From Asparagopsis taxiformis (taxonomy: Eukaryota; Rhodophyta; Florideophyceae; Bonnemaisoniales; Bonnemaisoniaceae), in assembly GCA_030407315.1 (NCBI GenBank), contig JALQPE010000519.1, positions 83,427 through 147,426 on the forward strand: 64,000 bases of DNA, read 5' to 3'. The translations under genes and the position numbers were made by a program. This document shows, piece after piece, positions 1 through 64,000 of this stretch; positions within the stretch are counted from its first letter, which is position 1; every line of letters starts with the position of its first letter. Under the pieces are notes generated by a model. That model searched no databases and was not told the origin of the DNA. It worked only from the letters and a program-made list of their open reading frames with translations.

Positions 1-1001
1 AGCGACCTCGGGAAGCCGACTTGGATTTCTTTGACGACGACTTTGATGAAGTCTCACCGAGACTTCTCTTTTTGGTAGAAGGCTCGGGCGTCGCAGAAGG
101 CGCATCCAAGTTATGCTTCCCGAGGATGGAGTTTTCACCCGCATCCTCGGGGGCGCTCTCCAGCTCGACGACCTCCACAGCACCACCCGCCGTTCCACCA
201 CGACCGGAACGACTCGCTTGCAGGCGGGTACTCCTCCTGGGCATCACTTTCCTCCCAGAAGTTTCCACTCCGGGCGGTGCAGAATCACTGACTTCAATGA
301 CATCTTCGTCAGGATCTGCACCGCCCTTCGCACTGCTGCCCTCGACCACATTCTCGGGAGTAGGGCCCTCCGTCGAAATCCTCGCAACCGTCTTCTGTCC
401 AACCCCACCGGATGGTGAAGGGACGAAACTGTCATCGCTGGAGCTTCCCGAACTGCTAGCAGATGCAGAACGGGAAGCTTCGACAGCGGGGGCCGGAGCA
501 GCAGGGTGCTGCTCGGCAGCCGGAGTCGCAGGCTCAGGCTGCGAAGCCGGTGAGACCTGCTCCTGCGAGGCTTGGACAGGACGGTTGGGGGTACCAGTCC
601 CGGCGTGGGAAACTGGACCAGAGCGTTCGCTGCCATCCTGGGGACCACGCGCAGTCGGCTTGACCGGGGACCGGGGTCACCGCAGGGGAGGATGCCGACA
701 CGGCAGGGGTAGAGACAGGAACAGGGGCAACCTCGGAATCGCTGGAAGATTCCAGTTGAGGTGGTGGGGGCAAAGGGATGGAGGATGAAGGGATGGGCAA
801 GGAATTGGAAGAGGAAGGGATGGGGGCATCATCACCACATGTGGCTGGGAGCGCAGCATGTGGGATGTCTGGGTACATCGCGTGAAAGCGTTTCCGCATA
901 ATCATGTCGCGGTACCCAGTGACGCGCAGGAGCATTTTCCTGGCGTCCTTCCCGAAGACAGACTTCTTACGGGGAAAAATGGTCTCGTAACTGTAACCAT
1001 C
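1..1001 (-). pseudogene. P1, linker region of ParB/dioxygenase-like gene, continues off left edge
   Basis: This is the downstream part of the P1 gene, read in two frames. After a run of nine G (1002-1010 on the plus strand) the protein-like reading moves to another frame, beginning PPPDGYSYETIFPRKK and running to about position 680. It then returns to the original frame between about 676 and 560, just below an in-frame TGA at 677-679. From there it stays open to the window edge as a Ser/Pro/Ala-rich linker with basic patches (RRSTRLQASRSGR near 230). The same kind of linker, including an RRS-x-RL motif, separates the ParB-like and dioxygenase domains in the paralogue at 9566-13708. By analogy the dioxygenase domain should lie outside the window. 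The two frame changes could be mutations or homopolymer sequencing errors. Confidence 0.55.
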
Positions 1002-2425
1002 GGGGGGGGGCCTTCCTTGGGACGGAAGTCTGCCCAACACCCCTTCTTGGGGACCATCTGAGCAAGAACTTCGACAACGCGCGAGCGAATGTCGAAGCTC
1101 TTGCTCGGGTCACCCACGCTGGGAATTGAGCCATCCAGCATCCTCATCACATCCGACACGTTCCAGTACTCGGCCACCTCCTTCACGTACCCGAAGATTT
1201 CCAACAAACCAGCAATCCATTCCTGCCCAATGGTACCAACCGAGTACGGTTTCAGCCCGGCCGACCGACGGCTACAAGTGTAGCGCGCCGTCATCTCCAG
1301 GATGAAACACTTCTGTACATCCGGAGCACTCCTGAACGACCCATTGAACAACAAGTTCACCGTACACCCAGCCAGATCCTCTGTGGAAGAAAATTGAACG
1401 AACTCCGGCCTGTTCGGGATGCTCGACCAGTATTTGAAAGCAGGGCTTTCAATGGTCTTGAACCCTCGGGCGATCGAGACGTAGCGCATGAGCTGTCTCG
1501 GACGAATCCAGCTCAGCGCTTTCCGTTCTTTAATGTACTGAACGGTCGGCTCGATCTTCTTCTTTCCCAGGCGGTGGATATTGATGAACTCCATCACAGA
1601 GCACACATTGTCAGCAACTGTTACCTCGCTGACATTGTGGGTGTGGAAGTTCATCAGCCGTGAAAGCGGGAGTACTTCTTCGGAGCAGAAGACATCCCGG
1701 CCAAGCCGAGTCGGTGGGAGGAGAAAGTCGACTGGAATAGTTCCAAAGCGACGGTAGATGTCAGACTTGACAAACTCCTCCCACTCTGGACTGTCCTTCG
1801 CAGGAGCAGGTCCAGCCGACTCGAGAATGGCCTTCAACGCGGTCACTCGGTGAGATCCATCGACGTATTGCAGTCGGACTTTGGCATTGGAATCAATCAC
1901 CTCGCAGACGGACACGCGTGAAGCAATCACGGAAAATCCCAGAGTGAGAAACGTTTTCTTCAACTCATCAACGCGATGCGGCCTGACCACCCTGGACACG
2001 ACTGCCGGAGGAGAAACATCCAGAGGGGAAATGAAGACTGGAATGTTTCGGCAGCTCTCCGGACTTATGTCGTAGTCCACATCCACCGGGATGGGCACTG
2101 TGCCAGGGTAGGCCAGCCTGGTGCTGCGGAGAGGCTTGTTCGGTACGATGTCACGAGCGTTGTGATCATCGACCTTCTCCGCATCCTCTGCCAAGTCGCT
2201 GCCGGACGCGATGATCATGTCCGGAGCAGGCGAGCTAGGCAGAGGAGCACCAGATCCCTCGACGGCTGGCGCCGCTTTGGCAGATTGAGCCGGAAGCGGA
2301 GTTGCGGGAACGCCAGCGTCGATTGTCGGGACAACCGCGGGATCGGAAGCGGAAGGGGGGGAGGGGACGGGCTTAGGTGCTGGGCTGAGCTGGGTCAGCG
2401 CTGCAGCAGCTTCGCAAACGTCCAT
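902..2425 (-). CDS. P1, ParB-like domain protein (N-terminal part)
   Basis: Open frame of 507 codons from an ATG at 2425. After a Pro/Ser/Ala-rich leader comes a ParB/Srx-fold-like segment at about residues 135-240: a VRPHRVDELKKTF helix, then the VDGSHRVTAL motif that matches the G/DxHR motif of ParB N-terminal domains, then IPVDFLL. A helical region follows (HTHNVSEVTVADNVCSVMEF and onward) and is shared with the paralogues at 4079-7178 and 9566-13708. ParB-fold domains are known as CTPases or nucleases that act on DNA; the activity here is unknown. The frame is lost at the G9 run 1002-1010 and ends at an artificial-looking stop at 902. Another possible start is an ATG at 2554, in a different frame, separated from the body by a purine microsatellite at 2441-2483. 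Confidence 0.7.
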   Translation of the reverse strand: MDVCEAAAALTQLSPAPKPVPSPPSASDPAVVPTIDAGVPATPLPAQSAKAAPAVEGSGAPLPSSPAPDMIIASGSDLAEDAEKVDDHNARDIVPNKPLRSTRLAYPGTVPIPVDVDYDISPESCRNIPVFISPLDVSPPAVVSRVVRPHRVDELKKTFLTLGFSVIASRVSVCEVIDSNAKVRLQYVDGSHRVTALKAILESAGPAPAKDSPEWEEFVKSDIYRRFGTIPVDFLLPPTRLGRDVFCSEEVLPLSRLMNFHTHNVSEVTVADNVCSVMEFINIHRLGKKKIEPTVQYIKERKALSWIRPRQLMRYVSIARGFKTIESPAFKYWSSIPNRPEFVQFSSTEDLAGCTVNLLFNGSFRSAPDVQKCFILEMTARYTCSRRSAGLKPYSVGTIGQEWIAGLLEIFGYVKEVAEYWNVSDVMRMLDGSIPSVGDPSKSFDIRSRVVEVLAQMVPKKGCWADFRPKEGPPPMVTVTRPFFPVRSLSSGRTPGKCSCASLGTAT

Positions 2426-2440
2426 GGGGACAGGGGGGCC

Positions 2441-2483
2441 AGAGAAGGAGAAGGAGAGGGAGAAGGAGAGGGAGAAGGAGTGG
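2441..2483. repeat. GGAGAA/GGAGAG microsatellite
   Basis: Short purine-rich tandem repeat just upstream of the P1 ATG at 2425. On the minus strand it reads as a Ser-Pro dipeptide tract in the frame of the upstream ATG at 2554. Length change here would alter the frame linking that ATG to P1, so it may explain why the two are out of frame. Confidence 0.7.
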
Positions 2484-2758
2484 GAGAATCGTTGTCACGG
2501 CGGCTGGCAGAGCGCACCTGGCGGTCGAAAGCGTTGGGGGATTGTTGAGCCATTGCTTTGGTGAAGAAATGAGGAAAGAAGAGTGAAAGATTGAGAAAGA
2601 GAGAAGAAGATCTGAACGACAAGCTGTTTTGCTACGTAAGCTGAGTAAGATAGGCGAAACTTAGAGAACTGACATATTCCTATTAGTATACACCCTGGTA
2701 ATGATATTCAGCGGTTGACCAATCCGAACCTTCCACATCACTTTTCGTTGTACGACAA

Positions 2759-3080
2759 TTACAGCTCAGGCAGTTTACCAAGGATCCTTACAGCAAAACC
2801 ATCGTTACGATGACTTTGCTGTAAGGAAAGGTTTCATTACAGAGGCCAGGAATTTTTTTACCGGGTAAAGAAATCATGGCTATTGTAATGTTTTGTTTCC
2901 TGACAGCAAAGTCATCGTTACGATGACTTTGCTGTAAGAAAACGTTTTCATTACAGCGGCCAGGAATTTTTTTACCGGGTAAAGAAATCATGGCCACTGT
3001 AATGAAACCTTTCCTTACAGCAAAGTCATCGTAACGATGACTTTGCTGTAAGCATCCCTGGTAAACTGCTCCATCTGTAA
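2759..3080. repeat. MITE-like hairpin array, copy 1
   Basis: A 322-bp unit with inverted ends: it starts TTACAG-n-GCAGTTTACC and ends with the reverse complement, GGTAAACTGC-n-CTGTAA. Inside are three copies of a near-perfect hairpin whose half is CTTACAGCAAAGTCATCGT, joined at a single unpaired central base. Between them are copies of a second small palindrome around TTTACCGGGTAAA. No coding capacity is visible. It resembles the unit at 3623-3856 and the array at 29277-29702. Confidence 0.75.
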
Positions 3081-3622
3081 GCCGTTGGTCTCAACCCTCG
3101 CTCTCATTTCTGTTGTCCTCCTTCATTATCTCCACCTACCTTCCCCCTACACACCACGTCTCTAATGTCACTCTGCCCACCCTTTGGTGCATGAAATATT
3201 TTCTTACCACTGCCATAGTCTACACATACTGCTGCCTTCATACTTCTGCATGCCTACCCTTCAATCTTTCTTCCATCTTTCTCTACCGTGCTAGGCTTAG
3301 ACCATGCTCTGTGCACATCTGACTTACTTAATATCATTGTATAGTTAGAAACTAGAATAATATTACATCACTAGAGTACACTGCAAATGTTAGTAACTAT
3401 GGTTGGTGTGGTACACAACACCCTACCTCCTTCATGAGTAAACTTTGCGCACAGAACCGTTCAATACCAGGTAGTGCAGCCAGCGCAAACCAGGCTTGCA
3501 CGACGCAGAGTGCTCCCCAGAGCCGTCAACAGCCGCCCAAACCATCGTTGTACGATGTTCCCGGCTCCACACTTCCCTTCTCACCCTTCCCAGGGTGGGA
3601 GACGGACGAAACTCCCAACCGC
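3081..3622. other. Non-coding spacer
   Basis: About 540 bases between two MITE-like units. No convincing coding frame, RNA gene or regulatory element is seen. Confidence 0.5.
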
Positions 3623-3856
3623 TTACAGCCGAAGCCGTTTACCCGGGATGCTTACAGCAAAGTCATCGTTACGACGACTTTGCTGTAAGGAAAGGTTTGA
3701 TTACAGTGGTGAGAAAATTTTACCGGGTAAAAAATCAGCAAGAATTTTTTACCCGGTAAAAAATTGTGGCCGCTGTAATGATTTGATTTCTTACAGCAAA
3801 GTCATCGTTACGATGACTTTGCTGTCAGCACCCCAGCGAAACTGCATCATCTGTAA
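3623..3856. repeat. MITE-like hairpin array, copy 2
   Basis: A 234-bp unit related to 2759-3080. It has the same TTACAG-type left end, two copies of the long AAAGTCATCG hairpin (about 3651-3688 and 3793-3829) and palindromes around TTTACCCGGTAAA. It lies beyond the 3' end of the P2 gene. A third array of the same family lies on the 5' side of P2 (29277-29702), so these hairpins bracket P2. Confidence 0.72.
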
Positions 3857-4078
3857 GCCTTCCTCACCTCAATGTTGCAACCAAAGACGACTGCGATATT
3901 ACCTTGTTCTATTCTAGTAGTGCCCGCCATAGTTTCCTCCCCTTCTCATATTAAATTGAGTATTGTATATCTCCTGACCCGTCTACATACGCAGACGTCA
4001 TGTACTAGCCTAAGTTTCATCGTTTACTTGAGGGCGGCCTTGATGCCTGCCATAGAATGCTATTAAGAACTAATTTCA

Positions 4079-7000
4079 TCAGATATCTAAACGCTCCCAG
4101 TAGTTGACATTGAAGGGAGGCTGTAGCAACTTCTCCCTGGAAGTTCGCAGTGATAGATGGGACCGGATAGGATGCTGGTACCTCACCGAAGAACGACCCT
4201 CTGCGAATCCCATTCCTCCGTGATACACGTCCGTTCAGCATACAAGCAGGGAATACGGTGGGATGCGCACGTTCGTCACTGGCACGCGGTACTTGTCTTT
4301 CGCTGGATGACTTAGGCACACATGGCTGAACTTGGCGATACGAATGATGAACCCATCCGCACCAGCAGCCATCATGAAATATGATGGCGAGTTGAGAAGA
4401 CCAGTTCCAGTTCCCTCACGGACGGGAACATCGGTATGCATAAGTTGCTCCTGACTACCTTCTGCGGTCAAAATCAGACGAAGACCCGTTTCTGGAAAAA
4501 CCACCGCTTCTTCTCTTCCAAACCCGAGCTTCAGGTTCTCCGCACAAATCGCCTTACCTAGCTCCAGAATCAGCTTGTTCCTGTACTGCCGCGCGCTTTC
4601 TTGCTCAAGGTCATCGCAGATGCTTTTCCGGTCAGTCTTGAATACACCAGTGCTGTCTCTCGGTCGAAGTGGTTTCCACGGGTTCTTCTCACTTGCACTT
4701 GAGCCACTTGTAGTACCTTGGAATGTGCTGGCCATCTGTGTGAATAACTCGTGCGTAGCTGCTCCCACTGTAGTAGAAGAGAAAATGTCTTGCAACACCA
4801 CGTAACCAAGCTCGTCGATCATTCTTCTCTGGTAGCTGAAGTATTGTTGGCTTTCACAAGAACCGAGGGGACATACCAAAGTAGAGTAGCCTGCAGCTGC
4901 TTCCATTATCTCCGTCCGGATTGTATCAATGTCTTCTTCTGTGATATAATACTTCATTCTCGAGTTGGAAGGAACGCATAAAGGCAGCTTCTCAGGTATC
5001 TCCTCTGCAAATGTGCGGTCTGGAAGGGAGTTTTCTTGCTCGTCAGTGAAGAGTGGTGCTTCTTCTCCAGTCGTTCGTTTTCTTGCATTGACTCTACTCT
5101 TCTTTTCCCGGGGAGGCCCAATCTCAATGTTGTCATCCGGCGTATTGGGCTCAGAAAACTTCGCGCTAGTATCTTCCCTTCTTCGCTTCTTATGCAACCT
5201 GGACTCGTTTTCATCGCCGCTTCCACCAGAACTCCCGCTTCTTCCCGAATTCTCCTTGTCCGCTTCTGCCGGGCTAGTGCTGTTAGTTTCTGGTGTCCTG
5301 ATTCGAAGTTTCAATATCACAGAGCGGTTCTGCGCATCTCCAGCTTGTTGTCCAGGCGTGTCTATGTCCATGCGACCACTATTGTCCAAGTTGATATCCA
5401 GACTTTGCGTATCGCCGCTTGGTTTCCTTCCCTGAGGAAGATCTTCTCTGACAATCCTTCCCGGCGAATTATCCCTGGCACGACTTTCCCGCTCTGCCCT
5501 TGAAGCTGAAAGACGTTCCTGTTCTTTTTGGAGAACAGCAAGACGTTCTGCTTCCCTCTTCTCAGCTGCTGCAAGACGCGTGGCAGGACGTTCCTGTCCT
5601 CCCTCTTTTGCTGCGGCAGGATGGTCTTCTGCTTCTTTCGGGGTTCTCAGAAGTGCCTCTTCTATTGCTTTCGTCGCGACAGCAGGAATCACTTCTTCAG
5701 CCACCACATTTGGAGTAATTTCCTGTTCTTCCTCCACAACAGCAGAAACTTCCTGCTCTACTTGGGCTTCGGCAGATACTCCTTCTTCTGCTTGAACAGG
5801 ACCAGGAGTTTCCACCGTTTCCTTCTCTGTAGAATTATTTCCCTGTTCTGCGGCAGTAGGTGCTTCTTCGTCTTCTGCTTTGGCGCCAGCAACAAGTGCT
5901 TTTTCTATTTCTCCGGGGGTCATGCGATTCCGTTCCCTCTCCTCCTCCGCTTTCGTCTCCTGCATTGCCTTTGTCCCGGTAGCAAATTCCAGTTTGTCGT
6001 AAAAACTGTTTGTAAACATCCCGTTCTTGGTTCTCAGACTGCTTCTGTCTACCACGTCGTCATGAAAGTCGGCAAGGACGAATACAATGCGTTCTCCAAT
6101 GCGATGATCATTATCCCCGACCTCCTTCGCGTTTTCTGCTGCCAAATCCGTTCGCACGAATTCCTCCATCGTTGCAGAGTTCAACCACTTGCGGACGACC
6201 TCTGCCATATCATAGATGGCCAACAGAGCCAGTAGCCAAGTGCGCATCGTGAACGGGCTTCCGCTTCCGATATTTCTGACAAGTCCTCTCTTCCTCCTCA
6301 TCCTTGTCCACGACGCTGTCATCTCGAGCACAAACCACTGGAACCACTCCTTATCGCGCGTCCCGCGTCCGTCCGTGCCATTGCGGAATATTGCGTTATT
6401 GACAAGATCGAGCACGCACCCGTACATATCGGCAGAGTCAATTCGAGAAAAGTCCGGATCTCTTCCCTCGGTTCTTGCATCCTCGATTTCTCTGTTCCTA
6501 TCCAAAGCATTGTAAACGCTAGGGATAGAGCTCCAGTACACGAAAGCAACGCTGTCTGTGCGATTGAACCCCTTCGCAATGTTGATGTACTGCCTATACG
6601 AGTTCTCCGAACGGTTCCTGTCGGACGGCAGAATATAGCTCACTTCTTTCAGAATAGGAATAAGCCGGACAACAGGAAGATCCATCTGGTTGGAAAACCT
6701 GAGAAACTCTATGACCGCACAGACATTGTCGGCAATGCTCACAGAAGCCACATCGTGAGTTTGTATATTGGCTTCGAGAGACAGTTTCAGAACCTCCAGC
6801 GCATCGAAAATTAGACGCCCGTTCGGCGCAATCAACTGTTGTACCCAAACCAATTCCAAGGAATCCCTGTTCTTTCCTGAGTACTTCTCCAGGCATAGTT
6901 GCAGAGCAGCTATGCGATGAGAGCCATCGATGCAGTAAAACTCGTCTCCTTCGTTATCTTCCATTTTGCAGACTGTAATCATAGTTCCAGTGGTAGAGAA

Positions 7001-7178
7001 ACCTCTATCCATGAAAATGCTGGCCAGTTCGTTTACACGACCCGGTCGCACCAAACGGGAGGTCACTGTCGGAAACTTCACTTTGCGAGGATCAACTTGC
7101 ACTTTAGAAGAGCTGTACTGAGCAATAGTGATGCTTTTCTCTTCAGCAGAAGGAGAATTGCTCTTCTCCGCTGTAGTA
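4079..7178 (-). pseudogene. P2, ParB-like/2OG-Fe(II) dioxygenase fusion, split by transposon
   Basis: The body of a long gene paralogous to 9566-13708. A ParB-like domain comes first (helix RLVRPGRVNELASIF; CIDGSHRIAAL near 6945-6913). Then come a helical domain, a Glu/Ala-rich low-complexity linker with a basic segment (about 5100-5950), and a C-terminal domain like 2-oxoglutarate/Fe(II) dioxygenases with an HTD iron-binding pair near 4437. An in-frame TGA at 4235-4237 stops translation just before the segment with the distal ligands (DVYHGGMGF, then SVRYQ), which stays open to a stop at 4079. The 5' end is cut at 7177-7178 by the 21-kb transposon; the first codons are at 28441-28465. The frame continues by chance into the transposon end as far as 7393, but those residues are TIR-derived. 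Two disruptions suggest a pseudogene. Confidence 0.8.
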
Positions 7179-7480
7179 CGTCTGTGTTCTCGGAAATGGA
7201 CGCGGACGTCCACAACCTCTAGTACACCTAGTATTACTAGGCGGACGTCCATGTTCTCCAGTATTTTTGGATGTCCGCCTAGAACCGGACGTCCATGCGG
7301 TCTAGTACGTCTAGTATTACTAGGACGACATTCATTGTTTCTAGTACCACGGATGTCCCCCTTGGGATGGACTTCCGCCATGTCTATGTCCACCTAGGAC
7401 GGGCGCCGGTTCAGAAATTCAAAAATTTCGACCCCAGAAATTTCTGCCGCCGTGCTCGACATGGATGTCCGCATCCATCA
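7179..7480. repeat. Left TIR and subterminal repeats
   Basis: The TIR is 7179-7225. It and the adjoining subterminal DNA contain GGACGTCC at 7204-7211, 7243-7250 and 7287-7294, and several CTAGTAC/ACTAGGACGACA-like modules that recur inverted at the right end. Such subterminal motif clusters are typical transposase-binding regions in EnSpm-like elements. That role is inferred here. Confidence 0.82.
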
Positions 7481-7489
7481 CGGCGACCA

Positions 7490-8520
7490 CTCTATTTTTC
7501 CTTGTCGGTCGACTCCAATTTTGTCTTTAATTTTTTCATCCTCTCGCTCACACCCCCTTCCTGTTGGTGCTCACCTCCCCCGTACTGTACCTCAAACACC
7601 CCCAATACCACTCTAGCACGCATTTTCAGCTACCTATCCCCGCTTCCACGGTGCACACCTCCATTCCATACCTACTTTTCTGCTCTACTGTACAGATTTC
7701 GTATAACCAGTCCTCATACTACCTCAGAATAGGGAAAAACACCCCCTATCTCCTCGACCATGCTCTCCCCCAACACCTTTGCAACGTATTGTTCTTCAAT
7801 ACCTTCTCTCCTCTACCCTCAACCCCTCTCCTTCGCCCTCTACACAAACTTCCCCTGCAGCTTACTCTCCCAAAACCTCTCACTCCCCATCCCGTACCCG
7901 ACCTGCTCCACCCCTCCCTCCCTCAGCTGCTCCATGCCCCCACGCCATCCGCATCTTCGATACCGTATACACCACCACCGGCTCACGCTCCCGCTTCCCG
8001 CCGTCTCCCCAGAAACCTCCCCGCTCTGAAGCACATATCAACCCCCCACTTCGCACCCTTCCTCCCACTCCCCTCCCTCCCCAAATACAATAACCCCCTT
8101 CTTCTCCATCACATCCCCACTCACCACAGCCAGAACAGACGCCACCCCCTCCCCCTCTTTCTCCTCACTTTCCTAAAACCCCCTCCTCTCGGCGACTTCA
8201 ACCGCACCCTCCTACGGTCCCACCTAAACACCTCCTCCGCCCTCACTACCCCAACACCCCGCAGCGTCTCCCCAATCCCCATAATATGCTTGTCGGCACT
8301 CCTCTCCGAATCACACTCCATTCTAAACCCGCACTCCGTACATTTCCACCTCCCCCTGTACCATCCCAAGATTGCATCCCTCCACAGAACACATCCTCAT
8401 ACCACAGAAGAATTTTCTTCCTCTCATACCTCCTCCTTAAAACCTCCATCTGCTCCATGTAAATTTCGATGTAAATATTTTCTCCACTATGCAATCTCAA
8501 ACATGTATGAACGTATGCCT
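7490..8520. other. Strongly pyrimidine-rich stretch, gene-poor
   Basis: About 1 kb in which the plus strand is dominated by C and T. The bias removes stop codons and produces a 350-codon plus frame (7564-8616) of Pro/Leu/His/Ser composition that looks like a by-product. On the minus strand a short frame between about 8402 and 8121 contains WKCTECGFRMECDSERSADKH, a Cys/His arrangement that could be a decayed zinc finger. No complete gene can be supported. Confidence 0.45.
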
Positions 8521-8811
8521 TTCCGCTTTGTCACCCTTGAATATTGGTACTCATGTATTCATAAAATAGGGCCACCCACATCCCTATCCCGTTCTGCAAG
8601 CTTTACAAACCACTAGACGCATACTCCACAACTATACAACAAACACTACTCGCTATTTCAGACGACGCGGTACACAAGTAGCGTAGTCTCAACCTTCCGT
8701 GCAGCCTTCCCTGATGCGTACAAGTGCGAAACACGTCTAGACTACTACTACTACTACGATATAGTATATCAGAAGTGAGTGCGGGAATTTTCGGCACAGG
8801 AGATGCTGGGC

Positions 8812-9310
8812 CACCAAATTGATTTTTCGGAAATTTTAGAATTTCTGGGCTGGCCAGCAGTGCAATCGAGCTGGACATCCACCGGACGTCCATTTCAGGT
8901 TGGTCGTGAGAGAGTGGGGCGGGACCATGATGAAACAAGGACCAAAACGTGTCCCGGGCGTATTGAGCCTGAAATCGACCCTTCGCAAGACGCGATTTCG
9001 GCTTACAGATGGTGCTTATAGAAGCCAGTGATAGCCCCGATCGGGGCCGGCGGTCGGTTCCTGGGGCCGTTGTAGCCAAATTAGACACCCTGATTAGAAT
9101 TAAAATTTGGGCTATTCTCAAAAACATGCACATGTGAACATGTTTTTGAGATGGGGGTGTGCCGTACGGCACAATCGACCGCCCAAATCGATGTTTTTTG
9201 CAATATTTTTTTGTGCCCGAAATTGTAGAATTTCTGGGCTGGCCAGCAATGCATCTGAGCTGGACATCCACCGGACGTCCATTTCAGGTTGATCGTGTAT
9301 CGTGCACGTC
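8812..9310 (+). repeat. ~390-bp interspersed repeat, left array
   Basis: One partial copy and one nearly full copy of the transposon's internal repeat family. A full unit contains a stem CTCAAAAACATG/CATGTTTTTGAG, a perfect 16-bp palindrome TGTGCCGTACGGCACA (9158-9173), a CTGGGCTGGCCAGCA-type segment and ACCGGACGTCCAT, followed by a GC-rich spacer. The same units occur at 13845-14950, 16091-16270 and inverted at 20010-20275. Open frames across it on either strand are repeat-derived. Confidence 0.8.
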
Positions 9311-9565
9311 CACACATTACCGGAAGCAAGTAGGCGATGAAGCACGTACAAACCCAATTGTTCTGCTATTTCTACCATAGACCATCGAGTCTAGAGATGT
9401 GAGGGAATCGTCCTGGAAATCATGCTCCAACCCACGAGGGAATGGACAATCTAGTTTGAAAGCATGGAACGGAAGTGCATTATAGTAGGTTCATAGATTG
9501 GAAGTGATAAAGGAGATGATTATATTCTCGATAATTGTTTACCAAAGTAGTAGTTGTTAAGCTAT

Positions 9566-12500
9566 CTAGCCGTCGGAAAATTGTTCTTCGTCTTCGTCCT
9601 CATCATGTTCAGGATCTCCCGGCAGAATAGGCGTTATCGGCAACTGTGGAGTTGATCTGCTCAAGATGAATTCTTCACCCGCTGTGAGGGTTCTCTTCTT
9701 GGGAGCTTCTGTCGTCTTCATCCGCATGATTCCGAGCTGCCCTGTCTTCGGCCTACGATCTTTCTTGACCGGGATGGGAACAACTGTCTTGTGGCGAACA
9801 TTGACAGGTGCCGCTTGACTTTGCCTGGCAGACCGGCGCGGAGCATTGGCGATTACTTCTTCTTCGAATCCCAACCGCCTGATGAAACCAAACGAAACAT
9901 TGTCGGGAATCGGATACGACGCATTCCTGAAATACGTGTGATACCTCGTTGTCGTGTGTGACACAACTCTGTCGACATGCCCTGCCCCGGCATGTTGTAC
10001 ATGGCCGTGACCGATGAAGACTGAACGTGGCGGAACGATTACCTTCTTCAGCTTCATCGTCTTGGCGTACATATCTAATTCCAGCGCTTTGGAAAAGACG
10101 TACTTGTGGGACCCTGGACACACCCAGATAGGGAATGGGTCATCTCCGTTGGCAATAGCAAAGTAACCCGGAAGTTGATCTTTGCGGTCGCGAGGAGGAA
10201 CAGGGAAATCATTGTGTGGGACCTGCCGAGGACACCCCTTTCCCGTTATCAAAAACCGTCCCCCAGATGCCGGCATGACAAGTTTTTCTCCCGGTAAACC
10301 GCACTCCTCCAGCCCTATCAGCCGGACAAGGATTCCCAACCACACATCCAGCAGGGCTCGCCGCGTCACAAACTTGAACCGGTCGATATGCGTCTCATCG
10401 TTCTCGGCATAGTCAACCAGGCAGTGGCGCGTAGACGTGAAGCGAGCCGTCCCCTCATTCCGGTTCTTCTCATCTGTTTCATCGTCCCCCGTATTGACAA
10501 TGGGACTCCACAGCTGCCGGTTCCCAGGGTCCTTGTGCACCTCCTCCCCCTCCCATGTTCCCAAGAAGTACCGAAACAATTTCTGGTTAGGAATTTCTTC
10601 CATGAGACCCAAGTCAAATGGGAACTTGTCCGACGCATCGAGGTAGCTTACATCCGCGAAATTGTGCATCACCGTATACCCTCGCTCGTTGATTTCCGTT
10701 CGGCAATTGTGGAAGTACGCCATACCAGTGCCGGCCTCATACGAATCCTTCCAGCTTGTAGACATTCGCGCAACCTGGGCGAAGTCCAGCCTCGAGGGTA
10801 GAAACGTCGATGTAGGCTCACACATCGCCTTGGCAGCCATCTTCCACGCTGCGAAAAACATCGGATAGATGGTCTCGATCTCCAAAACAAGATGACGAGC
10901 CCGATGTTGTTCCGGAATATGCAGCCCCTCAAACACAGGGTCCATCGCCACTTGCTTCAAATACCTCACCTCTCTGCCCTCCTCATCGATTTCCACACTC
11001 TCCAATAACAACCTGAGCTCAATCGGGGGCAGACAGCCAACCCTCACCGATGCGATGACGTCCGCGGGACGCTGCGCCAGATGATGCCCTTCGGCTCGGT
11101 CTTTGACTTCGAAATCGTCGGGAAGAGATGGCATACGGTCGTCGAACAGGAGGTCGTGTTCCGAAGGAGAGTCACGAACGATGTAACCGTCTTCATCGAC
11201 TTCGACTCCTTCCGGAACAGTGAGTGTAATTGTCACTTCGCGGACCCCCTTGCTTTTGACATGGCCCTCATCTGCACTGTTGTTTTCTTCCTCGTCCGAA
11301 ACGTTATGGACAGATTCTTGGTTGGAGGGAGTCGCACCAGCACGTTGGTTATCTTGGGGGACAATCTCAACGGCAGAATCGGGGGAACGGGCGGAGTCTT
11401 CGTCAACCTCATCACCGGAAGCAGTGGCTTGTTGTTGATCGGTGGGTTTATCAACAACGGCCTGCTCTTCTTCCCCGGCGGATTGCTGTACCACAACCGG
11501 CTCTTCTTCCTCGAGGCGTGTGCTCCCCGTCGAGCGAAGTCGCTGTGAACGGCGGCGGATGCCATGCGAAGCAGGCTCATGTTCGACATTCCGCTGCTTC
11601 TTGTGAGTGAGTCTCACATTGGCAGCAGAAGGGCGGCGTTTGCGTCGAGCCTTAGTCTTCTTCTTCAATGTCGGATTGAAAAACTCTTTCAAGTTCGTTT
11701 CCAAATCCTGTAAACGCGTGGTTCTCCGTCGCATTCGAACCTCACTGCTCCGGTCGTCCCCTCTATACATTGCAATGGCATTGGTGAGATGCCATTGCAA
11801 CTCCTTCGGCTGCTTAACCGACCCAATTGCCATCTCTGTGCTCAGAAATGACTTGCGCATAATACTCTTTGGGCGCCCAAACGCAGCGTACAGAGAATTT
11901 GCTATTGCAGTCACGCGACGGACGTATGTATAGAAGTCGTTCACGTCAAAGCGTCCATCCGGACGTCCACCATGAGCAGGGTTCAAGTACTCCGAAAGAC
12001 CACGCAAGACGAAGACAAAGTTTTCTTCCAGCAACTCGCGCACTATCTTGTGGTCCAGGTGCGTTATCGCAATCTCGTTGCGGCGCTCGGAATTGTTGAG
12101 CTCACGCAACACTTCGTCGAGAACAGGATGCTTCAGCGTTGCTATAGCCAAACGCGTCCACCGCCGGGCCGTGTTCGTCGAATTCATCATCCCCATGAAC
12201 TGCGCCTCGAACAATGTTCGGATGACATCAGACTCACGCAAGTCGCCAGCGTTTTCCACGTTATTTGCAACAGCAATCGTACGGATGAACTGCTGGATGG
12301 ACGACAAGATTCGAACCAGGGAGCGCTCCGTCAGTTGCGTCCCAGTCGTATGGTTCGACTCTGCACTCTTGTGGATGATCTCATGAGGCTGAAGATCACT
12401 GTTGTCCTTGCGGCGAAGGTAGTACACATCCAGAGGCTGAGTAACCCAGCGCAAGCGGTTTGCGTCCTGTGGCAGCTTGGTTCTGTGCATACGGGTGAGG

Positions 12501-13564
12501 CGCGTGAAGTCATCGGCAATGCTATGCATAGCATTGAGACGATGCAGTCCGTCGATCACGGTCACGTTCGCATTGGCATGGAATTTGCCATTCTGGAACA
12601 GACGCGTGTCGGCGGGCAGATGCGTGTTCTGCGACCTCAGCACCGTCACAGTGATACGCGAAGAGCTCACATACCCCACAGCCAACATATTGTTGCGCAG
12701 GTCCTCCACGTGGTCTTCTTTCACATCCCGAAGGGTCACGGCCGGTTCCACTAGCTGCCTCACCAACACAGTCGCTCCTTCTCCGACGTAATCCGACGTC
12801 ACAAACTTGGGCACCGTAATTTGCGTCCCCTGCTGCTCACGAATGCTCTCCGCCACCTCCGGTTCGTCGTCCACCTCGGTTACGTCCTGCGTAGTAGCTT
12901 CGGTGACGTTGGAGCGAGCAGGGTGCTTCGTGCCTCCACTGGAGGCTCTGGCAGAGCGAGCAGGGTGCTTCGTGCCTCCACTGGAGGGTCTTGCAGAGCG
13001 AGCAGGGCGCTTCGTGCCTCCCGAAACCGGAATGGAGCGTGCTGGATGCTTCGTACCCTCCGAACCAGTGATTTCGCCTGCCGGACCGGTACTGGGCATC
13101 CGTCCCGAGCTGGCCTGGTTCGTCGCTGCGTTGAAGTTTGACGCTGCAGCAGGGGTACGAATGTCGCTAGGGCCATCCTCCGCAGCGGGGCGCATCATCC
13201 GAGTATCCCAAGGGTAAAACGCCGCGGCGTATGCTCCACCCATCGTCTCCGGCGGTCCCTCGGCGCCATCAAACATGTACGGGAACGGGAGGTCCTTGAA
13301 CTTGTCCTTAGTCGCAATGTTGCGCACGACGATATAGTCCGCCTCGTCGGTTTCCGGCAGCTTGTGGTTGTGCAGCGTGCGCGGAAGGCCAACATCGCCA
13401 CCAGCAGTGCTCACCGAAGCCGTCCCAATATGCACAGCCGCACCGTTCACGTCCGCAAACAAGTCAACATCGACGCCGCGCTTGAGACCGCGCGACTCCG
13501 CTGACGCGCTCACTTGATCGCCGCAAACCGTTGAAAACAAACTGCTGAAATGCGTATCCGCGAT
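9566..13564 (-). CDS. P3, ParB-like domain fused to 2OG-Fe(II) dioxygenase
   Basis: The frame is open from at least 13708, but there is no ATG until 13276. A strong candidate start context at 13564 reads ATC GCG GAT, one base from ATG. Counting from 13708, residues 218-267 are a Gly-Thr-Lys-x-Pro-Ala-Arg-Ser tandem repeat. A ParB/Srx-like domain spans about 310-480 (VIDGLHRLNAM at 384-394). A basic and acidic linker covers 640-830 (RRRSQRLRSTGSTRL). A 2-oxoglutarate/Fe(II) dioxygenase-like domain covers about 960-1285, with HND at 1165-1167, VCPGSHKYVF, a distal HVQHAGAG His at 1239 and a probable 2OG-binding Arg at 1255. The order HxD...H...R is that of phytanoyl-CoA- and TET/JBP-type oxygenases. 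A nucleic-acid or chromatin substrate is inferred from the ParB domain and the methyltransferase neighbour. The C-terminus is acidic. Confidence 0.82.
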   Translation of the reverse strand: MADTHFSSLFSTVCGDQVSASAESRGLKRGVDVDLFADVNGAAVHIGTASVSTAGGDVGLPRTLHNHKLPETDEADYIVVRNIATKDKFKDLPFPYMFDGAEGPPETMGGAYAAAFYPWDTRMMRPAAEDGPSDIRTPAAASNFNAATNQASSGRMPSTGPAGEITGSEGTKHPARSIPVSGGTKRPARSARPSSGGTKHPARSARASSGGTKHPARSNVTEATTQDVTEVDDEPEVAESIREQQGTQITVPKFVTSDYVGEGATVLVRQLVEPAVTLRDVKEDHVEDLRNNMLAVGYVSSSRITVTVLRSQNTHLPADTRLFQNGKFHANANVTVIDGLHRLNAMHSIADDFTRLTRMHRTKLPQDANRLRWVTQPLDVYYLRRKDNSDLQPHEIIHKSAESNHTTGTQLTERSLVRILSSIQQFIRTIAVANNVENAGDLRESDVIRTLFEAQFMGMMNSTNTARRWTRLAIATLKHPVLDEVLRELNNSERRNEIAITHLDHKIVRELLEENFVFVLRGLSEYLNPAHGGRPDGRFDVNDFYTYVRRVTAIANSLYAAFGRPKSIMRKSFLSTEMAIGSVKQPKELQWHLTNAIAMYRGDDRSSEVRMRRRTTRLQDLETNLKEFFNPTLKKKTKARRKRRPSAANVRLTHKKQRNVEHEPASHGIRRRSQRLRSTGSTRLEEEEPVVVQQSAGEEEQAVVDKPTDQQQATASGDEVDEDSARSPDSAVEIVPQDNQRAGATPSNQESVHNVSDEEENNSADEGHVKSKGVREVTITLTVPEGVEVDEDGYIVRDSPSEHDLLFDDRMPSLPDDFEVKDRAEGHHLAQRPADVIASVRVGCLPPIELRLLLESVEIDEEGREVRYLKQVAMDPVFEGLHIPEQHRARHLVLEIETIYPMFFAAWKMAAKAMCEPTSTFLPSRLDFAQVARMSTSWKDSYEAGTGMAYFHNCRTEINERGYTVMHNFADVSYLDASDKFPFDLGLMEEIPNQKLFRYFLGTWEGEEVHKDPGNRQLWSPIVNTGDDETDEKNRNEGTARFTSTRHCLVDYAENDETHIDRFKFVTRRALLDVWLGILVRLIGLEECGLPGEKLVMPASGGRFLITGKGCPRQVPHNDFPVPPRDRKDQLPGYFAIANGDDPFPIWVCPGSHKYVFSKALELDMYAKTMKLKKVIVPPRSVFIGHGHVQHAGAGHVDRVVSHTTTRYHTYFRNASYPIPDNVSFGFIRRLGFEEEVIANAPRRSARQSQAAPVNVRHKTVVPIPVKKDRRPKTGQLGIMRMKTTEAPKKRTLTAGEEFILSRSTPQLPITPILPGDPEHDEDEDEEQFSDG
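12907..13057 (-). repeat. Coding minisatellite in P3
   Basis: Four tandem copies of a unit encoding about 16 residues, consensus GGTKHPARSARxSS. They give a basic, flexible tract ahead of the ParB-like domain. Two copies (near 12915-13000) are almost identical at the DNA level, pointing to recent unit duplication. Confidence 0.8.
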
Positions 13565-13844
13565 GGTTGTTGAGTTGGAAAGGAAAAGAGATGGTTGACG
13601 TTGACGTATTCGAGTGATGTGGATGGTATTTTTCACGTTGAAGAATGGTCGTGAACGCCAATCGCTGGAAATAATAACACAATACAACCGAAATTTTGTT
13701 AGGTACACACTTATCGTGACCGCTGGAATGCAAGACAGGCAATCGAGATGTGAGTGTCCGTTCGGAACGGGCCCGAGTCGGGCTCTCGAAACCTGACGAG
13801 GTGGCGTGAAGCAGGCAGTGTCCTTGATGTGTAATGTGTTAAAA

Positions 13845-14950
13845 TTAAAGCTGTCAAGCTAGGCGGCTTTTGGGGCGGCTGCGAGCACCCCTTTATCCGG
13901 GGAACACCCTGATTTGAGCTAAAATTTGGGCTATTCTCAAAAACATGCACATATGAACATGTTTTTGAGATGGGGGTGTGCCGTACGGCACAATCGACCG
14001 GCCCAAATCGTTGATTTTTGCAATATTTTTTGTGCCCGAAATTTTAGAATTTCTGGGCTGGCCAGCAGTGCATCTGAGCTGGACATCCACCGGACGTCCA
14101 TTTCAGGTTGGTCGTGTGCTGCCTACATCCACGCATTGCAGCAACTAAGCAGGCGGGTTCACTACTAATATAAAGTGCACGGAATATGAGTAACGTGATG
14201 GGTGAGTAGTGTTTGTCGTGAAGGAGTAAGGCGGGACCATGATGAAACAGGAAAAAGATGTCACCCTAGCATAACTTAGGCTTAAAGCCTGGAATCGACC
14301 CTCGTAAGACGCGATTTAGGCTTACAGTTGGTGCTTACAGAAGCCAGTGATGGCCCCACTCGGGGCGGCGGCCGGTGCCTGGGGCCGTTGTGGCCAAATT
14401 AGAAACCTTGATTTGAATTAAAATTTGGGCTATTCTCAAAAACATGCACATGTGAACATGTTTTTGAGATGGGGGTGTGCCGTACGGCACAATCGACCGC
14501 CCAAATCGATGTTTTTTGCAATATTTTTGTGCCCGAAATTTTAGAATTTCTGGGCTGGCCAGCAGTGCAATCGAGCTGGACATCCACCGGACGTCCATTT
14601 CAGGTTGGTCGTGAGAGAGTGGGGTGGGACCATGATGGAACAAGGACCAAGACCTGTCCCTGGCGTATTAAGCCTGAAATCGACCCTTTGTGAGACGCCA
14701 TTTAGCCTTACAGTTGGTGCTTACAGAAGCCAGTGACAACCCCACTCGGGGCGGCGGCCGGTGCCTGGGGCCGTTGTGGCCAAATTACACACCATGATTA
14801 GAATTAAAATTTGGGCTATTCTCAAAAACATGCACATGTGAACATGTTTTTGAGATGGGGGTGTGCCGTACGGCACAATCGACCCGCCGAAATCGTTGAT
14901 TTTTTACAATTTTTTTGCTGCCCGAAATTCTACAATTTCTGGGCTGGCCA
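13845..14950 (+). repeat. ~390-bp interspersed repeat, central array of three units
   Basis: Three direct copies of the internal repeat, with equivalent points at 13928, 14427 and 14813 (spacings 499 and 386). Each has the 16-bp palindrome TGTGCCGTACGGCACA (13977-13992, 14476-14491, 14862-14877). The outer left part (13845-13915: AGCTGTCAAGCTAGGC and GCGAGCACCCCT) is matched only by the inverted copy ending near 20275. With the left array at 8812-9310 it also brackets P3 as direct repeats. Confidence 0.8.
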
Positions 14951-14959
14951 GTAATGCAA

Positions 14960-15505
14960 TAGCTATCTGCTCTAAACCGATTCTAACAAGCAGAAAGAAT
15001 CCTCTCCATGACGATGCTCTCGAATTGAGTGCAATGCAACGGACTCCCTCCAAGAGAACGTTAAAGCATCGTCTTTTCCAAGGCATTTCCGTACGAAAAA
15101 TAATCGAAAAACATATTTGACTTTAACCTAACAGCTATCGCGAGCACCGTACTCAGCTATATTTCCTCTGTAATTTCCTTCCTCCAACCAATCAATAGCC
15201 GCTTGGTCACAGGCTTAAAAGCCTTCCACTATCTGTCCTATCCATCGAAGACCCTCGGAAGACCCTCGGAGGGTTCGATCCAGGCCTTGATCACCCATGA
15301 TGGGTGTGCAACCCGAGAAAATGAAAATGGAACATATTGCGACAGGGACGAGATATCATTCAATGAAAGAGAAGTTCTCTTTCGTTTACTTTTTTCTAAC
15401 AAGATTCTAAACGTCTACAAACCCTATGTCGTCCGTCCGTTTTCATCCCGGAGAGATGTGGATGTGAGGTAAGACGCAGTGGTGATGTTGTGTTGATTCC
15501 CACAG
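14960..15505. other. Non-coding spacer inside the transposon
   Basis: About 550 bases with no convincing coding frame. A small direct duplication (GAAGACCCTCGGA twice near 15247) is the only structure noted. Confidence 0.45.
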
Positions 15506-15830
15506 ACGGAGGTGGAGGAGGTGGCTACGGAGGAAGCCTGGAGAACTTCTCCGGTACTGACATCTCACATGTTGAGAACATGTGAGATGTCAGTACCCAT
15601 GGATGAGAAGAAACACATGTTCAGGTCCGGTTCGGATATTCTTTCCATTAACGGAGGTGGAGGAGGCTATGGTGGAAGCCTGGAGAACATGTGAGATGTC
15701 AGTACCCATGGATCACAAGAAAACATGTTGAGGTGCGGTTCGGATATTCTTTCCATTAACGGAGGTGGAGGAGGCTATGGTGGAAGCCTGGAGAAGAATA
15801 GAGTAGTCCTATACCCATGGATCACAAGAA
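15506..15830. repeat. Glycine-codon-rich tandem repeat with embedded hairpin
   Basis: Three copies of a unit of about 108 bp that begins ACGGAGGTGGAGGAGG (near 15506, 15651 and 15759) and would encode GGGGGYGGSLEN-like peptide. The first unit holds a perfect hairpin at 15553-15597: 21-base arms, starting GGTACTGACATCTCACATG, around the loop GAG. No long frame spans the repeats, so this may be the remains of a Gly-rich gene or a simple minisatellite. Confidence 0.65.
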
Positions 15831-16084
15831 GACGTTGTTGGGCTCCTTTTCGAAGCCCATTCGTCTCTTGAATAAATTTAGCACCCAAATCATATACGAT
15901 TGCCGAGTTGACACCCCGTATGTCTCGTTGGTAGAAATAGCAGGGGTTCCACCACTCAGCTGGCGGGAAGTAGTTACTGATTATATGAGATATGGCTTAG
16001 CTCCCGCCAAAACCGATAGCTCTGGGCTCAGGTTCTCCAAATGTGGTTATACGAATGTGTTCTGACAATGCTAGAAGACGAATA

Positions 16085-16275
16085 TCTGCATCCTGATTTG
16101 AATTAAAATTTGGGCTATTCTCAAAAACATGCACATGTGAACATGTTTTTGAGATGGGGATGTGCCGTACGGCACAATCGACCGCCGAAATCGATGTTTT
16201 TTGCAATATTTTTTCTGCCCGAAATTGTAGAATTTCTGGTCTGGCCAGCAATGCATCTGAGCTGGACATCCCCAT
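16085..16275 (+). repeat. Internal repeat copy left of the methyltransferase gene
   Basis: A single copy of the interspersed repeat with the stem, the 16-bp palindrome at 16161-16176 and the CTGGxCTGGCCAGCA segment. It ends about 330 bp before the methyltransferase ATG and is inverted relative to the copy at 20010-20275 on the other side of that gene. Confidence 0.8.
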
Positions 16276-16605
16276 GTCCAGTGGCCGTCCGGATGTCGCT
16301 CACCTGGTAAGCGTGATGCACCTGTGACAACCTATGTGACTGGTCGGCCGTGCAGTACAACACTCAAAGACAGGGAATCACAATCTTTTTAAAATTTTTC
16401 TCTACCACGTATCCGTCACAACTTATTACCTACACCGGTTACGGGTTTCAAGACCTTTCCAGTGCTGTGTACCCGTATACTCTGTTCCGTTCGATATCAA
16501 CCAGTGTTCCTCACGAAAGAGTGCAAACGTCACGAGATACGTCGTCAAATTTGACTGTCTCGCCGAGCGGTCGCCATCCTGTACCGAATTTCCACTCATT
16601 CCATT

Positions 16606-19600
16606 ATGACGAATAAGCGCAGGCGCAACAGCAATCCGATCGTTGACGACGCAACCGTGCCAATTCTGCGCGAACCCGCTAGCCCTTGGGAGGATTCTAG
16701 TGACATGGGTACACGTCGAAACGTAGGTCGCGCCGCCCGCGAAACTACTCTCGCTGGCAAAGACTTCCTCCGCCTCTTGCTGGATTTATTCGCCCACTCA
16801 AGTTTCGCAGACTTGACGGACAAGCCGGGAGGTTTCACATACGCGGACCTTGGCGCTTGGGTTGCGCAGGGCACGGAAGAACAATTTGCGGCGCTGCAAG
16901 GTCGACTCAGCATGGCCTTCAGCGGTCGTTCGAAGAATGCTGGAGTCGAGGCGGATGTTGCCGAAATCGTCATGGCAGAGATGAACGTTGAGCGAGCCAA
17001 GCAGATTGTTCGTCTGGCATTACCGATTGCCGAGTTTTCAAGACAGGATGAGCGTATCGGGCAATGGGTTGAGCACTGCATCCTTTCTGGGATCGTGCCG
17101 CAGACCTTCCTTATTGGATGTAACATGCTTCCTTCGCCACTACAGGCGCCGCAGCGCGGGGAACCAAGCGCCTTCGTTCTTGCTCCACCGGAAACGTTCG
17201 AGGTATTGATGTATTTCCAAGCGTTGTCTATCATCCGAAATCACAACAAGAACCTGCCGCGTCGCCGAATAGGCGACGCGGCCGAAGAGGGGAACGAAGC
17301 CGCACGCGTCCCAGCCCATCGGAAAAGCACTAATCGAGCTTGTTACGTGGTTCAAGTTTTATACCATGCTTGGACCGATGTGGCCTTCGCCGCAAAGTTT
17401 TCCAGCTTCGAAGAGTTGATGGCGCCGTACATCATTTTCGACAGCAGTGAGCATTGGTTTGACGTGCTCGATGAAGGTCTATTCGCACCGATGGAGCAGA
17501 AGCTAGATCTCTACCACGACAAAGCTCCCCTATCTCATCCTGATGGATATGGTGGAAAAGTAGAGACAAGAACCAGTGCGCAGCACAGTGCATTTAGGGA
17601 CCTTGTGAGGAAGTTCTTCGACCGGTTGCAGTTTCTTATCGTCAACCCGGACCTGTACACCTGGCCGGAGTCCGACCGCTGGGGGGCGCTGGAAATATAC
17701 TTGTCAAGCGGAAATCCGGACAAGCTGCCAGCGTACTTTGACACCCTCGACGAAGACGTTATGGCTGTCCTCCGCCCGGCACCACAAGCCGCGGACGCAG
17801 AAAAGGTCCCCAAGCCGGTTGATGACACTCCCACTCGTCGCAACACAGGAGGGAGAGGTTTGGTTCCGTCGACAAGACACACAACCAGGCTTCAACTTGG
17901 ACCTGGGAGGACCAGTCTTACTGCCCAAGGGCCGTCTCCCCCGTCACCGTCACCCCATGCGACAGAAGAGCAGGAAAGTGAAGGGCAGGCTCTCGCAAAG
18001 GACTTTCTTTCGAAAATGAGTCAGTATTGCCGGGTGTACGACGTCCCTTTCGAAGATTTGGTCAGTGCCGACGAGAGCCGAGAACACGTGCCCATCACGG
18101 GCAACGTTCAGCTCATTCTGACTGATCCGCCCTACAATGTTCGTCGTAAGAGGAACGATTCCAACTCTTCGTACGACAGGCTAACTGCAGAAGATATGCA
18201 GGCTAGCATCGAAGTGTTTGACGAGCTGTTGCGCCCCGGTGGCCACGGCATCGTGTTCTGCTCCGTTTTGCAGTTCTACGAATGGTTCCATTACTTGGAA
18301 ACGTACAAAGGACCGCAGTCAGAAGGCCCAACCGATGCTGCTGCCAGTGATGACGGGTCGGATGAAGAAGAGGTTACGTCCATGAATTCGGACTCCGAAG
18401 CATCGCAGCACAGTGGCGAAGAAAGTGCGGATGAGGAGGAGGAGGAGGACGTCGTTCGGAATTCAGTTTTCTTCGTTGACGAGGTACCTCTGTTGTTTGT
18501 CCGACTACCTGGGCACCTCTATCAAATGCCGGGGCGGAAGAGGTACCAACGCATGAACATGGCAGAGGTCGCTATCCACTTCTGGAAGCGAGGTGTTCCG
18601 TTCAAGACTGGAAGCGAGATGGTGGCCTATAGGAACCACGGATACATGGACGGCACGTACCCGGCGTGGTGCAACGTCACCATCAATATGCCCGCCATCG
18701 ATTCGAATGAGATGGTGTGGCGAACAAGGAGCACAACCGGTGCTACGGTCAGAGTTCGTGCAGAGCAGAAGAGCGTCGCTCTCATGATGGAGTTGATCAG
18801 CCAGCATTCACAGCCTGGTGATATTGTTGTCGATCCATTCTCTGGCACTTTCGCAACGGGAAAAGCAGCTATGAGCTTGCCTGAGCACCGTGTTTTCGTC
18901 GGCAGTGACATGGACAAATTGTGTGTGGCACGATCGCTTCCAAAGCTGTGTGCAGTCATGTCACGTGTAATTCTTTCAAACAACACTGACATGAGGGTCA
19001 CGACAGAAGCGAAACAGAGTGCTGAGAAGTTCTTGGCGTCCCCCTCTGTCACGATGCGTACACAGAGGGAACGCAGGATCATCGAACCCCCACCTGGCCT
19101 TCCCCTGTACCAGAGGTTCCCGAAATATATTCGGCAGTACCTCTGGCAGCTGTGCCCAGAGTCGATTGCGTCGCACGAGCACATGGAAAAACCGGTACAT
19201 TATTGGCCACCTTCCCTGCGCCGCTGGTTGCAAACTGAAAACCCTCGCGTGATGCGGGCACACGATTGTGTTGCGAAAAAATTGAGCGTTCGACCATCGC
19301 TGATTAAGCATCCAAATGCAGGAAGAGGGCTCTTCGCTGAACAGACATTTAATGTTGGCGACGAAGTATGTGCATACTACGGAACTGTTGTGTACTCTGA
19401 TATGAGCAAGGAGTCGATGAGGTTCGCGTACGGAGAGGGTCACATGGCGATAACGAAGGAAACATTCTTGATGTATGCCATCAAGCTGTATGCAACAGCG
19501 GAGGACGACGAAAACATCGAGCATCCAATTTGGATTGTTCCGGCTCCGTTCTGTTCGGCGCAGTTCATCAACGACCCGCGGTATTTGCGAGGTGAGGACA

Positions 19601-19794
19601 CTCCGGCGGAAGACACCAGGCGGATGGCCAACGTCGAGTTTGTCGAGAACTACAGCAGCGGTTCGACGGGGAAGAAGCTCAAGGCGAAGGACCTAGAAAA
19701 TCCGAAGATCATCGTAGTACGTGCAATCCGCGATATCCGTCCAGGGCAGGAGCTCTACGTTCATTATGGGACAGCGTTTAGAGCATGGAATTAG
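16606..19794 (+). CDS. DNA amino-methyltransferase fused to SET domain
   Basis: Intact 1062-residue frame from an ATG at 16606. The N-terminal ~460 residues are largely helical with no recognised domain. Residues about 465-800 form a beta-class DNA amino-methyltransferase: catalytic DPPY at 507-510 (LILTDPPYNV), then a variable acidic insert (575-618), then the AdoMet-binding motif VDPFSGTFATGKAA at 742-755. The DPPY-before-FxG order defines the beta class, which makes N6-methyladenine or N4-methylcytosine. Residues about 895-1058 are a SET-like domain with GRGLFA at 906-911, FCSAQFIND at 982-990 (equivalent to the NHS region) and GQELYVHYG at 1047-1055. SET domains methylate lysines, often on histones. 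Both AdoMet-dependent domains look complete. The gene is transcribed away from P3 and flanked by inverted internal repeats. Substrates are inferred. Confidence 0.9.
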   Translation: MTNKRRRNSNPIVDDATVPILREPASPWEDSSDMGTRRNVGRAARETTLAGKDFLRLLLDLFAHSSFADLTDKPGGFTYADLGAWVAQGTEEQFAALQGRLSMAFSGRSKNAGVEADVAEIVMAEMNVERAKQIVRLALPIAEFSRQDERIGQWVEHCILSGIVPQTFLIGCNMLPSPLQAPQRGEPSAFVLAPPETFEVLMYFQALSIIRNHNKNLPRRRIGDAAEEGNEAARVPAHRKSTNRACYVVQVLYHAWTDVAFAAKFSSFEELMAPYIIFDSSEHWFDVLDEGLFAPMEQKLDLYHDKAPLSHPDGYGGKVETRTSAQHSAFRDLVRKFFDRLQFLIVNPDLYTWPESDRWGALEIYLSSGNPDKLPAYFDTLDEDVMAVLRPAPQAADAEKVPKPVDDTPTRRNTGGRGLVPSTRHTTRLQLGPGRTSLTAQGPSPPSPSPHATEEQESEGQALAKDFLSKMSQYCRVYDVPFEDLVSADESREHVPITGNVQLILTDPPYNVRRKRNDSNSSYDRLTAEDMQASIEVFDELLRPGGHGIVFCSVLQFYEWFHYLETYKGPQSEGPTDAAASDDGSDEEEVTSMNSDSEASQHSGEESADEEEEEDVVRNSVFFVDEVPLLFVRLPGHLYQMPGRKRYQRMNMAEVAIHFWKRGVPFKTGSEMVAYRNHGYMDGTYPAWCNVTINMPAIDSNEMVWRTRSTTGATVRVRAEQKSVALMMELISQHSQPGDIVVDPFSGTFATGKAAMSLPEHRVFVGSDMDKLCVARSLPKLCAVMSRVILSNNTDMRVTTEAKQSAEKFLASPSVTMRTQRERRIIEPPPGLPLYQRFPKYIRQYLWQLCPESIASHEHMEKPVHYWPPSLRRWLQTENPRVMRAHDCVAKKLSVRPSLIKHPNAGRGLFAEQTFNVGDEVCAYYGTVVYSDMSKESMRFAYGEGHMAITKETFLMYAIKLYATAEDDENIEHPIWIVPAPFCSAQFINDPRYLRGEDTPAEDTRRMANVEFVENYSSGSTGKKLKAKDLENPKIIVVRAIRDIRPGQELYVHYGTAFRAWN

Positions 19795-20009
19795 GGTCAC
19801 GAAAGATGTTTTCATTTCGACTACAAATAAAGCTACGTTCCAGAGTTGAAGTATATCATATAATGCAGCATGTCCAGCCACCATTAGTCCAGGGTGAAAC
19901 CTATTCAGCAGTACTCGCCTGTCAAAAACCAATCGTTCACACTCCAGGTGCACTTCGTCCGAGCAGTGAACCTGACTGCTTGGATGCTGTTATGCGTGCA
20001 GATGCAAAA

Positions 20010-20275
20010 TACACGACCAAGTTGAAATGGACGCCCGGTGGATGTCCAGCTCAGTTGCATTGCTGTCCAGCCCAGAAATTCTACAATTCAGGGCAGAAAA
20101 AATATTGCAAAAAACATCGATTTCAGCGGGTCGATTGTGCCGTACGGCACACCCCCATCTCAAAAACATGTTCACATGTGCATGTTTTTGAGAATAGCCC
20201 AAATTTTAATTCAAATCAGGACGTCTTCCGGACATAGGGGTGCTCGCGGCCTAGCTCGACAGCTGTAATTGTACC
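20010..20275 (-). repeat. Internal repeat copy right of the methyltransferase gene, inverted
   Basis: An inverted copy of the interspersed repeat. It includes the 16-bp palindrome at 20136-20151 and, beyond it, the GCGAGCACCCCT and AGCTGTCGAGCTAGGC segments also present at 13845-13915. It lies between the methyltransferase stop and the next gene's ATG at 20449. Confidence 0.82.
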
Positions 20276-20448
20276 TCATTAAATACTGTTGATGACTGCC
20301 TACCGTATACAATCTGGGCTGTTGGCGTATTCTCCGGTACTTGACCTGAACGTTCATCGCAGACCGTTGTGGTTACCGACACTATACAGCAATCTTTTTT
20401 GTATCTCGTGCAACTCAATCGTTCCATCGCTTCCGGGAAGGCTTCATT

Positions 20449-22733
20449 ATGCCGCCGCGTATTGCGAAGAAAGCTCCAAAGCCTCCGGGCCTCCAGAAAA
20501 ACCGGTCAGCAGCTGCTGTATCGAGTGCCCGACAATCCCGTGCGAAGAAGCGGTCTGGGCCTACCGGCAGCATTGAACCGCGGTCCGGTAGTCGCAAGAC
20601 GGACCGGCGCAGAACTGGGGATCCGCAGCGAGAAAGTGAGGAAGGAGGAACGGCGCGGAGAGAGATGGGGCTTGACCGAGGCAAGCGTGCTCGCAGGGAC
20701 AGTGAACATCATGATGATGACATGATAGTGGCTCAAAACATGTTGGAATTGCGGCAGAGTGCTATGGCAAAGGTAGTTCCTCCCGGGTTGGCAGATGCGG
20801 AGGTGCTGCAGACGGAGTCCCAGCCGGGGGTTCCGAGACACTGGAGGCTGTGACCCCCACTGCGCCAACTATGCCGAGTACATCAGCCCCAGCAGGTAAT
20901 GCAGTCAGGGACCCGAGGATAGCGGCAAGGGATGTTGTTTCTGAGCAACGTTCACAGGATGCCAACTATCATCGGCGGTCAGGTGGTACTGAGGGGAGAG
21001 AGCAGCCGGAGTGCGGGCCTCGTCACAACAGACTGTCATTGGTGCCAAATATGCGCGTAACGCCCCCGCGACGTCAGGCTATTGCCGATGGAGGACATCA
21101 TAATCCCGATAGCGTGCGAGATGGGGGGACGGTGAGGGCAGAGAGGTTGCATCCGCCGGAATCCATCGATTTAATGGCGAGTCGCATCAATGCGCAGAAG
21201 AAGAAGATCGCGGAGCTGGAAAAAAAAGTGTTTAGCCAGGACATAGCAAACAAGGCGCTCACCACGGAGATAGTTGCGTTGGAGGCTAAGGTGAAGACTC
21301 TGCAGGCGGAAAATGCCAGCCTTACTGCAATTGCGAGAACAGGTAGAATCAGTGATCACGGTGGCGGTAAGTCGAAAATACAGAAAGCCATTCCTGTGAA
21401 ATACCTTGGAGTTCTTAGGGCGGTTGAGGAAAACCTGACAAAGTGGTGCAAGAACGAGACTATGGAGCTGGACCCTATAGCGGAACAAACGCAGAGACGT
21501 TGGACTGGACGTACCATCGAGGTAGAGCCGGTAGAAGGGACACTTTGGAGCGAAAACGGTGTAGGATATATTGCTACCCCTCCGGGCTATATCATCAAGA
21601 ATCTGCAGTGGTATACACCTTCGTACAGGGACGAGAGTGATCTGCTGAATGACTTGGTGCGACACGTACTGCGTCAAAGTCCGTGGTGTGATGTGTTTTC
21701 CGATGAGGAGCAGCGTGTGTGCTGTCAAGAGGCTGTGGCGGGGAGCAAGGAATTGAAAGTGAAGGTGACGCAGAAACTGTCCGACGTGATGAGTGCACGG
21801 AAGCGTAATGCGAGGGACAGATTGTTCGGTTCGCTGGGGTACACGAAATTAATGTCTAGATGCACGATGCTGACGACGCGAGCTGAGATGGACGAGCGAG
21901 AGGATCAAAAGCGCGAAGCGTCTGAGAAGCTTTTGAAACGGGAAAGCAACGGTGATTTGGATATGGGGAGGTGGCGAACGGCACCGTTCTCAGAGCTGCG
22001 ATACAGCAAAGGCATGGTTCCTGACAGCTTCGAAATGGAAGTGAATGGTGATGCATGGTTTAACAACCGAGTAGCTGTGAATGTGCTGGACATCTTCAGG
22101 GGTTATTCGATACGACCAGAACAAGTAATGGACATAGAGACGAGCATACTAACGCTGGCGCGCCTGGATGCTTGGCTAGTGACTACTGTGGAGTGTTTGG
22201 ATGAACCGAAGGGGAAAGGAGGTGCACGGCAGAAGGAGTTTACAAGGCGGTACAGTCAATATGTGGGGGTAGCTTTTCAGCAATTAGTTGGTATGGTGGT
22301 GTACTGCATGTCTTGTCTCCAAGGCTCGCAAGCAAGGGAAGAAACGGACGTTGTCGAGAGCGAACAGCGGACTAGTGCACAGTCACGGCATGTGTTTGCA
22401 AGCCGTACTGTGACGAGAGAGGCTGTTGAAGTGTGGCAAAGCGGAGAGGGGTCTGGAATTGTTCATGTCGTTGATGATGTAAACCGCTGCTCATCACTTG
22501 TTCTAGTGTCCGAGGATTGGATTCAATCGCATATTACGTCAAACCTCGGTGCTGTAATGGATTGTGTGATTGCGCAAGGACTAATTGGCGCAGAACTTTT
22601 CGTCGTTGACCCATATGCTGGACACCTGAGTGCAAACCTGAATGTCGAAATCAATGCCCCACAGTATGGGGGCATGGAGCGGCGCCATGCAGCCACTGCT
22701 GATAACGGTTTTGGCGTAATGGAGGATGGTTGA
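20449..22733 (+). CDS. Coiled-coil protein of unknown function, transposon-borne
   Basis: I do not recognise this family. An ATG at 20449 opens a very basic Arg/Lys/Ser-rich segment (to 20853, one frame). It continues in a second frame that reads PAGGSETLEAVTPTAP across the junction and runs to 22733. The frame change near 20770-20850 may be a one- or two-base indel or an unrecognised short intron. The long part has a coiled coil encoded at about 21176-21340 (regular Leu/Ile/Val heptads in NAQKKKIAELEKKV and onward), then about 460 residues of mixed alpha/beta composition with GRTIEVEPVEGTLW and RHVLRQSPWCDVFSDEEQ. It converges on the transposase gene, with 77 bp between their stops. A DNA-binding accessory role in transposition is a guess from the basic N-terminus and coiled coil. 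Confidence 0.65.
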
Positions 22734-22810
22734 AATTAGTGCAGTAAATGTGACGTTGACTAGAAGGCTTATCATGTAGTACATTATCAATAGAGTGCTG
22801 CGATTTAGAT

Positions 22811-25800
22811 TTATTCTTCTTCATTATCATCTGTGAACTGGTAATCAGTGTTGGTGTAGAAGCGGTTGAGATAGAAACGGTGGTCCGACCAGTGCATTTG
22901 TTTCGTAAATGGCTTGACTGGAAAGTTACTTCGTACGATGTGCACGGTGCCAGATATAGTAGATGCAGGAATGAGGTCAAACCAAGGACCACCTGCACTG
23001 TGGGATGCAGTGTCATTGCTGTCAACGGATCCGTTGTCCGGGTCCCATGTGGACCACTTTAAACAAATGCACCCAAGTGATTTTTCCACAGCGGTTTTTG
23101 GGGCAAAGCAGGTCATATACTGAACGAAAGCGAGTTCTACAGGTTGAAACAGGTTTGGAGACTGCAGGCGTACCAGTGCCAGGACGCGCCCTACCCATAT
23201 GGTTCTGTAGTCATCGGCAGTTCCGGAGATGACGACAAAGGAGTACTGCGATCTCTTTGCGGGGCCGAATGATGAAGTTGCAAAGACGCGCTGCTGCTTG
23301 TGCCTCGACACGTTTGTGGGGCGAAGCATGCCACTGTGCGGGTCAAAGTCGTCGGCATCTGGGACGTACCCTCCCATGACGTAGGCGGACTTTACCACGG
23401 TGACGGAAATGTCCATGTCATGTATTGGAGGGCCTTCTGCCGTGGCGCGCAGTCTAGCGAGGGTGAGGAACGCTTGTGCAGCTGTGTCACCGAGTTGCTG
23501 GAATAGCGTTATGGTGCCAGACGGGAACGAGGAGTTGTGCAGAGGCAAAAGAGTGGCAGGATCGGGCTGTCCGTCGATATCTGCAACGAGGAGGGTTGCA
23601 TCGGGCAGCAGGGAGGCAAAGTCGTGCAGTGCAACGGTGAATCCGTCGCGAACGAGTACTGCACCGTCTGTGGGCGATATCATGCGTGGGTTTCCCAATG
23701 TGTTGGATGGGGTGTGACCAGTTGGAGTGGCCAAGGAGAATTCCATGTGGCGAATAGTCTCTTCCATGGCTGTGGAGCGCCTTCGAGAGGTTTTCCTATA
23801 ACTCTGTTTGAACAGAAGATGCGAGTGTTCGTAGGGGCCTGCATCAATGTGTTCCAGGGCGCCATATCTCTGCAAGTCACCGGGAAGATGGTCTAGAAGA
23901 TGGAACTTGAAAGTTTTGAGACCTGTGGTGTGGAATGGGCCGAGGGTGGAGAGCATTGATTGTTTGAAATAGGAAATGGAGTTCTGGAGGCTTTCTAGTT
24001 CGGCGGCAGTCCAGTGCTTGATGCGACCGCGTTTCATGACCCATGCGACGAGGTCAGAGTATTGCGTGCAGATGGAAGTGAGGGGGGCTGTCTCTACTTC
24101 GTCACAGCATGTGTCAATGAATGCTGCGATGAAAGGGAACACCATGTCGACATGGTGATAGTCTTTGGCTGCGAGCATGCCGCGTATGCCGTCCTCCGTG
24201 AAGAGGCCGTTCAAATTGGTGCCCTTCTCACCCTTGGAGAAGTCGACATGAAGACCGGTGATGTAGTAGTCGCGTTCGATAGCGGACAGAATGCTGTTTG
24301 AGCCGGCGAGGATGGATTTTTTCACCTTCTTGAAGGTGCGAGGTGTCCCGGAATGGGAGGCAGTGGTGGTGGTGAGGTCTGGGGAGCTGAGGCGGTGGAC
24401 AATGCACTGTTTGATGAGCTTTGAGATGCCGAGGTGGAGATTGTGCAGAGGCTCGAAGGAGAAAATGTTGTAGGGGTCTAGGGGACTGTTGGTGGGTAAA
24501 AGAGCGGTCGATTCGAGGACAGAGTGTTGTTCGAGGAGGGAGAGAGCTTCGAGCGGAGCAGTTGTATGCTCCTGAGCGCTCTCTTGGCGTGCAGAGCGTG
24601 TATCATCGAGGGAGCGGGGCTGGTGTGGCGCGCTGGATTCAAGTTGAGTGGCGGGGATGTAGCAGCGGTGGCAGGGATGTGTGGTGGTAGTGCTGTTGCG
24701 AGTGCATGACAGCTCTTTGGCCTCTGGAAAGTCGCAGCAATAATTGGCTAGGATGGGAAAGCATTGGCGGGCAGTTGCAGTGGAGTCTGTGCAGGGGAAC
24801 CCGGAAGAGAACGCGGTGGATAGGGACGAAAACACTTTTTCGAGTGCTTTATGAAGAATATCAATTTTGCGAGCGCGACTAGCAGAACTAGAGGTTGTCG
24901 GCATTTCATCACCGAACAAGGCGTTGGACGAAGGGTTAACAATGTACGGAAGATACCCGACGATGGTGAGGCCGGTACGGATGCAGTGGCGACGGAGGGG
25001 GGCGGAGAAGTTGAGCAGTGTGACGTGTATGGGGTATGCGACGATTGCGGAGCTCTTGAGGCTTGTGCTGCTCTTGTCGGAGTACACTTGGAGGAGGCCG
25101 GCAAAGGAGGAAGCGGTGGGATCAGTTTCCTCTGCCCATACGACCTGTGGATCTTCCGAGAGCTGCACGCGCTGTCTAGTAACCTGGTGCAGCGTTTTCG
25201 CGAATTCTGTGTGTAGGGGATGAGAAAATATTGCGGTGCCGTCTGGGGCGGTCTGTGGGGAGGGGTGGAAGAGAGTATTTTGGTCGTTAGCCAGTGCTAA
25301 CTGCCTGCGGAGCATGTCGACTGGGTCGCGGAGGTACAGCTGTGCCGAGTACTTACCAGTTTTGTCTGGAATGATGTGGCTCTTGTAACCTTCGGTGCGG
25401 AAATGTGTTTCGACCATGGAAGCGGTAACGTGGCGACATTCTTCTACGGTGCGAACGGCGCTGTTGAACTTTTCTAGGGAGAATGCGGGGTCTTGTACGA
25501 TGGTGATGACTTCGCTCACGCGGCCAGCGCCGGCCTTGTACTCGAGGGTTGTGAGACTGGCGGCGAGGGATTGCACGAGGAGGTCTGCGCGGGAGGGGGT
25601 TGAGGTTGGTGGCAGTGGAGCGTCACAGGGTGAGTCGCTGGAGGAAGCACGACCAGATTCTGGGTCTGGGGAGCTGGGTTGCGGGGAATCATGGTCGCCG
25701 TTTCGAGCAGGCTCATGGGTGACGGCAGGGACACGAGCGTTGTTGAAATGTTGGGGAGAGGGGTTGAAACGGTAGCGACACGTTCGCTCATGCAGCGCGA

Positions 25801-25852
25801 GCGCATAAGCATCTACGCAGTAGTAGAAGCACCCTTCATACTTGCATTCCAT
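22811..25852 (-). CDS. Plavaka/EnSpm-like transposase
   Basis: Intact 1013-residue frame from an ATG at 25852. The first 25 residues form a C2HC finger (C3-x4-C8-x12-H21-x3-C25), as is usual in Plavaka transposases. A DDE-like core follows: VYSDKSST around D259 with YPIHVTLLN downstream; CFPILANYCCDFPEAKEL around D374, equivalent to the DTPE segment of the family; a PCHRC knuckle at 393-397; FEPLHNLHLGISK at 466-478; and GPYEHSHLLFK at 672-682, the probable catalytic Glu region. These features and their order match the fungal Plavaka/EnSpm group. It is the most likely mobilising enzyme of the 21-kb element, since it lies inside it and nothing else there looks like a transposase. Confidence 0.82.
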   Translation of the reverse strand: MECKYEGCFYYCVDAYALALHERTCRYRFNPSPQHFNNARVPAVTHEPARNGDHDSPQPSSPDPESGRASSSDSPCDAPLPPTSTPSRADLLVQSLAASLTTLEYKAGAGRVSEVITIVQDPAFSLEKFNSAVRTVEECRHVTASMVETHFRTEGYKSHIIPDKTGKYSAQLYLRDPVDMLRRQLALANDQNTLFHPSPQTAPDGTAIFSHPLHTEFAKTLHQVTRQRVQLSEDPQVVWAEETDPTASSFAGLLQVYSDKSSTSLKSSAIVAYPIHVTLLNFSAPLRRHCIRTGLTIVGYLPYIVNPSSNALFGDEMPTTSSSASRARKIDILHKALEKVFSSLSTAFSSGFPCTDSTATARQCFPILANYCCDFPEAKELSCTRNSTTTTHPCHRCYIPATQLESSAPHQPRSLDDTRSARQESAQEHTTAPLEALSLLEQHSVLESTALLPTNSPLDPYNIFSFEPLHNLHLGISKLIKQCIVHRLSSPDLTTTTASHSGTPRTFKKVKKSILAGSNSILSAIERDYYITGLHVDFSKGEKGTNLNGLFTEDGIRGMLAAKDYHHVDMVFPFIAAFIDTCCDEVETAPLTSICTQYSDLVAWVMKRGRIKHWTAAELESLQNSISYFKQSMLSTLGPFHTTGLKTFKFHLLDHLPGDLQRYGALEHIDAGPYEHSHLLFKQSYRKTSRRRSTAMEETIRHMEFSLATPTGHTPSNTLGNPRMISPTDGAVLVRDGFTVALHDFASLLPDATLLVADIDGQPDPATLLPLHNSSFPSGTITLFQQLGDTAAQAFLTLARLRATAEGPPIHDMDISVTVVKSAYVMGGYVPDADDFDPHSGMLRPTNVSRHKQQRVFATSSFGPAKRSQYSFVVISGTADDYRTIWVGRVLALVRLQSPNLFQPVELAFVQYMTCFAPKTAVEKSLGCICLKWSTWDPDNGSVDSNDTASHSAGGPWFDLIPASTISGTVHIVRSNFPVKPFTKQMHWSDHRFYLNRFYTNTDYQFTDDNEEE

Positions 25853-26448
25853 GTCGAGTTTTGACGCAAAAGGGAGGATTGCGAGCTGAACAGGGGAGAC
25901 TGTGCCGTCCAGATGCGACCAATTTTATTTTTGTGGTGCTTTCGAGACTTGGAATGTAACGTGTTCGTAGTTTTGTGGGTAGTAGTTTTGTGCTCACTCC
26001 AGCTGACATCCCAACGGTGGAATTTAACCAAGAGTTCAATCATTTCCAACTGTTACATCACATTGCGTGCTGGCAACGTGTGCATGGAAGGACGAACGAC
26101 TGCCTGGGACATGAATTTTCAATTAATTCATTTGTAATAATAAACTTTTTTATTTCCAAACTTCGTGGAATCTGAATGTGCTTTACAGCGGATATGCCAC
26201 GGATCATGTAAGGAAAGCAAATGGATTCTCATATATATGATTATATGTTTATATTCGTTGTTCTCGATCCGGATCTCATTGTTCGGGGAATCAGAGACCA
26301 TGGCTTGGGCCATACTCAATCTCACTGCCGGCGATGATTTCGAGTATGCACAGCAAGACTTAAGCGGACGCAGAAAGCTGTCCGGTCGACGCCGCAGGCT
26401 CCACTCCGCCCTCATCACCGACTGATATTCTTTGACCAACTTTGCTTT
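25853..26448. other. Upstream region of the transposase gene
   Basis: About 600 bases, AT-rich in the middle, holding the presumed minus-strand promoter of the transposase. No clear gene or repeat is visible. Confidence 0.4.
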
Positions 26449-26486
26449 GTACGTGCGCGAATCTTGATCAAGATTCGCGCACGTAC
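26449..26486. repeat. 38-bp perfect palindrome
   Basis: A perfect inverted repeat with no loop. The left half is GTACGTGCGCGAATCTTGA and the right half its exact complement. It sits between the transposase upstream region and a tandem-repeat block. Confidence 0.85.
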
Positions 26487-26499
26487 CTTCGTTCCATCC

Positions 26500-27565
26500 T
26501 CTACCCTCGAGGGTATGCGTTGAGGGAAGCGTGGGTTTTGAGTCTGACTATTTCCGTTGATGCGATATTTTTCATGGGAAGCCTGTTGACTGATAGTGTG
26601 TATTGAGCAGAGGATGGAAGAGAGGTACGTGAAGTTTTGAAAGTATGCTGTGAGGGAAGGTTGGTTTTGAGTCTGACTGTTGTGGTTGATTCCGATGTTG
26701 TGTAGATGATGCAGGAATGTTGATGACGGAAGGTAAGTTTCATTGAGTGCCAAGATGTGCTTTGCGAAGATATGGACTGCTGACTATGATTATTATTCAT
26801 TGCAAGGTTTTTGGATCATGGTTTGTATTGTGTGTAGGATGGATGAGAGGTACATTTGCGAGTTCTCAGGGTATGTAGCGAGGGAAACGTTGGTTTTCAA
26901 TCTGACTGTTGTGATTGATTCCGATGTTGCGTAGGTGATGGAGGAATAGTGATGACGGAAGGTAAGTCACATTGGGCACCCAGACCGGTTGTGCGAAGAT
27001 GCGGAATGCTGACTACTTTTCTTGGCTACACGATTACGTGATTTATGGTTTTTATTGTGTGCAGGATGGAACAGGTAAGGTAAGTGTGCGAGTTTTGAAA
27101 GTAAGCAGCGAGGGAAGGTTGGTTTTGAGTCTGACTATTTCCGTTGATGCGATATTTTTCATTGGAAGCCTATTGAGTCATGGTGTGTATTGTGTGGAGC
27201 GAAGGTAAGTGTGCGAGTTTTGAAAGTAAGCAGCGAGGGAAGGTTGGTTTCGGGTCTGACTGTTGTGGTTGATTCCGATGTTGTGTAGATGATGCAGGAA
27301 TGTTGATGACAGAAGGTAAGTTTCACTGAGCACCAAGACTTGTTTTGCGAAGATATGGACTGCTGACTTTGATTATTCATTGCAAGGTTTTTGGGTCATG
27401 GTTTGTATTTTTTGTAGGATGGATGAGAGGTAAGTAAGGAAGTTTCTAGGATATCTGTCGTGGTAAGCGTTGCTTTTGAATCTGACTGTTGTGGTTGATT
27501 CTGATGTTGTGTATGTGATGCAGGAGTGGTGAAGCAGGAACGGCAGGACTCAAGGAGAGTGAAGA
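26500..27565 (+). repeat. Degenerate ~227-bp tandem repeat block
   Basis: A recurring phrase CTGACTGTTGTGGTTGATTC or a close variant occurs at 26673, 26902, 27256 and 27482 (about 227 bp apart, with one 354-bp step). A related phrase CTGACTATTTCCGTTGATGC is at 26544 and 27131. Each unit also has a GAAGGTAAGT-like and a TTGCAAG/GTGTAGGATGG-like sequence resembling splice signals. No long frame is present. Confidence 0.7.
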
Positions 27566-27878
27566 AGGGATGTAGGAAGATGGGGAATGAAGCTGTGAGG
27601 TGTTTCTGGTATGTGTATATTTTGGGGCATACGATAGAAGTGAGAGTGGGTTTCAAGTGGTGTAAGATTTTGCTGACCATGTTCGTGTTTGATGTCTTGA
27701 TGATTTAATGGGCTGGGGTGGTGTCGAGGAAAGCGGGGATGGAATTGGGAAGGAGCGGATTTTTTGTAATCTAGGTCGTGAGGGTTCTTGAAGTATGTGC
27801 GGATGGTGGTGCATGGCGTTCGGATGGTAGGGAGAACGCGATAGTGAGGGAGATGGGTGATCGACGATATGCTGACAG

Positions 27879-28015
27879 GTATTTCATATTCTGGCTGGAT
27901 ACGTATTTCGTATTCTGGCTGGATACATATTCCGTATTCTGGCTGGATACGTATTTCCTATTCTAACCGGGTATTTATTTCCTATTCTGACCAGATGTGT
28001 ATTCCCTATTCTAGA
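27879..28015 (+). repeat. ~21-bp minisatellite near the right end
   Basis: About six copies of a unit like TATTCTGGCTGGATACGTATT. The first three are nearly identical and the later ones diverge (TATTCTAACCGGGTATTTATT and so on). Confidence 0.8.
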
Positions 28016-28136
28016 GAGACGTATTGTATACGAGCAGTTTCCTAAATGAAAGAATAAAATACGGTCCGATATGGGCCCTGAATTTACCATCCGCTGTAAT
28101 TTCTTCCCTCCCGGTTTTCGCTGATATATTGTATAC

Positions 28137-28309
28137 TGGATGTCGGGTCCTAGTATTCCGCCCAACGTACTAGAGAAAGTGGATGTCGGGTCCTAGTATT
28201 CCGCCATATGTACTAGAGAAAGTGGATGTCGGGTCCTAGTATTCCGCCATATGTACTAGAGAAAGTGGATGTCGGGCCCTAGTATTCCGCCATATATACT
28301 AGAGAAAGT
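28137..28309 (+). repeat. 43-bp subterminal tandem repeat
   Basis: Four copies of a 43-bp unit beginning GTGGATGTCGGGTCCTAGTA and ending GTACTAGAGAAA, with exact 43-bp spacing where measured (28179 and 28222). The unit shares CTAGTAC and TACTAGGAC modules with the left subterminal region 7226-7400. Confidence 0.85.
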
Positions 28310-28440
28310 GGACGTCCGCATCCAAAAAATTTTTATTTTTTTTGGACGCGGACGTTCATTTGTTCTAGTAAATCTTGGGGCCGACTAGGACCCGTACTAG
28401 AGAGACTGGACGTCCGCGTCCACTTCCGAAAACACAGACG
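28310..28440. repeat. Right TIR and adjoining GGACGTCC sites
   Basis: The right TIR is 28394-28440 and is the inverted partner of 7179-7225. GGACGTCC occurs at 28310-28317 and 28408-28415. A TGGACGCGGACG-type inverted repeat surrounds an A/T-rich centre at about 28322-28342. Confidence 0.85.
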
Positions 28441-28465
28441 TATTCATGATACTATTGTCTCCCAT
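28441..28465 (-). pseudogene. P2 start codon fragment, right side of the insertion
   Basis: On the minus strand an ATG at 28465-28463 reads MGDNSIMN and continues in frame into 7176 and below once the transposon and one TA are removed. The upstream in-frame stop is about 45 codons further on, with no other ATG before this one, so 28465 is the best candidate for the original start. It links the 28.4-kb flank to P2 at 4079-7178. Confidence 0.72.
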
Positions 28466-29276
28466 TGTAATCCCTGCAATCTCAGTTCGTTCAATCGGTT
28501 CTCTGTTCAAATGTTGTGTAGACGATGAAATCCACAATTGTGGTACCTCCGAGTGCGCTTCCCGTCTCTCAGCTTCCTCTCATATACTGTCCGGACAAGA
28601 CATCCCCTACGTACCTTCAGTCCTGATGAACCTTACACTGCACCCGCCCAGCACCTCTGACTCTACCTGATCCTGATACCTCCACAAAGCGTTTAGCCCT
28701 TTCCATCAATCTACACCTAATAGTATGTACCTCTAGCGCATATAATGCAATCGAACCCGTTTACCTCACCACGTCAATTATCATTCATATTCCAACAACC
28801 TATTTCATCCACACTCTCCACCTCGCTTCTTCTTCCGTACCATTGATTCCTATCAATCGATTCTACGTGAGTTTTATACATTTACTACGATCCACCTCTC
28901 CTACAAGTCTGAAAAATTCATTTCTACACTAACTTTTGCTACTCACAAATAAACGGTTCCCGTGCAGGCCACTGCTTGAATTTCTTCCTATTGGCGTACT
29001 CGGCTGCAAAGGATTCATAGACTATTTAAACGGTGATCATATAAATGGTTTTCAATGTGCTCCAATGGACAATACACCAAAGAACATCAATATGAATTCA
29101 TTTCAACTACCTATTCACTACTGCGACTCAGTTTTCTTGCATACCAAATCTCATTGCGTTCCTACCCTAGTCGATTCAAAATGCTTCCTCTTCGTCAGTT
29201 GATCAATATTCCTTACAACGAGCAGGTCCTCTGGACATCCTAAAGTTGGTTACTTAACCTTAACAATCGATGAATT
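28466..29276. other. P2 upstream region
   Basis: About 800 bases of AT-rich DNA that should hold the former P2 promoter on the minus strand. No other gene or repeat is recognised. Confidence 0.4.
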
Positions 29277-29702
29277 TGCTGTAATGAAACGTTTTCTTAC
29301 AGCAAAGTCATCGTTACGATGACTTTGCTGTAAGAAAACAAATCATTACAGCAGCCATGATTTCTTTACCGGGTAAAAAAATTGTGGCCGCTGTAATGAA
29401 ACGTTTTCTCACAGCAAAGTCATCGTAACGATGACTTTGCTGTAAGAAAGCAAATCATTAGAGCGGCCACAATTCTTTTACCCGGTAAAAATTCTTGCTG
29501 ATTTTTTACCCGGTAAAAAATTCTTCGGCCACTGCAAGAAAACGGTTCCTTACAGCAAAGTCATCGTAACGATGACTTTGCTGTAAGAAAGCAAATCATT
29601 ACAGCTGCCACGATTTTTTTACCCGGTAAAAAATTCTTGGCCACTGTAATGGCAACGTTTTCTTACAGCAAAGTCATCGTAACGATGACTTTGCTGTAAG
29701 CA
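29277..29702. repeat. AAAGTCATCG hairpin array, copy 3
   Basis: Four long hairpins (near 29298, 29410, 29551 and 29664) plus a half copy at the left. All use the CTTACAGCAAAGTCATCGT arm with a single central A or T, alternating with TTTACCCGGTAAA-type palindromes. It is the same family as 2759-3080 and 3623-3856 and lies between P2 and the transposase at 29821-33624. Confidence 0.8.
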
Positions 29703-29820
29703 TACCTCCCTCCATCCTCTCAGATCCTCTCCCCACTACTTTGCACCAATCCACCAACGCCCTAGAGTGTACAATTCATATGTGATGCATCTGGTTATTC
29801 ATTTTATTCTTCTCTAAAAA

Positions 29821-32800
29821 TCATGCAGCCCTCGGTGGAAATCCGTCTCGCCTACATAGTGCATATATCTCTCCACCCTCCAGCAGTCCGGGTCCGTGCC
29901 TTACCTCCCTCATGTTCTCATCATATTCGCATACACTCCCATTGCAATAGTGCATACCAAACACCTCAGTGACTCCCTCACTCATCTCCACAATTACTGT
30001 TCGTCGCCTCTCTTCGACCTTGAACACTCCTTCATCAGTTTTTTGCAAACCCAGGCAAACTCCATAAGCTGTACCTTGCTCATCTCTCGCACTCTCGTTC
30101 CTCAGGATAAAGAACGCTAGAACAATAAAAACCCGCGGTTCATAATTAATTCTTCCCCGCATTATCTCTGATGTGAGACGAGACGCCGGGTACAGAATCG
30201 CTTGTGAAGTTGCACCATCCTCACATGCCCTCTGTTCAGGGCAAACAGCATGGATGATAGCTCCTGATTCTAGAGAGCCAGACCTCTGCACTGTTTTCCT
30301 TCCCCACTCTGTCGTAGTGCTTCTAGAAACTCTTCTCACCCATTCGGCATACTTTCCACACCCGCTTGTTCCGCTTCCGTACCTTTCGGTAAAGAACCGT
30401 TTGAAAACACCTACAGCACCCTCTGCCATATCACATTTTCCATTCATGTACTCCTTGACCTCGTCAATAGATATACCTCCATGCCCTCTCCACGTCACAA
30501 TTTCACCATACGCCGACAATATCTTTCCTCGACGCTGGGAGAGAAGCTGGAGAACCGGTTCCTGGAAGCAGTTTTTCACTACCTCGTCTTCCACATCTAT
30601 TTCTCTCCCTAGCTCCTGTGAAAGAACGTTGACCATTTGAGAGCATTCGGACGAGAACCAATGTTGTGGCTCCATGCCGATTTCGCGCAAAACAATGGCC
30701 ACTCTCGTCTGCCAGTCATCCGCAAGAACTAATTCCAGCGCTGAAAGCTGTTCGCTTTGGTGATTGGACATTCTCACACCTTTCTTCAGCGGCTGATGCA
30801 TCCGTTCGAATATAAGCTCCTGCACGTGCTTCACAGAGCCGTAAGCAGGAAGCGTATGAACACAAAACTCGACAAGACGATGAACATTAGGCTTGTCCAA
30901 ATGTGCTCCTGCTCCCTTCACTTTCCGACAATACTCATTCAACGTCTCCACGTAGTCTACGGTTCTTCCCAGAATGTATTCATTCCTGCCACCTTCTCCG
31001 TCAGCCGTCTCTACTTCATGTGGACCGTCTTTCCACCATACGGGCATGAAACTAATACACGAAACCAGCTTCTGAAACATCACTACTAGTTTGACGGCCC
31101 CATCAAATTTTTCACGATGACCTTCCCCTTTCCCATCCATCATTCGAGCTGCGTTTTCGAATGCCATAGGTGCTATCAGCAGCACACTGAATATGTCACT
31201 CATGTTCATGGAAAGCAGATTGTTGGTTCCAAATAAACGGTTCTGCCTTCCCATCCTGAACTTCTTCAGAGCGCCCAGAATTTGCAATTCAGCTACCTCT
31301 CGAATTCGTGGGCTGGCAGCTGAAATACAAGCGTTCAGTACATCTTGTGCCAGTCCAGACAATAGATGGTCAGGTGCTATCACTGCGGAACGGTACGGGT
31401 CAAAAATTGCTGGGACAACTGAAACTCCGTTTTCCGTCTTCGGTACTTCTTCCTGCACTGCTTCCAAGGAAGTGCTCAGGACATGAAATGGTAAATCTTC
31501 CCCTTCTTCTGCAGCCAGTCCGAGAGTGCGAAACTGGGTTTCTGTGGCATCCTTACGTGTCGATGCATTCCGATACTTGCTCCTGGCATGCGTCGATGTT
31601 TGCCCGTTCACTACCGAAGTGTATGCATTCTTCGTGCCACCAGTACTGCTCAGGTCATATTTGCGGAAACTGCAGATGTGGCACGGAGAGTTTGATGTGT
31701 GTCCAAGAACATCCAGGGTATGTGAAACTGCAGGATAGTCTCCAATACTCCCCACTGGGTCTAGAAATACCACAACATCTTCTCCCTCTGCATTTTTCGT
31801 TGAGAAACCCTCTGTGCTTCCTCGCACTATATCTTGAACGATATATCGCAATACACAATTTGTGGACACTCCCGGAGGTGGCAAACCAATCACTCGAACC
31901 GCTTGGTAGCTTCCCCTTTTCCGAGGCGGTAGATTGAGAGGTAACATATAGCATCCACCAAAACTTCCCTTCCTGCTTGTGAATGGTTCAAAGTCATCCG
32001 TGTAAAGGAGAAATCGGTAAACAAAGTAGTTTCGACCATCCTCCAGCTTTCCCCAACATGGTGCATCTTCTCGCGGAGACGCTGGGTGCCATTGCGACCT
32101 GTGGTCTCCGAAACCATCCGAGAACACCCCTGAAACACGAATTTCTTCATAGTTGGGGCTTCCTAGTCTATCGGGCGGGTTTCTGGCTTCCGCAAAGCTC
32201 GCGCCCGGTGAAAAGCAAAGTAACATGGTGGATGCTTCTCCGACCTGCTCTTTGAAATACCTGTTCACCAATACGACGTGTGGAACAATATCACCCTCTT
32301 CCATTCCAATTGGTAATAGAACGGTTATCACGTCCCCAGCTCGTGTTCCTTTTCCCTTGGCTCCTGCTCCGATTACACATTGCGATATCGCTCGCAGAGC
32401 ATGCTGCCTCTCCCATTCCAATAGATGTGACATTCGCGGCTGCAGATATTTTTCGACATGCACATCATGCTCACCGTCGTGTCGAGCCTCATAGGTAACT
32501 ATGGTCCTAGCATGAAGTTCCCACAACGACGTAACCGCCAATCTTCTCCTCTTCGGTTTCCCACCATCTCTGTCATTCTTCCTGAACCCTTTTGCTCTTT
32601 CGATGACGGCAACCTGACGAGCTCCTGGATGACATCGGATTCGAATTGCTGTTCCTTCAGGTACATAAATGTGCTTCAAACCCTTTTTCCCATCGCTGTC
32701 AATGGGAACAACTGCTGTGCGAACGAATGGGTCGCTCAAAACACCCCTCCTGCACTTTGCAATGAACGAATCTTCAATGCTGCACTCTGCGGTTGATTTT

Positions 32801-33624
32801 TCTCCTTCCGAGCTTCGATTGTTCGCATCACTGCGGAATGCTTTAAAGATTGGTCGAGTCTGGACATCTTTCAGAGCCCATGTGCTTGGGAATACAATAC
32901 GAACTTTCGCCATTCCTCCACAATTGTCTCTGTCATCTGTTGTTCCACGGGTTCCTACTGCACCTCGATGCTGTGCAGCTCTTGCTCCGCTCTTTCGAAG
33001 GTCTATCGGAAACTCGATGCCACAGCTCTTTGCATAGCAGTGTTTCCTCAAGAATGGTAGTATCTTCTGTCGCATCACAGAGTCCGACGGGACGTGCTCA
33101 TTTGGATCTCTGCGGAAATTCATTCCGAACAGGGTACCTTCATAGTGGGCTCTTGTCATTCTTTGAGTTCCACTCAGCTGAAGAGCCCCATACATCGCAG
33201 GCCATTGTAGTAATGCCTTGAAATCACCACATGCTTCATCCCCAGCATTTCGGTCTATCGGGCCTCCAGTTGAAATGGAATCAGAACCTCGTCCGGTTGC
33301 TTCTTCCGATTCCATTAGCGTGCTCGATGCTACGTAGATGTCACTTCCAGCTTCATCGTTGTTGCTGTACACATCAATACAACCTTCTATTGTGTCACCC
33401 ATAGGGATTGGGGACTCCAATAGGTCATCTGTGGTACACTCACGTCGTAGCTCATTACCTCTCGGGATTTCTTTGTTCATGCAGGCTGCATCACTGCTGC
33501 GGATTTCTCCCTGCAGTTTCCCAGGAAGCTGTTTACTGGGACTGGCCACATTGAGTGAATCGAATCTCGCTTTTGTCCTACGACTTGTGGTTTTCTTTCG
33601 AATAGGAGTCCGTCTCGGAGCCAT
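29821..33624 (-). CDS. Divergent EnSpm-like transposase
   Basis: Intact 1267-residue frame from an ATG at 33624 with a basic start (MAPRRTPIRKKTTSRRTK). The central part has EnSpm/Plavaka-like landmarks in order: FLLYTDDFEPFTSRKGSFGG around D543-D544 with YMLPLNLPP following; DPVGSIGDYPAVSHTLDVLG around D629; a SPCHIC knuckle at 646-651; and later VQELIFERMHQPLKKG, a probable catalytic Glu/His/Lys segment. It is only distantly like the transposase at 22811-25852, lacks that protein's N-terminal C2HC finger and lies outside the 21-kb element. It follows P2 on the same strand beyond a hairpin array, so the two may be parts of one older element. Function is inferred from these motifs only. Confidence 0.68.
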   Translation of the reverse strand: MAPRRTPIRKKTTSRRTKARFDSLNVASPSKQLPGKLQGEIRSSDAACMNKEIPRGNELRRECTTDDLLESPIPMGDTIEGCIDVYSNNDEAGSDIYVASSTLMESEEATGRGSDSISTGGPIDRNAGDEACGDFKALLQWPAMYGALQLSGTQRMTRAHYEGTLFGMNFRRDPNEHVPSDSVMRQKILPFLRKHCYAKSCGIEFPIDLRKSGARAAQHRGAVGTRGTTDDRDNCGGMAKVRIVFPSTWALKDVQTRPIFKAFRSDANNRSSEGEKSTAECSIEDSFIAKCRRGVLSDPFVRTAVVPIDSDGKKGLKHIYVPEGTAIRIRCHPGARQVAVIERAKGFRKNDRDGGKPKRRRLAVTSLWELHARTIVTYEARHDGEHDVHVEKYLQPRMSHLLEWERQHALRAISQCVIGAGAKGKGTRAGDVITVLLPIGMEEGDIVPHVVLVNRYFKEQVGEASTMLLCFSPGASFAEARNPPDRLGSPNYEEIRVSGVFSDGFGDHRSQWHPASPREDAPCWGKLEDGRNYFVYRFLLYTDDFEPFTSRKGSFGGCYMLPLNLPPRKRGSYQAVRVIGLPPPGVSTNCVLRYIVQDIVRGSTEGFSTKNAEGEDVVVFLDPVGSIGDYPAVSHTLDVLGHTSNSPCHICSFRKYDLSSTGGTKNAYTSVVNGQTSTHARSKYRNASTRKDATETQFRTLGLAAEEGEDLPFHVLSTSLEAVQEEVPKTENGVSVVPAIFDPYRSAVIAPDHLLSGLAQDVLNACISAASPRIREVAELQILGALKKFRMGRQNRLFGTNNLLSMNMSDIFSVLLIAPMAFENAARMMDGKGEGHREKFDGAVKLVVMFQKLVSCISFMPVWWKDGPHEVETADGEGGRNEYILGRTVDYVETLNEYCRKVKGAGAHLDKPNVHRLVEFCVHTLPAYGSVKHVQELIFERMHQPLKKGVRMSNHQSEQLSALELVLADDWQTRVAIVLREIGMEPQHWFSSECSQMVNVLSQELGREIDVEDEVVKNCFQEPVLQLLSQRRGKILSAYGEIVTWRGHGGISIDEVKEYMNGKCDMAEGAVGVFKRFFTERYGSGTSGCGKYAEWVRRVSRSTTTEWGRKTVQRSGSLESGAIIHAVCPEQRACEDGATSQAILYPASRLTSEIMRGRINYEPRVFIVLAFFILRNESARDEQGTAYGVCLGLQKTDEGVFKVEERRRTVIVEMSEGVTEVFGMHYCNGSVCEYDENMREVRHGPGLLEGGEIYALCRRDGFPPRAA

Positions 33625-33697
33625 CTTGATGTTTTTGTTCTTTTCTTCTTCGCTCAGTTTTGTTGCATAGAATACAACTCTAAACTTCTACGACATA

Positions 33698-33745
33698 ACT
33701 ACTATCTCAATAAAGTACTACGTAGTACTGTATTGAGATAGTAGT
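33698..33745. repeat. 48-bp near-perfect palindrome
   Basis: An inverted repeat with one mismatch and no loop, arms beginning ACTACTATCTCAATA, centred on TACGTA. It lies 74 bp upstream of the transposase ATG at 33624, so it could act on that gene's expression or be a transposon-end structure. Confidence 0.82.
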
Positions 33746-34613
33746 ACTACTTTTAACCGTTACGAAACCTTTCCAGGCTTTCATTCGATCCAATGAACTG
33801 GTTCACCACAATGCTTTGCCCTATGCTCATTGCTTTATGCACATTGATTGCTATTTCATCCGGACTCAACATCGTTTTGCTATCTTGTATCGCATTTCCT
33901 AACCACAAACCCAGCCAAGATGTATCCATTTCCGGAAAACGGCCGTTTATTTTGCAGTGATGCTCTAGGCACTAATACTGAATCTGATTTTCTCATACAC
34001 GTACTTCCTACTCGTATACTCTACCACATTTTCGGCCCTATTTACAAGTTGAAAGCACAATCTCTCGTTGAATCGTACTCGGTGTGATATCTTAAATTAG
34101 CATAAATTTATATATTGCAATGCAGATTCACTGCTCGCTTGCAACATGAAAATTATAAAATTTCTCCCACACTGCTGTTTCCTAGCCGCCCACATCCACG
34201 TGGCCCGCTTTGACTGCCTGCCAAGTGTGCTCAGAGCATGCAATGACGTCATCGATATATACCGTCCAAATCATCACTGGAAGCGCGGACTCCTCGTCCA
34301 GGAAAGTGCGCCATTTTTCCTACTCCTCGCCTCACCCTTTCCTTTAGGCCCCATATGCTAGTGTTTATCCTATATTTCTGTAGTGATGACGTCATTATAG
34401 ACTAGAGAAGGCGGTAGAAGATACAATAATTTTGCGCCTGTTCTGCCAGGTCATGTGCTTCAAAGCGTAATTCGCACCCTAGGTATCGTTTTTCTGGGCC
34501 TCCCATCGCACCGCTCCGTTTCAAATTCATCCCTCTATTGTTCTCCTACACGTCATTTCCGCCCGCAGAGTGCTACTTAAACAACAGATTCTGGAAATCC
34601 CTGTTTCCATCTT
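33746..34613. other. Non-coding spacer
   Basis: Nearly 900 bases without a supportable gene. Two TGACGTCAT-like sites (near 34245 and 34386) are noted without further support. Confidence 0.4.
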
Positions 34614-34750
34614 CATATCCATCGGAAACAAAGCAACAACCTTGGCCGTGGAAGCTGTATAGATCATCTATACTGCTTCCAAAGCGTAAGTTGTAGATCA
34701 TCAATACTGCTTCCAAGGCCAAAGTTGTTGCTTTGTCTCCGACGGATATG
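34614..34750. repeat. Long imperfect hairpin
   Basis: An inverted repeat of about 137 bp. The outer arms CATATCC and GGATATG are followed inward by CAAAGCAACAAC/GTTGTTGCTTTG, GGAAGC/GCTTCC and GATCATC segments. It could fold into a long stem. Confidence 0.72.
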
Positions 34751-35454
34751 AACCATGATGGTACGTTTCCACAACTCACGCCACTAACCCAGTTTTCTAT
34801 TTGTTTTCTCTTTCTCAGGTTTCCAGTCGGTGAGTGTTCCACTTCTACTTTCATTTATCTTTCTCTCTTACCACTTCTCCACTACTTTTCTTTTCTGCCT
34901 GTGAGTACATATCTCAATTTGGGATGCAATGGTATTTGTTAAGGTACGTTAGTCTCCTAATCACCATCAATTTCCCTCTCCAATTCAACGTCACTAACTT
35001 GTTTCCTTTCTCTACATCATTTTTTCTTCTTCTCTTCATTTCCTAGCTTATTCATGCAGCTCAATCAGTTGATAGATTTCTAGACTTTTCTAGTAGTTTT
35101 AGTTGTACTCGTCGGAATAGTGTTAGTTGTAGTAGCATTTTTAACATAGGGATTGTTTATTCTCAATGTAGCCTGCGCAAATAAACAAATCCAGAGTGAA
35201 GCTTCCCATATCGCACCCTCTTAGATTGCTACCTATCCTACCGCGTATACCTCTCGCTAGCTCATAGTCACTTCGAAATAAAAATTCCTAGCCGTACTAT
35301 TCTGTCCATTCCCATATGAATACCGTCCATGCCCCATCCTCATAGCGCTAGAACTGCCTTCCTCTACCCCAGAAAGATGCCCACGACAGCGTGACGCTCC
35401 ATCTCATCCACCACTCCCAGACACCGAATTTTACTATATCAGGACACTACGTTT
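34751..35454. other. Non-coding spacer
   Basis: About 700 bases, pyrimidine-rich at first. No convincing gene, RNA or repeat. Confidence 0.4.
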
Positions 35455-35890
35455 ACTGTCTCCAGGTGCTGCCCAGGGCAGCACAAAGTACTGTCTACAG
35501 GTACTGCCCAGGACAGTGAAAATCACTGTCTCCAGGTACTGCCCAGGACAGTGCACCGTGTTGGTTCCATCTATTGTCCCAGGCAGCGTATTTCACTATC
35601 CGGCCATGTTGCCTTGGCCAATACAAAACACTATCCGCCAACACTGCCCAGTACAGTAAATTACATCATATCCAACTATTGAATAAATCATTAATTTTTA
35701 CTGTCTCCATTCACTGCCTCAGACAGTACTGTGAGACAGTGTTTTTTACTGTCTGCAGACAGTGTTCCGTACTGTCTGCCAGACAGTGCAAATCACTGTC
35801 TCCAAGTGTGGCATTAATTTTCATTTGCCGCATAGTGATTTTTACTGTCTCAGACAGTAAAAATCACTGTCTCGCCGTACTGTCTGAGGC
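35455..35890. repeat. ACTGTC/GACAGT short-palindrome array
   Basis: Many copies of ACTGTC and its complement GACAGT, often paired around a CCAGGTACTGCCCAG core to give hairpins such as ACTGTC-n-GACAGT at 15-25 bp spacing. Spacing is irregular and there is no protein-coding frame. It abuts the broken 5' end of the Gypsy element. Confidence 0.75.
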
Positions 35891-35955
35891 CCCCTTTTCA
35901 ACACCGTAGTGCGTACACGGCGCACATACCGCGCGCAACTTACCCACCGCCTATC

Positions 35956-38334
35956 GTGAGACAGACGGCACCAGCCGACACGTCTCGCACAGCGGCGTTC
36001 CGCTGTCTGATATGCCGGAAGTTCGGGCACCCCATGGTAAGCTGCCCGCTGCTCTCATCCGAGCAACAGGCCGCGATTCGCGAGATGCATAGCCACGCGC
36101 GCCTAACGCCCGAAGAACTGAACCTGCAGCGTAACGTTCAGGTTTTCGAAGTTCCGCGGACGATGACGCACGCGAGCGCGAAAGCGAACGCACGCGCGAA
36201 GACGACGCGCACGACGGCGAGCAGCTCACGCCCCACTCGGTTCGCTTCGCAGAAGACCCGGGAAACGCCTACGAGGAGTCGTAGTGGGTGGGCCGACTCC
36301 TCCCCACTCAACGGACACGCGACGCGCGATGACGCAACCGCCGCGCGAAAGACCGCCTCCGTTACCACCCGAAACAGTGGTCCTGTTTCAGACCCCTACC
36401 GCGAACTACAAACTTTCCTGGTGATGCCGCGCTTATCCGTCCCTTGCATTCTGGGAGCAGACTTCATCGACCGCGTGGTTCGGATGATCTATACTGGGCC
36501 GCAGCGCGCGTTGCGAACCCGCTATGGAGACCACGTTCCGATGCTCCCACGCACGCCGACGAAACCGCGCCGCGCACCGACCCCCAAGACTACCCGACCA
36601 ACAGATTTCGCGCCTATCCGTGTCGCGCGTCGCACGTCGATTCCACCGCACGCGACGCGAGCTATCGAAGTCACCACGGGCGCCGACGGACGCTGCATTA
36701 CGATACCCGCGACCGACCTCTACGGACAGAAGTTGTTGCGTCTAGCCAATGGTGAAACGCAGGTTAAAAGGAACGTGCCCTTCAGTGTGCATGTGCACAA
36801 CGCCGGCACCCGCCTACAGGTATTGCCCAAAGGCATGAAGGTGGGCGCCGCAGTGCCCAACCCGGTAGGGTGCCTACAAGTTGCACAAGAAGCGCCGACT
36901 CCACAAGACCGACCGCCCGACGATGCGACGCCATGCAACGCGACGAACTCGCCGGACTTGCGCGAAGCCGACGGAATTGCGAACGCGACGCCGCATTGGG
37001 AAGACCTCTTACGCGCGACGCTACGCGATGAGCGAGTAGACGACGACCTACACGCGCGAATTATCGAGATGCTGCGAAAGCACGAGCGAACGTGGAATGG
37101 CACGCTTGGAGCCATCCACGCGACAGAACACCGCATCGAACTGGTTCCGGGGGCGGCCCCCGTCAACCAACCGCCGTACCGCGCCGGACACGCGTCGCGC
37201 GAAATTATCCGTATGCAAGTGGAGAAGATGCTCCGCGCTGGAGTAATCGAACCTGCTACGTCGGAATGGGCAAGCCCGGTCGTAGTCGTACCCAAGAAGG
37301 ACGGGACTTCTCGCTTCTGCATCTACTACCGCCGTCTAAACGCCGCTACCGTGAAGGACGCGTATCCGATTCCGCGCATGGACGATTGCGTCGATTCGCT
37401 CGGTAACGCGACGGTTTTCACTACGCTGGACTGCAACTCGGGATACTGGCAAATCCCAGTAGCGCACGCCGACCGCGATAAGACTACGTTTACGTCGCAC
37501 GTTGGTACGTATCGTTTCCGCCGCATGCCCTTTGGACTTTCGAACGCGCCTGCGACGTTTCAGCGCGCGCTCGATATCTTGCTCGCGAACGTGAAGTGAC
37601 AGCACTGCCTTGTCTACCTGGATGACGTAATCATCTTCTCCGCCGACGTAAACGGCGCATTTGTCGCAGGAGTCGAAGAGGACTTAGCCGGCGTTGGCGT
37701 AACCTCAGTGCGGGAAGAGGATGCCTGGTGGCGAGTGGTCGGGCGGCAAACGCTTGAACGCGTGGTTGGACGGTTGGGCGAACCCATGTTTTCCCCTTCC
37801 TCCTCTGAGGACTCGAATTGAATCGGAGCACGAGGGGTCATCTTAAAGCCAGTAGAGGCGACAGAGGATGCTGCGGAAACCCTTAGCGGGATGAGTGAAC
37901 AGCCTATTGGCTTAAATCTCCAAACGGGAGCTGTGGTACGCAACCCTGAATGGGATTCGCAAGGCGATTGGCCGGGATGACGAATCCAAAGCCTCGAGTT
38001 GGCACCGCTCACGCGATCGCGCAGTAAATTATCTTGCAGATGGATGCAAAAACCCTTTGAGGGATGACGGAAGGGACACGAATTCTCGTACACTGTGGAC
38101 ACCGAGGGGGTGAGTACGCTCTTTCGCGTGGGATCGATAAAGAAACCTGCAACAGGTGTTGATTCCAATGGGAAACGGTCGGTGGACTTCCGGAAGAGTC
38201 GGATGGACTAAACGAAATTATCGAACACGCGCTGGGCGCGGGAAAACCTGAATGCAGAAAATGCAACGGCTATAGCCCAAAAATTGTAATTTTTCTAACT
38301 TTGTCGGGACGACAAACCTCTCAGGAGGGGGCCA
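35956..38334 (+). pseudogene. Decayed Ty3/Gypsy polyprotein
   Basis: A 5'-truncated polyprotein remnant. A CCHC zinc knuckle (CLICRKFGHPMVSC) opens the frame. PCILGADFID resembles the C-terminal part of a retropepsin, but no catalytic D-T/S-G is visible, so the protease core seems deleted. The reverse transcriptase follows (SPVVVVPKKDGTSRFCIYYRRLN, PIPRMDD, FTTLDCNSGYWQI, MPFGLSNAPATFQ). A TGA at 37597-37599 interrupts it just before YLDDVIIFS, the catalytic motif, which continues in the same frame. Soon after 37650 the RT homology stops; the rest to 38300 is a stop-containing frame (for example MFSPSSSEDSN), probably polyprotein C-terminus joined by deletion of RNase H and integrase. Confidence 0.75.
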
Positions 38335-38900
38335 TGTCATACCGCCTGGCGGTCCTCTCATTCAGAGTCGTGTCGCTTCCCTATTGGGTGCCCACTTAAG
38401 GGATGTGCCAATCACAAGGCACCAGCCAACTGGGCGTGTTTCCTGTAATTAGGACCAGCGCAAGGCTGTAAACACCCTATTCGGGCCTATCGGCCCCGGC
38501 CAAGACCCCACAAGGGACAAATTTCTAACTTAAGCTAACCAGCTGAACATTACAATGTAAGCCTAACTGGCAATAACCTCGCGGGTAGGCGAGTGCCGTT
38601 AACTGGGCTCTGGTTGGTCAATAACTGGATATTTATTCCTAACCACTAACCCTAGCTTACAGTAGACTTAGTATAAATATGCCACTGGAATAGCCAGTAG
38701 GCACGGTTTCTAGAGTAACGTAAACTCAAGTGGAATTACGACCCACTGGAACAGTGTTCGCATACCTATTGTTCAACCCCTCTCCGGGAAAACCTTAGGG
38801 TTAGCCAACAGCTCGACGGATTACGTCACTCGCTCTATCCATACGCCTCTCGCGTGAGCATCCCTTTGTCGCACAACCCCCTCCGGGTAACGACACCTTC
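38335..38900 (+). mobile_element. Probable 3' LTR of the Gypsy element
   Basis: A polypurine tract (AGGAGGGGGCCA) ends directly at TGTCATACCGCC, the usual PPT-to-LTR junction, at 38335. A TATA-like GTATAAATAT lies at 38671-38680, as expected for an LTR promoter. The 3' end is not clear because no second LTR is present in the window, so the right boundary is approximate. Confidence 0.5.
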
Positions 38901-39007
38901 TCTCTTACGAGACTACCCGCTGGGTACCTATAAGGTTCATCTGCTCTACCACTTCCTCTACCGAGGCTCGGGACACCTGTCGGGTGGTTTGCCGCTCCAG
39001 CGGATTT

Positions 39008-39226
39008 CTACCTGCTACAAATCGGGCGAGACGACGAGGCGACGGCCTGCGAAGCAACGGCTTGACCCGCCCTAACGGATGGGGCGGGCGCGACGGACGC
39101 TTCCGTCGCTGGCGGCGCACCGGCCCCGACGAGGGAGGGAGCGCCCTGCGAAGGGTTCCTCGCTCCACCTCGAGCAGAGCCAGCGGGCCGCGGAGTGTTG
39201 GTATCGGTGCTACGCGTAGTAACCAT
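39008..39226 (-). CDS. Possible retroelement gag N-terminus fragment
   Basis: A 73-codon frame from an ATG at 39226, beginning MVTTRSTDTNTPRPAG and continuing Ala/Ser/Pro-rich. MVTTRS-type starts are common in Ty3/Gypsy gag proteins. No further gag, protease or RT sequence follows on this strand. It may be a short orphan fragment of a second, oppositely oriented element. Confidence 0.25.
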   Translation of the reverse strand: MVTTRSTDTNTPRPAGSARGGARNPSQGAPSLVGAGAPPATEASVAPAPSVRAGQAVASQAVASSSRPICSR

Positions 39227-40335
39227 CGTGGTTAGTTCGTACGCGACGAAGACGAAAAGTGCAACGAGCACGAAAACGAGAGCCACGCGGGCGAAACGGA
39301 ACAAGAGAACGTAAGGAACGGAAGTAGCCAGGAGTACCCAGCGGGCGAAAGAGGTGACGAAGAACGGAAAGGCAACGGCCTGGATGACGATGGTGAGAGA
39401 AAGGGTGAGCGACGATCGCTACCACGTTAAGCCGCGGCTTAAATAACCTTCGGACGACCGTTTTCGTAATGCCCGCTGGCAGATTCACGAAAGGGCCGCG
39501 GCCTACGCACGTATCACGCTGAATTGAAGCTCACCCGCGTGGTGGAATTGGACACTGCGTTCGTTTGCAGGAAAACGCCTAAGCGAGGCATTGAAGAACG
39601 ATGCCAACGGGCGGGCCTCGATGATTACGAAAGAGCCGGAGCGCACGCGCGCGCTCCGGCGCCGTGGCGAACAGATCAGCCAACCGGGCCGCGTACGTTT
39701 AAGCGAGATTTTTCGGGACAACTGCCACGTCCGCAGTTGTACCCGAAAAGGCGCCACGGCCCTGTGTCTCAGGCGCGTCCTGACGGGCCTCGCGTGGCCG
39801 GGACGTCCACGTGTGGGGGTGGGGCTGTGTAGTATACGTGGCAATTCCGAAATTGCAAATATTTACGATTTCCGCGGAATTCGAATTTCGGCGGACACGA
39901 CCGGCGACAGCAATGCACGAACATTGCTGGCGCATGCGTGCGCAACCGGCACACGTGTGCAACGAACGCACTGGCAACGGCCAACGGACCAACGGGTCCC
40001 TACGTGCGACCCACAAGGTCCTTTCCCATTCGGGGACGTTACGAGCAGTGTTTACACTGTAAAGCGATGTCATCGTGGCTATATAGGTATTGGCATCGTG
40101 CCGGGAGGGAAAGGGACAACGTTTTCGCCTAACGAGGCTTCGTCTCCGTCGAGCTGCGTACTCCCTACCCATCGCCGCACGTGAGGCTGATCGCGTGTAG
40201 TGCCTACGGGCTTGGTTGAGAGCGCCTCTGGTGACGTGCCACCTCGTCCGTTAACGTAATCCTCGCATGGATTGTTGCGTCGTGACGCTCGTGTCTACTC
40301 GCTAACCTCTACCTTCTACCGTTCTACCAATACAG
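39227..40335. other. GC-rich region without a clear gene
   Basis: About 1.1 kb of GC-rich DNA with several short frames on both strands, none with recognisable domains. It may be retroelement leader or LTR DNA, but I find no matching second copy. Confidence 0.35.
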
Positions 40336-41420
40336 TCAAACACCAGCGGGTAGCACTGTTCGTTGTTTCGTTTCGTAAGGACAGCGTGTCCGTGGCTCGT
40401 ACCAGCTACTTCTAGAACTAACGTCGTTCCACACAAGCCACTCCTTGTCCCGCTTGGCCTCCTCGAGGAAGAACTTCTTGGCAGCGGCTCTGCCATGTAC
40501 GATGGCCATAGCATTAGCCCCGGCGGCACGAATGCAAGAGTCATGGAAGTCTTGAATCGGTACGACCTTGGCGCGGACGAAGAAATTCTCTGCTTCGGGC
40601 GATGGAGGTCTAGACATTATCTCGTTGACCTGGAGCGGGATACCAGGATGTTCGAGCACCATTGGTCGTACTCGAGCACGAGGCCCGCTCGCGAAGGAAC
40701 GTCGTCGACGACTGTAACGCCGGCTTGAGTGCGATCCCCTTTATCAGATTCCGGGAAGACCTCTCTGCGGAAGGTCATAGTGTAGAGGTCTATGATGCTT
40801 ACCGCATCTACCTTCTCCCCGGGTCTACGCTCATACCGAGCATAGTAACGACCCTCTTCTTCGTCACCAGCGCCGGTCGAGAACCAGATGCTTTTGATGA
40901 TCCAAGGTTCGTCGGCATCGCACTCGTCATACACGGTCTGGTCCCCTAATGACTCGGTGAGACCGAGCCGGAAGCACGCCTCTGCCGTGAGAACCGAACA
41001 CTCCTCCGCTTCAGCGAAGCTCCCTATTTGTACTCCGAACAGCATGTGAAGCTGAACACTGGAGACACTCTTCGAGTACCGCTGGCCGCCGATCCGACCG
41101 CAGTCGATCGTCCACGTTACCGGACGCCCATCCTGAGCTCTATTCTTAGTGATGCGACGAACGTCCGTGCGACCCGAGCAATCCCAAAGAGTTCGCTCGT
41201 GTCGGGAATTCCGTGAGTCGTCAAATTCGATCTCATTCGGTATCTTAGGGACAATAGCACCCTCTTCGTGCTCCACGTGCTTGTTGTCGCGGCGGGTGTG
41301 CGTTACCGGGGTGCGATCCTCGCGGCGCGACGATCGGCGGCGGGCTGCTGCGGCTGCGAGATCTTTCCGCGGCGCCCGTCCCCCAGTGGATCGCTTCGCA
41401 GTCTGGTTTGTCCGATCCAT
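40336..41420 (-). CDS. Uncharacterised two-frame gene
   Basis: Not recognised. From an ATG at 41420 a frame of about 267 codons starts basic (RKDLAAAAARRRSSRRED) and becomes mixed (RTLWDCSGRTDVRRI, SVLTAEACFRLGLTE, DLYTMTFRREVFPESDKGDR), ending at 40617. A second frame overlaps from an ATG at 40662 and continues with coding-like sequence (LEHPGIPLQVNEIM, AKKFFLEEAKRDKEWLVWND) to 40336. The two probably belong to one protein joined by a frameshift near 40650-40665. The setting among retroelements suggests a gag-like or element-borne gene; no motif confirms it. Confidence 0.4.
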
Positions 41421-41958
41421 CCAAGGCGTTCGGCCACTAGGCCCCCGGCAGACCGGGGGATCCACGAAAGCAGAGTCTCGACTCGAGGACGGCTGGACGT
41501 CAGCTGGACGTGGACGAGACGCGCGCAGAGAGGATGGGAACGACAGGGTCGAGAGGAGAAGGAAAGGGTGTCGGTCAGCGGTGCCAGGTCGGATTTCGGT
41601 AGGATCAGTGAAGGGTCAGCTTTATGTGCTGGAACCCGCCAATTTGGCCTCCACCGGGCGTCGGCCTGAGGGGAGGGCAGTGTCGTATGACATTTGCGGA
41701 ATAAAATTTGGGAATCCGGAAATTACAAAATTTCGTAATTCCTAGCCCTAACTCAGCCGGTGCCGGCGGCAAACACGTTTGCAATGTCGCGCTGCCACCG
41801 GTCTATATAATGTCCGACCATAATGCATCGGGAACAGAAGAAATAGACAGACTACAACCAGTAAAAACTACTTTTCCCTTTTTTTTTAATTTGTCGCGCT
41901 TCCGCTTCTATCACGCGTGCAAAAAGAAACGCCAACATATCACATGCCCCTTTGCCAA

Positions 41959-42137
41959 TGTTAGACAATGGTAGCTCCTCGCCTACCTTCTCTTTCTTTT
42001 GTCTTTACTTGGCAATATATATCTATTCATTGAGCCTTGAGATCGCCGGCGGTGCGTATGACAGGCTGTCTTGTATTAGCATTCTGACTGTTGATCGCCA
42101 CGGCGCTTGGCGACTGAGTTGTATTAGCATCCTGACA
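41959..42137 (-). repeat. Copia 1 3' LTR (with doubled U3 start)
   Basis: 41959-42089 matches the 131-bp 5' LTR closely. A second LTR start (TGTCAGGATGCTAATACAA) lies 48 bp further in, ending at 42137 beside a good polypurine tract (GGCGACAGGGGGCG in element orientation). Either the full LTR is 179 bp and the 5' copy lost 48 bp, or the outer copy is internal sequence. The pol frame ends inside this LTR at 42027. Confidence 0.8.
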
Positions 42138-44741
42138 CGCCCCCTGTCGCCAAGGGGCGGGGAGATCGATGAGCAGGGTGCTGGACGGTGTGTCGGGTAC
42201 GGGATTCTCTGGCGGGGTGGCTATGATATGTAGTTGGGTGGTTAGGTTGGTGAAGGCCCTGGTTGGCATCGGCTTTGTAAAAATATCCGCTAGCATCTGA
42301 TTAGTTGGTAGGTAGTGCAGCGCGATGCGGCCTTGTGCTATGTTGTCAATGATGTGGTGAAACCTGATGTCGACGTATTTTCGTCGTTTCGTTGGTGCGG
42401 TTTGTGTGGCGATCTGTAGCGCGGATTGGGAATCTGTGAATGTGGTGATAGGTGTGGAGCGAGGGATGAGGGATAGTTCTTGTAGCATGCCTGCGAGCCA
42501 ATTGGTTTGGCGAGTGGTGTCAGAAGTCGCTATGACTTCGGCTTCGCAGGTGCTTAGAGCGACCAAAGATTGTCGCTGTGAACCCCAGCTGATGGGCGAA
42601 CCATGTAACGTGTGGACAGATCCTGATATAGACTTTCTGGACGTGGGGTCGTTGGCGAAGTCTGCATCTGCGTATGCTAACAGTGGGGTGTCATGCGGGT
42701 GGTTCGGGAATGAAATGCCATGTGTTGGCGTGTGCTTCAGGAAGCGAATAAGTCGTTTCAAATGTTTCCAATGCCGTTGTGTTGGCTTGTGGTTAGCTCT
42801 GGCGAGTGCGTTTGTGAAAAAATGTATATCTGGTCTTGTAGAGTCGGTGAGGTAGCGCAGTTCCCCAAGGATTTCGCGGTATGGTGTGGAAATTGTTTCG
42901 TCTAGCTGTTCCTCCGTACTGGGAGGGGAGAGATCGATGCCGTCTGAGTATAGGTTGCTGAGAGGTTTGGCGTCGGCCATGTTCGATTTGGCGACGACGG
43001 ACTGTATGATATGAGGCTGGGAGATAGTGATACCCAGTTCGGAGTGGGTGATTTTCCAATTGAGGTATTGAGTTGGGGGTCCTAACCTTTTGATGGTGTA
43101 TTTGCGAGCAAGCATTTTGTATAGTGCTGTAAGCAATTTGGGGGATGAGGCGCACGCCAGAAAGTCGTCAATGGTTATGGCGATGATTGTGGTGCCGTTC
43201 TTGTTTGACCTTATGAATAAGCAAGGGTCGGATTTGGTTTGTGTGAAGCCGTTTGAAAGAAGGTATGTTCGTGCGCCGTCGCAGAATGTTTTGCCGCCTT
43301 GCCGTGTGCCGTATAAATTTTTGTCGAGGCGCCCAGTTGGTTCCGGGTGTTTGAAGGTGCCATCGAAAAGGGGGTGTTGGCGGATGAATACTGGCTTGTT
43401 GTGGTTAAAGTCTTCGTGCAAGTAGGCTGACGAGATGTCGAAATGCTCGGTGGGGAGCCTATTTGCGGATGCGTGACAAAGGAGGATGCGTATGGTGGCC
43501 TTGTCAGCTGTAAATGTGGCGGTGTCGTTTGAGTTGAAGTGCACGTCTGGAAGCATTAGGTCCCCGCGGACTGCGCAGCGCGCTTTGCGTTCGGTTATGT
43601 TTCCGGCGCTGTCTCGTTTGTACCTATATGCCATGGTGAGGGGTAAGGGTTTTGTGTGAGGGGGGACGAGGTGTGGGGGTGTCCATGTTATAACTTGCAT
43701 TTGGTCCAGTTTGTTGAGCTCGTCATTGTGTGCATGTTGCCAGAGGTGGGCGTCTGGATAGCGTTGCGCTTGTTTGAAGGTTTTGGGAGCTGGTGTAGTT
43801 GGGTTGATGGCTGATGGTATGACTTGTGCGTGCTGGTGAGGGCGGCGGGCGGATGTGCGGAAGGCTATGGAGGTTGTGGCGGATGGATCTTTATCCTTGT
43901 GGAAAGGGCGAAAGTCTAGTGCAGAGATGTGCATAGATTGGTTGGTGTCTGTAGTGAGAGCCATGATTGTGTGTTGATCCATGCCGTGGAGGTATCGTAT
44001 GGGTATGCCTCTGTTGTCGAGTTTGGATTTGGGTGCCAGGTTCGGTGTGTACCCGAGTTGACCGAATGCAAAAAGTCTTTGGATCTTGGGCTTGTGGCCG
44101 TGCCATACGGTGTACGGAATTTGTTTTGTGACGCTATGGAGGGTGATGTTTCGTTTGAAGACTGCGTCGTGTAGGGCGTCTTCCCAGTGTACTGCGTGGA
44201 GGCCGCTGTGGAGCAAATTGGCGCGGACGGCGTCCATGAGCGTGCCATTGATGCGTTCGGCTACGCTGTTGTGTTGTGGGGTGTGGGGTACCGTGCGGAT
44301 GTGTGTAATTCCGCGGTGGGCGAGCTCGTTCTGGAGCGTGGATGAAAGGTATTCTTTGGCGTTGTCCGATCTGAAGTAGGACGGATAATTGTTGTGCAAG
44401 GTGCGAATATGTTCCATGACCTGGATGGTGATGCGCGGTATGGCCGATCTGTCGGGTGTACCATGGATGATGATGTAGCGGGATTTGGTGTCGATGAAGG
44501 TGACGAAGTACTTGTTGCCTTGTCTGGACACGGGGTGAATTGGGCCGCATACGTCCGAGGAGATGTGTTTGCCCGTTTGGTGTTTGTGGTCAGCGGGATG
44601 GTGAGGGGCAGTTTTCAGTTTGGCGAGTGTGCATGCGCTGCATGTTATGTCTGCCGCTGGTTCGTCTGCGTGTGGTGCAAGGGCAGGAAGCATGGAATGT
44701 TTGCACATTTTACGGATGGTGGCTGGGTTGGCGTGGGACAT
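42027..44741 (-). CDS. Copia 1 Pol: integrase, reverse transcriptase, RNase H
   Basis: 904 codons from MSHANP. The frame is already open just upstream with HNLHLQ, giving the HxxxxxH half of the integrase zinc finger, followed by CSACTLAK. Integrase DDE residues lie in SSDVCGPI, FRSDNAKEY and PQHNSVAERING. The Copia RT has FDISSAYLHED and the catalytic ITIDDFLACAS. RNase H has LLAYADADFAND, CEAEVIATSD and TFTDSQSA, then KYVDIRFHHI and TKPM near the end. It overlaps the gag-protease frame by 97 bp in the -1 frame, so expression would need a -1 ribosomal frameshift near 44765 or the element carries a one-base change. No internal stop is present. Confidence 0.92.
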   Translation of the reverse strand: MSHANPATIRKMCKHSMLPALAPHADEPAADITCSACTLAKLKTAPHHPADHKHQTGKHISSDVCGPIHPVSRQGNKYFVTFIDTKSRYIIIHGTPDRSAIPRITIQVMEHIRTLHNNYPSYFRSDNAKEYLSSTLQNELAHRGITHIRTVPHTPQHNSVAERINGTLMDAVRANLLHSGLHAVHWEDALHDAVFKRNITLHSVTKQIPYTVWHGHKPKIQRLFAFGQLGYTPNLAPKSKLDNRGIPIRYLHGMDQHTIMALTTDTNQSMHISALDFRPFHKDKDPSATTSIAFRTSARRPHQHAQVIPSAINPTTPAPKTFKQAQRYPDAHLWQHAHNDELNKLDQMQVITWTPPHLVPPHTKPLPLTMAYRYKRDSAGNITERKARCAVRGDLMLPDVHFNSNDTATFTADKATIRILLCHASANRLPTEHFDISSAYLHEDFNHNKPVFIRQHPLFDGTFKHPEPTGRLDKNLYGTRQGGKTFCDGARTYLLSNGFTQTKSDPCLFIRSNKNGTTIIAITIDDFLACASSPKLLTALYKMLARKYTIKRLGPPTQYLNWKITHSELGITISQPHIIQSVVAKSNMADAKPLSNLYSDGIDLSPPSTEEQLDETISTPYREILGELRYLTDSTRPDIHFFTNALARANHKPTQRHWKHLKRLIRFLKHTPTHGISFPNHPHDTPLLAYADADFANDPTSRKSISGSVHTLHGSPISWGSQRQSLVALSTCEAEVIATSDTTRQTNWLAGMLQELSLIPRSTPITTFTDSQSALQIATQTAPTKRRKYVDIRFHHIIDNIAQGRIALHYLPTNQMLADIFTKPMPTRAFTNLTTQLHIIATPPENPVPDTPSSTLLIDLPAPWRQGACQDANTTQSPSAVAINSQNANTRQPVIRTAGDLKAQ

Positions 44742-46423
44742 TTGGAGATGAAGATTATGACCGGGTCAGGTGGGGTTAGTTGTTCTGTGATGTCGATTTC
44801 TGTTGGTGGTTCCGTTGTGTTTTCGTGGCAAGATGTAGTGATGGGAGTCTGATCGGCGCGGTCGTCCGTGTGGGAGTGATGGAATTGGGGTGGTAGTGGT
44901 TTGGGAGGGGTTTGTGCTGATGCACTGGGAGCGGTGTAAGTGGTTTTGTAGATGGAGGGGGTTCGGCGAGGTTTGGGTTTTGGTGGGGTGTGTGAACGGG
45001 GAGACTGGCGCCAAGGTTTTTGGTGGTCTAGCAGCTTAGTTTTGGTACGTGTGTTTTGGGATGGGGCGGATGGGTGAGGAGGTGTTTGCATACGACGACG
45101 TGGTCGTGTTGACGAAGTGGTTGACCGTGTTGGGGCTGGGGATGGAGCAGTACGGGCGGATGTCGGCGGTTTGGATGATGAGCGTGTGGAATTCGTGGTG
45201 GTGTGTAGGCATCGTGGTGTGGATGGGGAAGGAATGGATGGTTTACTGTCAAGCACGTATGCGCCGTTGTGGAATGACGCTATTTTGGTGCGGTTGGGTT
45301 GGTTGTGGCGGCGCAAAAGTGCTTCGTTACTTGTGAATGTCACGTCTCCGTGTCTGGTCGCAATACTGTTGACGGAGATGAGATTCTGCTGGACGTCCGG
45401 TGCGACGATCGCGTCCGGGAAGCGTAATGAGCCGCATTTAGTGGGTATCTTGATCGGTCCACGGTGGGTGATGCGATGTTGTCGGTTAGCGGCTGTTCTT
45501 GTAAACCATGGTTTCTTGACGGGCTTCATTCCGGGGTGTGGGCGGCGGATATGGGAGGGAAAGGCACCGGAGTCCAAAATGAACTTACCATTGTAGCAAG
45601 AATCGTTGTCTTCGGTTGAGTTGGTGTCGTGTGGAGCTGTATCGCGAGGTTGGATGGCGTGTGCTCTGGAGTCGTGCGTGCGGGTCAGTTGCGCTCTGCA
45701 TTCGCGGTTCGAATGATGCGGCGAGCGGTGGAGGGTGCACCATTTTCTGGAGGTTGGCGGCTTTTGCCACTGGGAATGGTGGCGTACATTGCGCGAGTAT
45801 TGGCGATACGTTGTGGGTCGAGGTGTAGGGGGCTTGGTTGTCTTGTGTATCTGGATATTGGCGCTCGCGCGTCGTATTGCTGAGGTGAATTCCGCTATGG
45901 TTGACGGTGGGTTGTGTGTGAAAATCGCGTATGTCATTTGGTAGTCGGGGTGGTTTCGGATGCCTTGGAGCATGAATTTTAGCGATGTAGACTCTTTGTC
46001 GATGAGCGAGTATCCGGCAAGACGCATTTTGGAACGGATGAGGTCGTGCTCTTTGATGTACGTTTCGAGGTTGTCGCCGATGTTGAATGTGATGGAGCGT
46101 GTGGTGTCTTCGAGGAGGGAGTGGTCTATGGTTGTTAGCTCGGTTACAATGTTTTGGACTTGCTGTAAAAGGAGGTGTGGATGGAGCTTAAGGGATGCGG
46201 AGTCGAGGCGTGAGATGATGTCTTTGGGTAGGCTGGCTAGGATTAGGAGGGAGAGGCGGTCTTGGTTGCGTTTGAAGGCTGTGAATTCTGTGGGATCGGT
46301 GGGGGCAGTGGTGGCAGGGTTAAGGTGGATTTCGAGGTTGAGATCCGAGGCGAGCACTTCCAGGGTGCGTTGCCAGTACTCGAAGTGTTCGATGTCGAGG
46401 GGAGGGAGGTAGGTGCGATCCAT
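44645..46423 (-). CDS. Copia 1 Gag-protease
   Basis: Starts at the ATG at 46423 (MDRTYLPPLDIEHFEYW), 57 bp from the 5' LTR. The helical Gag region is followed by a C-x2-H-x4-H-x4-C knuckle (WCTLHRSPHHSNREC) and the aspartic protease motif FILDSGAFPSHI. A long Pro/Thr/Ser-rich spacer leads to the overlap with pol. The second Copia element has the equivalent CTLHGSKNHTTEMC knuckle and LLDSGAAPTH protease motif. Confidence 0.88.
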   Translation of the reverse strand: MDRTYLPPLDIEHFEYWQRTLEVLASDLNLEIHLNPATTAPTDPTEFTAFKRNQDRLSLLILASLPKDIISRLDSASLKLHPHLLLQQVQNIVTELTTIDHSLLEDTTRSITFNIGDNLETYIKEHDLIRSKMRLAGYSLIDKESTSLKFMLQGIRNHPDYQMTYAIFTHNPPSTIAEFTSAIRRASANIQIHKTTKPPTPRPTTYRQYSRNVRHHSQWQKPPTSRKWCTLHRSPHHSNRECRAQLTRTHDSRAHAIQPRDTAPHDTNSTEDNDSCYNGKFILDSGAFPSHIRRPHPGMKPVKKPWFTRTAANRQHRITHRGPIKIPTKCGSLRFPDAIVAPDVQQNLISVNSIATRHGDVTFTSNEALLRRHNQPNRTKIASFHNGAYVLDSKPSIPSPSTPRCLHTTTNSTRSSSKPPTSARTAPSPAPTRSTTSSTRPRRRMQTPPHPSAPSQNTRTKTKLLDHQKPWRQSPRSHTPPKPKPRRTPSIYKTTYTAPSASAQTPPKPLPPQFHHSHTDDRADQTPITTSCHENTTEPPTEIDITEQLTPPDPVIIFISKCPTPTQPPSVKCANIPCFLPLHHTQTNQRQT

Positions 46424-46480
46424 TTGTGTTGAGGGGATTGGGGGCAATCGTGTGCAGTGGGCGTAAAAAGGCCGATAACC

Positions 46481-46611
46481 TGTTAGACAATGGTAGCTCC
46501 TCGCCTACCTTCTCTTTCTTTTGTCTTTACTTGGCAATATATATTTATTCATTGAGCCTTGAGATCGCCGGCGGTGCGTATGACAGGCTGTCTTGTATTA
46601 GCATCCTGACA
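46481..46611 (-). repeat. Copia 1 5' LTR
   Basis: A 131-bp LTR, TG...CA in element orientation. Compared with the 3' copy it differs at one internal position plus two near the U3 end. GCCAA follows at 46612-46616. Confidence 0.92.
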
Positions 46612-46978
46612 GCCAACACTGGATATAGAATTTCCTGAATTGCCTAATATTGGCTTTTTTCCTTATTTATATTGGTGCCGTTTAGCTTACAGTACGTGTA
46701 CACGTGATGGTACTTGACATGCGATACCGGATCTTCAACACGCATCAAACCTTTTCAATTGAAAAAATGTAAAAATTATAGATTATTTGTGGTTCCTTTT
46801 TTGGTTTTAGTTGCTTCTTTACAGGCCCTAAATCGCCACTTTGTGCTCTAGTGCCGACCCATGTGCCCACCGCTCATTACATATGGGAGATCTCCTGAAG
46901 AGACCTCCAATCACCCGTCACTGAAGATGATTCGTCAGTAACCTTGTTCTCATCCTTCTGACACAAATTGTCGACAAG
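46612..46978. other. Spacer upstream of the DUF273-like gene
   Basis: Apart from the GCCAA target duplication, about 360 bases that should include the promoter of the following gene. No specific element identified. Confidence 0.4.
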
Positions 46979-48252
46979 ATGCCCCCACGCCTTAGTATAC
47001 GGCGTTTCTTCCCCGAAATTCGTCGCCCTAAAGGACGCTTGTCTTTTTTGTTCCCCGCCCTTGTCGTCCTAACATCTTTCCTTGCTCTCATCGCTGTCAT
47101 CCATGATACTCCCCAATCCCCGTCGAACGTCACGCTTATCATCGTATCCGACTCGTCGGCCAGAGAAGTATACCAATCACAAGCCAATTCCATCGCCTGC
47201 TATGCTAAACGCCACCGCTATTCTTTCGTTCATCTAGACCCATCTCATATTGCCAAGTCATGTCATCAGAATCATGAGGACTTTTTCTTCCGCAAGCATT
47301 GCACAGTTGAAAACTGGCTCGCCTCTCAGCCACCCTCTACTGTCGCCATTGTTCTGGATGGCGACAATGTGGGTGGGACTACAAATCGGTCCATGCAAAG
47401 ATGGTTGGACTATGATTACGACATCGCATTCTACGAAAGATCATGGAACTTTGAGATCACGGCCGGAAACTACATTGCAAGGAATACCAAATTTACGCGG
47501 AAATTCCTGAAATTGTGGGCTTCATACGAGTATGTCCGTCCGACTGGATTCAGCTCCTCGGACAATGGTGCAATTCACCTTGCAACACTTGACGCAATCG
47601 GCGTGAAAGGCAGACATTTCTGCCACGACATGTATAGAAATCTGACAGCTGATGTGATGAATTTGCAGCCATACTACGATTTTGTGAGCTGTACACGAAA
47701 GTTACTTGGGCCTCCGAGAACTCACTTTGTGACAGCGCCTGGGAATCGAGTCGGAAGAGGTGTGGATGGTGATGTGCAAAGTGACACAGTTACAGTGGGG
47801 AAGCTGACCGTCTTTCCGCGATTTTTTGGATTCTCAATTGATTCCAAAATTTACGGTATCCAATTGCGACGCAATTTATATCCATTTCACCACGAATTAA
47901 GAGCCCAAACTGGACGCACACGTACGTCGAATATCCGGATGAGGTTGGATATTCAAAGGAGTCTTGTAAAGAATTTCGGAAAGACGGAACCATTGATGAT
48001 TTAGAAATGGGAAAAATGTTGGAGAAATTCGATCAAAGCATGATGTTTCAACGGTCTGGACCGCATTCTGTGGTTCCAAGATGGAAACAGCCTGATGAAA
48101 CGTGCTACCAACGAATGTGGTGCGGCCCGATAACTGGGATAGTGGACGAATGGCCAGATGGAGTAATAACTGAGAATGGAACAGTGGTCAAGTACGAGTA
48201 CAAGTATCCGGGCGTGGACTGGTACAATCAGTTTGCTGCTGCTCTGATCTGA
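46979..48252 (+). CDS. DUF273-like Golgi glycosyltransferase, one frame break
   Basis: An ATG at 46979 starts a type II membrane protein: a short basic tail, then a hydrophobic segment at about residues 20-40 (LSFLFPALVVLTSFLALIAV). The luminal domain has a VLDGDN acidic motif and DYDIAFYERSWNFEITAGNY through SSDNGAIHL, matching the DUF273/nucleotide-diphospho-sugar transferase pattern of an aspartate motif, NxEIxAGxY and DNGAIH. The frame fails near 47905 (CCCAAACTGG), where coding sequence moves to another frame (NWTHTYVEYPDE, then CYQRMWCGPITG) and ends at 48252. One base must have been gained or lost, or the sequence has a homopolymer error. The full product would be about 424 residues. 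It probably acts in the Golgi on glycans; donor and acceptor are unknown. Confidence 0.75.
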
Positions 48253-48329
48253 AACCAATTGTGGTATTGCAAGTGACAGTGTGTCTTGTCTTGTGAAAGC
48301 AAGATGTGCGATCGCATAGCTGCTTTAGA

Positions 48330-48922
48330 ATAGCGAGAGCAGAGTTGCTCTAGCAGCCAATCCCTGTATTATCAACAATAGTCGGGGGTTGCCCTTGGGA
48401 CCCTGAGATCATTTTCACTCCACACAAATTCAATTTTCAACTCGGAAAGACAACCCAGGGGGCCAACGATATAACATGTACGGTAAGCGCCTATTGTAGA
48501 TTGGTAATCATCCTGCAATGCGCAAAACTGCTCTTCTCGAGGATGTCAAGGAAGCAGAATTGGTTCCAGCATTCAATATACCAGAGACTTAGCAGTGCTG
48601 AACAGAAGAAGGGACGCAGTCAATAGGTAGGCTGTTCGAGGGCGAAGTGCAATTACTGTCCACAAACTCTACATTGATGGCCCGGAAAAGTTGACTCGCA
48701 ACTAATTTAGTTGGGTATGTCTTCCACAAATAAAACAGCCTTGCAATAGTTTGCTGAATGAGGAAGACACAATTCCATCTCTGCATGCGCTTGTAAGACC
48801 TTTCGCTTGAAAAATTCCAACATGCCTCTACGTGGTGAATGTTATACTGTACCCTGCTGCGAATTGTTCACGATAACGCATAGTTTGTATATTGCAGCTG
48901 AACTAAATTAGTATTCTTAATC
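48330..48922. repeat. Divergent duplicate segment, copy A
   Basis: Sequence 3' of the DUF273-like gene matches 51240-51890 in order and orientation though with much divergence: GCAGCCAATCCCTGTATT versus GCAGCCAATCTCTGTATT, GATGGCCCGGAAAA versus GATGGCGCGGAAAA, and GTTTGTATATTG followed by TGAACTAAA in both. No gene is visible inside. Confidence 0.6.
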
Positions 48923-49494
48923 GAGGAATTTGGCAATAGCCTCATGACTACTTTGTGACTAGTTTTTGACTAGTTCTGCGCAGCGGTGGTGCACACGCAG
49001 CGCACTCTCTAGAGGGATGGTGAGCATGACTGAACATGTTGCCGAATTACAGTAGGTTTTAGTTCACAGAGATAACGTTCAACTAATTGAAAGCTTTTCC
49101 CAAAAGTAGTCAGGATAGTTCCCTTCTTTTCCAAGGCGTGACATATTAGTGCATTAGACACCTGTCTCGCTATCCTATAAGCACGCTGCCGAGGCTAGAG
49201 TGTCGTCTACTGACTGCATCTATCAAAACGAAAGACAGCTGTGTTTTCTTCATGGGCCTGATCTTTCCGGCCTCATTGTGACAGTGACGGTGACCGAACT
49301 GCGGAACTTTCGTTTTACATTCGCTTTTCGATGATAGCTGCAGACATTTCATTTCTAGGTATCTGTAAGCTAAAATGTTTTGCTCTCCCTTGAACGCAGT
49401 TGTCCAGGAGAGTGCGCCGAGCCAGCACCGCCGCTGCGCAAAATTAGTCACAAACTAGTCACAAAGTAGTCATATGGCTATTGCCAAATTCCTC
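48923..49494. mobile_element. MITE with ~70-bp terminal inverted repeats
   Basis: The left end starts GAGGAATTTGGCAATAGCC and continues ATGACTACTTTGTGACTAGTTT; the right end is its inverted match, ending GGCTATTGCCAAATTCCTC. The 572-bp unit has no transposase. A target duplication could not be fixed. It lies between the end of duplicate copy A and the GT31 gene. Confidence 0.78.
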
Positions 49495-50248
49495 CAATAT
49501 GCTTGAAAACGTATCATCCTCTACGAAAACACGGACCAGGAAGCGTGAGTTACCGGTCTATCCATGTCCCCCTTATCTACAGTGAAAGGCTAGCGGAGCC
49601 TCCCTGGTCAGTTTGGTAATAATCTCCGTCGCGTTTAACACCCACAGATGCAAGCCCTCCAATAATTGTGCCCTTACTCCCCCGCGCTTGTGAAACACGC
49701 ACTGTAGTTAATCGTGGTTTGAGTTTTGGTTGAGGTAGTTTTTCCTGCCTCCTTTACTTCTACTCTTTGCTACTTGCGTTTAAATAGACTCGATATCTCC
49801 CTAGCTATGTTTGCTGTTACATTGACCATGTCCAATCCCAGGGAAAAATAGCTTGCACCACCAAAGTTTCCTAGTTGATCGGCGTAAAAGAGAAGGTCTT
49901 CCATTAATGGAGTAGCATTTGGCAGTGACAAATGGAGTATTGAGAGGAAATAAAGGAAAGATAATAATGGATGTAATAGAACCGAATTCGGGATCTCCAT
50001 TTGAATCGCATTATTTGAAATGTGTGACACGCACCCAGCCGTAATATCAGACTACCAATTTCCATCCTGAGCCGCCACTTCAGTGCCAATTCCCATCCAC
50101 GCAGACATTCACTCTGTTACTTGCTCTTCTCGCGATGTGTAGTTCTCCGCGCATGCTGTTGAGTGATTACATATTATAAGCTCAAGGTTTTTCCTGCTCA
50201 GTAAATCTTCGTCACAATAAATTAACACAAACACTCTTCGTCAGATGG
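49495..50248. other. Non-coding spacer
   Basis: About 750 bases 3' of the GT31 gene. No gene or structured repeat identified. Confidence 0.4.
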
Positions 50249-51028
50249 TCATTCATGCTCGTCATCAAACGCAGAATAAATGTAACGAACATCCTCCACC
50301 TCCGCAAATTCCACCGCTGTCGCACACGCAACCTTCGGCGCGCACCCTGGCACAGTATATACAACTGGCAGGTCGGCGTCCATATTGCGCACCAGCTTTT
50401 CCACATTTAAACGATGTACGTACACATCGTCGTCAACCACGAAGCACCACTCGAAATCACGCCGCCGCTCATAGGCGGCAAACAAAGCTCGCCCTTCGAT
50501 GCATGTGACGCCGTCGCTGTGATTGTCTGCACATATGTTCTGCGCATTGGAAGTTGTACTTTCGTCAGTGGCAATAACATGAACGACTCTGTCATCTGTG
50601 CTAAGGATTCCTTTTGTTCGATCGGGTGCTGTTGAATTGTGTGCCTTATTGCCCACAAGTATGAAGCGATTAATGGGCACTTCAGAGAGATAGGTTTGCA
50701 GCACTTCAGTGAGACGCGTTTCATAATGCTTCGGACACGTTCTGACAATGAACATTACAGGCGGGGAAGTTGAGCCATCTCGCGTTGTGGCTGTGGTAAT
50801 GACGGGTTGAAACAAATTGGAATGGGTGAAATGGCGGAAGGAAACAACAAGCAAAATCGCACATAGTTGCACCAGAAAGAAGCCGACGATAAGGAACGGT
50901 ATCTTCCTCCGTGAGAAACTGTATTTGCCAAAGCGGTGAGTCATAGTCTCGCAATTTGATGCGCAATGGAGATGTCTCAGTGCAGGTGGCTTGACCGCGA
51001 ACCCAACTCGTTTGTCAACCATGTTCAT
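50249..51028 (-). CDS. GT31 Fringe-like glycosyltransferase
   Basis: 259 residues from an ATG at 51028. A cytosolic tail of about 40 residues is followed by a membrane anchor (IPFLIVGFFLVQLCAILLVVSF, about 44-65) and a luminal domain: MFIVRTCPKHYETRLTEVL, INRFILVGNK, then WCFVVDDDVYVHRLNVEKLV, in which DDD is the metal/nucleotide-sugar motif of Fringe and beta-1,3-glycosyltransferases. The protein ends about 40 residues after that, shorter than usual for Fringe domains, so a C-terminal part is missing or encoded elsewhere. A decayed inverted copy is at 56659-57000. Confidence 0.72.
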   Translation of the reverse strand: MNMVDKRVGFAVKPPALRHLHCASNCETMTHRFGKYSFSRRKIPFLIVGFFLVQLCAILLVVSFRHFTHSNLFQPVITTATTRDGSTSPPVMFIVRTCPKHYETRLTEVLQTYLSEVPINRFILVGNKAHNSTAPDRTKGILSTDDRVVHVIATDESTTSNAQNICADNHSDGVTCIEGRALFAAYERRRDFEWCFVVDDDVYVHRLNVEKLVRNMDADLPVVYTVPGCAPKVACATAVEFAEVEDVRYIYSAFDDEHE

Positions 51029-51239
51029 TCACCCAAGTCCACGCAAGAAAGGGGATTGTGGTCCAACACTTCCACCAATGACATAGTCACAAGTGGGATG
51101 ACGTGTTGGAGTATCTCAAGACGGCTGCTCGTTCTGACATTGCGCGGGCCAACAGTGCTTGACTCACAGCTGAAAGTAAATTCTGAAATTCAGTTTCAAA
51201 TCGAGGATTGGTAGATTTGCAGAGCAAGCCGGGACTCCG
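51029..51239. repeat. GT31 upstream segment, duplicated
   Basis: This 5' flank of the GT31 gene matches the reverse complement of about 56400-56600 strongly (for example CACAAGTGG, GACGGCTGCTCGTTCTG and GCGCGGGCCAACAGTGC in both). It shows that promoter-proximal DNA was duplicated with the gene. Confidence 0.7.
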
Positions 51240-51890
51240 AACATAAGTGCAGCAGCTCTTGCAGCCAATCTCTGTATTTTGCTATTGTGTGCATTCGTCA
51301 ACGGTGCTCTAGTTCTTTTTCGCTCCTCACAAATATCGTGTTTAAGGCTAAAAGGCACTCCAGTGGGCCACAGATACAACAAGTACGATGTACTCGTACT
51401 GTACATCAGAAAGCCTCTTTCCATGATGTAACCGTGACATGTGGTCAACAGCACTTTCTTCATCATAACGCCATGTATACATAATCCCTTTCAACATGCA
51501 ATATACTACATAACTTGTCTTGCGAAACTGGAATAGGGGTTCGAGGTGATACCACAGCCAATTGAAAGATTCTTATACAACGGCGTATGTATCTTTGTTT
51601 CACATCATATCCCCGTAGATTGATGGCGCGGAAAAATTCCTACGCAATTCAAAGCGAATGTCTTTGACAAATAAGACAGACTTGCAGCAGTTCACAGAAT
51701 GACGAAGGCACAATTCCACCGTGGAATACATTTGTATGGCTTTTAACGAGATTAGCACTGCTGTGAAACATTCTTCCGTGCCTCTTCTAGGAGGGTATTA
51801 TATTGTAGGCAGCAGCGTATGGTCTGGTATTTAACTTGGTTTGTATATTGTAAATGAACTAAAATTAATACGTATCAAGTCCAGGAGAAA
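51240..51890. repeat. Divergent duplicate segment, copy B
   Basis: Partner of 48330-48922. No gene visible. Confidence 0.6.
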
Positions 51891-52315
51891 AGGCCTCTGT
51901 AAATAGGGCACCTTCGAGGAACAAGCGGTTCACCATATGAGTTAAAGGCAACACTTGAAGAAAAGGTTCCGAATACATGTGCCTTTATCAATCATCATTT
52001 ACTTCGTTGACTACCTACAACTATAGCAAGGACCACTTCATCACCAGCATTCGCTCCAATTAATCGCTCCTCTTGTAAGCAGGTTGGACGAGCTGATATA
52101 CAGCTGGATATGATAGAATCTTATGAAATCAGTGCGAGCTTGAACGAAAGGAACAATAATGTTGAAAGCAAATGATCCTCAATAATAACGTTGGGTAGAA
52201 AGCGTGTGTTACCTGTCTATAAAAGGGCGACATCCCTCGAGAGCTTCCACCGTGCCGTTGTTACTCCAAAAACTGAGCAGATCCTTTTCCATCCCTTATT
52301 GCTCGCTGATTCAAC

Positions 52316-52849
52316 ATGGCTTCCTATACTTTTGGCCTGTTTGCATTCATCTTTCTGTCCTCATCATGTCTCTCTGTTGTACTGAAACAGGATTCTCTGC
52401 AAGAAACTTCGCGTCAAACCATCACCTGTCCCGATCAATGTCAACTCTTCCAAGTTGATGCAATTGCTCAATGTGCGAGGCCGTTGTACGCGGGATGTGT
52501 TGTCAGCCAAACATGCTTCACTTCTCTCTTCTTCTGTGATCCTGCAAGTGGTGGAACTGTATGTGGAGAATTATCTGTCAATGGCTTCGAATGTACATCT
52601 CCGGAATCTGCTGGGGGATCTTCGGGAAGTGCCGTAATTATTACTCCGATTCCTGGATCGCCTGCTGTTGATCCTACTACAGGATTGGCAGTGGGAAGTA
52701 CTGGAACAACAACTGTTACTACTGCTGCTCCTGTTACTGTGACTGCTGCTCCAGCGTTTGCACCGACATTCCCCCCGACCACGACTACGACCACGACAAC
52801 CACTACGACCACGACAACTACTACGACTACCACTACGACTACCATGTAG
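52316..52849 (+). CDS. Secreted Cys-rich protein with poly-Thr tail
   Basis: 177 residues from an ATG at 52316. Residues 1-20 are a signal peptide (MASYTFGLFAFIFLSSSCLS). The next 80 residues contain eight cysteines (TITCPDQCQLF, QCARPLYAGC, SQTCFTSLFFC, TVCGELSVNGFEC), which suggests a small disulfide-bonded extracellular domain. The C-terminal half is Thr/Val/Ala/Pro-rich and ends in a run of 22 Thr, a likely O-glycosylated cell-wall stalk. No family is recognised. A decayed copy at 57837-58391 keeps the same architecture. Confidence 0.72.
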   Translation: MASYTFGLFAFIFLSSSCLSVVLKQDSLQETSRQTITCPDQCQLFQVDAIAQCARPLYAGCVVSQTCFTSLFFCDPASGGTVCGELSVNGFECTSPESAGGSSGSAVIITPIPGSPAVDPTTGLAVGSTGTTTVTTAAPVTVTAAPAFAPTFPPTTTTTTTTTTTTTTTTTTTTTTM

Positions 52850-55800
52850 GGAATGCCGTAATTTAGAGCGATTGGTATGGCTGGGACTATCTCTGGGCAA
52901 TGATGCAGTCAATGTGGTTGATAGAAAATAATCTTTCTACGAAGAGTAAGATGTTGAAATAATGGCAAACCTCGCTAGGAAGATAATTTGTTTTGAGTTT
53001 AGCTCATGTCAAGAATAGAGAAGTAACGTAAATGAATCGTGAATGAGTTCGTCCAGCTCCGTTGAGATCATTCTAATGTGCAGTGTGTATTGAGAAACTT
53101 TTCTGTGACACCAAAGCTTGGACGAGATGGGACAAAAGTCAGAAAGAAGGGAACGCTGGGAAACGAGGTGGGGGATATGAGGAAACAATGAACGGGTGTA
53201 TACATGAGAGGTTGACCCTCATGGAAGGGAAAAGTAATTTAAGAATCAACTTGGTATTGAAGTGAGGATATATAGAGGTGGTCGGAAGTTCCGCAGTTCT
53301 CTACAGCCTACTCTAATGGACTTTTCATGCCGCAGTACGGAAATACAAGACAGTCACGCTCGTTTTCGAACCGAGCAATCAAAGGAATGTTTGAGAAAGG
53401 GAGCATGTTTGATGGTGATGTCTGATCGATACTGTCAACCAAATCTTTAAACGTTTTAGCGTAGCACTGCTGGAAGGTATGGATATATAGTCCGTTTCAA
53501 GCGGATACGGCTTATTTAGGTAGCTCCAATGGATTGTACGTGACGGTCGAATGTGTTTAATATAGAGTATGCGCGCGAGCACCTGCATATTTCGTGTGTT
53601 ATCTCTTATATAAGAATCAGGTGGTGCATGCAACATCTGGTGAGCGTCTCAGTTCAGCTCATTCCTAAAAAAGAAAAGATTTAAGTGACACATTACATTT
53701 CCAACACCTGTTCTTAGTGGTTTACCTGCGCACCGACAAAGAGGGTTTTTACTTTAACGGTGCAGGAGGCCACGCTCGGCTTGAATACTGATCGAGCATT
53801 GATTGGTGCTTTGATGTGCACGCAACTATGCTGGAGTGTTTGATTTTTATATTGTCAGCAGCTCTGGCGAGTTTGTGAACATCGTCGTGCTTCATACAAG
53901 TTGGGAACGAGCACAGATAAATTTTAATAATTTAAGCGCTGCTGAGCAAAGACATGCTCGCGCCGTCTCGAGATGAAAGTAACAGCAAGGAAGGACGAGG
54001 GGGTGTTCTCATACCACATTACAGATGACAAGGTGCTGTACGGAGCGTTTCAGAGAGAATGGAAAATACCATCAAGATTGCCAGTAGGAAATTTATTTTA
54101 ATAAAAAACATTTTCAGAGTCATTTTCTGCAGAATAATACTTTCAGGTTGGATAAACGTCCAGAAAGTTTCGGACGTCCAGCGGTCTACATCCACGAATG
54201 GCTCGGCCCAATTTGCACTGGATGCTCTCGGTCGTCGTTACAGAGTAAACACTTTAAAGTCAATTGGACTTGCTAAACCAGTAATTTTACATTGCTTTGC
54301 AGTGTTTCCTCGCACTTGAGCCCAAGCCCAAAATCACGAGAATACGATTTGAGCTAATCCCTTTAAGAATGGTTTTATCGCAACTTGGGAACCACGATTA
54401 AAAATCTGCTTAAACATGAGCATTACCAACTCGTCGCTGCTATTGTATGCAGCCACTCTAAAGATAATTTTTCCATCGGCTGAATAAATGGTTTATTTTG
54501 ATATATTCCACCCATATAGTATCGCGAGTGGAAGACGGACAACGTACCTTTGACAGTAGGCGAGTCTTTGCGGTAGTCGCACAATTTAACTCAATCGGTC
54601 GAGGAGTTTCTCTGGGCAGTCCACACTTTCTATCCACGTATCGTGCTGATCCGCCGAAATTAAAAAGGCCCCACCATTTCCATGTGCTGTCAGCTTTAGA
54701 AAGGATGTTGCGTGCGTCGTGCGATGACAAGCGCTACATGTAACGCTCAACTATTACGATCATCGGCGCTTCTCTGCCATCAATCGAATACTCGATCTGA
54801 AATACATCGGCTCTCGTAACTTGCGCCAACAAATAGTATATTTTTTTTCAGAAGCAGTGTAATTACCAGGGCAGTCTTGCGCGACAGTTGAAGAGACTGA
54901 ACATGATGACAGAATATTAAATCGGTTTGAAAACGCTACTAGAAGGTGAATAATTTGGCCATACTAACTGCTGATGCATGACGAAAAGCTTGGATCGTGT
55001 ATAAAACGACGATTAGTTGCTCGATTTCGTCCACCGACTCGCATCACAATGTCAGCAGAGGCAAAGCTCACAGGGCGTACACTTGGCCACGTGGCCAAAA
55101 TTGTAATGAGTGAGCAAATCAGCAAGTCATGTAGGTTATCCAACGGCGCCCCTCCGTGAAGACTGGCAGGAATCATATCCACTAGCCCGATATACCTCAT
55201 TCACGATGTTTGGCTTAGTAGGGATATAAGTTGAAAGAAAGCGCCGCTGCCATTGCTGCAATCGTGCACATATAAGACTCGCAACGCAGGAGCACCCTAC
55301 ATGACGTTTCGTGCCATGGGGTTGCGAAAGTGCGCAGCTTGCTCAACGTTTGCTCACGCAAATTGCTATATGGACGCATTGCGTGCACCAGAACGTGTCA
55401 AAGGGTTGCTGAAAAGTGTAACTCATCCGTGCCCAATTTCTCCTGGCATTCCATCATTGATATACCAATTCCACTAGTGCTCATGCCGTGCCGCCGGGCA
55501 TAACTGCATCAAGCGGTGAAAATTGGCTTGCGCGATGGAAATTACGTGATATATGCTGCAGAAAGTGATAAACGGACTGATTGATCGGCTGTACATGTGA
55601 CGTAAAGGTGCGTGTTTTTAGAAGCAGCGCGATAAAAATTGGTATATGGTGACTATGAATCAACCAGAGAGATGAGAGCACGTTGGCAGGATTGCTGCGT
55701 GGTATAGCTCGGAATAAGTAGGTTTAGAACAAGATATTTCGGTTTGTTGGGCAAAGAACGGCTGTGTTCTCACTAGCGCTTTCATAGGTGTTGCGAGGAG

Positions 55801-56399
55801 GAGCGCAAGGTTGGCAGCAAGTTCAAGTATTACTTGACAAGTAATGGAGTATAGCGTGTAGTCCAATGCAGCTGATCTGATTTGCGGTGCGCGGTGAATA
55901 TACAGATTATAGAGCGGTTAGTTGCGGAGAGAATGGGTCACGGTTTAATTTGGAGAAATACCACAAGTTTTAATGAAAACTCGAATAAGTAGGGATGAAA
56001 GAATGGCAGTTTGAGTTTATAGAGATGAAGCAATTTGTAAGCCATATGGCCAACATGCTCTTATTTCATTTGCCTCACTATGTGCTCACCGTTCTGCACA
56101 AATCATTGGGCAGCTTGTTTAATCCGATGTGCAGATCTTAGTGTGCGTGGAGGGTTGTTAATCTGACATAATTGCATCAGTACAGACACTAGAATTAGGA
56201 GCGGCGCTCATTATACGGTCAAGTGCGCGTCTGTCACAGCAGGTGTTGTCGTCATCGTGAACAAATATCCGCCAACGTATTTTGCCGCACACCACGGAAA
56301 GGTCGCATCAAGAAAATGCCAATTTTACCATTCCTCGTCCTATTATAACAGGAAGCAGCGCGTGCGACACCTGTCCAACGAGATCGGGTATGAACCATC
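52850..56399. other. Long gene-poor interval
   Basis: About 3.5 kb of AT-rich DNA with only short frames on both strands. No domain, RNA gene or repeat of note was found. Frames such as 54059-54319 and 55253-55477 lack homology clues and good start contexts. Confidence 0.45.
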
Positions 56400-57000
56400 A
56401 ACATTGGCTCATGTTCGGGGTACCGACTTGCTCACAGGTCTACTGGAGCGCTCGGTTTGGAACCGAATTTCGATTTGTTTTCTCCCTGTCATGAGTCAGG
56501 CACTGTTGGCCCGCGCAATGACAGAACGAGCAGCCGTCATGAGATACTCCAGCATGCTATTCCACTTGTGACTACGTCATTGGCGGAAACAATGGGCCAT
56601 AACCCTCTTTGCGTATATTTGGGTGAATGAGTGAACAAACCCGGCTGACAAACAAGTTTTGTGTCAAAGTAAAATCACGCGCACTGAGATATCTCCGTTG
56701 AGCATCCAATTGCGGCGCTATTATTCTCCGCTTTGGCAAATTAAGCTGCTCGCGGAGAAGCGACCGGTCCTTATCATCAGCCTCTTTCTGGTACAGCTGT
56801 GTGCGATTTTGCGTGTTGCTTCCTTCGGACATTCCACTCATTCCAATTCGTTTCGACCCGTCATCGGCACAGCCGCAACGTGAGATGGCTCAATTTCCGC
56901 GCTCGTAATGTTCATTGTCAGAACGTGTCTGAAGCATGATAAAACGCGCCTTACTGAAGTACCCCCGGCAAACTTATCTCTTCAAAGTGCTCATAAGTCG
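56400..57000 (+). pseudogene. Decayed copy of the GT31 gene and its 5' flank
   Basis: 56400-56600 is the inverted match of the GT31 upstream region. From about 56690 the plus strand resembles the GT31 N-terminus, including the anchor (LFLVQLCAILRVASF) and FRPVIGTAAT. A TGA at 56881 interrupts it, then VMFIVRTCLKHDKTRLTEV follows. Homology ends near 57000, before the DDD motif. It is in inverted orientation relative to 50249-51028. Confidence 0.75.
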
Positions 57001-57559
57001 CTTCATACCTGCTGCATCCATCTTTTCAAAGTTTCATGAAAAGAAAATGGCAATTGATATTTCCATATTTATAGTGGCATGTTGTCCTTAAATTTGACCA
57101 AGTCCTCACCTCTCCCCGCCACAGGTTGAGATGCCGTTACCTCGTGATCAGTCGTGTTCAAAACCCGCGCTGCAGACACATCGACTCGGATCAGTGTTTC
57201 ATTCTTCGCGGAGTATCCTGCGTCATACTGCGAGTAAAGATGCGACCAATCGTAATGGATACGCAGGTCGCATGTGGCGCTAATGGATGACAACTGTTTG
57301 AGCTACGGTTGCAAACATTACATACTAACGAAGAGTGGACATCGCTTATATGCTTGTCGCAAACAATGACGTGCTCAGCAGTTGTTGTTCTACGAGTTAG
57401 CTGAACAGATATACGAACAAGCATGGTGCAGCCTATTGCTAGATGCATAGCAGTCACAATGTTTCTAGTCTTGACTGTATACCAACGCCATGATCACCAA
57501 AGCTGACATGTCCAGGCAGTGAGCGCACTCCGCGACTGTGGTTCAGAACGTCGAAGATA
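57001..57559. other. Non-coding spacer
   Basis: Between the two pseudogene copies. No gene recognised. Confidence 0.4.
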
Positions 57560-58391
57560 CCGCAAAGCATTCGCTCCAATTAATCGCTCCTCTTGCAAGC
57601 AGATTGGACAAGCTGATATACAGCTGGATATGATAGAATCGTATGAAACCAGTGCGAGCTTGAACGAAAGGAACAATAACGTTGAAAGCAAATGATCCTC
57701 AATAATAACGTTGGGTAGAAAGCGTGCGTTACCAGTCTACAAAAGAGTGGCACCCCTCGAGAACTTCCTCCGTACCAGTCCTGCTTCAAAAACAGTTCGG
57801 ATCCTTTTCCATCCCTTATTGCTCGCTGATTCAACATGGTTTCCTATACTTTTGGCCTGTTTGCATTCATCTTTCTGTCCACATCATGTCTCTCTGTTGT
57901 ACTGAAAGAGGATTCTCTGCAGGAAACTTCGCGTTAAACCATCACCTGTCCCGATCAATGTCAACTCTTCGAAGTTGGTGCAATTGCTCAATGTGCGAGG
58001 CCGATGTACGCTGGATGTGTTGTCATGCAAACATGCTTCACTTCTCTTCTTCTGTGATCCTGTTAGTGGTGGAACTGTATGTGGAGAATTATCTGTCAAT
58101 GGCTTCGAATGTACATCTCCGGAATCTGCTGGGGGATCTTCAGGAAGTGCAGTGATTATTACTCCGATTCCTGGATCACCTGCTGTTGATCCTACTACAG
58201 GATTGGCAGTGGGAAGTACTGGAACAACAACTGTTACTACTGCTGCTCCTGTTACTGTGGCTGTGACTGCTGCTGCTGCGTTTGCGCCTACATTCCCCCC
58301 TACCACAACTACTACAACTACCACAACGACTATGATGGGAACGACAATGGCACCTACGACTCTGGCGACCACGGCTATGGCGCCTGAATAA
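57560..58391 (+). pseudogene. Decayed copy of the secreted Cys-rich gene
   Basis: Nearly the same as 52030-52850 at the DNA level, including the 5' flank (CATTCGCTCCAATTAATCGC). The ATG is at 57837 and the signal peptide is intact. A CAA-to-TAA change at 57934-57936 stops translation after ETSR, and a 2-bp loss in the CTTCTCTTCTTC tract near 58044 shifts the frame; beyond it the frame CDPVSGGTVCGELSVNGFEC runs to 58391. The Thr tract is shorter and contains MMGTTMAPTT instead of pure Thr. Confidence 0.82.
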
Positions 58392-58853
58392 AATTAGAGT
58401 ATATGATTTCACTGAGACTATCCCGGAGCATTTGTGCGATCAATATTGATGATAGGAAGATATCTTTCGACGAAGATGAAGCAGATCCAATAAATGGTAC
58501 ATCTCATGTTCTTTCATTGCTACCTTTCCGGAAAAGAGATTATAAAACGGAGCAAGGATGCCATTTTGTTACGGGTTTAGCTCAGTTCAAGGATAGACAA
58601 TTGATGGGAAAAACGATTCCCGAAAATTAGAGTGACAAGTGTTCGATTCGGATTGGCGCAAAAACGGTGCGCGTGATTATAGCGCGAGAGCTCGCGCTGA
58701 TGGTTGTTGAGAGTTGTTGACGGCTAGCGAACTGTTGGCGTGTCTATTTGCACGCGGGATAGGCGCAAAGGCGCGAAAAATTAAAAAGAGGGAAAAGTGG
58801 TTTTGTATTTTTACTCAGGGATGATGATCTGCCCCTCTCCATCGCACGGTACT
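58392..58853. other. Spacer before Copia 2
   Basis: About 460 bases, no supported gene. The five bases before the LTR are GTACT, but the other flank lies outside the window, so a target duplication cannot be checked. Confidence 0.4.
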
Positions 58854-58973
58854 TGTCGGATGATCACCCAGATCATACACTACATTACAGTAGAATACAA
58901 AATAGTATTTATACGTTCACCACCAGACGCCGCCGACGTAGTAAAGAGTTAAGGGACTACTCCTTCAGCAACA
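58854..58973 (+). repeat. Copia 2 5' LTR
   Basis: A 120-bp LTR, TG...CA. Its first 57 bases match the start of the 3' LTR at 63944-64000. Confidence 0.85.
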
Positions 58974-58987
58974 GGTTATGGACCCAG
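58974..58987 (+). other. Copia 2 primer-binding site (half tRNA-iMet)
   Basis: GGTTATGGACCCAG directly follows the LTR. It matches 13 of 14 positions of the complement of the initiator-tRNA-Met anticodon arm used by Drosophila copia (GGTTATGGGCCCAG). It overlaps an ATG at 58978 that starts MDPDYTAHQNF, a possible gag start. Confidence 0.8.
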
Positions 58988-60369
58988 ACTACACCGCGCA
59001 CCAAAATTTCTCTCCCGAACCCAGCCCGCATGCTTGATCGCGGCGACCGCACCATCACCACACATCATTGACAGCCGAACACCGGCCTCACGCGCCGACC
59101 GCCGCGCCAAATACGCCCAAGCACGCTCACGGCACCTCGCAAAAACAGAAGAGATACGAAATCTTGCCACTGATCTCTACCAGCAGGCACTGCTCGAACT
59201 TGAACAAGACACGACACGCAACATGTCACATCCACAACCCTCCACCTCCTCCACCCTCCGATCCTAACCCGACACTCCTCTCTTCACCACTACGGATCGA
59301 TATACCCATGCTCACCTCTTCCAACTTAGCTCAATGGTGCAATACAATAGAGTGCCATGCCACCCTCAACGATCTAACACCGTACCTCGAGGATCCTCCT
59401 CCGCTAACTCCTACTGACCCTTACGCTTTCCGAATCCATCAGCAGAAAACCGCTCTGGCGCGTCTCCTCATACTCCCAAATATCTCACCTGAGATTCTAA
59501 GAACCGTGAGCCCATCTGTCCTCACGAGCCCCACACCCGTCCTCTACCAACACCTCCAGGATAAACTGAAGGCAGTACACCCACGAAATTCGGAAGCTAA
59601 CCTACGCAGGCGTGCTCACCAAATCAAGTACACCCCAGGCACGACGATACAATCATACATCGACCAGCACACCGAATTGCGAGAACAAATGATACAATCG
59701 TCATTCCCGAACATAGCAGATGAACAAACCACCGTTCAGTTTCTACTCAGTGGGTTATACGAAGCACCAGACTACGCCTCCCTGCTTCGCGATCTCGCGA
59801 ACTACCATCATTTCCATGACGGAAAACGCCCAAGCCTGGACTTAGTGATCACGATGCTGATAGAGCATGAAAATGCTGCAGCACCAAGCCACAACCCGGA
59901 TAACCATCCAACACACCCGCCATCCCATCCTCCATATGGGCACAACACACCTTCTCCAATGTATTGCCACCCTCCACATCCAATAGGATATCCACCGTTG
60001 CATGCACTGACACATCATGGTACACAGATGCCATTAACTCCAGCCCCACAGCTGAGACGCAATACACGTTATAACCTTGCCAAACAACGTCAACCACCAC
60101 GCGACTACAAGGGCCCATGGTGCACACTTCATGGCAGCAAGAACCACACGACGGAAATGTGTCACACCAGACAACAGTTGCTACTACAGCAGCACAACAC
60201 ACCGTCAACCTCGCCACACGCGAACTACATGCTGCAATCTCCTCTCACCTTACCGCCTACCCTCTGGAACAACCGAGGATGCACCATCCCCCATTCCATT
60301 CTCCGCAGCCATCCTATGGCACCCCACCAACAATGTTGCCCCCATCGCCTGAACAACACAGTTCACTAG
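58978..60369 (+). pseudogene. Copia 2 Gag, frame-broken
   Basis: Gag-like sequence from an ATG at 58978 (stop at about 59035), then a second frame (RAKYAQARSRHLAKTEEIRNL) to about 59255, then the main frame (LRIDIPMLTSSNLAQW onward) with the retrotransposon Gag-like helical core and a CTLHGSKNHTTEMC knuckle near 60120. Multiple frame changes make an intact product impossible from this copy. Confidence 0.78.
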
Positions 60370-61405
60370 CTTTCCCAGCGTACAACCCCGTCGGTGACTC
60401 TCCACCACAAGACCAAATAAACTTCCCTCCTTCTTATTACCTTCTGGACTCAGGCGCTGCTCCCACACACACTCGTGACCCACAACCCCAAATGACACCG
60501 ACATCGTCGCAAACCACCACGGCAACCGGACAGAAAGCGACAATCACACACCAGGGACCTCTAACCATACCTATATCGACCAAAAAGTCTTTGAAGATCC
60601 CTCGGGCGGTAGCAATGCCGTCCGCACAACACAATTTACTGTCAGTGGGACAACTAACCTCCGACAACGACGTCATATTCCAGCGACGAGCGGCTTACAT
60701 TACAAAGCGACAGCCACCGCCTCACCCTTCCCAAATCATAGCCACAGCACCATGCAGGGACAATCTCTATTTCCTTCCCACCTCTCCTGTCGCCCCGCAT
60801 TCCCATCACAACCAATGTAATGGAGCACGTTCCCTCCCTCCCCCCTCTTGCGAAAAAAAGCCAAAACAATCCTCCACTTCACCAAAACAACGGCACCCAC
60901 CGCACCCCCGCGCGTACAAACCCACTGTAACTAAGCCGCGACCATTTCGTCTTACAGCTCACATGAGACGAAACAGAACAACAATCGACCGGCCACATCG
61001 GTCACAGTACCACCAAAAACACCAAGAAAGGTCACCTTCTCCAGCCCACTTACATCCACCGCACCGAGCCAAAGCACAGACACCACTCATCAAACAATCA
61101 AGAATTCCCACCCTTCCTCCGAGAATAGGCACAAATCCACACGCACAGAAGACACTGAACTCCCTGCGACGCCAACCCCACCACGACGCATACAACACCC
61201 AACAAAAATCGTCAGCCCCTTGTCCAGCACGATACAGGACGCCACTCCCGACAAGAATAAAGAATCTGGCACTAAAGCAACCCCCACACAGCTCACATTA
61301 CCGCTCCGTCCACAGCCGACAACCACGCCATCACAAATCGTACAAGATTATCATGAATGGCACATCCGACTTGGACATCTTCCCCCGCTCGCATACAACA
61401 ATTAG
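60150..61405 (+). pseudogene. Copia 2 protease and spacer, frame-broken
   Basis: Carries the aspartic protease motif YYLLDSGAAPTHTRDP near 60438, SAQHNLLSVGQL, and a long Pro/His/Thr-rich spacer. Near 61340 a different frame encodes EWHIRLGHLPPLA, the start of the integrase zinc finger. Confidence 0.75.
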
Positions 61406-62091
61406 CCGTCCGAAGGCTCGTCACAGGCCTCCCCAACACGCTCAAATCACCACCACCCAAACTGACGTGCACCGGATGTGCTCTCGGCAAACAGACATCA
61501 GCTCCATTTCGACCACGAGCGCGCACGGCACCCCTTTGTGCACACATCCATACTGATGTCTGCGGCCCGTTCAACCCCCCATCCATCCACAAGAACCGCT
61601 ACTTTGCCACCTTCCTCGACGAACATAGCCGCTTCTTACATGTTCATCTAGCCCCTCAGAAAAACAAAGCTGCGGCACACATACAACAATATATCGATCG
61701 CATCCACACACTAACTCCTCTACGCGTCACTGACGTTACCATGGATAACGCAAAAGAGTACTTCAGTCATTCCCTCCAACAATATTTCCACTCGCAGCAT
61801 ATCACAACACACGCCACTATACCGCACAGCCCCCAAGAGAACGCGCTCGCGGAACGCATCAATCGCAGTCTCATGGACACAACACGCTCCCTCCTGATTA
61901 CATCAGGACTCCATTCATACTATGGGACTATGCCCTGCACGCAGCCGTTGACCACCATAATCATTCACCCCATGCGGCTCATGGTAAAACGCCTATATCA
62001 TTATGGACTGGCCAGACGCCTGACGTCACCACCTTCCTCAAGTTTGGTCAACTTGGCCATGTTCACGACCGCAAACCACGAACAAACTTGA
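61357..62091 (+). pseudogene. Copia 2 integrase fragment
   Basis: Zinc-finger cysteines CTGCALGK; catalytic region HTDVCGPF, VTMDNAKEYF and PQENALAERI. The HxxH half of the finger is in a neighbouring frame, and the frame is lost near 62040-62090. Confidence 0.82.
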
Positions 62092-62462
62092 GCCTCGCGC
62101 ACAACTCCTACATTACGTAGGCCGTCTCGACTCTCACCATTATCATCTCTATGATCCTAAAACGGGCAAAATTAGCCGCTGTCGCATAGCAGACTTCAAA
62201 AGGTATGATCCCAATACAGATCCATACGTCACATACCACACTACCCAAGCTGCACCTGCCCTTGCACCTACTACAACCCACACCCTACCCCCAACTACCT
62301 CGTTCAGCCATCCCAAACGCTGTCAGCGGCCAGAAAGGCACCGGACGCAGATGAATGGGCCATCTCCTGGAACGCGGAATTGGACTCACTAGAACGCCGC
62401 GGCACGCTCACATACATTCCACATACACAACTGCCACCTAACACAAACTTCTACCGGTCAAA

Positions 62463-63877
62463 ATGGTTCTTAAAACCAAAGTGGACGGCAACGGTATCCC
62501 CATCTCCCGCAAAACCAGGTGTAACCTTCGCGGCGACTTACAGAAACCTCACGAGCACTATGATCCGGACACAATCACATCCCCAGTTGCAGACAGAGAT
62601 GCAATCCGACTTGCACTCGCCATTTCCGCTGCACACAATTATGAGGTACACCATTGGGACATAGAATCAGCCTTTTTACATGAGACGTTTGGAACCGACA
62701 AGCCACTTTACATACACCAGCCACAACGCTTTGACGGCACCTACAAGTATCCCGGTCACATCTGCAAAGTGACTGGCAATATGTACGGTGCCAAACAAGC
62801 GTGCAGCACATTCACACGTGGATTATCACAGCACCTGGAAATGCACAACTTCACACGCTTATCCAGTGAAAGCTGCACATTCCTCCTACGATCCAAAACA
62901 CACCCAGACAACTTTGTCTTTTTTGTTATCACAATTGATGACTTTCTAGTGGTATCCAATTGCTCCGGCTGCGTGAAACAGCCAAGCAACAACTAGAGTC
63001 CAAATACGTCATCAAAGACCTCGGACCTGTCAAACACATCCTCGGATGGAAAGTTAATCGCGACAATACCGGCATTCACGTCAGTCAACCCGCATACATT
63101 GCAACGCTGCTCCAAAGCTTTGGACTCACAGGTGCAAAACCAGCAAGTTCTCCTGTCGCCTCCGATATACTCAATACCACAAAACACTTGAGCGAACCAC
63201 TCGACACAAGCAAGTTTAACTACACGTCACTCGTAGGTAGTCTTCGCTATCTGGCCGATTCCACACGTCCAGACATCTCCTATATCACGGGATTCCTCGG
63301 CCGCTATAGCCACAACCCGACCAAACTCCACTGGCAAGCGGGACTCCGAGTCCTCAGATACCTCAAGGACACGCCTAATCAAGGCCTCCACTACCGAACA
63401 CAATTCCAAAGCTCGCTTAAGGCATTCTCCGACAGCGACTTTGCCACTTGTGAATCTACTCGACGATCAACGTCCGGCACGGTAATTATGTACAACGACG
63501 TCCCCATTGCATGGCAGTCAAAAAGGCAGAAATTCGTAGCACCAAGCACTTGGGCTGCGGAATACGTCGCGGGCTATCACACCGCCCAGCACGTCATATG
63601 TATTCGCCATCTACTCGCCGATCTACAACACCCAGAACAAAAACCTACTCCGCTCTTCATGGATAACGCCGGAGCAGTCATAACAGCCAACACGCCACAT
63701 CCCACGCCCAAATCCAAACATATTGATGTGAAGTACCATTACCTCAAAGAACAAATAGCACGCAGCCGCATCGACTTACAACACATACCATCTACCAACA
63801 ACGCTGCAGACGTTCTGACAAAGGCCTTGAAGCCGGCACAATACCGTCAACAAGTCAAATTACTACGGCTTACTTAA
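62463..63877 (+). pseudogene. Copia 2 reverse transcriptase and RNase H, frame-broken
   Basis: RT in one frame to 62996 (HHWDIESAFLHETF, catalytic VITIDDFLVVS). It continues in another frame from about 62960 (KYVIKDLGPVKHILGW, RYLADSTRPDI), with RNase H motifs LKAFSDSDFATC and LFMDNAGA, and KHIDVKYHYL and LTKALKPAQYR at the end (63877). All catalytic segments are recognisable despite the break. Confidence 0.85.
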
Positions 63878-63894
63878 TCATGACGCGCGGCGAC

Positions 63895-64000
63895 TGTCGG
63901 ATGATCAATCCATCTTTTCGCGTCAAGCTACCGTAATCCTTCGTGTCGGATGATCACCCAGATCATACACTACATTACAGTAGAATACAAAATAGTATTT
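63895..64000 (+). repeat. Copia 2 3' LTR start, partial, with doubled U3 start
   Basis: TGTCGGATGATCA occurs at 63895 and again at 63944. Only the second copy continues like the 5' LTR. The window ends inside the LTR. Confidence 0.82.

Follow-up and report, generated by a model that had tools for sequence, protein, structure and literature searches.

A 21-kb Plavaka-type transposon of Asparagopsis taxiformis with a methyltransferase-SET fusion gene and a ParB-like/putative oxygenase gene

We found a multicopy transposon of about 21 kb with terminal inverted repeats (TIRs), in which a Plavaka transposase gene is accompanied by genes for a DNA methyltransferase-SET fusion (MTase-SET), a ParB-like protein with a putative 2-oxoglutarate/Fe(II) oxygenase part (ParB/2OG) and a coiled-coil protein. 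It lies in the window, the whole 64,000-nucleotide stretch of DNA that we analysed (Table 1). The original prediction had described an element of this kind with DNA/chromatin-modifying cargo, and the ends, the copies and the Pfam matches all bear it out. We tentatively prefer to read it as a Plavaka (CMC clade) transposon of autonomous type whose cargo is an anti-silencing kit directed at the element itself, the locus holding at least one further, related element. Literature searches of open-access full texts, some of them aimed at this gene set, showed no element with it among the papers listed.

Table 1. Features of the focal transposon and of the surrounding second element (positions in the window)
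Feature	Position	Strand	Remarks
Focal transposon	7179..28440		21,262 bp; basis: TIRs, target-site duplication, copies, one empty/occupied site comparison
Left target-site duplication copy	7177..7178		TA
Right target-site duplication copy	28441..28442		TA
Left TIR	7179..7225	+	Starts CGTCTGTGTT...; 41/47 matching
Right TIR	28394..28440	-	41/47 matching
43-bp subterminal tandem repeats	28137..28316		Right end
Near-palindrome palA	9116..9151		Perfect arms of 13 bp around an imperfect centre; 3' of ParB/2OG gene
ParB/2OG gene	9566..13858	-	1430 codons; ParB-like (DGxHR) part and putative oxygenase part (HxD, PGSH, GHGxxxHAGAG, R); conserved in P0002-P0005
palA copies	13935..14855		At 13935, 14434, 14820; 5' of ParB/2OG gene
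45-bp palindrome	15553..15597		5' of MTase-SET gene
palA copy	16119..16154		5' of MTase-SET gene
MTase-SET gene	16606..19794	+	N6-adenine-type DNA methyltransferase fused to SET; PF01555 2.9e-15, PF00856 1.1e-6
palA copy	20158..20193		Between MTase-SET and coiled-coil genes
Coiled-coil gene	20350..22733	+	Two overlapping frames in the window; from ~20611 one frame in C52
Plavaka transposase gene	22811..25924	-	1037 aa; CHRC and HLLDH motifs; PF18759 2e-24, above curated cut-off
38-bp palindrome	26449..26486		Perfect; 5' of Plavaka gene
ParB/2OG gene A, ParB-like part	902..2494	-	2OG part in other frame, about window 676 to L080:8901
pal2, 5 copies	2785..3828		Palindrome
ParB/2OG gene B	4235..7178	-	Split by focal element; 5' part resumes at 28443
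pal2, 4 copies	29277..29706		Palindrome
Transposase-like gene	29821..33687	-	1288 aa; CHIC motif, read by eye
48-bp palindrome	33698..33745		~10 bp upstream of second element's transposase-like frame

Boundaries and copies of the element

The termini of the element are CGTCTGTG...CACAGACG, and our comparison of its two 47-bp inverted ends reproduced the predicted number of matching positions. A 34-bp end pattern, with up to two mismatches allowed, matched 2,736 times in the 141.5-Mb assembly (1353 forward and 1383 reverse), while the reversed pattern, used as a control, had no match in the same assembly. We sampled 12 end pairs including that of the window; one of them, C88, was covered over about half its length. 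Identical 2-bp flanks are found in eight of the 12: TA in the window, C52, C338 and C769, AA in C12a, TG in C14, GA in C49 and TT in C90. The other four are unmatched (C11 AC/TA, C12b TG/TT, C67 TT/AT and C88 TG/GT). Because copies are flanked by AA, TG, GA and TT, the target-site duplication is 2 bp long and varied in sequence; the TA predicted on both sides holds in the window and does not extend to other copies as a general rule. TA-specific insertion was considered and rejected, as TA dominates only among ends fetched by TA-containing queries (37 of 38), and pairs from a TA-free pattern had AA, TG, GA, TT and TA. Since the matching 2-bp flanks lie outside both ends, the element proper is delimited as in Table 1. 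An occupied site could also be compared with an empty one: C769 is nested in a further copy of the focal Plavaka gene, for which the uninterrupted gene of the window serves as the empty site. The insertion adds the element and a second TA, and the junction itself is otherwise unchanged.

Three of the 12 end pairs enclose both the ParB/2OG and MTase-SET genes, two (C12b and C67) lack ParB/2OG only, and seven lack all of these genes. The original prediction was to be refuted if the ends occurred mostly without any of the four genes, and this is literally so in our sample (seven of 12 pairs); however, the gene-free copies have roughly 2 kb at either end and the internal repeats in common, as would fit non-autonomous derivatives better than misplaced boundaries. 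C52 is complete and has all four genes in the order of the window, and C88 has the same order as far as it is covered (ParB/2OG, then MTase-SET up to residue 357 of its frame). Broken genes are frequent: Plavaka and ParB/2OG in C52, MTase-SET and coiled-coil in C12b, several in C67, and ParB/2OG in C88. The 12.5-kb stretch that replaces ParB/2OG in C67 resembles, by eye, a retrotransposon. Further end pairs were seen on C100, spanning 29.1 kb, and on C221, spanning 25.5 kb.

Cargo genes and palindrome-like repeats

The predicted DNA methyltransferase-SET fusion was recovered as PF01555 and PF00856 matches in one open reading frame, the SET domain scoring 29.5 bits against a cut-off of 22.4. 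The methyltransferase family profile matched nine PDB sequences over about 65 positions, including DpnA, CcrM, RsrI and MboIIA, and motif IV (DPPY) precedes motif I, as in β-class N6-adenine enzymes. Judged by these matches, the methyltransferase half is a bacterial-type, m6A-type β-class enzyme fused to SET; a cytosine methyltransferase was ruled out by the profile match to the adenine enzymes DpnA, CcrM and RsrI. We found 37 distant relatives of the catalytic half, 19 of which have both domains, and across 31 aligned sequences the methyltransferase motif residues vary little or not at all. Between the window and C52, dN/dS is 0.17, with 11 changes only. A viral origin was considered: in a viral contig collection, at least 18 MTase-SET relatives were confirmed among the 600 pattern matches listed, with similarity confined in each to a stretch of 43 to 128 residues.

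The ParB/2OG protein has no Pfam match, including to the ParB domain. In its ParB-like part, the D, G, H and R columns of the DGxHR-like motif are invariant in six sequences, and one of its four relatives shows a sub-threshold match to DndB (E 0.064). The H, D, H and R columns of the putative oxygenase, whose motifs look PhyH-like, are invariant in five aligned sequences; in the 2OG-Fe(II) oxygenase superfamily, an HxD...H triad and a distal R sit in a double-stranded beta-helix. The assignment as a putative oxygenase rests on these motifs; no PDB match was meaningful, the profile search giving a sole match at E 2.3, and TET/JBP is at most a candidate identity. Two AlphaFold models, of the whole protein and of the oxygenase part, were of low confidence; in the whole-protein model, block pLDDT is 48-81 over residues 21-170. 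For the gene, dN/dS is 0.51 between the window and C52 (few changes) and 0.65 against C88. None of the 17 pattern matches in the viral contig collection was confirmed as a ParB/2OG relative. Two of the four relatives can be paired with an MTase-SET relative by the equal reported size of their contigs (P0002 with P0027, 15726; P0003 with P0031, 7918), implying that the two genes are linked in other genomes.

The predicted Plavaka-like transposase is confirmed by its PF18759 match. Its candidates for the C(2)C and H(3-4)H motifs of Plavaka are CHRC (residue 418) and HLLDH (residue 675). Its dN/dS between the window and C52 is 0.31 (few changes). For the coiled-coil protein, Pfam gave nothing but weak coiled-coil matches under the curated cut-offs, and purifying selection is not evident in its gene (dN/dS 1.5; 12 changes, window versus C52). 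A Pfam scan of five frames found no recombinase in the focal element, so it is not a Starship, an element defined by a DUF3435 tyrosine recombinase captain at one end.

Palindrome-like repeats lie between these genes. The near-palindrome palA is present in all nine fetched elements searched, at three to seven copies each, including the seven gene-free ones. The perfect 38-bp palindrome is identical in C52, keeps its symmetry through two paired changes in C12b, is rearranged in C67 and was not found in the other eight copies searched; the 45-bp palindrome was not found in any of the 11 other copies examined. With a score threshold of 13, the window has 13 palindromes, nine of them copies of pal2, and 12 shuffles had none. 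The near-palindrome palA has no copy among those 13, and only one of its copies reached score 10. The arrays are regularly spaced in many cases, at about 113 bp for pal2 and about 500 bp for palA.

A probable second element at the insertion site

The focal element had been predicted to interrupt a host gene that is in frame when the element is excised. Its excision in silico does join the flanks as one frame of 1,026 codons (gene B), but this is not an ordinary host gene: it is itself of the ParB/2OG type, and its neighbours include a SET gene, a transposase-like gene and a palindrome of another sequence. The second element contains two ParB/2OG genes, a SET gene (PF00856, 30.5 bits), a transposase-like gene and pal2, which has 12 copies in total, with an array in each of the three intergenic regions. 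Gene A has the oxygenase H, D, H and R, and the frame of gene B stops before the last H and R. The 1288-residue transposase-like protein matches no Pfam family and is not significantly similar to the focal Plavaka protein. Terminal ends of the second element were looked for and none was found. The focal transposon thus looks like an insertion into a second element of the same class, and we propose that at least two related elements are present at the locus, the second being very different and having its own palindrome.

Proposed function and comparison with known systems

In the mechanism that we propose, the Plavaka transposase would move DNA with CGTCTGTG...CACAGACG ends, including the many gene-free derivatives, and generate the 2-bp duplications. 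The ParB-like part may recognise the element's own palindrome-like repeats, which are intergenic and for the most part 5' of genes; at these repeats, the oxygenase part may strip a base mark that causes silencing. By writing m6A and methylating a histone lysine, the MTase-SET protein would render the promoters of the element permissive. Each family might use its own palindrome as an address.

The same parts could instead be regulatory, with the ParB-like protein acting as an autorepressor or copy-number control on operator palindromes and the enzymes restraining the element or acting on the transposition complex, for example through methylated ends that set transposase access. Dam methylation of the ends controls transposase access in bacterial Tn10, the methyltransferase here is m6A-type, and the repeats 5' of most genes are operator-like; a purely repressive kit, however, leaves the thousands of ends and the retained oxygenase-like part unexplained, and this reading seems rather unlikely. 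It appears quite unlikely that captured genes simply ride along, only the transposase and the ends being of consequence, even though most sampled copies lack some or all of the genes, several gene copies are broken, and TET/JBP and SET genes are known to have been captured by unrelated transposons (PMC12730594, accessible part). The same gene types recur in the second, very different element at the locus and apparently on shared contigs elsewhere, and the conservation of the methyltransferase motifs and the low dN/dS of MTase-SET, from few changes, also argue against passive cargo.

The reading that we find least probable is that the palindromic repeats are independent MITEs or hairpin terminators unrelated to the ParB-like protein. 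They are indeed recurrent and palindromic, and palA is imperfect, but many of the arrays are regularly spaced rather than scattered, the two elements have different sequences, and palA is kept in every end-sharing element searched.

It is conceivable, though we regard it as doubtful, that these elements belong to a widespread, so far unrecognised class of giant DNA transposons in eukaryotes with a complete, self-addressed chromatin programme, in which a ParB-like reader of element-specific palindromes fused to a base-mark eraser, together with a second fusion that writes m6A and methylates histone lysines, would keep open the family and the non-autonomous derivatives with the same repeats and not the rest of the genome. 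Eukaryotic transposons carry single genes thought to counter silencing. With an adenine-methyltransferase/SET writer, a putative eraser and addressable repeats in one element, the way in which mobile DNA opens its own chromatin could be tested directly on purified components. Through the MTase-SET fusion, eukaryotes would moreover have a route to m6A of bacterial type, apart from that of the MT-A70 family, where m6A together with H3K4me3 marks permissive chromatin (PMC12695648).

To our knowledge, VANC has no oxygenase or methyltransferase. The VANDAL/VANC anti-silencing system of Arabidopsis (PMC5735166) is alike in its element-encoded protein, element-specific tandem motif arrays in non-coding parts and family-specific pairing. 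However, its motifs are 9 bp long and non-palindromic and its transposase is MuDR-type rather than Plavaka; the analogy is one of mode of action only, and palindrome binding by the ParB-like part is a proposal. In the Plavaka giant repeats of Amoebidium many genes are tyrosine recombinases, none of which we identified here, and the accessible part of that article (PMC11244446) does not mention MTase-SET or ParB/2OG. HarbingerS and MuDR transposons of Phytophthora bear SET genes (PMC12730594); these are likewise DNA transposons with a SET histone methyltransferase, but their transposases differ, and no DNA methyltransferase fusion is mentioned in the accessible part of that paper.

The closest likeness is to Plavaka of fungi (Kojima 2025, PMC12730594; accessible part), some elements of which carry TET/JBP genes: the transposase, the 2-bp duplications, a dioxygenase-type cargo (putative here) and the proposed escape from silencing are shared. 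Plavaka (CMC clade) elements are characterised by a 2- or 3-bp target-site duplication and by a C(2)C and an H(3-4)H motif located after the second D and before the last E. The focal element is filed as Plavaka by its transposase alone, outside the two described subgroups, because its termini differ from TGT..ACA of PlavakaA and CATCA..TGATG of PlavakaB as given in that paper. In contrast to fungal Plavaka, its cargo includes a fusion of an m6A-type MTase to SET, as well as a ParB-like protein whose putative 2OG part is at most a candidate for TET/JBP, the word ParB being absent from the main text of PMC12730594. The bacterial β-class adenine methyltransferases (DpnA, CcrM, RsrI and MboIIA) resemble the focal enzyme in sequence profile and in the TDPPYN and D-F-GT motifs, whereas the enzyme described here occurs in a eukaryotic assembly, fused to SET and inside a transposon.

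Ends, copies and insertion sites

The inverted terminal repeats of the transposon under study (the focal element) are equal at 41 of 47 positions in our recount, the same figure as in the original prediction. A 34-bp end pattern (≤2 mismatches) has 1353 forward and 1383 reverse matches in the whole 141.5-Mb assembly, which includes the contig containing the window (C519), and no match when it is read backwards as a control. Pairing was judged among the first 100 end matches listed. Among these, 12 neighbouring pairs face each other, 11 of them combining a left-variant with a right-variant end. Six pairs with mixed ends span 10.0–12.0 kb, one with two right ends spans 10.4 kb, and the others span 15.6, 20.0, 20.8, 27.2 and 29.1 kb. 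As a rough estimate, about 1,350 elements of 10–20 kb would amount to 13–27 Mb, roughly 10–20% of the assembly, a figure that also counts single, nested and broken ends.

Both ends were compared in 12 elements, namely the window's and 11 copies (C11, C12a, C12b, C14, C49, C52, C67, C88, C90, C338 and C769). The 2 bp outside both ends are identical in eight (TA in four, then AA, TG, GA and TT) and unequal in C11, C12b, C67 and C88, where recombination between copies could be the cause. The comparison of occupied and empty sites proposed in the original prediction is provided by C769, which sits inside another copy of the focal element's own Plavaka gene. Set against the window's uninterrupted Plavaka gene, the target sequence is continuous, and TA occurs once in the uninterrupted and twice in the occupied site. 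Given this site and the eight identical flanks of varied sequence, the target-site duplication of the family is 2 bp and not TA-specific; the predicted TA duplication holds for the window but not for the copies flanked by AA, TG, GA or TT.

Features of the focal element and of the second element that it interrupts (window coordinates; L080 is the 10 kb preceding the window)
Feature	Position	Strand	Details
Focal element	7179-28440		inverted repeats at both ends
ParB-like/oxygenase-like protein (ParB/2OG)	9566-13858	minus	open reading frame
DNA methyltransferase-SET fusion (MTase-SET)	16606-19794	plus	PF01555 2.9e-15, PF00856 1.1e-6
Coiled-coil protein	20350-22733	plus	two frames
Plavaka transposase	22811-25924	minus	PF18759 2e-24
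palA, 36-bp near-palindrome	9116, 13935, 14434, 14820, 16119, 20158		13-bp perfect arms, imperfect centre
45-bp palindrome	15553
Perfect 38-bp palindrome	5' of Plavaka gene
Second element	L080:6805-10000, 1-7178, 28443-33745		two ParB/2OG genes, SET gene, transposase-like gene, 12 pal2 copies
SET gene of second element	L080:6805-7698		PF00856 5e-7
Transposase-like protein of second element	29821-33687		1288 aa; opposite side from SET gene
48-bp palindrome	~10 bp upstream of transposase-like frame (start)

Cargo genes and their relatives

Of the predicted cargo, the methyltransferase-SET fusion and the Plavaka transposase are borne out by Pfam matches, and the ParB/2OG, MTase-SET and Plavaka frames are open throughout, with no intron. 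C52 has all four genes in the window's order (89–99.7% amino acid identity in pieces), with MTase-SET in one frame and Plavaka and ParB/2OG in three each. C88, read in its first part and far end only, contains ParB/2OG in three pieces (87–95%) as well as the beginning of MTase-SET. C12b and C67 lack ParB/2OG but have the three other genes, some of them broken in places. None of the four genes is found as a long frame in C12a, C14, C49, C90, C11, C338 and C769, which keep about 2 kb of each end and internal repeats; C769 additionally keeps a piece extending into the Plavaka region. The predicted conservation of gene order thus extends to C52 and, as far as read, C88. Ends mostly without the cargo genes, which the original prediction regarded as refuting, are literally what our sample contains, but they fit non-autonomous derivatives. 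In C67 (L077–L079 joined), a 12.5-kb stretch at about 2445–15008, which has frames of 1122, 1681 and 651 aa and by eye is retrotransposon-like, occupies the expected place of ParB/2OG. C12b has one breakpoint (window 9254) in common with this stretch, without the insertion.

The catalytic half of MTase-SET retrieved 38 proteins (E ≤ 0.01), of which P0001 is 99% identical and the 37 others are 24–37% identical. By precomputed Pfam domains, 19 of these 37 possess both domains and 18 the methyltransferase only. Words from the first 500 residues found only P0001, among the candidates sharing most words. Our alignment contains the window protein and 30 of these relatives, all but P0008, P0017 and P0037–P0041. 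Motif IV (TDPP) has two invariant prolines and an almost invariant T and D; motif I has an invariant D and first G, with F and T almost invariant. Among the presumed SET landmarks, G929, Y933 and N1012 are invariant and Y1057 is nearly invariant. The alignment profile matched nine distinct PDB sequences over about 65 positions, and since these include DpnA, CcrM, RsrI and MboIIA, the methyltransferase half is probably of the beta-class adenine type. P0037, P0039 and P0041, from JGI sources, are very different in composition (alanine-/glycine-rich), suggesting that the family extends well beyond this host's relatives.

At least four ParB/2OG relatives exist among the candidates scored, with 34–39% identity to the query across a third of its length. 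In the DG.HR motif, D, G, H and R do not vary among six sequences, one of which is the second element's gene. In the oxygenase part, the columns of HND, GHG...HAGAG and RYH and two of PGSH (P and S) are invariant in five aligned sequences. These motifs presumably resemble those of PhyH-type 2-oxoglutarate oxygenases; Pfam and PDB searches with ParB/2OG supported neither this nor another oxygenase assignment. The predicted structures have a mean pLDDT of 39 for the protein and 33 for the oxygenase part, and only the ParB-like part reaches 48–81. Two of the four relatives report exactly the same longest contig as an MTase-SET relative (P0002 and P0027, 15726 bases; P0003 and P0031, the latter with PF01555 only, 7918 bases), so the two genes may be linked there. 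The two cases probably count as one lineage because P0002 and P0003, as well as P0027 and P0031, look like close relatives.

The interrupted element and the palindromes

Joining the flanks of the focal element restores a frame of 1,026 codons. The in-frame host gene originally predicted is therefore there, but it is itself a ParB-like/2OG gene, 24% identical to the cargo protein over 238 residues (2OG part), and lies beside a second ParB/2OG gene, a SET gene and a transposase-like gene. The restored frame stops short of the oxygenase motif's final H and R. The second ParB/2OG gene adjoins it on the same strand, with its ParB and oxygenase parts in different frames; the two genes are 31% identical over 409 columns (ParB part) and 37% over 357 (oxygenase part). 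By alignment, the SET gene retains the MTase-SET family's linker, and no methyltransferase half is visible. The 1288-aa protein has no Pfam match and is not significantly similar to the focal element's Plavaka transposase (E 0.19); by eye, it resembles CMC-type transposases. No inverted ends were found for this divergent element, which is known from genes and repeats and is only putatively mobile. A 72% identical repeat connects window 38710–39019, which looks non-coding, with L080:6657–6960 at the start of the SET frame. Retrotransposon frames of the copia type (RVT_2, rve) and with RVT_1 surround the locus (42027–46504, 59038–63877 and 35839–37599), and a 357-aa frame near copia-type frames (46931–48004) strongly matches DUF273 (PF03314, 4.1e-31).

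Five of the six palA copies lie in front of genes. Three to seven copies (≤5 mismatches) occur in each of nine fetched elements searched, and 50 shuffled palA patterns had no match in the window. The 38-bp palindrome is identical in C52, has two pairing-preserving changes in C12b and is rearranged in C67; a search of the 11 other copies did not find the 45-bp palindrome. The 39-bp palindrome pal2 forms three arrays between the genes of the second element (3 + 5 + 4 copies, ≤6 mismatches), often 112–114 bp apart. The window contains 13 palindromes of score ≥13, nine being pal2 and none palA, compared to zero in 12 dinucleotide shuffles.

Proposed working and known systems

With ends, duplications, gene content, family homology and repeats established for the focal element, we propose that the Plavaka transposase would act in trans on the ends, that the ParB-like part may read the palindromes, that the oxygenase part could erase a silencing base mark, and that MTase-SET might write m6A and a histone mark. 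Alternatively, the ParB/2OG and MTase-SET genes might be autoregulatory or passive cargo. When the window is compared with C52, MTase-SET has a dN/dS of 0.17 (11 changes), Plavaka of 0.31 (10), ParB/2OG of 0.51 (83) and the coiled-coil gene of 1.5 (12). In the comparison with C12b, the values are 0.55 for MTase-SET, 0.60 for the coiled-coil gene (one stop) and 0.38 for Plavaka, and with C88, 0.65 for ParB/2OG. These values are no more than a hint because the copies are too young.

As to the proposed writing of marks, m6A and H3K4me3 occur together in permissive chromatin of several eukaryotes, and m6A persisted after H3K4me3 inhibition in Acanthamoeba, according to excerpts of PMC12695648. DNA transposons with SET genes and with TET/JBP genes are already known, as excerpted from PMC12730594. 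Our open-access literature search found no element in which palindrome arrays go together with both a ParB-like/2OG protein and an MTase-SET fusion of the m6A type. The focal element agrees with Plavaka in transposase and duplication length, but its termini match neither of the two subgroups described in the same excerpts (PMC12730594). VANC of Arabidopsis, an anti-silencing protein encoded by an element, reads element-specific motif arrays (PMC5735166, in excerpt) and thus offers a precedent.
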